Positions 1 to 64,000 of a stretch of 64,000 bases of DNA are shown piece after piece; positions within the stretch are counted from its first letter, which is position 1, and each line of letters begins with the position of its first letter. The notes beneath the pieces were generated by a model. It was not told where the DNA came from. It saw only the letters and a list, made by a program, of their open reading frames with translations, and did no database searches. Source of the stretch: Apostichopus japonicus (Eukaryota; Echinodermata; Holothuroidea; Aspidochirotida; Stichopodidae). Where the stretch lies: NCBI RefSeq assembly GCF_037975245.1, contig NC_092561.1, forward strand, positions 1,278,501 to 1,342,500, read 5' to 3'. Position numbers and translations under genes: made by a program.

Positions 1-1458
1 TTTTAGTTTGAACCGTTATTTTTTATTTACTTATTATTTTTTTTTAAGTTATATTGCATCGACTTATTTCTTTATAAGCTGAGGGACAGGGTGGGGTTCA
101 CTCGGGCACCGATACATGGTTGTTCATGATGAAATCTGAACGATTCATTTAGAATAATGTTTACGTTCTTTTCAAAACACCGAGGGTCGTTGCTTATGCA
201 CATTTCATTTAGAATGTATCATTTGAGCTGTGATCGTTTGTTGTTCTTGTTCTTGTTGCTTTCGGTTAAATATCCTTTAAAATGAACAATTATTGTAATT
301 GTTACATATACAGTTATTTCTCTAGGTTAACAAGTCACTGTTTATAGTCACATATGCTTTCCAAGTGGACAGAGACGTAAGTATTACAGGTCACGTGACG
401 TCTGTTAATCAGTTCAGCTGAATCAATCTTGAGACTTGTGAATCAGTCTGCGCTCTCATCAGGGAGCTGTTACTCTAACGTTACAGAAGCAGCTCCCTGC
501 TCCCATTCTAAATCGTTCGGTTCGGTATAGTAGCCCTGGCTCCGACCATTGTGGTCGTATTTGTATCTGTTTTGTATTCGTATTGTATGCACTTTATGCA
601 TGTACGTATCGTTATGTGGGAATCTTCTTCGGTATTGAGACGTCGTTTTTAACCACTTTCGTTTAAGTGCATATGTTTCTCTTTTTAGTATTATTGAGGA
701 CTTCATGACGATGTTTTGTCTGTACCATGGCTGATTGTAGAAGTAGACTACGAAATCTACTCAGCGCTCGTTCTTTACTCGTTTATCTATGTGTTATATT
801 CTCTGCAAGTACTAGCGAGATTCGAGCCTCGTCGTTACTAACACACAACCATCCAAGCCACATTTGTTTATATACCGCCACCAGTCCACAGTAGGGAATA
901 TTTGGGCGCCCCCACCGGAATCTTTAGACTGAGTTTGCGTTACAATATATATCATCCACCCCCACCCCTTCCCCCAACCCCCATAAATTGTGGTTGGAAG
1001 AAGAAAGCCTATAGGGAAAGAATATTCCTGATGATTCCCTTCTTGTAACATATATTTTATTTTCTTGATACTCGCTTCAATCGCCCCTAGAGAGACCATC
1101 AGCCTGGCTCCTCTATTTCCCTGCCCTTTCTCTTCACTGTAGCCAATACCAGTATACCCCCCTCCCCCTGCATTAGAAATAACAAATAACCTCACTCTCA
1201 CACACGCTTCTGTAAACTGATAGAATCCGGAACAGGAAATGCATTGATCGATCGAATCAACGACTGCTTAGTTCTTGGTACATGTATACATGCAGGACGG
1301 ACGTATAAACATACATGTTTCTTCAATTGGGTAATAACTTGTTTAACAGATATGAGAAGAACTAAAACTAAAATTGAGAATTAAGGAAAGAGTGACATTA
1401 TTTCAGTGCTTTCGATCATATTCGGTGATATTTGAATCATAAAGTTATAGCTAAAACA
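1..1458 (+). other. 5' flank of unit 1, class a
   Basis: No gene is seen here; short reverse-frame ORFs are chance. This is the inter-unit spacer upstream of sulfotransferase exon 1. It is almost identical to the flank of unit 5 (about 31573-33028) and similar to that of unit 3. It presumably holds the promoter and 5' UTR, but no convincing TATA box or start site could be fixed. A combined E-box/CRE-like block, TCACGTGACGTC, lies at 391-402. A pyrimidine tract with AG near 1400 could be an acceptor for an upstream non-coding exon; that is only a possibility. Confidence 0.6.
391..402 (+). promoter_or_regulatory. E-box/CRE-like block TCACGTGACGTC
   Basis: A CACGTG E-box palindrome overlaps a TGACGTC CRE-like half about 1.06 kb before the exon 1 start codon. 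The class a flanks of units 1, 3 and 5 keep TCACGTGACGTC, while class b flanks (units 2 and 4) read TCACATGACGTC and lose the E-box. A regulatory role is inference from motif and conservation only. Confidence 0.3.
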
Positions 1459-4400
1459 ATGGAGTACATATCATTTAGTTTGTTTCAACGCCGCGCCAAG
1501 CGTGTCTTATTTGTGATGATCATATGTTCCTGTACACTTTGGCTGGCATTCACATCGGTTAGTCGGGGTGAGTATTCTATATCAGTTTAACAAGTGTTTA
1601 AATATTTATGCTGGTATACGTAATGTATTCACTGTCTGTTGTATCACTGAATTGACTTAATATCCTAGTCATATGTACCGTGTACAGGCGGACGTAGCCA
1701 GAGATTTGAAAGAGGGCAGAGAGCAGAATTTTCAAAGGGAGCATTATTACACTTAACGGAGCACCATGATGTACAAAGTGCCCTCACGTTGCAGGAAATA
1801 AACAAAAATAAGTGAATTGTATTTACGTAGCAAACGAACTTTCAGGGCAAAGATTGAGAAGGGTCTTTTAGCTTCCTTCAACCTGAAAGAGGGCTTCAAT
1901 GATATTTCTTGCTTTTAGTTAAATTTTATATTTTGGGGTACTCAAAAGGGGGGGGGGGTGGGCGATCGCTACAATTGCCCCCCCCCCTCTCCCTGGGTAC
2001 GTCCCTGGTTCTAAATATATTATTCTAACGATGTTTCTTGAATTAGAATTATTATCATAATAGTTTTACACATATCAGCAGAACGTTTTGAGTTTTGAGA
2101 GGGTCATTTAATGGAGTCAGCACCACTGTAATTGTCGTTATATTAGGCTACTTCTTTTAAAGTTCATTTATACCAAACAGCATAGAATGTTTATCATAAC
2201 ACATCCAAGTGCGGATATATTTGCGCTAAGTAGTGACATCCCTGGGGTAAAACCTTTTGTCAGCCAAGTTGGCAAATCATAAAGTGACATCCGAAATCAA
2301 TTTGCATGATATTTGCTTCGTTAAAACTTTAAGGGGCCATATTGATGATAACTATCAAATTACATTAGGCCTAAACATGGAGTAAGTCTTTTATTTTCTT
2401 GCCGAGTAAAGCTGGGTTGTTTGTTTTCTTAATACGTAAATAAATGAACGGAATAATTGATAAGAAGTTAATAACAGGCAAAGCAATGATATATGAAAGA
2501 ATATTACAGTGAATGCATCAGATTTGTGAGTACGCACGGCCAATTAGTGAAATAAAGGGAAGTTACCATGTGCAGTAGGCTAGACTATCAACCTGGGAAT
2601 GACATGATATTACATAGCGACAAACGCCAAATATATATAGTAGTCAACAATCAGCAGTGGCGTGAGTTATGGTGGGGAGGGTGGCTCTCCATTTCTTTCA
2701 TGTCACCCCCACCTCCATCGTCGGTCGAAGGAAATAGTTACATTCTATCGGGGACTGGAATCACTCCTTGCACAATAGACATATACTTATATACCTAATT
2801 TATAAACTAAATATGCCACAGACTGCACCAATGCACCCTCCCCCCCCCCCTCATCAAACACACATACATGGAAATCGGCTTCAACGACCCCAGAGTCAGT
2901 CCACCTCCTTTCTTATTTCCCTGTTCTGCCACTGTCTCTTCAGTAACAGCTATAACTCACCCCTATCCCTGCACCCCAACCAACTATATAGCCACTACCG
3001 GCTTTGACATCATCTGCATGTCACGGATTACGTTAATACACGTTAATACACTATTCCGTGTGGTACGGTACGTATTCCATACTAAAGAATAGCAAATGGT
3101 TCTATACTAACCAAGCAAGTATTGTACATAACGCGCGTGAGTTGACCACACTGATCTGTACAGATCAGTGGTTGACCCGTGTCTATTGGACCGTTTGGAC
3201 GATGTGGGTTCGATAACTCCTACAGTTCTATTTACTCCACTTTCATTGCTTCTAAGTATTGTTCGTAGCCGATGTCCTTTCTTCAGCTATTGTCTGTAAT
3301 CCTGCCTAAATACAATGGCTTCTCTGAATAAGCCTAACAGCATAGACAATGCAGGCGACTATGGTAGGCCATACGGGAAATAATTGTTGATTAAATGTCT
3401 GTACGAATTAAAATTCTATTTAATACCAGCATTAAATAAAATTAATACCGGTATTAAATAGTATTATTACTGGCATTAAATAACATTAATACCGCCATTA
3501 AATAGACCATTTTTGTTTAGTTGGCACTGCAACTTTAGTTGCGCTATATGGTATAATATGCAATATTATTGACAAGCTTCCTTACATGTTTCCAGCTCTT
3601 GCGCCAGGCGCTAAACTTGCCCCGTTAGTTCATCCATATTCATTCAGGAGTCTTCCAAACTTTTCATAGCGTAATGCTCTTCGAAGATTAATCTAACGAT
3701 CGACAAGATTACGAGAATTTTACGTCTTTATCCTTAATCGATAATTTTTTTTTTACAAATAGTCATCGTACTAATGTGCAGAGTGGTACTATATTAACCG
3801 ATATTTCTGATCATTATCCTATTTTCTGCTGTTAGAAAAACTCTATTCATAAAACATAATTCTTCTAAGAGTGTTGGTTACTTTAATTATACTAGTGTCA
3901 GGATGAATTCGAGGTGAGCTGCTGCCTAAAGATCGGACAGATGTTATCAATCATCAGAATGCAGATTTTGCCTATTTCAAGTTTTCTGTATATAAAAAGA
4001 TTTACTCAGACGTTCATAAGGTTGCGTACACTAAAAATGCTTAGGATATGAATCATCTGGCTAGAAACAGCAGGTCTCTAACTATGGGCATGTTTGCATA
4101 TCACCTTCTGTATCTAAATTATTTGAACGTTTCACGTACAATAGAATATCTAATTTTATCCATAATCATATATATCCTAAACACATTTAAGTATGGCTTT
4201 CGTAAAGATTATTCTACAGATATGGCAGCAGTTAATCTATAGTCGATAAAATTGCAACAGCATTATACAAAATACTTTCAGAATAGGAATCCTCATTGAT
4301 CTCTCACAAGAGGTATTTGATACCAATGACTACATAATTCGTTGAAATAAACTGCTTATGGTTAACGAGGGGTCGCCTTTGACTGCATGGATTGCTAGTT

Positions 4401-7127
4401 ACTTGAGGAACAGTATGTCCCCAAGTTGGTGTCCCCCAAGGATCTATCATTGGGACACTATATTTCCTTTCTATATATTAATGATGTTCATTTAACATCC
4501 GAAAAAAGGCAAAATTTATTACCTTTGCTGATGATACAACATTTAGTTTTTTCCAAAACAAGCCATTTTTAAAGGTTGTAATTTTTACATGCAGAGGAGG
4601 AATTTAAAAATATTTTCACTTGGCTTAATGCAAACAAGTTATCTTGAAATATATATATTTTTGATAATGAAAAGGTACAATGAAAGTAATATTTCATTAA
4701 TTCTAATTGGGGGGCACGTCAATTATTCCTCATCATGCACAAAATTCCTGGGAAATTTTAATTGACAACAAACTGCATTGTAAAGAGTTACTTCTTACGT
4801 TGAAAACAATAGTCTGTGCAATTGGTATTATTTACAAAACCAAGAACTTTCTCTCTTCATAAAAAATGTGCTCATGATGCGCTGATCATTCTTTAAGTAC
4901 CCCCTCCTACCCCCCCCCCCCCGCCACGTCTTAATAATAGCTTATGACTATGGGGGAACGCCAACAACACTCATTTAAATAATCCGCATCCCATAGTGAA
5001 AAAGAAATAAGAAAAAGGGAACAGAAAGATTATCAGATATATTCACAGTGTTCCATACAATACCAATAGTGCACCTCTGTTTTAGGAGTCTGACATATTT
5101 TCGAGCTTTACAGTTATCAACTTGGGAGTTTTATGTATAAATGTTATCTCAGACTCTTACCAATATGGTCGAATTCGACCGCACTGGCCTAGCTCTTCCA
5201 CTGGTTAATATAATAAATGAATCAGGTACATTTTTATCCATTGTCTTTGAAACTCATCGCAGCAGTTAGCCAATAGTGTAATATTATTTATTTATTTACT
5301 ATTTTCACTATAATTTTGGTCATTCATCCCGCTTTGTGTCTTCTTTGTTTTTCATCAGAAACTCCCTTTACATTTCAAAATTTCCAGTGGGCAAACAGGT
5401 CTTTCACTAGACATAACAAGTTTAATATCGCATCATGGCGCAATAAGGATTTACCACAAATTACAGATAATTCGACAGATCCTTCTAACGCCGAGAAGGT
5501 ACCCTTCAATGACCGGCTCGTTCAAACTGATGCGGCAACTCCGTCTGAGAGATTGGTCGAGGACAACTTACTGAATAATCGCACAAAAACCAACGAGATG
5601 GATTTATCTGAAGTGGTAATCAAATTATCTTTCTATCTATCTAGTTGAATTTAATACCATGTAATATGTTGCAGATCGTAACTCGCTATATGGTTGTAAC
5701 GTCTATCAAGTTAATGGTATTTGAAATTCAAGAAACGTTCACAATAACATTTTAAACAAAGTCAATTGTTAGCTATAGCGCGATTCTCATTGGGTTTATG
5801 CTACCAAGTGTTATATCTAACTAAATCTGTTATAGGCGTAAAAATGTATCGTATAGTGTAGGCTACTGTAATGATATGCAAATACTGATTGCAAATATAT
5901 CCCGTTGTTCTATAACTGGGTGGTAGATGCCACGTACATGCATGTAGGGTAATAATGGGTTAGATTGATTAACCAAAATAACGAACTAATTATAAATTGG
6001 GATGAACACATGTATTTTCTTTATGGAACGCTTAAAATCTGATCTTGATGTTGTTAAAGTACAGTCCAGCAGTTTTAAAATGAATTTTGATGTAAAAATA
6101 TATGTACTGTCACAGTGAAATAACTGGTACAATAATAGGGAATTCATTTATTCTCTCTCTTTGTAGGCAGCCATGATGTATGTAGTAACATCGTGTCAAA
6201 ACTTGTTGATACTTATGGCCTTCATTGCCATTATGTTAAAACAATAAATTCTGACAGATAGAATATTGATTTTTGTTTTAATAATTCTAGTTTGAATGTG
6301 GTGAAACGTGCCAGGAAATAATTCAGCAACACAGACAGCGGATCCTACAAGATTCTTGTCATAAGAAACCTATCAACGGTCCGCCCTCTCTATGGAACAA
6401 AACTACAGGTCACTTAAATCCATCGGAAATTAGAAGACTTGGACATATATATCCTATACACAGTATGGGTGTTTTATTCTGTACTGTACCGAAAGGTGGG
6501 TCCAGTACATGGAAAAAACTCATGTTAGCCGCGATCGGACGCATTGAGACCCCCGAGAGTTACAAGGGAGACATTCACCCATTGTTTCACAAGGTTGTCA
6601 AATCTTTAGGTAAATATAGTGTTAACGAATCCGAAGAAATGCTCAAGACGTACAACAAGTTTGTTATCGTCAGAGACCCAATGCAACGGATGTTATCACT
6701 CTTTCTAGATAAAGTTGTTCATAAGCACAAATTAAAATTTAACGAAAGTCAGTTTGAGGGATTTTTAAAATTTATTCTGAAGAGTCCGAATAGATTTCAA
6801 TCAGTAGGATTCGATGAACATTGGACGCATACTTCGTATTTATGTTTACCTTGTGATATCAATTACAACTTCATTGGACGTTTGGAAACTTCTCAAAGAG
6901 ATACCAAATATATTTTTGATCATTTTCTTCAAAAAGCCAAAGGTAATTACAGTTTGACATTACGACCTACGATACATGAAACCAACAGCACAGCTCCCGA
7001 AAAGAAAAGTCATTATTTTTCACAAGTGGATCGGGAAATCCTCCACGCAATTGTAAAAAAATATGGTATAGATTACGACAATTTTGGATATGATAGAAAC
7101 ATGTATCGTCTTTTCAAAAACATATAG
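1459..7127 (+). CDS. Carbohydrate sulfotransferase, unit 1 (3 exons)
   Basis: Exons are 1459-1567, 5359-5615 and 6291-7127. Splice phases are 1 and 0, with GTGAGT and GTAATC donors and TCATCAG and TTCTAG acceptors. The joined protein has 400 residues. Residues 1-15 (MEYISFSLFQRRAKR) form a basic cytoplasmic tail and residues 16-34 a hydrophobic signal anchor, so it is a type II Golgi-type protein. Residues 37-122 are a stem with several N-x-S/T sites. Residues 123-400 are the catalytic domain, with the 5'-phosphosulfate loop VPKGGSSTWK (Lys190), the 3'-phosphate motif RDPMQRMLS (Arg250-Ser258), and the family block HW..TSYLCLPC..NYNFIGRLET (299-322). This matches the Sulfotransfer_2 family, which moves sulfate from PAPS to glycan hydroxyls in the Golgi. 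The acceptor sugar cannot be told from sequence; chondroitin, dermatan or HNK-1-type acceptors are used by relatives. Confidence 0.9.
1685..2008. mobile_element. Short terminal-inverted-repeat element in intron 1, unit 1
   Basis: The left end CAGGCGGACGTAGCCAG is the near reverse complement of the right end CTGGGTACGTCCCTG. The interior has no coding capacity and ends in G-run/C-run tracts. It looks like a non-autonomous DNA transposon. I found no clear target-site duplication. The element is present at the same place in all five units, so it predates the amplification. Confidence 0.5.
3149..3170. repeat. 22-bp perfect palindrome, unit 1 only
   Basis: The half-site CACTGATCTGT is followed directly by its reverse complement, and GTTGACC flanks both sides. 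Other units read straight through (GTGAGTTTACCCG) without it. It is a unit-1-specific insertion in intron 1 of unknown origin. Confidence 0.6.
3411..3508 (+). repeat. Minisatellite in intron 1 (period about 24 bp)
   Basis: About four imperfect copies of a unit like ATTAAATAGTATTAATACCG run in tandem. Equivalent tracts lie near 11040-11129, 19650-19740, 27281-27369 and 34910-35013. In unit 5 the first part is slightly expanded. Confidence 0.6.
3700..4885 (+). mobile_element. Decayed non-LTR retrotransposon fragment, unit 1
   Basis: Broken reading frames retain endonuclease-end-like LTDISDHYPIF and then reverse-transcriptase-like pieces: FKYGFRK.YSTDMAAVNL, a VPK.LSLGHYISFLYIND block (compare the usual VPQGSILGPLLFLIYIND) and a degraded ADDT stretch. 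This order fits the EN-RT junction of Jockey/CR1-like elements. Frameshifts and stops make it non-functional. It lies in sense orientation inside intron 1. Confidence 0.7.
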
Positions 7128-7494
7128 TGAGGGCGCGTAGTGTAGTGGTTGAATTATTATGATTTATAAAACAATGGATTTATATTAACATTTACAATAT
7201 TAACAACTTTCGTACGATCCACCTATTTACTAGAGTTCTTTTCAATTTTTCTTATACATTATCATTTATAAATTCAGAATTGCATTTAATTACAACAACA
7301 AAACTTCTTGCCTTTAAATGGAGACGGGTTTTTTAATTTGGGTTTGCTTCTTGAAATGACAGAAATTGATTTATTTTCAGGTTTTAATACGATCATTTAA
7401 CTTAGTAGAGTTCTTTGGTATTTGTCTCATACATTATTAGTTATAAATATTTTGCCTTAAATTACAAAAGAAAAAGGTGAGGACTTATACATAA

Positions 7495-7650
7495 AAGTCC
7501 AAAAAGCATAACACACGCATTCCGTATGTGACTAATTACAATCCACTCATCAAATCCTTTATGAGCTCTATTAAACATTCCAATGAACAACGATACAGAC
7601 TGGATTATGAACTATTTGGCTACAATAAAGATGTCAATTCCATGAAATGA
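7495..7650 (+). pseudogene. Sulfotransferase C-terminal relic, unit 1
   Basis: An open frame of 51 codons after an in-frame TAA ends at its own TGA. Its translation contains NYNPLIKSFMSS and then YRLDYELFGYNKDV. This resembles the end of sulfotransferase family proteins, including this array's own KKYGIDYDNFGYDRN end. It has no catalytic domain in front of it. In units 2 and 3 the same frame is broken by TAA, so it is best read as a remnant of an older, different paralogue. An unused or alternative last exon is less likely. Confidence 0.6.
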
Positions 7651-8028
7651 TTCATGTTTTAAAAGTTCTCATTATTTAAGCAACTCGCTAAACAATACTT
7701 TGATCAAGTAACTTTTTTAGTTTGATTCGTTATTTTTTATTTACTTATTATTTTTTTTTTAAGTCATATTGCATCGACTTATTTCTTTACAAGCTGAGGG
7801 ACAGGTTGGGGTGCACTCGGGCACCGATACATGGTTGTTCATGATGAAATTTGAACGATTCATTTAGAATAATGTTTACGTTTTTAAAACACCGAGGGTC
7901 GTTGCTTATGCAAATTTCATTTAGAATGCATCATTTGAGCTGTGATCGTTTGTTGTTCTTTTTTTCTTCTTTGGGTTAAATATCCTTTAAAATGAACAAT
8001 TATTGTAATCGTTACATATACATATTTA

Positions 8029-8057
8029 CTAGAGAAATAGACAAGCTATTTCTCTAG
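8029..8057. repeat. Perfect 12-bp hairpin in class b flank
   Basis: CTAGAGAAATAG, a 5-nt loop ACAAG, then CTATTTCTCTAG. The same hairpin occurs at 24258-24286 before unit 4. Class a flanks keep only the right arm. Confidence 0.7.
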
Positions 8058-9135
8058 GTTAACATGTCACTGTTTTAGTCATATATGCTTTCCACGTGGA
8101 CAGTGACGTTATATTATAGGTCACATGACGTCTGCTCACCAGCTCAGCTGACTCAATCTCATGACTTGTGAATCAGTCTTCGCTCCCATTCTTAATCGTT
8201 CGGTTCGGTATAGAAGCCCTGGTTCCGACCATTGTGGTCGTATTTGTATCTGTTTTGTATTCGTATTTTATGCACTTTATGCATGTGCGTATCGTTATGT
8301 GGGAATCTTCTTCGGTATTGAGGCCTCGTTTGTAACCATTTTCGTTTAAGTGCATATGTTTCTCTTTTTAGTATTATTGAGGACTTCATGACGATGTTTT
8401 GTCTGTACCATGGCTGATTGTAGAAGTAGACTACGAAATCTACTCAGCGATCGTTCCTTACTCGTTTATTATGTGTTATATTCTCTGCAAGTACTAGCGA
8501 GATTCGAGCCTCGTCGTTACTAACACACAACAATCCTAGCCACATTTGTTTATATACCGCCATCAGTCCACAGTAGGGAATATTTGGGCGCCCCTGGAAT
8601 CTTTAGACTGAGTTGGCGTTACAATATATATCATCCACCCCACCCCCTTCCCCCAACCCCCATAAATTGTGATTGGAAGAAGAAAGTCTATAGGGAAAGA
8701 TTTTCCTGATGATTCCCTTCTTGTTGCATATATTTTATTTTCTTGATATTCGCTTCAATCGCCCCTAGAGAGACCATCAGCCTGGCTCCTCAATTCCCCT
8801 GCCCTTTCCCTTCACTGTAGCCAATACCAGTATACCCCCTCCCCCTGCATTAGAAATAACAAATAACCTCACTCTCACACACACTTCTGTAAACTGATCG
8901 AATCCGGAACAGGAAATGCATTGATCGATCGAATCAACGACTGCTTAGTTCTTGGTACATGTATACATGCAGGACGGACGTATATACATACATGTTTCTT
9001 CAATTGGGTAATAACTTGTTTAACAGATATGAGAAGAACTAAAACTAAAATTGAGAATTAAGGAAAGAGTGACATTATTTCAGTGCTTTCGATCATATTC
9101 GGTGATATTTGAATCATAAAGTTATAGCTAAAACA

Positions 9136-12100
9136 ATGGAGTACATATCATTTAGTTCGTTTCAATGCCGCGCCAAGCCTGTCTTATTTGTGATTATCAT
9201 ATGTTCCTGTACACTTTGGCTGGCATTCACATCGGTTAGTCGAGGTGAGTATTCTATATCAGTTTAACAAGTGTTTAAATATTTATGCTGGTATACGTAA
9301 TGTATTCACTGTCTGTTGTATCACTGAATTGACTTAATATCCTAGTCATGTACCGTGTACAGGCGGACGTAGCCAGAGATTTGAAAGAGGGCAGAGAGCA
9401 GAATTTTCAAAGGGAGCATTATTACACTTAACGGAGCACCATGATGTACAAAGTGCCCTCACGTTGCAGGAAATAAACAAATATAAGTGAATTGTATTTA
9501 CGTAGCAAACGAACTTTCAGGGCAAAGATTGAGAAGGGTCTTTTAGCTTCCTTCAACCTGAAAGAGGGCTTCAATGATATTTCTTGCTTTTAGTTAAATT
9601 TTATATTTTGGGGTACTCAAAAGGGGGGGGGTGGGCGATCGCTACAATTGCCCCCCCCCCTCTCCCTGGGTACGTCCCTGGTTCTAAATATATTATTCTA
9701 ACGATGTTTCTTGAATTAGAATTATTATCATAATAGTTTTACACATATCAGCAGAACGTTTTGAGTTTTGAGAGGGTCATTTAATGGAGTCAGCACCACT
9801 GTAATTGTCGTTATATTAGGCTACTTCTTTTAAAGTTCATTTATACCAAACAGCATAGAATGTTTATCATAACACATCCAAGTGCGGATATATTTGCGCT
9901 AAGTAGTGACATCCCTGGGGTAAAACCTTTTGTCAGCCAAGTTGGCAAATCATAAAGTGACATCCGAAATCAATTTGCATGATATTTGCTTCGTTAAAAC
10001 TTTAAGGGGCCATATTGATGATAACTATCAAATTACATTAGGCCTAAACATGGAGTAAGTCTTTTATTTTCTTGCCGAGTAAAGCTGGGTTGTTTGTTTT
10101 CTTAATACGTAAATAAATGAACGGAATAATTGATAAGAAGTTAATAACAGGCAAAGCAATGATATATGAAAGAATATTACAGTGAATGCATCAGATTTGT
10201 GAGTACGCACGGCCAATTAGTGAAATAAAGGGAAGTTACCATGTGCAGTAGGCTAGACTATCAACCTGGGAATGACATGATATTACATAGCGACAAACGC
10301 CAAATATATATAGTAGTCAACAATCAGCAGTGGCGTGAGTTATGGTAGGGAGGGTGGCTCTCCATTTCTTTCATGTCACCCCCACCTCCATCGTCGGTCG
10401 AAGGAAATAGTTACATTCTATCGGGGACTGGAATCACTCCTTGCACAATAGACATATACTTATATACCTAATTTATAAACTAAATATGCCACAGACTGCA
10501 CCAATGCACCCTCCCCCCCCCCCCCTCATCAAACACACATACATGGAAATCGGCTTCAACGACCCCAGAGTCAGTCCACCTCCTTTATTATTTCCCTGTT
10601 CTGCCACTGTCTCTTCAGTAACAGCATTAACTCACCCCTATCCCTGCACCCCAACCAACTATATAGCCACTACCGGCTTTGACATCATCTGCATGTCACG
10701 GATTACGTTAATACACTATTCCGTGTGGTACGGTACGTATTCCATACCAAAGAATAGCAAATGGTTCTATACTAACCAAGCAAGTATAGTACATAACGCG
10801 CGTGAGTTTACCCGTGTCTATTGTTCGACAACTCCCACAGTCCTACTCACTCCACTGTCAGTGCTTTCAAGTATTGTTCGTAGCCGCATAGACAATGACC
10901 ATTCTTCAGCTATTGTCTGTTCTACCTGCCTGAATACAATGGCTTCTCTGAATAAGCCTAACAGCATAGACAATGCAGACGACTATGGTAGGCCATACGG
11001 GAAATAATTGCTGATTAAATGTCTGTAAGAATTAAAGTTCTATTTAACACTAGCTTTAAATAAAATTAATACCGGCATTAAATAGTATTAATACTGGCAT
11101 GAAATAAAATTAATACCGCCATTAAATAGACCATCTTTGTTTAGTTGGCACTGCAACTTTAGTTGCCCTATGGTATAATATGCAATATTATTGACAAGCT
11201 TCCTTACACGTTTCCAGCTCTTGCGCCAGGCGCGAAACTTGCCCCGTTAGTTCATCCATCTTCATTCAGGAGTCTTCCAAACTTTTCATAGCGTAATAGT
11301 CTTCGAAGATTAATCTAACGATCGACAAGATTACGAGAATTTTACGTCTTTATCCTTAATCGATCATTTTTTTTACAAATAGTCATCGTACTAATGTGCA
11401 GAGTGGTACTATATTAACCGATATTTCTGATCATTATCCTATTTTCTGCTGTTAGAAAAACTCTATTCATAAAACATAATTCTTCTAAGAGTGTTGGTTA
11501 CTTTAATTATACTAGTGTCAGGATCACTTCGAGGTGAGCTGCTGTCTAAAGATCGGACAGATGTTATCAATCATCAGAATGCAGATTTTGCCTATTTCAA
11601 GTTTTCTGAGATTTACTCAGACGTTCATAAGGTTGCATACACTAAAAATGCTTAGGATATGAATCATCTGGCTAGAAACAGCAGGTCTCTAACTATGGGC
11701 ATGTTTGCATATCACCTTCTGTATCTAAATTATTTGAACGTTTCACGTACAATAGAATATCTAATTTTATCCATAATCATATATATCCTAAACACATTTA
11801 AGTATGGCTTTCGTAAAGGTTATTCTACAGATATGGCAGCAGTTAATCTATAGTCGATAAAATTGCAACAGCATTATACAAAATACTTTCAGAAATAGGA
11901 ATCCTCATTGATCTCTCACAAGAGGTATTTGATACCAATGACTACATAATTCGTTGAAATAAACTGCTTATGGTTAACGAGGGGTCGCCTTTGACTGCAT
12001 GGATTGCTAGTTACTTGAGGAACAGTATGTCCCCCAAGTTGGTGTCCCCCAAGGATCTATCATTGGGACACTATATTTCCTTTCTATATATTAATGATGT

Positions 12101-14646
12101 TCATTTAACATCCGAAAAAAGGCAAAATTTATTACTTTCGCTGATGATACAACATTTAGTTTTTTCCAAAACAAGCCTTTTTTAAAGGTTGTAATTTTTA
12201 CATGCAGAGGAGGAATTTAAAAATATTTTCACTTGGCTTAATGCAAACAAGTTATCTTGAAATATATATATTTTTGATAATGAAAGGTACAATGAAAGTA
12301 ATATTTCATTAATTCTAATTGGGGGCACGTCAATTATTCCTCATCATGCACAAAATTCCTGGGAAATTTTAATTGACAACAAACTGCATTGTAAAGAGTT
12401 ACTTCTTACGTTGAAAACATTAGTCTGTGCAATTGGTATTATTTACAAAACCAAGAACTTTCTCTCTTCATAAAAATGTGCTCATAATGCGCTGATCATT
12501 CTTTAAGTACCCCCCCCCCCCCCCGCCACGTCTTAATAATAGCTTATGACTATGGGGGAACGCCAACAACACTCATTTAAATAATCCGCATCCCATAATG
12601 AAAAAGAAATAAGAAAAAGGGAACAGAAAGATTATCAGATATATTCACAGTGTTCCATACAATACCAATAGTGCACCTCTGTTTTGGGAGTCTGACATAT
12701 TTTCGACCTTTACAGTTATCAACTTGGGAGTTTTATGTATAATGTTATCTCAGACTCTTACCAATACGGTCGAATTCGACCGCACTGGCCTAGCTATTCC
12801 ACTGGTTGATATAATAAATGAATCTGGTACACTTTTATCCATTGTCTTTGAAACTCATCGCAGCAGTTAGCCAGTAGTGTAATATTATTTATTTATTTAC
12901 TATTTTCATTATAATTTTGGTCATTCATCCCGCTTTGTGTCTTCTTTGTTTTTCATCAGAAACTTCCTTTACATTTCTAAATTTCCAGTGGGCAAACAGG
13001 TCTTTCACTAGACATAACAAGTTTAATATCGCATCATGGCGCAATAAGGAATTACCACAATTTACAGATAATTCGACAGGTCCTTCTAGCGACGATAAGG
13101 TACCCTTCAATGACCGGCTCGTTCAAACTGATGCGGCAACTCCCTCTGAGAGATTGGTCGAGGCCAACTTACTGACAAATCGTACAAAAACCAACGAGAT
13201 GGATTTTTCTGAAGTGGTAATCAAATTATCTATCTATATATCTATATAATTGAAATTGTAGTGAGTTGGAAAATCCAGAACATTGAAAAAAATGTCCAGA
13301 CTCCACCTGGATTCGAACCCGGGCCTCGCGCTCTATATGCAGACACCCTAACCACTAGGCTATGGACGCTGATTGTATTTCCAGAGGTTCGAAACCGGTA
13401 ATTCGACTATAGGCGGAGGGTTATACCAGTACACAAGTATTTCATTGTAGAACTTTCGTGTGGACCTATAATTATATACCTCAGTACTAATGTATAGCCT
13501 AACCGTACCCTACAAAGCATCGATTCATGTTTTTCCTGGAGATCATTTCCCCAAACTATGTTGTTAATTACAGTCCAGCATTAATTTTGATGTAAAAATA
13601 TTTGTATTGTCACAGTGAAACAACTGGTACAATAATATGGAATTAATTTATTCTCTCTCTCCACCTCTCTCTGTTTCTCTTTGTATATAGGCAGCCATGA
13701 TGTAGTAACATTGTGTCAAAACTTGTTGATACTTATGGCCTGCATTGTCATTATGTTAAAACAATAAATTCTGACAGATAGAATATTGATTTTGTTTTTA
13801 TAATTCTAGTTTGAATGTGGTGAAACGTGCCAGGAAATAATTCAGCAACACAGACAGCGGATCCTACAAGATTCTTGTCATAAGAAACCTATCAACGGTC
13901 CGCCCTCTCTATGGAACAAAACTACAGGTCACTTAAATCCATCGGAAATTAGAAGACTTGGACATATATATCCTATACACAGTATGGGTGTTTTATTCTG
14001 TACTGTACCAAAATGTGGATCCAGCACATGGAAAAAACTTATGTTAGCCGCGATTGGACGCATTGAGACCCCTCAGAGTTACAAGGGAGACATTCACCCA
14101 TTGTTTCGTAGGGTTGTCAAATCTTTAGGTAAATATAGTGCTGACGAATCCGAAGAAATGCTCAAGACGTACAAAAAGTTTGTTATCGTCAGAGACCCAA
14201 TGCAACGGATGTTATCACTCTTTCTTGATAAAGCCGTTGGAAAGCACGATTTAAAATTTAACGAAAGTCAGTTTGAGGGATTTTTAAAATTTATTCTGAA
14301 GAGTCCGAATAGATTTCAATCAGTAGGATTCGATGAACATTGGACGCATACTTCGTATTTATGTTTACCTTGTGATATCAATTACAACTTCATTGGACGT
14401 TTGGAAACTTCTCAAAGAGATACCAAATATATTTTTGATCATTTCCTTCAAAAAGCCAAAGGTAATTACAGTTTGACATTACGACCTACGAAACATGAAA
14501 CCAACAGCACAGCTCCCGAAAAGAAAAGTCAATATTTTTCACAAGTGAATCGGGAAATCCTCCACGCAATTGTAAAAAAATATGGTATAGATTACGACAA
14601 TTTTGGATATGATAGAAACATGTATCGTCTTTTCAAAAACCTATAG
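9136..14646 (+). CDS. Carbohydrate sulfotransferase, unit 2 (3 exons)
   Basis: Exons are 9136-9244, 12960-13216 and 13810-14646, giving 400 residues with the same splice phases as unit 1. The tail reads MEYISFSSFQCRAKP. This is the only copy with Cys at position 191 of the PAPS loop (VPKCGSSTWK rather than VPKGGSSTWK). Other differences are KAVGKHDL instead of KVVHKHKL and an Asn for Asp before REILH. Exon 2 belongs to class II (QFTDNSTGPSSDDKV...VEANLLTNRT), shared with unit 5. Intron 2 is short (593 bp) and contains a tRNA-derived SINE. No disabling change is seen, so it is probably functional. Confidence 0.9.
9360..9681. mobile_element. Short terminal-inverted-repeat element in intron 1, unit 2
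   Basis: Copy of the element at 1685-2008 with the same ends; only homopolymer lengths and a few bases differ. Confidence 0.5.
11320..12485 (+). mobile_element. Decayed non-LTR retrotransposon fragment, unit 2
   Basis: Same relic as in unit 1. It retains FKYGFRKGYSTDMAAVNL and an SPLTAWIASYLRN...LGHYISFLYINDVH stretch that stays open a little longer (11970-12185) because of a one-base difference. It lacks the TATATAAAA segment seen near 3990 in unit 1. Confidence 0.7.
13255..13400 (-). mobile_element. tRNA-derived SINE in intron 2, unit 2
   Basis: On the minus strand a tRNA-like head reads TAGCCTAGTGGTTAGGGTG (box A region, complement of about 13346-13364), then GGTTCGAATCC (box B, complement near 13309-13319), followed by a tail toward ACATTTTTTTCAATG and a GATA-rich end. 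It is preceded by a second B-box-like GGTTTCGAACC. It shares its whole length with copies at 36686 and 55968. The acceptor stem is not tRNA-quality, so it is a SINE and not a tRNA gene. Confidence 0.75.
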
Positions 14647-15013
14647 TAAGGGCGCGTAGTGTAGTGGTTGAATTATTATGATTGATAAAACAATGGATTT
14701 ATATTAACATTTACAATATCAACAACTTTGGTACGATCCACCTATTTACTAGAGTTCTTTGGAATTTTTCTTATACATTATCATTTATAATTTCAAAATT
14801 GCATTTAATTACAACAACAAAATTTCTTGCCTTTTAATGGAGACGGGTTTTTTAATTTGGGTTTGCTTCTTGAAATGACAGAAATTGATTTATTTTCAGG
14901 TTTTAATACGATCATTTAACTTAGTAGAGTTCTTCGGTATTTGTCTCATACATTATTAGTTATAAATAATTTGCCTTAAATTACAAAAAAAAAAGGTGAG
15001 GACTTATACATAA

Positions 15014-15169
15014 AAGTCCAAAAAGCATAACACACGCATTCCGTATGTGACTAATTACAATCCACTCATAAAATCCTTTATGAGCTCTATTAAACATTCC
15101 AATTAACAACGATACAGACTGGATTATGAACTATTTGGCTACAATAAAGATGTCAATGCCATGAAATGA
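15014..15169 (+). pseudogene. Sulfotransferase C-terminal relic, unit 2
   Basis: Same segment as 7495-7650, but the codon GAA before CAACGA is TAA here, so the frame is interrupted in the middle. Confidence 0.6.
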
Positions 15170-15652
15170 TTCATGTTTTAAAAGTTCTCATTATTTAAGC
15201 AACTCGCTAAACAATACTTTGATCAAGTAACTTTTTTAGTTTGATTCGTTATTTTTTATTTACTTATTATTTTTTTTTAAAGTTATATTGCATCGACTTA
15301 TTTCTTTATAAGCTGAGGGACAGGGTGGGGTTCACTCGGGCACCGATACATGGTTGTTCATGATGAAATCTGAACGATTCATTTAGAATAATGTTTACGT
15401 TCTTTTCAAAACACCGAGGGTCGTTGCTTATGCACATTTCATTTAGAATGTATCATTTGAGCTGTGATCGTTTGTTGTTCTTGTTCTTGTTGCTTTTGGT
15501 TAAATATCCTTTAAAATGAACAATTATTGTAATTGTTACATATACAGTTATTTCTCTAGGTTAACAAGTCACTTTTTATAGTCACATATGCTTTCCAAGT
15601 GGACAGAGACGTAAGTATTACAGGTCACGTGACGTCTGTTCATCAGTTCAGC

Positions 15653-16765
15653 CAGTGGCGGCGGAACCGGGGGGCTTGGGGGGCTCAGCCCCCCCCCAAT
15701 GAAAAAGTTGAGGGGGCAAATGCATGATAAGCCCCCCTAATATTTACCAAGGCTCCGAAACGTGCATCTGCCCATTTTTCAATGCATACTTGTCGATCTG
15801 TCCGATGCACACGTATACTATATACCTATATACAGTAGGTGTAATAGTTTAGTAATTGCTGGGGACCCTGGTCCCTCAGCCCGTCCCCTGGCTATAGACC
15901 ACATTGTCACCCCAACCGCGTCTTCACGCTCCGTGAAAAGTGGAAGCAGTGAGTGTGAGTACCGGTAAGCGTAACACAACTTCGTCTTAGGCCAATGACT
16001 TGCCTCATTTCAGCCAGTTCTCCAACATCCCCTTACTTAGTGGCGGAGCGTCCATATATACAGTCAGGGGCGGATCCCCCCCCCCCCCTCCTGACGGACT
16101 CAAATGGACTGCTGGCGCCCTTTTCAGCTTTTCACTACTTTTAACTTATTCGCGATTATTGACTATTTTATTGCGCTCTCATGTACCTATTGACATTTGT
16201 CATATTCTGTTGGTGTAATTTTCCGACAAAATGGCGACGACACCTATTTATTCTCCGTTTATCTGCAAATTAGCAAGGCCCGGAAAGGGTCATTTCCTGC
16301 AATCTAGGGAGTAACTTTACTCAAAAATTTTCTGTACGCTCCGCGCCAACCTGTGGTGGCGCTCCGCTTAGATAGTGTCATAAGCATCCCTACAGACCAT
16401 TCTTGCCCCCCCCCTGACCAATACCCCTAGCTCCGCCACTGCCCTTACTACACTCAAAAACGTCTTTGCGAGTACACTACGGGTTGTAGCTACTCTCTTA
16501 AAACACTATCGAATATACAAATTACAATGTTTTTACAGACTTTTACGTGCAATCTGAGAAATTGCAGGCTTGAGACCCATATTTTAGGGCTAGGTATTCG
16601 CAGCATAAAACACTCGGGAAGTGCCGTTTCCGGCCATCTGGGGTTTGAAAAAAAACCAAAATTTTAGTGTACGCTCCGCGCCAACCGATGGTTGCGCTCC
16701 GCTTAGATAGTCTCCACACATTAGCCCCCCCACCCCCCAATAATTTTTCCGTTCCGCCGCGCCTG
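15653..16765. mobile_element. hAT-like non-autonomous DNA transposon
   Basis: The insertion is flanked by the 8-bp direct repeat AGTTCAGC (15645-15652 and 16766-16773). Units 1 and 5 show the empty site with a single AGTTCAGC. Termini are CAGTGGCGGCGGAAC on the left and GTTCCGCCGCGCCTG on the right, an inverted repeat matching at most positions. An 8-bp duplication with CAG-starting ends is typical of hAT-superfamily elements; P-type elements also give 8 bp. No transposase is encoded. A second element of the same family is nested inside at 16038-16441. Confidence 0.85.
16038..16441. mobile_element. Nested hAT-like element
   Basis: It lies inside the larger element. It has its own 8-bp flanking repeat CCCTTACT (16030-16037 and 16442-16449) and inverted ends TAGTGGCGGAGC / GCTCCGCCACTG (11 of 12 match). 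Its interior repeats the GCTCCGCGCCAACC...GCGCTCCGCTTAGATAGT block found near the right end of the host element (about 16674-16711), so both belong to one family. Insertion order is clear: the outer element came first. Confidence 0.8.
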
Positions 16766-17821
16766 AGTTCAGCTGAATCAATCTTGAGACTTGTGAATCA
16801 GTCTGCGCTCTCATCAGGGAGCTGTTACTCTAACGTTACAGAAGCAGCTTCCTGCTCCCATTCTAAATCGTTCGGTTCGGTATAGTAGCCCTGGCTCCGA
16901 CCATTGTGGTCGTATTTGTATCTGTTTTGTATTCGTATTTTATGCACTTTATGCATGTACGTATCGTTATGTGGGAATATTCTTCGGTATTGAGACCTCG
17001 TTTGTAACCATTTTCGTTTAAGTGCATATGTTTCTCTGTTTAGTAGCATTGAGGACTTCATGACGATGTTTTGTCTGTACCGTGGCTGATTGTAGAAGTA
17101 GACTACGAAATCTACTCAGCGCTCGTTCCTAACTCGTTTATCTATGTGTTATATTTCTCTGCAAGTACTAGCGAGATTCGAGCCTCGTCGTTACTAACAC
17201 ACAACCATCCAAGCCACATTTGTTTATATACCGCCACCAGTCCACAGTAGGGAATATTTGGGCGCCCCCCCCCCCGGAATCTTTAGACTGAGTTGGCGTT
17301 ACAATATATATCATCCACCCCCACCCCCTTCCCCCAACCCCCATAAATTGTGGTTGGAAGAAGAAAGCCTATAGGGAAAGAATATTCCTGATGATTCCCT
17401 TCTTGTAACATATATTTTATTTTCTTGATACTCGCTTCAATCACCCCTAGAGAGACCATCAGCCTGGCTCCTCTATTCCCCTGCCCTTTCTCTTCACTGT
17501 AGCCAATACCAGTATACCCCCCTCCCCCTGCATTAGAAATAACAAATAACCTGACTCTCACACACCCTTCTGTAAACTGATCGAATCCGGAACAGGAAAT
17601 GCATTGATCGATCGAATCAACGACTGCTTAGTTCTTGGTACATGTATACATGCAGGACGGACGGACGTATATACATACATGTTTCTTCAATTGGGTAATA
17701 ACTTGTTTAACAGATATGAGAAGAACTAAAACTAAAATTGAGAATAAAGGGAAGAGTGACATTATTTCAGTGCTTTCGATCATATTCGGTGATATTTGAA
17801 TCATATAGTTAGAGCTAAACA

Positions 17822-20800
17822 ATGGAGTACATATCATTTAGTTTGTTTCAATGCCGCGCCAAGCGTGTCTTATTTGTGATGATCATATGTTCCTGTACAC
17901 TTTGGCTGGCATTCACATCGGTTAGTCGAGGTGAGTATTCTATATCAGTTTAACAAGTGTTTAAATATTTATGCTGGTATGCGTAATGTATTCACTGTCT
18001 GTTGTATCACTGCTAATTGACTTAATATCCTAGTCATATGTACCGTGTACAGGCGGACGTAGCCAGAGATTTGAAAGAGGGCAGAGAGCAGAATTTTCAA
18101 AGGGAGCATTATTACACTTAAAGGAGCACCATGATGTACAACGTGCCCTCACGTTGCAGGAAATAAACAATAATAAGTGAATTGTATTACGTAGCAGACG
18201 AACTTTCAGGGCAAAGATTGAGAAGGGTCTCTTAGCTTCTTTCAACCTAAAAGAGGGCTTCAATGATATTTCTTGCTATTTGTTAAATATTATTTTTCGG
18301 GTACTCAAAGGGGGGGTGGGCGATCGCTCCAATTGCTCCCCCTCCCCCTGGGTATACGTCCCTGGTTCTATATATATTATTCTAACGATGTTCCTTGAAT
18401 TAGAATTATTATCATAATAGTTTTACACATATCAGCAGAACGTTTTGAGTTTTGAGAGGGTCATTTAATGGAGTAAGCACCACTGTAACTTGTAATTTTC
18501 GTTATATTAGGCTACTTCTTTTAAAGTTCATTTATACCAAACAGCATAGAATGTTTATCATAACACATCCAAGTGCGGATATATTTGCGCTAAGTAGTGA
18601 CATCCCTGGGGTAAACCTATGTCAGACAAGTTGGCAAATCATAAAGTGACATCCGAAATCAATTTGCATGATATTTGCTTCGTTAAAACTTTAAGGGGCC
18701 ATATTGATGATAACTATCAAATTATATTAGGCCAAAATAAGGAGTAAGTTTTTTTTTTTTTTTTTCTTAATACGTAAATCAATGAACGGAATGATTTATA
18801 AGAAGTTAATAACAGGCAAAGCAATGATATTGAAATAATGAGTACGCGCGGCCAATTAGTGAAATAAAGGGAAGTTACCATGTGCAGTAGGCTAGACTGT
18901 CAACCTGGGAATGACATGATATTACATAGCGACAAACGCCAAATATATATAGTAGTCAACAATCAGCAGTGGCGTGAGTAATGGTGGGGAGGGGTGGCTC
19001 TCCATTTCTTTCATGTCACCCCCACCTCCATCGTCAGTCGCACAATAGACATATACTTATATACCTAATTTATAAACTCAATATGCCACAGACTGCACCA
19101 ATGCACACCCCCCCCCCCTCCTCATCAAACACACCTATACATGGAAATCGGCTTCAACGACCTTAGAGCCAGTCCACCTTCTTTATCATTTCCCTGTTCT
19201 GCCACTGTCTCTTCAGTAACAGCTATAACTCACCCCTATCCCTGCACCTCAACCGACTATATAGCCCCACTACCGGCTTTGACATCATCTGCATGTCACG
19301 GATTACGTTAATACACGTTAATACACTATTCCGTGTGGTACGGTAAGTATTCCATATCAAAGAATAGCAAATGGTTCTATACTAACCAAGCAAGTATTGT
19401 ACATAACGCGCGTGAGTTTACCCGTGTCTATTGTTCGACAACTCCCACAGTCCTACTCACTCCACTGTCAGTGCTTTCAAGTATTGTTCGTAGCCGCATA
19501 GACAATGACCATTCTTCAGCTATTGTCTGTTCTTCCTGCCTGAATACAATGGCTTCTCTGAATAAGCCTAACAGCATAGACAATGCAGACGACTATGGTA
19601 GGCCATAGGGAAATAATTGCTGATTAAATGTCTGTAAGAATTAAAATTCTATTTAACACTAGCTTTAAATAAATTAATACCGGCATTAAATAGTATTAAT
19701 ACTGGCATTAAATAACATTAATATACCGCCATTAAATAGACCATCTTTGTTTAGTTGGCACTGCAACTTTAGTTGCCTTATAGTATAATATGCAATATTA
19801 TTGACAAGCTTCCTTACACGTTTCCAGCTCTTGCGCCAGGCGCTAAACTTGCCCCGTTAGTTCATCCATCTTCATTCAGGAGTCTTCCAAACTTTCATAG
19901 CGTAATGCTCTTCGAAGATTAATCTAACGATCGACAAGATTACGAGAATTTTACGTCTTTATCCTTAATCGATAATTTTTTTTTACAAATAGTCATCGTA
20001 CTAATGTGCAGAGTGGTACTATATTAACCGATATTTCTGATCATTATCCTATTTTCTGCTGTTAGAAAAACTCTATTCATAAAACATAATTCTTCTAAGA
20101 GTGTTGGTTACTTTAATTATACTAGTGTCAGGATGAATTCGAGGTGAGCTGCTGCCTAAAGATCGGACAGATGTTATCAATCATCAGAATGCAGATTTTG
20201 CCTATTTCAAGTTTTCTGTATATAAAAAGATTTACTCAGACGTTCATAAGGTTGCGTACACTAAAAATGCTTAGGATATGAATCATCTGGCTAGAAACAG
20301 CAGGTCTCTAACTATGGGCATGTTTGCATATCACCTTCTGTATCTAAATTATTTGAACGTTTCACGTACAATAGAATATCTAATTTTATCCATAATCATA
20401 TATATCCTAAACACATTTAAGTATGGCTTTCGTAAAGATTATTCTACAGATATGGCAGCAGTTAATCTATAGTCGATAAAATTGCAACAGCATTATACAA
20501 AATACTTTCAGAATAGGAATCCTCATTGATCTCTCACAAGAGGTATTTGATACCAATGACTACATAATTCGTTGAAATAAACTGCTTATGGTTAACGAGG
20601 GGTCGCCTTTGACTGCATGGATTGCTAGTTACTTGAGGAACAGTATGTCCCCAAGTTGGTGTCCCCCAAGGATCTATCATTGGGACACTATATTTCCTTT
20701 CTATATATTAATGATGTTCATTTAACATCCGAAAAAAGGCAAAATTTATTACCTTTGCTGATGATACAACATTTAGTTTTTTCCAAAACAAGCCATTTTT

Positions 20801-23356
20801 AAAGGTTGTAATTTTTACATGCAGAGGAGGAATTTAAAAATATTTTCACTTGGCTTAATGCAAACAAGTTATCTTGAAATATATATATTTTTGATAATGA
20901 AAAGGTACAATGAAAGTAATATTTCATTAATTCTAATTGGGGGGCACGTCAATTATTCCTCATCATGCACAAAATTCCTGGGAAATTTTAATTGACAACA
21001 AACTGCATTGTAAAGAGTTACTTCTTACGTTGAAAACAATAGTCTGTGCAATTGGTATTATTTACAAAACCAAGAACTTTCTCTCTTCATAAAAATGTGC
21101 TCATGATGCGCTGATCATTCTTTAAGTACCCCCTCCTACCCCCCCCCCCCGCCACGTCTTAATAATAGCTTATGACTATGGGGGAACGCCAACAACACTC
21201 ATTTAAATAATCCGCATCCCATAGTGAAAAAGAAATAAGAAAAAGGGAACAGAAAGATTATCAGATATATTCACAGTGTTCCATACAATACCATATAGTG
21301 CACCTCTGTTTTAGGAGTCTGACATATTTTCGAGCTTTACAGTTATCAACTTGGGAGTTTTATGTATAAATGTTATCTCAGACTCTTACCAATATGGTCG
21401 AATTCGACCGCACTGGCCTAGCTCTTCCACTGGTTAATATAATAAATGAATCAGGTACATTTTTATCCATTGTCTTTGAAACTCATCGCAGCAGTTAGCC
21501 AATAGTGTAATATTATTTATTTATTTACTATTTTCACTATAATTTTGGTCATTCATCCCGCTTTGTGTCTTCTTTGTTTTTCATCAGAAACTCCCTTTAC
21601 ATTTCTAAATTTCCAGTGGGCAAACAGGTCTTTCACTAGACATAACAAGTTTAATATCGCATCATGGCGCAATAAGGATTTACCACAAATTACAGATAAT
21701 TCGACAGATCCTTCTAACGCCGAGAAGGTACCCTTCAATGACCGGCTCGTTCAAACTGATGCGGCAACTCCGTCTGAGAGATTGGTCGAGGACAACTTAC
21801 TGAATAATCGCACAAAAACCAACGAGATGGATTTATCTGAAGTGGTAATCAAATTATCTTTCTATCTATCTAGTTGAATTTAATACCATGTAATATGTTG
21901 CAGATAGTAACTCGCTATATGGTTGTAACGTCTATCAAGTTAATGGTATTTGAAATTCAAGAAACGTTCACAATAACATTTTAAACAAAGTCAATTGTTA
22001 GCTATAGCGCGATTCTCATTGGGTTTATGCTACCAAGTGTTATATCTAACTAAATCTGTTATAGGCGTAAAAATGTATCGTATAGTGTAGGCTACTGTAA
22101 TGATATGCAAATACTGATTGCAAATATATCCCGTTGTTCTATAACTGGGTGGTAGATGCCACGTACATGCATGTAGGGTAATAATGGGTTAGATTGATTA
22201 ACCAAAATAACGAACTAATTATAAATTGGGATGAACACATGTATTTTCTTTATGGAACGCTTAAAATCTGATCTTGATGTTGTTAAAGTACAGTCCAGCA
22301 GTTTTAAAATGAATTTTGATGTAAAAATATATGTACTGTCACAGTGAAATAACTGGTACAATAATAGGGAATTCATTTATTCTCTCTCTTTGTAGGCAGC
22401 CATGATGTATGTAGTAACATCGTGTCAAAACTTGTTGATACTTATGGCCTTCATTGCCATTATGTTAAAACAATGCATTCTGACAGATAGAATATTGATT
22501 TTTGTTTTAATAATTCTAGTTTGAATGTGGTGAAACGTGCCAGGAAATAATTCAGCAACACAGACAGCGGATCCTACAAGATTCTTGTCATAAGAAACCT
22601 ATCAACGGTCCGCCCTCTCTATGGAACAAAACTACAGGTCACTTAAATCCATCGGAAATGAGAAGACTTGGACATATATATCCTATACACAGTATGGGTG
22701 TTTTATTCTGTACTGTACCGAAAGGTGGGTCCAGTACATGGAAAAAACTCATGTTAGCCGCGATCGGACGCATTGAGACCCCCGAGAGTTACAAGGGAGA
22801 CATTCACCCATTGTTTCACAAGGTTGTCAAATCTTTAGGTAAATATAGCGCTGACGAATCCGAAGAAATGCTCAAGACGTACAACAAGTTTGTTATCGTC
22901 AGAGACCCAATGCAACGGATGTTATCACTCTTTCTTGATAAAGTTGTTCATAAGCATAAATTAAAATTTAACGAAAGTCAGTTTGAGGGATTTTTAAAAT
23001 TTATTCTGAAGAGTCCGAATAGATTTCAATCAGTAGGATTCGATGAACATTGGACGCATACTTCGTATTTATGTTTACCTTGTGATATCAATTACAACTT
23101 CATTGGACGTTTGGAAACTTCTCAAAGAGATACCAAATATATTTTTGATCATTTTCTTCAAAAGGCCAAAGGTAATTACAGTTTGACATTACGACCTACG
23201 ATACATGAAACCAACAGCACAGCTCCCGAAAAGAAAAGTCATTATTTTTCACAAGTGGATCGGGAAATCCTCCACGCAATTGTAAAAAAATATGGTATAG
23301 ATTACGACAATTTTGGATATGATAGAAACATGTATCGTCTTTTCAAAAACATATAG
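17822..23356 (+). CDS. Carbohydrate sulfotransferase, unit 3 (3 exons)
   Basis: Exons are 17822-17930, 21588-21844 and 22520-23356, giving 400 residues. The catalytic domain is nearly identical to unit 1 (KGGSSTWKKL, KVVHKHKL, LRPTIHE), with Asn-Glu changed to Asp-Glu after KYSA and an Ile-to-Met change just before GHIYPIHS-region RRLG. Exon 1 reads MEYISFSLFQCRAKR. Exon 2 and intron 2 (675 bp) are class I, as in units 1 and 4. All motifs needed for PAPS binding are present. Its 5' flank carries the hAT-like insertion more than 1 kb before the start codon, which could alter expression of this copy alone. Confidence 0.9.
18050..18365. mobile_element. Short terminal-inverted-repeat element in intron 1, unit 3
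   Basis: Copy of the element at 1685-2008. Its right side is closer to unit 5 (GCTCCCCCTCCCCCTGGGTA) than to units 1, 2 and 4. Confidence 0.5.
19940..21110 (+). mobile_element. Decayed non-LTR retrotransposon fragment, unit 3
   Basis: Same reverse-transcriptase relic as unit 1 and almost identical to it base for base, including the TATATAAAA segment. Confidence 0.7.
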
Positions 23357-25360
23357 TGAGGGCGCGTAGTGTAGTGGTTGAATTATTATGATTTATAAAA
23401 CAATGGATTTATATTAACATTTACAATATTAACAACTTTCGTACGATCCACCTATTTACTAGAGTTATTTTCAATTTTTCTTATACATTATCATTTATAA
23501 ATTCAGAATTGCATTTAATTACAACAACAAAACTTCTTGCCTTTTAATGGAGACGGGTTTTTTAATTTGGGTTTGCTTCTTGAAATGACAGAAATTGATT
23601 TATTTTGAGGTTTTAATACGATCATTTAACTTAGTAGAGTTCTTTGGTATTTGTCTCATACATTATTAGTTATAAATATTTTGCCTTAAATTACAAAAGA
23701 AAAAGGTGAGGACTTATACATAAAAGTCCAAAAAGCATAACACACGCATTCCGTATGTGACTAATTACAATCCACTCATCAAATCCTTTATGAGCTCTAT
23801 TAAACATTCCAATTAACAACGATACAGACTGGATTATGAACTATTTGGCTACAATAAAGATGTCAATTCCATGAAATGATTCATGTTTTAAAAGTTCTCA
23901 TTATTTAAGCAACTCGCTAAACAATACTTTGATCAAGTAACTTTTTTAGTTTGATTCGTTATTTTTTATTTACTTATTATTTTTTTTTTAAGTCATATTG
24001 CATCGACTTATTTCTTTACAAGCTGAGGGACAGGGTGGGGTGCACTCGGGCACCGATACATGGTTGTTCATGATGAAATTTGAACGATTCATTTAGAATA
24101 ATGTTTACGTTTTTAAAACACCGAGGGTCGTTGCTTATGCAAATTTCATTTAGAATGCATCATTTGAGCTGTGATCGTTTGTTGTTCTTTTTTTCTTCTT
24201 TGGGTTAAATATCCTTTAAAATGAACAATTATTGTAATCGTTACATATACATATTTACTAGAGAAATAGACAAGCTATTTCTCTAGGTTAACATGTCACT
24301 GTTTTAGTCATATATGCTTTCCACGTGGACAGTGACGTTATATTATAGGTCACATGACGTCTGCTCACCAGCTCAGCTGACTCAATCTCATGACTTGTGA
24401 ATCAGTCTTCGCTCCCATTCTTAATCGTTCGGTTCGGTATAGAAGCCCTGGTTCCGACCATTGTGGTCGTATTTGTATCTGTTTTGTATTCGTATTTTAT
24501 GCACTTTATGCATGTGCGTATCGTTATGTGGGAATCTTCTTCGGTATTGAGGCCTCGTTTGTAACCATTTTCGTTTAAGTGCATATGTTTCTCTTTTAAG
24601 TATTATTGAGGACTTCATGACGATGTTTTGTCTGTACCATGGCTGATTGTAGAAGTAGACTACGAAATCTACTCAGCGATCGTTCCTTACTCGTTTATTA
24701 TGTGTTATATTCTCTGCAAGTACTAGCGAGATTCGAGCCTCGTCGTTACTAACACACAACAATCCTAGCCACATTTGTTTATATACCGCCACCAGTCCAC
24801 AGTAGGGAATATTTGGGCGCCCCCGGAATCTTTAGACTGAGTTGGCGTTACAATATATATCATCCACCCCACCCCCTTCCCCCAACCCCCATAAATTGTG
24901 ATTGGAAGAAGAAAGTCTATAGGGAAAGATTTTCCTGATGATTCCCTTCTTGTTGCATATATTTTATTTTCTTGATATTCGCTTCAATCGCCCCTAGAGA
25001 GACCATCAGCCTGGCTCCTCAATTCCCCTGCCCTTTCCCTTCACTGTAGCCAATACCAGTATACCCCCTCCCCCTGCATTAGAAATAACAAATAACCTGA
25101 CTCTCATACACTTCTGTAAACTGATCGAATCCGGAACAGGAAATGCATTGATCGATCGAATCAACGACTGCTTAGTTATTGGTACATGTATACATGCAGG
25201 ACGGACGTATACATACATGTTTCTTCAATTGGGTAATAACTTGTTTAACAGATATGAGAAGAACTAAAACTAAAATTGAGAATTAAGGAAAGAGTGACAT
25301 TATTTCAGTGCTTTCGATCATATTCGGTGATATTTGAATCATAAAGTTATAGCTAAAACA
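23357..25360 (+). other. Spacer between units 3 and 4
   Basis: Unit 3 3' flank, relic at 23724-23879, then a class b 5' flank nearly identical to that of unit 2, including the hairpin at 24258-24286. No gene is seen. Confidence 0.6.
23724..23879 (+). pseudogene. Sulfotransferase C-terminal relic, unit 3
   Basis: Same relic, with the mid-frame TAA also found in unit 2. Confidence 0.6.
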
Positions 25361-28300
25361 ATGGAGTACATATCATTTAGTTCGTTTCAATGCCGCGCCA
25401 AGCCTGTCTTATTTGTGATTATCATATGTTCCTGTACACTTTGGCTGGCATTCACATCGGTTAGTCGAGGTGAGTATTCTATATCAGTTTAACAAGTGTT
25501 TAAATATTTATGCTGGTATACGTAATGTATTCACTGTCTGTTGTATCACTGAATTGACTTAATATCCTAGTCATATGTACCGTGTACAGGCGGACGTAGC
25601 CAGAGATTTGAAAGAGGGCAGAGAGCAGAATTTTCAAAGGGAGCATTATTACACTTAACGGAGCACCATGATGTACAAAGTGCCCTCACGTTGCAGGAAA
25701 TAAACAAAAATAAGTGAATTGTATTTACGTAGCAAACGAACTTTCAGGGCAAAGATTGAGAAGGGTCTTTTAGCTTCCTTCAACCTGAAAGAGGGCTTCA
25801 ATGATATTTCTTGCTTTTAGTTAAATTTTATATTTTGGGGTACTCAAAAGGGGGGGGGTGGGCGATCGCTACAATTGCCCCCCCCCCCCTCTCCCTGGGT
25901 ACGTCCCTGGTTCTAAATATATTATTCTAACGATGTTTCTTGAATTAGAATTATTATCATAATAGTTTTACACATATCAGCAGAACGTTTTGAGTTTTGA
26001 GAGGGTCATTTAATGGAGTCAGCACCACTGTAATTGTCGTTATATTAGGCTACTTCTTTTAAAGTTCATTTATACCAAACAGCATAGAATGTTTATCATA
26101 ACACATCCAAGTGCGGATATATTTGCGCTAAGTAGTGACATCCCTGGGGTAAAACCTTTTGTCAGCCAAGTTGGCAAATCATAAAGTGACATCCGAAATC
26201 AATTTGCATGATATTTGCTTCGTTAAAACTTTAAGGGGCCATATTGATGATAACTATCAAATTACATTAGGCCTAAACATGGAGTAAGTCTTTTATTTTC
26301 TTGCCGAGTAAAGCTGGGTTGTTTGTTTTCTTAATACGTAAATAAATGAACGGAATAATTGATAAGAAGTTAATAACAGGCAAAGCAATGATATATGAAA
26401 GAATATTACAGTGAATGCATCAGATTTGTGAGTACGCACGGCCAATTAGTGAAATAAAGGGAAGTTACCATGTGCAGTAGGCTAGACTATCAACCTGGGA
26501 ATGACATGATATTACATAGCGACAAACGCCAAATATATATAGTAGTCAACAATCAGCAGTGGCGTGAGTTATGGTGGGGAGGGTGGCTCTCCATTTCTTT
26601 CATGTCACCCCCACCTCCATCGTCGGTCGAAGGAAATAGTTACATTCTATCGGGGACTGGAATCACTCCTTGCACAATAGACATATACTTATATACCTAA
26701 TTTATAAACTAAATATGCCACAGACTGCACCAATGCACCCTCCCCCCCCCCCCCCCTCATCAAACACACATACATGGAAATCGGCTTCAACGACCCCAGA
26801 GTCAGTCCACCTCCTTTCTTATTTCCCTGTTCTGCCACTGTCTCTTCAGTAACAGCTATAACTCACCCCTATCCCTGCACCCCAACCAACTATATAGCCA
26901 CTACCGGCTTTGACATCATCTGCATGTCACGGATTACGTTAATACACGTTAATACACTATTCCGTGTGGTACGGTAAGTATTCCCTATCAAAGAATAGCA
27001 AATGGTTCTATACTAACCAAGCAAGTATTGTATATAACGCGCGTGAGTTTACCCGTGTCTATTGTTCGACAACTCCCACAGTCCTACTCACTCCACTGTC
27101 AGTGCTTTCAAGTATTGTTCGTAGCCGCATAGACAATGACCATTCTTCAGCTATTGTCTGTTCTTCCTGCCTGAATACAATGGCTTCTCTGAATAAGCCT
27201 AACAGCATAGACAATGCAGACGACTATGGTAGGCCATACGGGAAATAATTGCTGATTAAATGTCTGTAAGAATTAAAATTCTATTTAACACTAGCTTTAA
27301 ATAAAATTAATACCGGCATTAAATAGTATTAATACTGGCATTAAATAACATTAATACCGCCATTAAATAGACCATCTTTGTTTAGTTGGCACTGCAACTT
27401 TAGTTGCCTTATGGTATAATATGCAATATTATTGACAAGCTTCCTTACACGTTTCCAGCTCTTGCGCCAGGCGCTAAACTTACCCCGTTAGTTCATCCAT
27501 CTTCATTCAGGAGTCTTCCAAACTTTCATAGCGTAATGCTCTTCGAAGATTAATCTAACGATCGACAAGATTACGAGAATTTTACGTCTTTATCCTTAAT
27601 CGATAATTTTTTTTTACAAATAGTCATCGTACTAATGTGCAGAGTGGTACTATATTAACCGATATTTCTGATCATTATCCTATTTTCTGCTGTTAGAAAA
27701 ACTCTATTCATAAAACATAATTCTTCTAAGAGTGTTGGTTACTTTAATTATACTAGTGTCAGGATGAATTCGAGGTGAGCTGCTGCCTAAAGATCGGACA
27801 GATGTTATCAATCATCAGAATGCAGATTTTGCCTATTTCAAGTTTTCTGTATATAAAAAGATTTACTCAGACGTTCATAAGGTTGCGTACACTAAAAATG
27901 CTTAGGATATGAATCATCTGGCTAGAAACAGCAGGTCTCTAACTATGGGCATGTTTGCATATCACCTTCTGTATCTAAATTATTTGAACGTTTCACGTAC
28001 AATAGAATATCTAATTTTATCCATAATCATATATATCCTAAACACATTTAAGTATGGCTTTCGTAAAGATTATTCTACAGATATGGCAGCAGTTAATCTA
28101 TAGTCGATAAAATTGCAACAGCATTATACAAAATACTTTCAGAATAGGAATCCTCATTGATCTCTCACAAGAGGTATTTGATACCAATGACTACATAATT
28201 CGTTGAAATAAACTGCTTATGGTTAACGAGGGGTCGCCTTTGACTGCATGGATTGCTAGTTACTTGAGGAACAGTATGTCCCCAAGTTGGTGTCCCCCAA

Positions 28301-30985
28301 GGATCTATCATTGGGACACTATATTTCCTTTCTATATATTAATGATGTTCATTTAACATCCGAAAAAAGGCAAAATTTATTACCTTTGCTGATGATACAA
28401 CATTTAGTTTTTTCCAAAACAAGCCATTTTTAAAGGTTGTAATTTTTACATGCAGAGGAGGAATTTAAAAATATTTTCACTTGGCTTAATGCAAACAAGT
28501 TATCTTGAAATATATATATTTTTGATAATGAAAAGGTACAATGAAAGTAATATTTCATTAATTCTAATTGGGGGGCACGTCAATTATTCCTCATCATGCA
28601 CAAAATTCCTGGGAAATTTTAATTGACAACAAACTGCATTGTAAAGAGTTACTTCTTACGTTGAAAACAATAGTCTGTGCAATTGGTATTATTTACAAAA
28701 CCAAGAACTTTCTCTCTTCATAAAAATGTGCTCATGATGCGCTGATCATTCTTTAAGTACCCCCTCCTACCCCCCCCCCCCCCGCCACGTCTTAATAATA
28801 GCTTATGACTATGGGGGAACGCCAACAACACTCATTTAAATAATCCGCATCCCATAGTGAAAAAGAAATAAGAAAAAGGGAACAGAAAGATTATCAGATA
28901 TATTCACAGTGTTCCATACAATACCAATAGTGCACCTCTGTTTTAGGAGTCTGACATATTTTCGAGCTTTACAGTTATCAACTTGGGAGTTTTATGTATA
29001 AATGTTATCTCAGACTCTTACCAATATGGTCGAATTCGACCGCACTGGCCTAGCTCTTCCACTGGTTAATATAATAAATGAATCAGGTACATTTTTATCC
29101 ATTGTCTTTGAAACTCATCGCAGCAGTTAGCCAATAGTGTAATATTATTTATTTATTTACTATTTTCACTATAATTTTGGTCATTCATCCCGCTTTGTGT
29201 CTTCTTTGTTTTTCATCAGAAACTCCCTTTACATTTCTAAATTTCCAGTGGGCAAACAGGTCTTTCACTAGACATAACAAGTTTAATATCGCATCATGGC
29301 GCAATAAGGATTTACCACAAATTACAGATAATTCGACAGATCCTTCTAACGCCGAGAAGGTACCCTTCAATGACCGGCTCGTTCAAACTGATGCGGCAAC
29401 TCCGTCTGAGAGATTGGTCGAGGACAACTTACTGAATAATCGCACAAAAACCAACGAGATGGATTTATCTGAAGTGGTAATCAAATTATCTTTCTATCTA
29501 TCTAGTTGAATTTAATACCATGTAATATGTTGCAGATAGTAACTCGCTATATGGTTGTAACGTCTATCAAGTTAATGGTATTTGAAATTCAAGAAACGTT
29601 CACAATAACATTTTAAACAAAGTCAATTGTTAGCTATAGCGCGATTCTCATTGGGTTTATGCTACCAAGTGTTATATCTAACTAAATCTGTTATAGGCGT
29701 AAAAATGTATCGTATAGTGTAGGCTACTGTAATGATATGCAAATACTGATTGCAAATATATCCCGTTGTTCTATAACTGGGTGGTAGATGCCACGTACAT
29801 GCATGTAGGGTAATAATGGGTTAGATTGATTAACCAAAATAACGAACTAATTATAAATTGGGATGAACACATGTATTTTCTTTATGGAACGCTTAAAATC
29901 TGATCTTGATGTTGTTAAAGTACAGTCCAGCAGTTTTAAAATGAATTTTGATGTAAAAATATATGTACTGTCACAGTGAAATAACTGGTACAATAATAGG
30001 GAATTCATTTATTCTCTCTCTTTGTAGGCAGCCATGATGTATGTAGTAACATCGTGTCAAAACTTGTTGATACTTATGGCCTTCATTGCCATTATGTTAA
30101 AACAATGCATTCTGACAGATAGAATATTGATTTTTGTTTTAATAATTCTAGTTTGAATGTGGTGAAACGTGCCAGGAAATAATTCAGCAACACAGACAGC
30201 GGATCCTACAAGATTCTTGTCATAAGAAACCTATCAACGGTCCGCCCTCTCTATGGAACAAAACTACAGGTCACTTAAATCCATCGGAAATGAGAAGACT
30301 TGGACATATATATCCTATACACAGTATGGGTGTTTTATTCTGTGCTGTACCGAAAGGTGGGTCCACTACCTGGAAAAGAATCATGTTAGCCGCGATTGGA
30401 CGCATTGAGACCCCAGAGAGTTACAAGGGAGACATTCACCCATTGTTTCGCAAGGTTGTCAAATCTTTAGGTAAATATAGTGTTAACGAATCCGAAGAAA
30501 TGCTCAAGACGTACAACAAGTTTGTTATCGTCAGAGACCCAATGCAACGGATGTTATCACTTTTTCTCGATAAAGCCGTTGGAAAGCACATATTAAAATT
30601 TAACGAAAGTCAGTTTGAGGGATTTTTAAAATTTATCCTGAAGAGTCCGAATAGATTTCAATCAGTAGGATTCAATGAACATTGGACGCATACTTCGTAT
30701 TTATGTTTACCTTGTGATATCAATTACAACTTCATTGGACGTTTGGAAACTTCTCAAAGAGATACCAAATATATTTTTGATCATTTTCTTCAAAAGGCCA
30801 AAGGTAATTACAGTTTGACATTTCATACGAAGCATGATACCAACAGCACAGCTCCCGAAAAGAAAAGTCATTATTTTTCACAAGTGGATCGGGAAATCCT
30901 CCACGCAATTGTAAAAAAATATGGTATAGATTACGACAATTTTGGATATGATAGAAACATGTATCGTCTTTTCAAAAACATATAG
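25361..30985 (+). CDS. Carbohydrate sulfotransferase, unit 4 (3 exons)
   Basis: Exons are 25361-25469, 29220-29476 and 30152-30985, giving 399 residues. Exon 1 is of the unit 2 type (SSFQCRAKP, VLFVIII) and exon 2/intron 2 of the unit 1/3 type. Exon 3 resembles unit 5: KGGSTTWKRIML, KAVGKHIL and LTFHTKHDTN in place of LTLRPTIHETN, a one-codon shortening. It is therefore a clear mosaic. The PAPS loop has Ser-Thr-Thr-Trp where other copies have Ser-Ser-Thr-Trp. No disabling change is seen. Confidence 0.9.
25587..25910. mobile_element. Short terminal-inverted-repeat element in intron 1, unit 4
   Basis: Copy of the element at 1685-2008, almost identical to the unit 1 version. Confidence 0.5.
27570..28735 (+). 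mobile_element. Decayed non-LTR retrotransposon fragment, unit 4
   Basis: Same relic, practically identical to units 1 and 3 across its length, including the stops and frameshifts. Confidence 0.7.
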
Positions 30986-33028
30986 TGAGGGCGCATAGTG
31001 TAGTGGTTGAATTATTATGATTTATAAAACAATGGATTTATATTACATTTACAATATCAACAACTTTCGTACGACCCACCTATTTACTAGAGTTCTTTGG
31101 AATTTTTCTTATACATTATCATTTATAAATTCAGAATTGCATTTAATTACAACAACAAAACTTCTTGCCTTTTAATGGAGACGGGTTTTTTAATTTGGGT
31201 TTGCTTCTTGAAATGACAGAAATTGATTTATTTTGAGGTTTTAATACGATCATTTAACTTAGTAGAGTTCTTCGGTATTTGTCTCATACATTATTAGTTA
31301 TAAATAATTTGCCTTAAATTACAAAAAAAAAGTGAGGACTTATACATAAAAGTCCAAAAAGCATAACACACGCATTCCGTATGTGACTAATTACAATCCA
31401 CTCATCAAATCCTTTATGAGCTCTATTAAACATTCCAATGAACAACGATACAGACTGGATTATGAACTATTTGGCTACAATAAAGATGTCAATTCCATGA
31501 AATGATTCATGTTTTAAAAGTTCTCATTATTTAAGCAACTCGCTAAACAATACTTTGATCAAGTAACTTTTTTAGTTTGAACCGTTATTTTTTATTTACT
31601 TATTATTTTTTTTTAAGTTATATTGCATCGACTTATTTCTTTACAAGCTGAGGGACAGGGTGGGGTTCACTCGGGCACCGATACATGGTTGTTCATGATG
31701 AAATCTGAACGATTCATTTAGAATAATGTTTACGTTCTTTTCAAAACACCGAGGGTCGTTGCTTATGCACATTTCATTTAGAATGTATCATTTGAGCTGT
31801 GATCGTTTGTTGTTCTTGTTCTTGTTGCTTTCGGTTAAATATCCTTTAAAATGAACAATTATTGTAATTGTTACATATACAGTTATTTCTCTAGGTTAAC
31901 AAGTCACTGTTTATAGTCACATATGCTTTCCAAGTGGACAGAGACGTAAGTATTACAGGTCACGTGACGTCTGTTAATCAGTTCAGCTGAATCAATCTTG
32001 AGACTTGTGAATCAGTCTGCGCTCTCATCAGGGAGCTGTTACTCTAACGTTACAGAAGCAGCTCCCTGCTCCCATTCTAAATCGTTCGGTTCGGTATAGT
32101 AGCCCTGGCTCCGACCATTGTGGTCGTATTTGTATCTGTTTTGTATTCGTATTTTATGCACTTTATGCATGTACGTATCGTTATGTGGGAATCTTCTTCG
32201 GTATTGAGACGTCGTTTTTAACCACTTTCGTTTAAGTGCATATGTTTCTCTTTTTAGTATTATTGAGGACTTCATGACGATGTTTTGTCTGTACCATGGC
32301 TGATTGTAGAAGTAGACTACGAAATCTACTCAGCGCTCGTTCTTTACTCGTTTATCTATGTGTTATATTCTCTGCAAGTACTAGCGAGATTCGAGCCTCG
32401 TCGTTACTAACACACAACCATCCAAGCCACATTTGTTTATATACCGCCACCGGTCCACAGTAGGGAATATTTGGGCGCCCCCACCGGAATCTTTAGACTG
32501 AGTTTGCGTTACAATATATATCATCCACCCCCACCCCCTTCCCCCAACCCCCATAAATTGTGGTTGGAAGAAGAAAGCCTATAGGGAAAGAATATTCCTG
32601 ATGATTCCCTTCTTGTAACATATATTTTATTTTCTTGATACTCGCTTCAATCGCCCCTAGAGAGACCATCAGCCTGGCTCCTCTATTTCCCTGCCCTTTC
32701 TCTTCACTGTAGCCAATACCAGTATACCCCCCTCCCCCTGCATTAGAAATAACAAATAACCTCACTCTCACACACGCTTCTGTAAACTGATAGAATCCGG
32801 AACAGGAAATGCATTGATCGATCGAATCAACGACTGCTTAGTTCTTGGTACATGTATACATGCAGGACGGACGTATATACATACATGTTTCTTCAATTGG
32901 GTAATAACTTGTTTAACAGATATGAGAAGAACTAAAACTAAAATTGAGAATTAAGGAAAGAGTGACATTATTTCAGTGCTTTCGATCATATTCGGTGATA
33001 TTTGAATCATAAAGTTATAGCTAAAACA
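30986..33028 (+). other. Spacer between units 4 and 5
   Basis: Unit 4 3' flank, relic at 31350-31505, then a class a flank that matches window positions 1-1458 almost base for base. No gene is seen. Confidence 0.6.
31350..31505 (+). pseudogene. Sulfotransferase C-terminal relic, unit 4
   Basis: Same relic with an uninterrupted frame, as in unit 1. Confidence 0.6.
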
Positions 33029-36000
33029 ATGGAGTACATATCATTTAGTTCGTTTCAATGCCGCGCCAAGCGTGTCTTATTTGTGATGATCATATGTTCC
33101 TGTACACTTTGGCTGGCATTCACATCGGTTAGTCGGGGTGAGTATTCTATATCAGTTTAACAAGTGTTTAAATATTTATGCTGGTATACGTAATGTATTC
33201 ACTGTCTGTTGTATCACTGAATTGACTCAATATCCTAGTCATATGTACCGTGTACAGGCGGACGTAGACAGAAATTTGAAAGAGGGCCGAGAGCAGAATA
33301 TTAAAAGGAGGCATTATTACACTTCACGGAGCACCATGATGTACAACGTGTCCTCACGTTGCAGGAAATAAACAATAATAAGTGAATTGTATTACGGAGC
33401 AGACGAACTTTCAGGGCAAAGATTGAGAAGGGTCTCTTAGCTTCCTTCAACCTGACAGAGGGCTTTAATGATATTTCTTGCTTTTAGTTAATTTTATTTT
33501 TCGGGGTACTCAAATTGGGGGGTGGGGTGGCGATCGCTCCAATTGCTCCCCCTCCCCCTGGGTACGTCCCTGGTTCTATATATATTATTCTAACGATGTT
33601 CCTTGAATTAGAATTATTATCATAATAGTTTTACACATATCAGCAGAACGTTTTGAGTTTTGAGAGGGTCATTTAATGAAGTCAGCACCACTGTAACTTG
33701 TAATTTTCGTTATATTAGGCTACTTCTTTTAAAGTTCATTTATACCAAACAGCATAGAATGTTTATCATAACTCATCCAAGTGCGGATATATTTGCGCTA
33801 AGTAGTGACATCCCTGGGGTAAAACCTTTTGTCAGCCAAGTTGGCAAATCATATAGTGACATCCGAAATCAATTTGCATGATATTTGCTTCGTTAAAACT
33901 TTAAGGGGCCATATTGATGATAACTATCAAATTATATTAGGCCTAAACATGGAGCAAGTCTTTTATTTTCTTGCCGAGTAAGCTGGGGTTGTTTGATTTC
34001 TTAATACGTAAATAAATGAACGGAATAATTGATAAGAAGTTAATAACAGGCAAAGCAATGATATTGAAAGAATATTACAGTGAATGCATCAGATTTGCGA
34101 GTACGCACGGCCAATTAGTGAAATAAAGGGAAGTTACCATGTGCAGTAGGCTAGACTATCAACCTGGGAATGACATGATATTACATAGCGACAAACGCCA
34201 AATATATATAGTAGTCAACAATCAGCAGTGGCGTGAGTAATGTTGGGGAGGGAAGGCTCTCCATTTCTTTCATGTCACCCCCACCTCCATCGTCAGTCGC
34301 ACAATAGACATATACTTATATACCTAATTTATAAACTAAATATGCCACAGACTGCACCAATGCACCCCCCCCCCCATCAAACACACCTATACATGGAAAT
34401 CGGCTTCAACCACCCCAGAGTCAGTCCACCTCCTTAATAATTTCCCTGTTCTGCCACTGTCTCTTCAGTAACAGCTATAACTCACCCCTATCCCTGCACC
34501 CCAACCAACTATATAGCCACTACCGGCTTTGACATCATCTGCATGTCACGGATTACGTTAATACACGTTAATACACTATTCCGTGTGGTACGGTACGTAT
34601 TCCATACTAAAGAATAGCAAATGGTTCTATACTAACCAAGCAAGTATTGTACATAACGCGCGTGAGTTTACTCGTGTCTATTTGACGATGTGGGTTCGAT
34701 AACTCCCACAGTTCTATTTACTCAACTGTCAGTGCTTTTAAGTATTGTTCGTAGCCGCATAGATAATGACCATTCTTCAGCTATTGACTGTAATCCTGCC
34801 TGAATACAATGGCTTCTCTGAATAAGCCTAACAGCATAGACAATGCAGACGACTATGGTAGGCCATACGGGAAATAATTGCTGATTAAATGTCTGTAACA
34901 ATTAAAATTCTGCCCGGTATTAATTCTATTTAATACCAGCATTAAATAAAATTAATACCGGCATTAAATAATATTAATACTGGCATTATATAGCATTAAT
35001 ACCGCCATTAAATAGACCATCTTTGTTCATAAGTTGCATACACTAAATGTAGGAATTTATATACTTACCTCAATCACTAAAAATGCTAAGAATATGAATC
35101 ATCTGGCTAGAAACAGCAGGTCTCTTACTATGGGCATGTTTTCATATAACCTTCTGTATCTAAATTATTTGAACGTTTTACGTACAATAGAATATCTAAT
35201 TTTATCCATTATCATATATATCCTAAACACATTTAAGTATGGCTTTCGTAAAGGTTATTCTACAGATATGGCAGCAGTCAATCTATAGTCGATAAAATTG
35301 CAACAGCATTATACAAAATACTTTCAGCAATAGGAATCTTCATTGATCATCCTCAAAAGGTATTTGATACCAATGACTACACAATTCGTTGAAATAAACT
35401 GCTTATGGTTAACGAGGGGTCGCCTTTGACTGCATGGATTGCTAGTTACTTGAGGAACGGAGTCCAGTATGTCCCCCAAGTTAGTGTCCCCAAGGATCTA
35501 TCATTGGGACACTATTTTTCCTTTCTATATATTCATGATATTCATTCAACATCCGAAAAAAGGCAAAATTTGTTCATTTTGCTGATGGTACAACATTTTA
35601 TATTTTCCAAAATAAGCCTATTTTAAAGGTTGTAACTTTTACATGCAGTGGAGGAATTTACAAATATTTTCACTTGGCTAAATGCAAACAAGTTATCTTT
35701 AAATATATATTTTTTATAATGAAAGGTACAATGAAAGTAATATTTTATTAATTCTAATTGGGGGCACGTCAATTATTCCTCATCATGCACAAAATTCCTG
35801 GGAAATTTTAATTGACAACAAACTGCATTGTAAAGAGTTACTTCTTACGTTGAAAACAATAGTCTGTGCAATTGGTATTATACGCCAACAACACTCATTT
35901 AAATAATCCGCATCCCATAATGAAAAAGAAATAAGAAAAAGGGAACAGAAAGATTATCAGAAATATTCACAGTGTTCCATACAATACCCATAGTGCACCT

Positions 36001-36563
36001 CTGTTTTAGGACTGTGGCATATTTTCGACCTTTACAGTTATCAACTTGAGAGTTTTATGTATAAAAGTTATCTCAGACTCTTACCAATACGGTCGAATTC
36101 GACCGCACCGGCCTAGCTATTCCACTGGTTAATATAATAAATGAATCAGGTACACTTTTATCCATTGTCTTTGAAACTCATCGCAGCAGTTAGCCATTAG
36201 TGTAATATTATTTATTTATTTACTATTTTCACTATAATTTTGGTCATTCATCCCGCTTTGTGCCTTCTTTGTTTTTCATCAGAAACTTCCTTTACATTTC
36301 AAAATTTCCAGTGGGCAAACAGGTCTTTCACTAGACATAACAAGTTCAATATCGCATCATGGCGCAATAAGGAATTATCACAATTTACAGATAATTCGAC
36401 CGGTCCTCCTAGCGCCGATAAGGTACCCTTCAATGACCGGCTCGTTCAAACTGATGCGGCAACTCCGTCTGAGAGATTGGTCGAGGCCAACTTACTGAAA
36501 AATCGTACAAAAACCAACGAGATGGATTTATCTGAAGTGGTAATCAAATCATCTATCTATCTA

Positions 36564-36650
<87 letters not shown>

Positions 36651-38603
36651 GTCTATCTGTCTGTCTATCTATCTATCTGCCTATCAGAACAGTGAAAAAA
36701 ATGTCCAGCCTCCACCGGGGTTCGAACCCGGGCCTCCGCTCTATATGCGGACACCCTAACCAGTAGGCTATGGACGCTGATTTTATGTTCAGAGGTTCGA
36801 AACCGGTAAGGAAGGTCGTAATTCGACTGTAGAGGGAGGTTTACACCAGTACACAAATATTTCATTGTAGAACTTTCGTGTGGACCTATATTTATAGACC
36901 TACTAATTTATAGCCCCATCGTACCTTACAAAGCATCATTTCATGTTTTTCCTTGAGATCATGTTCACTTAATCCCCCCACCCTCCTACATGGGAGTGTC
37001 TTCAACGACCCGAGGGCTAATCCCCTCCGTAATAAACTGATGGATCCACCACTCGGAAGTTTCGAACCCTGCAGGTCTATTGTTTGTATGCAAAACTAAC
37101 CATACCATGCTGTACCAGCACAAAGTTGAATTCAATACCATGTAATATGTTGCAGATCGTAACTCGCTGTATGGTTGTAACGTCTGTCAAGTTAATGGTA
37201 TTTGAAATTCAAGAAACGTTCACAATAACATTTTAAACAAAGTCACTTCTTAGCTAGCACGATTCTCATTGGGTTTATGCTAGTACTACGTGTTATATCT
37301 AACTTAATCTGTTATAGGCGTAGAAATGTATCGTATAGTGTAGGCTACTGTACTGGTATGCAAATACTGATTGCAAATATATCCCGTTGTTCTATAACTG
37401 GGTCGTAGATGCCACGTACATGCATGCAGGGTAATAATGGGTTAGATTGATTAACCAAAATAACGAACTAATTATAAACTGGAATGAACACATGTATTTT
37501 CTTTATGGAACGCTTAAAATATGACGTTGATGTTGTTAATTACAGTCCAGCAGTTTTAAAATTAATTTTGATGTAAAAATATATGTATTGTCACAGTGAA
37601 ATAACTGGTACAATAATAGGGAATTCATTTATTCTCTCTCTTTGTAGGCAGCCATGATGTATGTACTATGTAGTAACATTGTGTCAAAACTTGTTGATAC
37701 TTATGGCCTTCATTGCAATTATACAAAACAATAAAATCTGACAGATAGGATATTGATTTTCGTTTTTTATAATTCTAGTTTGAATGTGGTGAAACGTGCC
37801 AGGAAATAATTCAGCAACACAGACAGCGGATCCTACAAGATTCTTGTCATAAGAGACCTTTCAACGGTCCGCCCTCTCTATGGAACAAAACTACAGGTCA
37901 CTTAAATCCATCGGAAATTAGAAGACTTGGACATATATATCCTATACACAGTATGGGTGTTTTATTCTGTGCTGTACCGAAAGGTGGGTCCAGTACATGG
38001 AAAAGAATCATGTTAGCCGCGATCGGACGCATTGAGAACCCCGAGAGTTACAAGGGAGACATTCACCCATTGTTTCGTAAGGTTGTCAAATCTTTAGGTA
38101 AATATAGTGTTAACGAATCCGAAGAAATGCTCAAGACATACAACAAGTTTCTTTTCGTCAGAGACCCAATGCAACGGATGTTATCACTCTTTCTCGATAA
38201 AGCCGTTGGAAAGCACAAATTAAAATTTAACGAAAGTCAGTTTGAGGGATTTTTAAAATTTATTCTGAAGAGTCCGAATAGATTTCAACCAGTAGGATTC
38301 GATGAACATTGGACGCATACTTCGTATTTATGTTTACCTTGTGATATCAATTACAACTTCATTGGACGTTTGGAAACTTCTCAAAGGGATACCAAATATA
38401 TTTTTGATCATTTTCTTCAAAAGGCCAAAGGTAATTACAGTTTGACATTTCATACGAAGCATGAAACCAACAGCACAGCTCCCGAAAAGAAAAGTCAATA
38501 TTTTTCACAGGTGGATCGGGAAATCCTCCACGCAATTGTAAAAAAATATGGTATAGATTACGACAATTTTGGATATGGTAGAAACATGTATCAGCCCCTT
38601 TAG
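33029..38603 (+). CDS. Carbohydrate sulfotransferase, unit 5 (3 exons)
   Basis: Exons are 33029-33137, 36283-36539 and 37779-38603, giving 396 residues. The core motifs are intact: VPKGGSSTWKRIM, then FLFVRDPMQRMLS, then HW..TSYLCLPC. The C-terminus differs. A 19-bp insertion (CAGCCCCTTTAGATAATAT) after the ATGTAT codons replaces the usual RLFKN(I/L) end with QPL and stops early, so only the last few residues are lost. Intron 2 is the longest (1239 bp). It contains both the SINE-linked segment of unit 2 and the segment found in units 1, 3 and 4, with a TCTG microsatellite right after exon 2. This copy is the most diverged and ends the array. Confidence 0.88.
33255..33573. mobile_element. Short terminal-inverted-repeat element in intron 1, unit 5
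   Basis: Copy of the element at 1685-2008 with more substitutions. The sharp rise in divergence from unit 1 begins at about its left end. Confidence 0.5.
35030..35880 (+). mobile_element. Truncated retrotransposon fragment, unit 5
   Basis: It keeps FKYGFRKGYSTDMAAVNL and SPLTAWIASYLRN...YVPQVSVPKDLSLGHY, the latter closer to the normal VPQG box than in other units. Both ends are deleted relative to the other units (missing the upstream endonuclease-like part and the part after the IGIIY-like stretch near 35880). Confidence 0.7.
36552..36682 (+). repeat. (TCTG)n/(TATC)n microsatellite in intron 2, unit 5
   Basis: About 130 bp of TCTG repeats bounded by TATC repeats begins roughly 12 bp after the exon 2 donor. 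Units 1, 3 and 4 have only a short TCTATCTATC stretch there and unit 2 a short TATCTATATATC. Confidence 0.9.
36686..36808 (-). mobile_element. tRNA-derived SINE in intron 2, unit 5
   Basis: Minus-strand SINE of the same family as 13255-13400, with box B GGTTCGAACCC (complement near 36718-36729) and a box A region (complement near 36758-36771). Its 3' end runs into the TCTG/TATC microsatellite, consistent with a simple-repeat tail. Confidence 0.75.
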
Positions 38604-38821
38604 ATAATATCGTCTTTTCAAAACCTATATTAAGGGTGCGTAGTGTAGTTGTTGAATTATTATGATTTATAATACAATGGATTTATATTAACATTTACAA
38701 TATCAACAACTTTGGTACGATCCACCTATTTAGTAGAGTTCTTTGGTATTTGTCTTTTACATTATTAATTATAAATAATTTGCTTTATATTCCAAACATA
38801 AACGTGAGGATTTATTCATAA

Positions 38822-38883
38822 AAGTCCAAAAGCCTAACACACGCATTCCGTATGTGAGTAAATACAATCCACTCATCAAATCC
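38822..38883 (+). pseudogene. Truncated sulfotransferase C-terminal relic at array end
   Basis: The sequence follows the relic of the other units up to CCACTCATCAAATCC and then changes abruptly to unrelated sequence. The downstream array breakpoint thus lies within the relic. Confidence 0.55.
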
Positions 38884-39595
38884 GTGTCAAATATCCCCCC
38901 ATGTTACCCCGGGCACTGTGGTTGAAATTCCCAATGCTGACTATGGTCTAAAACCCTTCTCTCTTTTGTGATGCAGCAATGTCATTAACATACTCTATTG
39001 CGTTCTTTTTAAAGAGGGCAATTATGAAGGTGAAACAGGTTCTCGGTTACGCTTAAGTTTTAATAATTCCAAAAATATAAATTCGTGATAATTTTGCAGG
39101 ATTTCCCGTTTCCGAATATTTCAATCGGCATTCTCTCAAAAACCTAAAATGTATTTAATTACTTCTAACTTCAAAATTGTAACTAAACGTTAACGTAAAC
39201 GGAAAGAAAACGATTCGTATTAAGTCTCACATCACCGGGCTCAAAAAAGAGTTGGGACCCCTAAACAACTATACCAGTTCCACAAACTTATCTAATCCGT
39301 TTTAATATACGTTGCTCCTTAATCTGCTTCCTGTATAGTCATGGTTTATTTGGTATTTCCATCAGTGCCTCTCGAACTTAGCTAGCGTCATACTATCATT
39401 GAGTTACACTTTGTACTTTCATTCCACTGCCAAGTATTGCTGACGGAGGTCCCAGGGGAACCGAACATTTCAATATATTTTCTAAAACAGTACTCTTTAT
39501 TTGTCAATTATGAGTCATATCTTATATCCCTGCTTTTTTTCCTCATAAAAATAACAATAATAATAATAATTATCATAATAATTATAATAATAATT

Positions 39596-39628
<33 letters not shown>

Positions 39629-41458
39629 GTGGAGAGCGAGACGGATAGGGGTGGAGGAGTGGAGAGAGAGGGGAGAGAGTGGACAGGGAACCTCCGTAGC
39701 TTTGTATCTGATATCTGGTGGTACTTTATCGTATCACGCTGTGAGGAATATATCACGGTAGGCTAGTAGGCCTACATGTTGCCTCCAGACACGATGCAAA
39801 TGAAATTTAAGTAAAACTTCAGGGTTATGTTTCCCCTCATAACAAATGGATAGTAAATTAATGGTAAATTAATAAAAGGGAAGAAATGGTTTGCAGCACA
39901 CACACACAAACAACACATACATATTAAAACACGGGCACATACTCAGAAACCTAATTATCTATAATAAAGATCGCGAGGGAGTTGCATGGTTCGGTAGAAG
40001 ACACAAATTTAGACTGTAGACTTAACTCACGCTTTGAGACTACTATAGGACATAATTTGAACGCCATCCCCATCGGTCCTTTAACGATACGTCTCTCAAG
40101 TTTCAGTTACAGTCAAGAATCAACATGATTTTACCCTGTCTATTCCATTTTCCATAAATTAGAGAGAGAGAGAGAGAGAGAGACAAAATAATTTGGAAAA
40201 AAGCCACTCAGGAATAAAACTGGTCACAAAAATCAAATTTCTATCACCATGGCAACCTTACCAAAACCGCTAACGCAATGCTCAGTTGCATTAACTGCGC
40301 AAGACGTGACAGTTTTATCAGGCACCCAGTGAAATGCTGTAGGGCTTCCGGATTGTGAAAATTTCAAAGATCTTACTATAGTCTTGCATTGTTAGCACAA
40401 TCGCTCCGAACAGAAAATGTTTGTAAAACAAAAATTCGATTTGAAATATTACATCGTTTTTCAAACTGAAATTGAGCCCATGCAGATGGCATACAGGATT
40501 TGATCAACTGAAGAACGGGGCTGTGACCCAAAGGTTCTTGAAGCCAACTCCCATGTAGCGGAAGGGGCGGGCGATTAAGGGGTGCACCCCCACGGCAAGG
40601 AAAAGACAAAAAATTACGTGTGTGGAAATAACTACTTTTAATTTTGTGTGAGGTTGAATTAAATGGGTACACACTAACCCCCGGTCCACCCTAAATCCGT
40701 GCCTGAATTTCTAACTATTTGAGATTAGTTATAGAAATAGAGGCTTATTTAACACACAACATCTGAAAGCTTGAGAGGGAATTTACGAGTTCTTAGCATT
40801 CTTTTGACCGATCTAGAAATGCTGTCGTTCGACTTTCTAAAAGTACAAATTCACGCAATACCAAACCAACCGAATGCTACAGAAACGAACGGAAAGTAAT
40901 TAAGGTGAGGGTCGTTCTTATAGATATAACAATAAAGTATATGTGACACTATCAAGGATATTTACAAAGTGCAAATCAGTGCCTGGTGAAATATTGAATC
41001 ATTCCAAGCGAGATGGTTTGGAAACTTTGGATACACTTATGTTTCTTACAATTGGTCCAGCAAATGACTTTGGTAGATTTCGGAAAATTACATATATCGC
41101 CCAACCATATCTTCGTGTCCACAGCAACGCTTTTTATAGATAGTGTCGTGTGCAAATTGTGTAATTCGTGTGCATAATGCTGGAAGAGTACTGATTTGTT
41201 TTTTGGTTGCAAAATGTAGTGAAATATTCGGTCCCCCTGGGACCTTCTCCAGCAAATGGCTGGAGATAAAATGAAAAGTATATACACAAGTAACTGGAAC
41301 ATAGAAGTTTAAGGAGTGAGAATAATACAGATAATCTGAAGATAATCTGATAATCTTTTGGGTGTATAAGGTTTCCCTTTCTAAGTGAATCGTGACACAT
41401 ATGATGATCATCACGCAGTCACACACACACACGCACGCATGTGTTTGTGTTTCATTCA

Positions 41459-41607
41459 GACCGAGGACCCCATTGTATTTTCCATTGTTCAAATCCACGT
41501 ACCCTAACTTTAACAATACCCCATACAATAGAATTCTTCCGAGGACGTGGTGATTCTTTAGAAATCACAACCGAGGACCTGAAATTCTTTTGTTCAAGTC
41601 CTCGGTC
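41459..41607. repeat. 149-bp element with 10-bp inverted ends
   Basis: Begins GACCGAGGAC and ends GTCCTCGGTC, an exact inverted pair. Two further CCGAGGAC copies lie inside. Origin unknown; possibly a miniature inverted-repeat element. Confidence 0.4.
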
Positions 41608-41650
41608 AGATAGCAAAACAAAACAAACGCACCCACACACACACATACAC

Positions 41651-41782
<132 letters not shown>

Positions 41783-42258
41783 TAGATAGTGTTTAAATGA
41801 GAGTAATGAATATATTATAGTTCTACATATCCGCGTAATTGAGTGCCGTGTGCAAATTCCATCTTCAGTTGCTCAATTTCTGATAGGTGAGATGAAACTA
41901 TGCTGTTTCAATTCAGAAATCGTTGGTAACGAAGTAATAAAAAGAAATTTGATGGGAAAACTTCATATTTTGCTGGATTTACTTCGACAGCAAATGAAAT
42001 ACAAACATCATAATTGAACATCGATTTTTTTTTGTGTCACGAAAGTGAAGTATAACTTAGTTATTAAAACAGCTAAGTTTATACTTTATGTAAATTTATA
42101 CGATTTCAACAGATATTGTTTTAATAAAATGAATTCGTCTCGAATTTTTTAAAGAACTTCAAGATTCGCATTGAAGTATAGCTTTGTTGATTCACGTCTA
42201 TGGTTAGACGAGATTTTCATTTACAAAGAAAGCAGACGGACGGACAGACAAACAGATA

Positions 42259-51935
<9,677 letters not shown>

Positions 51936-54900
51936 CGTTATGATTTAGAAATGTATGTTTACAATTATGTATTTTATGTAGATATAGATATGAATATTCA
52001 ATGCACAGTAATTAACTTTATCATGTACATATAAGTATGACAAGTGGCTCGACACGAAACAGCATAAATTACTGAAACTCGAAGGAAGGGGGAAAGGATG
52101 TGTTCTCATGTGGGAAAACTGAACCATTTCCCACATGAAAAACGTGGATAACCGAAAACTAACCGATCAAAGAAATTTGTAAAGAAAAGAATGGCGAAAC
52201 CATCAGTTTTGTATACTGAGATAATTTCAAGAATTTGTGCAAACATTTAAATAAGGAAATTTTGCCTTGCTTTCGACTGTTTTGACTCGAGATCCTGCAA
52301 GTTGAAATCTAGTACCAACTTCAGGCGGAATTATATCAAAAGTAACAGTGGAATCACGTAATTGAAGGGGCGGGGGGGGGGGGGGGAGAACAATAAACCA
52401 AAGAGAAATCAAAGAGGTCACTATTGTTCTGTTAGCTATGTGAAGATACCGTATACTATTCTACTTTAATGTACACTTAAAGCACAGTTCGTAAATGTTT
52501 GAATGATTTTGAAATTTTCGATCAAAAAATTACCCATAGTTCAAGCACTACCATTAACCTGTAAATAACCTTTACAAATTGTATTGATGTTTTCAACCCG
52601 AAGAAAAAAAACAAGGATTGACATAACTAAGCATTTTTTTCCCGACTTCGGGCCTATGTATTTGTTCGTTATTTGCACGTTATCTATTAATAGTGCGCAT
52701 GCTCGTTTGTAGTCATTCTGACCAATGCCGGATTTAGGACGGTGCCACAGGGGCGGTAGCCCCTAGCCCACCGGGTCCACCCCTTCACACCCCCCCCCCC
52801 CCCACACGTTACCGTATACCACCCAATCCCTCATTATGTATATATTTATTATGGCTGCAATGTTATAATCTTACTACTGAACAATATTATTGTATTTTGC
52901 GTGGAAAGAAGATGCTTTATTAAGTGTTCTCGAAATAAAAATTTCCTTGAGAGCTTGAGAACACACCCCCCCCCCCCCAACCCTGCCCACCCAAAAAATT
53001 CAATGGCTGAAACAAAAGGCATCAGTGAAGGAAGAGTTCGCAATGGTGCCAATATATTAAGCACTGCATGGGGCATAATTTGCCGCTAAGGAGTTCAACC
53101 CCATATTACCTTTCGGGCACGCATACATTACCACATTACCTGAGTGTAGAGAAATATTGTGGACCAAATGGTTTTCGCGGATGGACTTAAATCAGTGCAA
53201 GGGCTGGATTTTACCCATGGGCAGCTATAGTGATTACCCAGCCCAGTGTAAATTCAGCAAGCGTTTTTTTTCAGACAGGCTGATTTTACACAAGTGGTCG
53301 TTCTTCGATTCTACCCGATATACCCCCTCCCGTCCCCTACCTCCCACCACACCCTCTCCTTCGGACCACAAAGCAACCGAAATGTCTCTGATATTACACC
53401 GTTAATAAATCACGTGCCGTTATTTCAAAACATGTTCTGAATTGGATTCCATGTTTATTGTTCTCGTTTCTTTGTCCTCCTGTTTCTTCCGCTCTGTCTT
53501 TCTTAATTTCCTTTTTAATATTACTTTTTTTCTTCGTCTTTTTTATACTAACCGTTGGAGGAAAATTCACATGGCTGGAAACTATAGCTAACTTCACATA
53601 TTGTGTTATTGTTCAAAAAGGAACTCAATGTCTCTATTGTAATTTAATCGTGTTCCCAATTACAGGGCAATTTCCCCAAAACCTTAAAATACTTCAAAAC
53701 AGATGGCGTGATCGAGAAATGTTAACAATGCACTAACAATTTAATTAACAATCACTGCACTTGAGTTAAAGTGTTTAATTATATTTAAATATGTAGAACA
53801 CAGAAGAACTTTCTTTCCTACAATGTTATTTTCCTTGCGAATGATTTAGTTAAAAATGTCGATCGGTCAATTGCAATAAGTTGATGACGTTGTTGACGTT
53901 TTCATACACAACTTTTTTTTTGTTTTATTGCTTGTCCAAGGTGAAACTTAATCTAACCTTCCCCCCAAATATATGTCAGATTTCAGCAAAAATGGTAACA
54001 CAAGGCCAAACTTTTACATTTTCTTGAAAGTTTATCGCCATACTTCGTTTCACCGAAAGAGTATTATCTTTCCGCTTATTAATATCATCAAGAAAATCGG
54101 CATGAATAAAAACACTCAAAAGGTAGAATTATAGAGAGACACTTTCCGAAGTGTGTTTCAAACACAGCTTGTATAATTTGATAATGCCAAGCTCGTGTCT
54201 TTTCTTTCTTTTTTTCTTGTCAAAATCTGAAGGCGTTTTTCTGACCTCATTTTTGTGAACTCTCTTTTTTTATGAAAGGTTTCACACCTTCATACTCTTT
54301 TGAGATCCCCACCCCCCCCCCCTTTTAAAGTATGACCTAAGTCATAATTTTAGTCTTGATATGTATCATTGTGCCATTCATATTTCTATAGAAATTCATG
54401 TTTTCAAGGGAAACTGATGATAACGTAACTCCTCAACAAAGGTTTTGAAAGTTAATTTAAATTAGTGGAGTAGCCAGGGGGGCTATCCCCAGTGACGACT
54501 AAGCGGGGTATGGTCCAACCCAGGTACCAGTCAAGGGGGTGCCATGCAACGGCCCCACCCCCCTCATATAATCAGTTCAAAGCTTTGGCCAAAGGACGGC
54601 ATCCCTTGCACGGGGTAACAAAGGAACGATCCGTCCCGGGTGCCAACTATTCTGAGTATGCCACTGGTGATCCCCCAATATCTGTCAGCTCCGTTCCCCA
54701 GCCCCCCCCCCAAAATATCAGAATTATTTCTTTTTAGAAAGTAGGTCATGCCTGCCTTTCTCCACCCCTAGAAAGTCGCCCTGATGTTACTACATTCTTT
54801 TATTAATGGTACCGTAATAACTTAACCAAAACATCTTACTTACTTTACAGACAGGCCACCTCTTGGGTGACATTCGAGACAATTTGCCCTTGATAACATT

Positions 54901-55902
54901 TAAAAGTGAAAACATTTTGAGACCATAATAGATTTGTTTCTGTTTCTGAGTTTTCTGTTGCAACCGAGAAACTGATCAAATGGGTAAGTACGTAAGAATT
55001 GGAACCTCTGTCATTGATAAGATGAAGATGTTTAAAAGGAAATTTCTCAAAATTTATTACAAAATGTGGTTTAAAAGCACCTTTTTTTTTCCTTCTTTTT
55101 TTGTGTAACAGTTTGATAAATATCACAATAAATATTTGTCCCTTAAGTTATCCTACAAACGAGCATGCTTGTAAAGTATATTATTATTTATATATGCCTG
55201 AAAGCAGAGAGTGCTGCAAAACAAAATTCGCGGTATGCGTAACAGACGCAAACTTGAGGCAGCAGCGACATGAAATGGGAACAGACGCCACTAACCGGCC
55301 TAGAAGAGTACACCTTCGGTTAATAAAGATGGTCATTAAGAAACGTACCCCTCCCCCCCCCCCCTCTCCCCTTTTGGTAAGGTTGAATAGTAATATACAA
55401 AAGTTCACCGGTAATTTCACGGCATATTAATGACGATATATGATAAACATCTTCCCTTAAACCGGTACAGTATTTCGGCGAGTGGTTGGGTGGGGGGTGG
55501 GTTGGAGGATGAAAATGGAAAATGAAACTGAATTCTTCGATATATTTCTCCCGCCAGAAAAAATACACAGAAACTACTCGGAAACTCACTTGATGTTTTC
55601 TCACTTGTTTTTCTATTAATTTTAATGAATATGAGGGTACGATTTACATAACCGTTTATAAATAATACAAAATTACAAAGCAATACTAAATACAATAACT
55701 AAACATATGCACATACAAACAGAATTCTGTGCAATATGTAGAACAGCCTTTATCGCTTTCAAGAGTAAGTGCCACTGTTCGATGCTTAGATTAAGCTCCA
55801 GGAGAATAATGCCAACCGGGCCCCGATACTTGAAGTTTTCATAATTTATGGTAAATTCAATGAACAATTATGACTTTATTTACCTGAATATTTTTTACCT
55901 CT

Positions 55903-55904
<2 letters not shown>

Positions 55905-55967
<63 letters not shown>
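55905..55967. repeat. (TA)n microsatellite
   Basis: TA tract directly at the 3' tail side of the SINE. Confidence 0.95.
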
Positions 55968-55970
<3 letters not shown>

Positions 55971-56120
55971 GAAAATCGTAATGAGTTGGAAAATCAAGAA
56001 CAGTGAAAAAACTTTCAGCCTCCACCGGGATTCGAACCACGGGCCTCCCGCTCTGTACGCGGACACCCTAACCACTAGGCTATGGACGCTGATTGTATGT
56101 CCAGAGGTTCGAAACCGGTA
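55968..56120 (-). mobile_element. tRNA-derived SINE
   Basis: Third copy of the SINE family. The minus strand reads GCGTCCATAGCCTAGTGGTT (box A), an anticodon-arm-like CCGC...GCGG stem with a 7-nt loop, then GGTTCGAATCC (box B). It sits between two (TA)n tracts and its 3' tail passes into (TA)n. Confidence 0.8.
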
Positions 56121-56136
56121 TATATACATATATATA

Positions 56137-56233
<97 letters not shown>

Positions 56234-56257
56234 TCATATATATATATATATATATAT
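56119..56257. repeat. Interrupted (TA)n microsatellite
   Basis: TA tract with regular TATACA and TATTCA interruptions, followed by a GT tract. Confidence 0.95.
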
Positions 56258-56885
56258 GTCTGTGTGTCTTTGTGTGTGTGTGTGTAATTATAAAGAATAG
56301 CAAATAATCGTCTCCATGCATGCTGTAGCCTGCTTGATCATAACAATCACTGAAAAATACAAACGCCATTGTTCATAGACAAATTCACGACAAAAAAAAA
56401 TCAAATGTTATGATAAGCAGAAAATTTTCATTGTATCTACTTTGTTTTGCATCCTGTTTTTTCTTTTCCCCTTTTATTTTATTAATAAGGTATCTCCGAT
56501 CTTTCCGAGTGAGAAAAGGCAGATATTTTTCCCTTGATGCATATTTCTATTAACTCACTGCTGATAAAAAAGAAAAGAACCCGAATCATTGTAATTAAGG
56601 TATACATATTGCTATTTTCTTGACTTAATTCAAAGAGGTCTTGTCGCTATGGAAACAAATATATTTGCACAAATATCAGTACTTTATGACATTTTAAAAT
56701 CAATCTGATGTTGGTTTTAAAAGAATTGGGAAAGACTTATTACAGCTTTCGTGGAGTTTTCCAAATATCGGCTAATACAAAAACTCATATATATATGTAC
56801 GTTACTACGGAAGACACAATTGGTACTTCATAAACCGGAAAAAACAGCAATTTCTGAATACTACTGGTTTAACAAAAAAGACATG

Positions 56886-57347
56886 TACGGAAGCATAGAA
56901 GGGACATTGCATTGACGAGTTACCAACTTGACAAAACCACAATTATCTGCAAATTGACGCGTTGACGAGATGGTAACGTGACAAAATTCAGAAAATTGAC
57001 GTTTTGACGAGATAACGGATGTCGTCAATGCATCAATTTTCTGCAAATTGACGAGTTGCACACTTACTACCATCTCGACAAAATGACAAAAATCAGAAAA
57101 TTGATGCATTGACGAGATCCGTTATTTCGTCAACTCGTCAATTTTCTGAATTTTGTCATCTTGTCGAGATGGTAGTAAGTGTGCAACTCGTCAATTTGCA
57201 GAAAATTGTTGCATTGACGAGATCCGTTATCTCGTCAAAACGTCAATTTTGTCACGTTACCATCTCGTCAACTCGTCAATTTGCAGATAATTGTGGTTTT
57301 GTCAAGTTGGTAACTCGTCAATGCAATGTCCCTTCTACGCTTCCGTA
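56886..57347. mobile_element. 462-bp foldback element (near-perfect palindrome)
   Basis: The left half is the near-complete reverse complement of the right half. Ends are TACGGAAGC and GCTTCCGTA. Direct repeats GACATG flank it at 56880-56885 and 57348-57353. Each arm is built from repeated TTGACGAG/GACGAGAT-type words. Translations across it are artefacts of the palindrome. It is best explained as a foldback-type inverted-repeat transposable element; the superfamily is not recognised. Confidence 0.75.
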
Positions 57348-58448
57348 GACATGAAATTGACATTAACGAAGAATGAAAGAAAAACATGCAATATAAAAAA
57401 TAAAAAATAAATCCTCGCCACATCTATACTTTAATATGTCAACGAAACATGCTCTACCGTGGTTTACAAATCTAAATTCTTAGGATTAAATCATCACTGT
57501 TGCTTTATTATCAAGTCAACTCATTTTACTGTCATTTTCATAAATCAAGAAAAATCTCAAAAACTTTGTAATATTTGACTCAGTTTTAAAGTAAAATCAA
57601 TGTGTGTTGCAACACGAATGTAGGCCTAATGATTTATAATTTATGATATGTTAATGTTGAAATAAAATCCACAAAATTCTACTAGGTCGATCTGAACCAT
57701 ACTTTAGCGAATACAAAATTTTCGCGGTATTTTAATATTCATCAGTCTTGGCATTGACCTTTTGAATATTCATTATTCTTGTTTCTGCTTCATAAATAAA
57801 TATATTATGCCTTTTCATGAAATTTGAATACACAAGAATTACATGAGGAGTTTCGAATTGCACATTCCGTGTTAGGCTCTCAAAGCTGTAGACCCTGTTT
57901 GAAAAAAATTGAATATTCATCAACAGATGAGGTCTACATGTCATGAATAAACATGAGGGGCATTACATCTGCAGACAGTTGGGACAATTTCCTAATACTA
58001 ATGCCTCTCTAAACTGTCCTCCCATATCATGCTTCAAAGCACTTGTCCTGAGAGTACAAACAGTTCCTAACCATTATCATGCTTTGAAGCACTCATACAA
58101 ACAGTTCCTAACCTTTATCTGCCAAACACATGATATTCATATTGTTCATACTGACAATACAAGTGTTTTGAAGCAGGACATGAAAGTACAGTATAGGAAA
58201 ATTGTCCAAACTTGGTGATCTCTTTGAGTCATATTGCACATACCCAATCAGAACACACTGTCTCGGTGCTATGCAACCAAATTAACATATTCATTAGCAT
58301 TTCTTAAATGTTACATTTAACCATATGATCATATAACCCACTATAACGTGCGTACCCATCGACCCTCTATGCTGCTAAAATTTGCATATTCATAAGCACT
58401 CTCAGATGTCACAATAACCTATCAAATTCAGCAATTTACTGTAACTTG

Positions 58449-58449
58449 T

Positions 58450-58504
<55 letters not shown>
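58449..58504. repeat. (TA)n microsatellite next to paraoxonase stop
   Basis: The TA tract ends only about 4 bp from the minus-strand stop codon at 58508-58510, so it forms the start of the 3' UTR. Confidence 0.9.
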
Positions 58505-58506
<2 letters not shown>

Positions 58507-58507
58507 A

Positions 58508-59650
58508 TCAACCCTTCAGGTCACAATAAACAGTCCTATCAGTGACAGAGCCGATTAGAAGAGCATCTCCATATACGACAGCAGTCGACGACTGTGAGAT
58601 CAGTTCTCCGTCATCAGCAAAGAGTTCAATGGTTCTGGTGGCAATGTACCGTTTATCAGGGTCCAAGCTTTTAGAAGTGAGTCTGAGAACCTGTTTAAAT
58701 GACAGAGTAGAAGATCACTGTAAACAAGTTTGACACAGATTAAACTAATAAGAAGAAGGAAGGGCCTCTTAGAGAGGGGGCAACTTAAGTTATCTCACCA
58801 GAAATCAGTCAACTCTTGACTACTGGACAATCCATACAAATTAATGCTGTATGCAGGAGTTGCAAGCGGGGTCTCGCTCCTGTTTGAGGTCTTAATAAAT
58901 TAGTGGTTCATTTCATTCAGAGTATCAAAAAAGAAGGGAGAAAAAATGCAATTTTAGTATATTATGAAATTGAGAATTGATAGTTCTCTATCCCATTATT
59001 TCCAGGGTGACTTGGCTGTAGCCTCCCACTGAGCTTTCCTCTTATCAGGTTTCCCTGGATGAACATTGACAAAACTTAGAAAAATGTCCAGTCCAGTCTC
59101 TGTTACAAGTTTTAGTTAGTTAAATATTACTCTCTTTTTTTAATAAGCAAATTACCCAAATTGTCATTTAGTTCGAATTCATCGTTTTAAGTTAAGTTAT
59201 ACAGAGTCAAACTTTTAGTTTGTATCAAATGTTTTCTCTGATTTGTTATTACCATGGAAACTCCCGTTAGACTAACCATGAGATGGATGGCTTCATTTAA
59301 GAGTGCAGTGACATAGATAAGTAGTTAGGAGCTGAATAGGGGAGGAAAGAGGGAGTGCAAGGCGATGGCTCACCAAGCTAAGAGGTATAAATGTTCAAAT
59401 ATCCTTCTGTGTTTTTCTTTCTCCTACAAACTTAAGCATAATGACAACTCACAATCCATTGCAACAAGCCCCATTTGCAAGATAGCAACATACCTGAGCA
59501 GCACCTCTCTCCCCGAAATTAGAGACTGATTTAAAGACTTGATGCCATACTGGGAAGCAGCTAACGATCAGATCTCCAGTCGAGGAGTCGATGGTGATAT
59601 CATCAGGAGCGGTCCCGAGATTAATTTTCTATGAAGAATTATGAAAACAT

Positions 59651-59702
<52 letters not shown>

Positions 59703-59776
59703 ACATGGTCAACCTATCATGTAATTTACAGCATGGTTTTACTCAAGTTTCACGCCTGCACAGCGATCATCAGACA

Positions 59777-59818
<42 letters not shown>

Positions 59819-62800
59819 GATACTTAGGTAAGCATCTCTTGGAACAAAACTCACCTGAAATATTGTCAATTTATCATCTTCACCTCTGCTGTAAACGTGC
59901 AAGTCTTGGCCATAGGGTGAGGCGAGGAATACGTACCTAAGTTGAGAGTTACACATTAAAAGAGAACAAAACGCAAATAAAAATCCTATGATGTCTGCAA
60001 CATTTTCTACCTTGTCTATTCTATATCTATAGAATGTTAAGAACTTCAATATTTTACATTCAGCTTTTTCATACCTTTCATCCTTTATACAAAGAAATTG
60101 TCATACATAAAAGAGAAACATAAAAATGTGGTTTGATGAGGTCATATTTTGACTTGATCAAATGTTCAGTAGGTGAGTGCAGGAACATTAAACCAGTGTA
60201 TCTCCCATATAGATCAATATTTGCCTTAGCTGTTTGAGGAAGGTCTTCCTGACAGTTAACTCTCTCACACAGATCAATGATGATGGGTGGATTTGTGTCT
60301 CCAACAATTACTTTTATCTTCCAATAATCCTCCATTTTCAAATTATTTTTAAAAACAACGATACAGAGCTCTATAACCTTATTGTATAAAATGTCTTTGT
60401 TAGAAGAATACAAAGAAGCTGAGAGTGATTTGAGTATTAGACACAAACAGTTAAAAGTAGGTGACCATTTTGAATGGGCTAGCATATTTGGTGGACATTG
60501 TTGTTTTAATGGAGAGGTAAAGTACTTCTCAAACTTTCTGTGCAAAGTTTAAAGGAAATCAAAAATAGAGAAGAAAATGCGTAGCTACTGCATAAAAAAA
60601 AAGGGTTGGTACTATATGAAACAATTTGGTCTGACGTATCGATCCTGCAATGATTAAAACTTCAGGCCCTCTGATTTTTATCAAGTGTAAAGAAAATGTT
60701 GAATTACATCCCACCTACCTTCCATCTGATGAGAGAGCTATACCGCTGACTTCATACATCTTATTTAGAACCTTAAGGGCGTTATCGTTATTAACGTGCA
60801 GGACATCTCCCCAAGGGAACATCCCAAATCTCTCCAGAAGACGTAACGGGCTGAATGTGTAATGTCCGTCATTGGTAACGTAGAAGGATGACGGACCCGT
60901 TGCTGCGATGTCGTTTAAACTGTGGAGAAAAATTACAGCTCTGTGATGGGAGATGCTTGTTTTCTTGAAGAACAAGCAAAACCTCAACCACCAAGCAATG
61001 AAATTTTGCTTTCTTTTGGCTTGAATGACCTTGAACTTTAACTGTTTCAACTTTTAAGTAAGATGGAAGAGGCAAAACCAGAGTGAAGACTTGAGCAAGT
61101 TTAAATATGATTTTAATAATCAGTGCGAAAACATTAGTGCGAGAACATACCACTTTTTGCTTTTCTTTTCTTTTCTTTAATCATTAATTGCTTTGTTTTC
61201 CTGTAAGAAGGGTGATGTTTGCAAAGTTTGGAACTAAAACACTGAAGTGTTAAAGCTTTATAAACACTGGCATTCTTGCAGGTAGCAACATTGTGATCTT
61301 TCGATCACCATGGAGATAGGAATAGCCAGACAAAGGTAAGCAAAGATTCTTCAACTTGGACTGGTATTATGACATCACTCAAACGATACAACACTTCAAT
61401 TTGGGCATCCACCCAATGGCATTGCATGTTTTGTTGTGTATCACTCGGGTTCCAATAACTTATTCTCCTATAACATATACCAAATGTGACTGCTGGTTTG
61501 GCTTCTTCCATAATAAGCTTTCTTACTTTAAGGTTGAAAAAAGTTGAAAACCATCAAAGTTCAAGGTCATTGGTATTACTTGTACCACCGACACATCCAA
61601 GCGTGCACAAATCAAGCAGTCGCTCCCAGGCCAGTACAGTGCATTGCATCTACCTGTTCCCTGATGGGACCTACTGTAGGATGCAGCCACAAACTGGTGC
61701 ATGCAAAACTATTTACAAGTTAACTTGCAGTTCCCATTCATTCACCTGGGTGAAGGGGGGGGGGGCGGCAATAAAGACAAAGTGCCTTGCCCAAAGGACA
61801 CAAAGTAATCTTCTGGCCAGTACTCAAACCTGCATTCCTTAAAATCACAAGTCCCTTGCCTTGAGTAGACACTGACCACAGAACCCCCCTTACAAAAGTA
61901 ATTAAACAAATCAAAGAGTTAAATGGTAACTTAACTACATATATTTATTCCAGACAGAAATGCAGTATTAGAAGTCTTTGTCTTCAGCATGAAAATGACC
62001 ACAGTCATAATCGTTAACCGAGAATCAAGATTGACAGGAAAATTTACTATTTAAAACATACTTGATTCTTTAGATGCCTCCATCTGGAATTATTAGACCC
62101 TTTCTTACATGCAATCAGCTGCTGTAAATATGTTACCTTCTTTGTTTTTATGAGCAAGTGATTCAAGCTTGTTTACCTTCTGAAAAATTCATTGATGACA
62201 GTCTTTTTATGATGTAAAACGAGAGTATTTCTATCAAAAGAGAATATCTCCACAGTGTCTCTTGCCTGCCACAGTCTGTGGTTCACAACAAGAACGGAAA
62301 TATGTCCTGAGAAGACGAAACAGGAATATTTATGAACAGTGTATCGACCCCGCTTGAAGTCCATGGTCAATAACATAATACCAATAATGACATTTGAAGG
62401 AGAAGCAGAGAAACAAGTCCTATATTCCCAGGGAAATAATGCCCTGTAAAACATTGTTCTATTTTTAACAAAACTTCATTCTTTCCTGCTTTTCATGGTG
62501 TAAATCTTTACGCATGACTCCGGTCCATGCTGGTCATCCCATATATGTAATACCATGTGGAGGATTTTTTAACCTTTTCTTAGTTTTTTTCCCTTGCATG
62601 TTAAAGGGTGTGAAGACTCGCGCAAAAAGAAACGTCTTATGCCGGTTATCTGACCTAGTTTCAAATGAGGTGTAACAGAAGTGTTAGACACCACCATCGA
62701 TCCCAGAAAATACACACACAGCTTGCTACCGTCGGTTATTAGACACTACTGTACAGTCAGTACATACAGCTGCGGTCAATACCCACAGCACAGTGTACAA

Positions 62801-63166
62801 ACAATACAGCGATGGACATCTCAGGTCCAGCTAAAGATAACAAGGTATCTCGTTTCATTACTGTACTGTCTGCATTTTGTAGCGACACGAACAAAACGTC
62901 ACTTGCAAGCAACGGAAAGTTAACTTTTTCAGATGGCCGCCTGCGGATTGGGGAGAGTCTTCAATGCCTTTAACTAACATACCTCCATCCTTGTCTTCCC
63001 AGATAGAAATTCCTTGTGGAGCAAAGTCCTTCATCTGGGGCAGCTTCACCATTCGTAACTTCTTTGCTGGTTTTTCAGGATGATTGAAATCAAAGAGATA
63101 GATTCTTCCTTCGAAATTCATGATCCGACTATCGGCAGGCACTAGTTTATGGAAAAGTTTTATGCC
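58508..63166 (-). CDS. Paraoxonase/arylesterase-family protein, partial (last six exons)
   Basis: Minus-strand exons in reading order: 63166-62983, 62306-62177, 60919-60719, 59936-59855, 59628-59494 and 58690-58508. All have GT-AG borders and consistent phases, giving 304 residues. The family is clear from blocks aligning with human PON1: APQGIS, LVVNH, SLNDIAATGPSSFYVTND, IALSSDG, IDSSTGDL and a YCDL end whose Cys matches the C-terminal disulfide cysteine. PON proteins are six-bladed propellers hydrolysing lactones and esters with calcium. Here His115 is Gln, Asn224 is Ser, Asn270 is Asp and His285 is Phe (PON1 numbering by my alignment). His134, Asn168 and Asp169 are kept. Activity is therefore uncertain. 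About 50 N-terminal residues should lie beyond the window. Confidence 0.88.
59656..59702. repeat. (TA)n microsatellite in paraoxonase intron
   Basis: One of two TA tracts in the 226-bp intron between exons 59936-59855 and 59628-59494. Confidence 0.9.
59779..59818. repeat. (TA)n microsatellite in paraoxonase intron
   Basis: Second TA tract of the same small intron, about 36 bp from the donor site. Confidence 0.9.
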
Positions 63167-64000
63167 CTGGAAGTGGACGGATGAGAGAGCAAATAGATAG
63201 ATTTTATTAAAATATTGATGATGGACAACTGAGCAGTCCCCCTTTATGCATTATGTTGTACCATTTCATCATTCTATACATCAAGCCAGGGGCGGCGATC
63301 TGTTTCAAATATTGGGGGGGATATTTGCTTGGATGCGGGCGAATTACTATCAAAGCGGAGCGCTACCATTGGTTGGCGCGCAGCGTACAAGAAAATTTTT
63401 GGTTTTGATAGCCCCCCAGATCACCGGAAATGGCACTTCTCGGGCTTGAAAATGACCAACCAGATGTACACTTTTGCCTGAGAACCAAGTTTTTCCTAAT
63501 AGTTTTTTTTTTCATTCATAAACTTTTTTCAAGATTGTCACCAGTCACACATCATGTTCGACCTCATTGCATCTCCTGTGGATCATTGCTTTTGTAGGTA
63601 ATTCTTCGTAACGCCCCACAATACCCGTCAGCCCCACTTTTCAAGGTTTTAAGCCCATTATTTGTTCAGAATTTGAATAATAAATTCACTTCAAAACATA
63701 CCCATAATGTTGCACAAAATTTCATCTAATGGACAACCAATATAGAAAAACCCCCCTCAACCCCTAACAGACCGGTCAAAATTGCACGAGTAGAGGGAAG
63801 TACGATGAAGAATGTTGGTCAAGGAATTTTCGAAAATTCAGACACAGTTAAATTATTGGTGTACAAATATTAAAACCTCTTATAACGGCTACTATAAAAC
63901 TTCGATATCATAGAAAATACCCAAAATATATGATCGAGGGGGGAGGGCGGTCTCCCCCTTCACCCCCTCCCGCCGTTGGCTAGGCACCTGCGGTTAGAAA
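63167..64000. other. Upstream intron of the paraoxonase gene, with transposon sequence
   Basis: No further coding exon was found up to the window end. A hAT-like family fragment starts at 63287. The last part is AT-rich with G- and C-run stretches near 63935-63970. Confidence 0.5.
63287..63450. mobile_element. Second copy of the hAT-like family (one end)
   Basis: Starts CAGGGGCGGCGATC. The block around 63351-63446 (CGGAGCGCTACC, GGTTGGCGCG, CAGATCACCGG, GGCACTTC) matches the reverse complement of about 16608-16705 in the element of unit 3. Distances from the end are similar. The other end was not identified. Confidence 0.65.

Follow-up and report, generated by a model that had tools for sequence, protein, structure and literature searches.

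A tandem array of sulfotransferase genes in the sea cucumber Apostichopus japonicus, probably CHST8–14-like and homogenized by recombination

Introduction

What does a run of near-identical genes in the Apostichopus japonicus genome encode, how did the run arise, and what, if anything, do the extra copies provide? The stretch of DNA considered here, hereafter the window, comprises 64,000 nucleotides of contig NC_092561.1 (positions 1,278,501 to 1,342,500), and a reading made from the sequence alone had recognized in it five near-identical carbohydrate sulfotransferase genes in tandem. Sulfated fucans and fucosylated chondroitin sulfates occur in the body wall of A. japonicus (PMC13024229), and the key genes for fucosylated chondroitin sulfate synthesis are described as still unknown in 2023 (PMC10213396). 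An array of 11 copies with a distinctive catalytic branch would provide a short and concrete list of candidates for expression and assay.

Gene models and extent of the array

Between positions 1459 and 38603 (+ strand) the window contains five complete three-exon genes, all five of which have an ATG, GT-AG introns and a TAG stop with no internal stop codon, and share identical splice phases (phase 1 between exons 1 and 2, phase 0 between exons 2 and 3). In each, exon 1 is hydrophobic, exon 2 encodes the apparent stem, and the catalytic domain is contained within the single exon 3; as read from the sequence, exon 1 begins with basic residues, after which comes a hydrophobic stretch. The window units 1 to 5 are lettered g, h, i, j and k, with k being the last of the array.

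1459..1567, + strand: unit 1 (g) exon 1, N terminus and hydrophobic signal-anchor-like segment; ATG, open frame, GTGAGT donor, phase 1
5359..5615, + strand: unit 1 (g) exon 2, stem; CAG acceptor, GTAATC donor
6291..7127, + strand: unit 1 (g) exon 3, catalytic domain; PF03567 E 2.5e-39, TTCTAG acceptor, TAG stop
9136..9244, + strand: unit 2 (h) exon 1; gene model
12960..13216, + strand: unit 2 (h) exon 2; gene model
13810..14646, + strand: unit 2 (h) exon 3, catalytic domain; PF03567 E 1e-38; Cys replaces Gly in the 5′ PAPS loop (PKCGSSTWK)
17822..17930, + strand: unit 3 (i) exon 1; gene model
21588..21844, + strand: unit 3 (i) exon 2; gene model
22520..23356, + strand: unit 3 (i) exon 3, catalytic domain; PF03567 E 1.9e-39
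25361..25469, + strand: unit 4 (j) exon 1; gene model
29220..29476, + strand: unit 4 (j) exon 2; gene model
30152..30985, + strand: unit 4 (j) exon 3, catalytic domain; PF03567 E 9.1e-39
33029..33137, + strand: unit 5 (k) exon 1; gene model
36283..36539, + strand: unit 5 (k) exon 2; gene model
37779..38603, + strand: unit 5 (k) exon 3, catalytic domain; PF03567 E 3.2e-39; C-terminal end diverged and slightly shorter

The gene structures claimed in the sequence-only reading are therefore upheld, and its count of five is correct for the window but not for the array as a whole, which in the assembly consists of 11 units of ~7.6 kb on a single strand (C1:1234647-1317103, ~82 kb). The catalytic exon is open in all 11 units, and acceptors and donors are intact for every modelled exon; exon 1 of the most upstream unit was not recognizable in the preceding 29.6 kb, and thus 10 of the 11 units are complete as modelled. 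The near-identity and tandem arrangement that had been proposed are likewise borne out, with units 1, 2, 3 and 5 each matching unit 4 at 93–95% protein identity over the catalytic exon, and with blocks of 5–13 kb aligning at 94–97%, a degree of duplication far beyond chance.

Enzyme family and position among relatives

Assignment to a carbohydrate-acting sulfotransferase family is supported by matches of all five window units to PF03567 (Sulfotransfer_2) at E 1e-38 to 2e-39, with domain scores of 134–137 bits against a curated cut-off of 22 bits, and a genome search placed all 11 array units above this cut-off. In an alignment of 31 rows (the five window units, two relatives on the same chromosome and 24 other relatives), Lys68, Arg128 and Ser136 are invariant throughout, in agreement with the earlier claim that the PAPS-binding motifs are intact, and His177-Trp178 is equally invariant. 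The Lys of the 5′ motif and the Arg and Ser of the 3′ motif are PAPS-binding residues.

The closest known group is CHST8–CHST14 (the HNK-1, GalNAc-4-O and chondroitin/dermatan 4-O enzymes, within PF03567), which the array proteins resemble in the Sulfotransfer_2 domain, in an apparent type II layout, and in having the 5′ and 3′ PAPS motifs in order with an HW...C.PC...Y.FIG..E core, while being ~24–28% identical to human CHST8/10/11/14. The array 5′ motif, PK(G/C)GS(S/T)TWK(K/R), retains the Lys and the WK but lacks the Cys and Asn, in contrast to the PK(V/A)(A/G)C(T/S)NWKR common in other relatives, and it departs from PK-x-x-C-(T/S)-N-W-K-R, which is the CHST8–14 consensus and is present in many aligned relatives as well. 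This consensus is not strict, and several aligned relatives and CHST10 also depart from it. We therefore file the array under PF03567 only and describe it as working like CHST8–14. A sequence search of solved structures, made with one catalytic domain and with the 31-row profile, returned no matches at E up to 1.

The array proteins belong to a subfamily whose members have in common a CxxxC motif and the position of an intron. Within it, the Lys that follows the 3′ PAPS motif is separated from the conserved HW by 35 residues in the five window units and the two same-chromosome relatives, and by 49–73 residues in the remaining 24 aligned relatives. In a tree that included human CHST8, CHST10, CHST11 and CHST14, the array did not group with any of these four. 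The array proteins appear to form a divergent branch. On this tree, orthology with CHST14 was rejected, as L030 on C14, a different gene in the A. japonicus genome, pairs with CHST14 (100/100). Exons 1 and 2 were also sought in four relatives (L017–L020), where matches were found only at E 0.76 or worse.

Divergence and recombination between units

Complete units differ from one another by 0.2–7.4%, and the five in the window by 1.79–7.35% pairwise over whole units, whereas several pairs that lie outside the window or across its edge (d-g, c-e, b-i, c-j and e-j) are only 0.2–0.35% apart. Private substitutions number 186 in unit h and 194 in unit k. Repeat blocks spanning several units are ~99% identical (17.5 kb at 99.2%, 20.4 kb at 99.1% and 15.3 kb at 99.3%). 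Unit f, which lies outside the window between units e and g, has 121 ungapped sites at which e and g differ, and without exception the first 55 carry the g allele and the following 66 the e allele; it has no substitutions of its own relative to g before the switch or to e after it, and 5 indel columns differ from e. Unit f is thus a clean crossover hybrid of e and g, as would be expected of unequal crossing-over between neighbors, and at least some of the array therefore arose by this process, unless f reflects an assembly join.

In eight of the ten complete units (b–g, i and j), a 2.5-kb core, running from +2250 to +4749 relative to the ATG, has a mean pairwise difference of 0–0.21% per 250 bp, while its flanks differ mostly by 1–4% per 250 bp. 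On unit 1 the core is:

3709..6208, + strand: homogenized core, comprising the 3′ half of intron 1, exon 2 and most of intron 2

We favor the explanation that these are tandem copies of one sea cucumber sulfotransferase gene in a young array that undergoes recombination, and which would have grown and been homogenized through unequal crossing-over and gene conversion between the ~7.6 kb units. The enzyme of each unit, like the type II Golgi enzymes CHST8–14, would carry out PAPS-dependent sulfation of an extracellular glycan, with a presumed Golgi location and with a sulfated body-wall glycan as its most likely acceptor. We regard the enzyme class and the recombinational origin, taken jointly, as probable.

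Selection and the possible benefit of the copies

Mild constraint rather than diversification characterizes the catalytic exon, in which replacement changes are not in excess. Its pN/pS is ~0.45, and its distinct codon changes comprise 55 nonsynonymous (957 sites) and 29 synonymous (243 sites; Fisher p 0.0017); single-pair tests fell short of p 0.05 for three of four unit pairs (0.08–0.12), and unit pairs are not independent in a converting array. For exons 1 and 2 pN/pS is ~1.1, on small counts, and constraint is therefore established for exon 3 only.

The earlier reading had suggested selection for either dosage or variant specificities. It is possible, if tentatively so, that the copies provide dosage, that is, more of one type of enzyme, whose catalytic exon varies modestly between copies. 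Neutral drift in copy number, in which a real array is a by-product of repeat recombination and extra copies bring no selected benefit, competes with this step alone and leaves both the enzyme class and the crossing-over untouched. Crossing-over in the array is evidently easy and exons 1 and 2 look unconstrained, as drift would have it, but the open catalytic exons and intact splice sites noted above argue against it, as does the mild constraint on exon 3, which a few active units could nevertheless account for, and we consider drift somewhat unlikely.

Maintenance of the copies for differing acceptor or position specificities is a further alternative to dosage, and it would fit the nine distinct proteins found among the ten complete genes and the location of their variation, in the 5′ PAPS loop (G/C, S/T), in the stretch directly after the 3′ PAPS motif (VVHKHKL, AVGKHIL or AVGKHDL) and in a C-terminal loop (LRPTIHE or FHTKHD). 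Sites that distinguish the units include 194, 264–269 and 346–352 in the alignment of joined proteins. Such diversification appears unlikely, however, given the lack of surplus replacement change in exon 3, the recent homogenization of the 2.5-kb core, and the identity of the joined proteins of unit i and of unit b, which is outside the window.

Integrity of the assembly

That part of the array is an artefact, with haplotypes or repeats placed in tandem, is very improbable, for while the absence of private substitutions in unit f and the five closest pairs could be read in this way, the 137.5 kb examined contains zero N, exact repeats extend to 4,752 bp at most, well below the published mean HiFi read of 14.7 kb, and both the divergence of the window units and the private substitutions of h and k speak against it. 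The specific scenario of one unit duplicated in assembly, which the earlier reading had named as the case against itself, is countered in the assembly sequence by the same divergence, absence of N and repeat length, and on the divergence and repeat length we reject it for the window units.

Possible acceptors and comparison with other expansions

The sea cucumber host supposed in the earlier reading is supported, and five tandem NGIWYamide-type sites fit this assignment to A. japonicus. The sulfated fucans and fucosylated chondroitin sulfate suggested there as products are putative ones. A more specific proposal is that the array and its two same-chromosome relatives constitute a sea-cucumber-specific branch with a shortened acceptor-side stretch, specialized for an acceptor that the vertebrate enzymes do not use, for example the fucose of sulfated fucan or that of the fucose branches on fucosylated chondroitin sulfate. 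We consider this rather improbable; if it were true, the array would consist of fucose sulfotransferases whose copy number varies between individuals. The crossover history itself leads us to predict copy-number variation between animals, which in this farmed species could be compared against the level of sulfation.

In the retrieved portion of PMC13024229, raised CST15, CST14, CST11 and CST13 are reported for A. japonicus that received a mixture of inhibitors while exposed to diesel, and this expression is not attributable to the array because the sole sulfotransferase gene identifier in that portion is CHST15 on Chr18. In Stichopus monotuberculatus the CHST11, CHST13 and CHST15 families are expanded to 13, 10 and 22 copies, and the excerpted text (PMC10213396) thus describes a similar situation in that it concerns a sea cucumber, the same broad enzyme class and multiple copies, but it describes neither a tandem gene array nor a recombination history. 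A literature search of one library likewise gave no description of the present tandem array in the titles or opening abstract lines of the matches listed. The array is a striking local case of a kind of gene expansion already reported, that of sulfotransferases in a sea cucumber.

An array of eleven sulfotransferase units

The sequence-only reading had claimed five complete three-exon sulfotransferase genes for the window, and this was borne out: the genes lie on the forward strand, span exactly 1459-38603, and each of the five has an ATG, an open frame and a TAG stop, with both introns GT-AG and in phases 1 and 0. Every window catalytic exon (exon 3) matches PF03567 (Sulfotransfer_2) with E values of 1e-38 to 2e-39, and those of the other four units share 93-95% protein identity with unit 4. 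The five-gene observation is real, and the array is larger than first reported. In the 671.58 Mb assembly, where the window was placed at C1:1278501-1342500 on the array-bearing chromosome (C1), a search with the catalytic-exon protein found 11 open, nearly identical copies, every one of them on the forward strand, within C1:1237089-1317094, and a search with exon 2 likewise found 11. Exon mapping with upstream DNA added gave 11 units, a to k, of which g to k are window units 1 to 5, and all three exons are present in 10 of the 11.

In the case of unit a, exon 1 was not detectable in 29.6 kb of upstream DNA, and two pieces of intron 1 lie upstream of the unit, matching at 88-89%. A spare copy of exon 1 (C1:1239965-1240073), together with the region upstream of it, is present 5' of unit b and is followed by another at C1:1241758-1241866; both successive copies are open and run into a GTGAGT donor, and they could be alternative first exons. 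Intron 2 of unit a contains a short tandem repeat of ~1.1 kb (C1:1234914-1236077) that matches itself in 8 bp steps, and intron 1 of unit 1 (window ~4430-4560, forward strand) contains what by eye resembles a broken reverse-transcriptase fragment.

It is unlikely that the window units are an artefact of assembly. The 137.5 kb region examined contains no N, and its longest exact repeat, 4,752 bp, is well below the mean HiFi read length of 14.7 kb given in the description of the hifiasm assembly of A. japonicus (PMC10344927). Compared over whole units, the ten complete copies differ by 0.22 to 7.35%, the smallest difference among the five window units being 1.79% (g versus i), and private substitutions number 186 in h, 194 in k and 0-8 in the remaining eight complete units. 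In keeping with a sea cucumber as host, a pattern for NGIWYamide, a neuropeptide that marks sea cucumbers, together with its cleavage site gave five matches in the assembly, all inside 180 bases of another contig (C5), and the reversed control gave 0.

Family placement and a short-spacer branch

A genome search with PF03567 gave at least 76 matches, 11 of them the array, which is the largest such cluster among the matches listed. When the five window catalytic exons were aligned with 26 of these genome relatives, 31 of 31 rows kept the HW pair as well as the Lys, Arg and Ser of the PAPS site, and it is likely that the array proteins function as PAPS-dependent carbohydrate sulfotransferases. 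The array forms one tree group (98/99 with all 11 units; 99/99 in a second tree with 4 units), which two relatives from the same chromosome with 45-47% identity, C1:1638818 and C1:3043267, join at 100/100 in both trees. Six more genes join these at 100/97 in one tree, where the bootstrap was unsettled, and at 91/99 in the other. All eight non-array genes of the group, and unit g, the array unit tested, have a CxxxC motif where the catalytic exon begins, and by the same pattern the motif is absent from the other 31 genes examined; AG stands immediately 5' of the codon two ahead of the first Cys in the same eight genes, and the array is alike. These two independent marks agree with the tree grouping.

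Between HW and the conserved Lys that follows the 3' PAPS motif there are 35 residues in the five window units and the two C1 relatives (7 of 7), and 49-73 in the other 24 relatives; the 5' PAPS loop of the array is likewise unusual. A sequence search of solved structures found no relative. Our expectation is that the stretch after the 3' motif may help to hold the acceptor, so that a changed acceptor is plausible for the short-spacer branch.

Formation of the array

Units e and g differ at 121 ungapped sites. Unit f matches g at the first 55 of these and e at the remaining 66, with zero exceptions, and the switch falls within C1:1272408-1273513, an interval covering the end of exon 1 and part of intron 1. 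The chromosomal order is e, f, g, and a single unequal crossing-over between neighbouring units would be expected to leave just such a hybrid between e and g, g-like on its 5' side and e-like on its 3' side. It is possible instead that unit f, which lies outside the window, is an artefact of assembly; it has no private substitution, and its indel columns number five against e after the switch and none against g before it. In addition to the candidate crossing-over product, the array contains blocks of several units that repeat at high identity, among them one of 17.5 kb (99.2%), one of 20.4 kb (99.1%) and one of 15.3 kb (99.3%). The mosaic pattern is less clear-cut in unit c, which mostly resembles h near its 5' end and d beyond that, switches many times and fits gene conversion too. 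A core of ~2.5 kb, which takes in exon 2 together with the 3' half of intron 1 and most of intron 2, differs by 0-0.21% per 250 bp in eight of the ten complete units, and the flanking DNA is mostly 1-4% different, with one segment at 7.8% and one at 0.5%.

Selection and the reason for the copies

Across the ten complete genes the overall pN/pS comes to 0.56; by exon it is 0.45 for exon 3 and ~1.1, on small counts, for exons 1 and 2. Distinct codon changes comprise 55 replacements over 957 sites versus 29 silent changes over 243 sites (Fisher p 0.0017), and unit pairs tested singly gave p of 0.007, 0.08, 0.09 and 0.12, all of these figures being rough since pairs within a converting array are non-independent. 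Mild constraint on the catalytic exon fits these values, and the codon changes across the ten genes lend no support to positive selection. The ten joined proteins are of nine kinds, b being identical to i. Of the explanations for the copies, dosage is favoured but unproven, and neutral drift is a serious rival to it.

Expansion of sea cucumber sulfotransferases is already known in kind. In Stichopus monotuberculatus, 13 CHST11, 10 CHST13 and 22 CHST15 copies are described as significantly expanded and linked to fucosylated chondroitin sulfate (PMC10213396), a paper cited in PMC13228809 with the caution that merely a handful of such expansions are confirmed. The body wall of A. japonicus contains sulfated fucans and fucosylated chondroitin sulfates, and CST11, 13, 14 and 15 are up in animals given an inhibitor mixture during diesel exposure, with no identifiers in the text consulted tying them to the array (PMC13024229). 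To this the present analysis adds the exact array, the history of crossing-over within it and the branch with the short spacer.

Neighbouring features

Further features of the window are as follows.

13298-13369, reverse strand: tRNA-like match inside intron 2 of unit 2
36707-36777, reverse strand: tRNA-like match inside intron 2 of unit 5
42208-51935, forward strand: rhodopsin-like GPCR exons, with 7tm_1 strong in two ORFs and below cut-off in the first
56017-56089, reverse strand: tRNA-like match
60718-61053, reverse strand: arylesterase/paraoxonase-like exon (PF01731, E 4e-7)

The tRNA-like matches are perhaps tRNA-derived repeats. The best solved match of the middle GPCR ORF is the substance-P receptor (E 6.7e-9), with many other class A receptors nearly as close. 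Outside the window, ~20 kb upstream of the array, two successive ORFs lie at C1:1210560-1214127: the first has an AIG1 (GIMAP-type) GTPase domain, and the one that follows has a weak match to the AIG1 tail, which at 26.9 bits falls just short of the cut-off, and a Hint (hedgehog/intein-type) module. As both terms occur together in published papers, the combination may already be known; the two ORFs could be a single immune GTPase gene that carries a self-processing domain.
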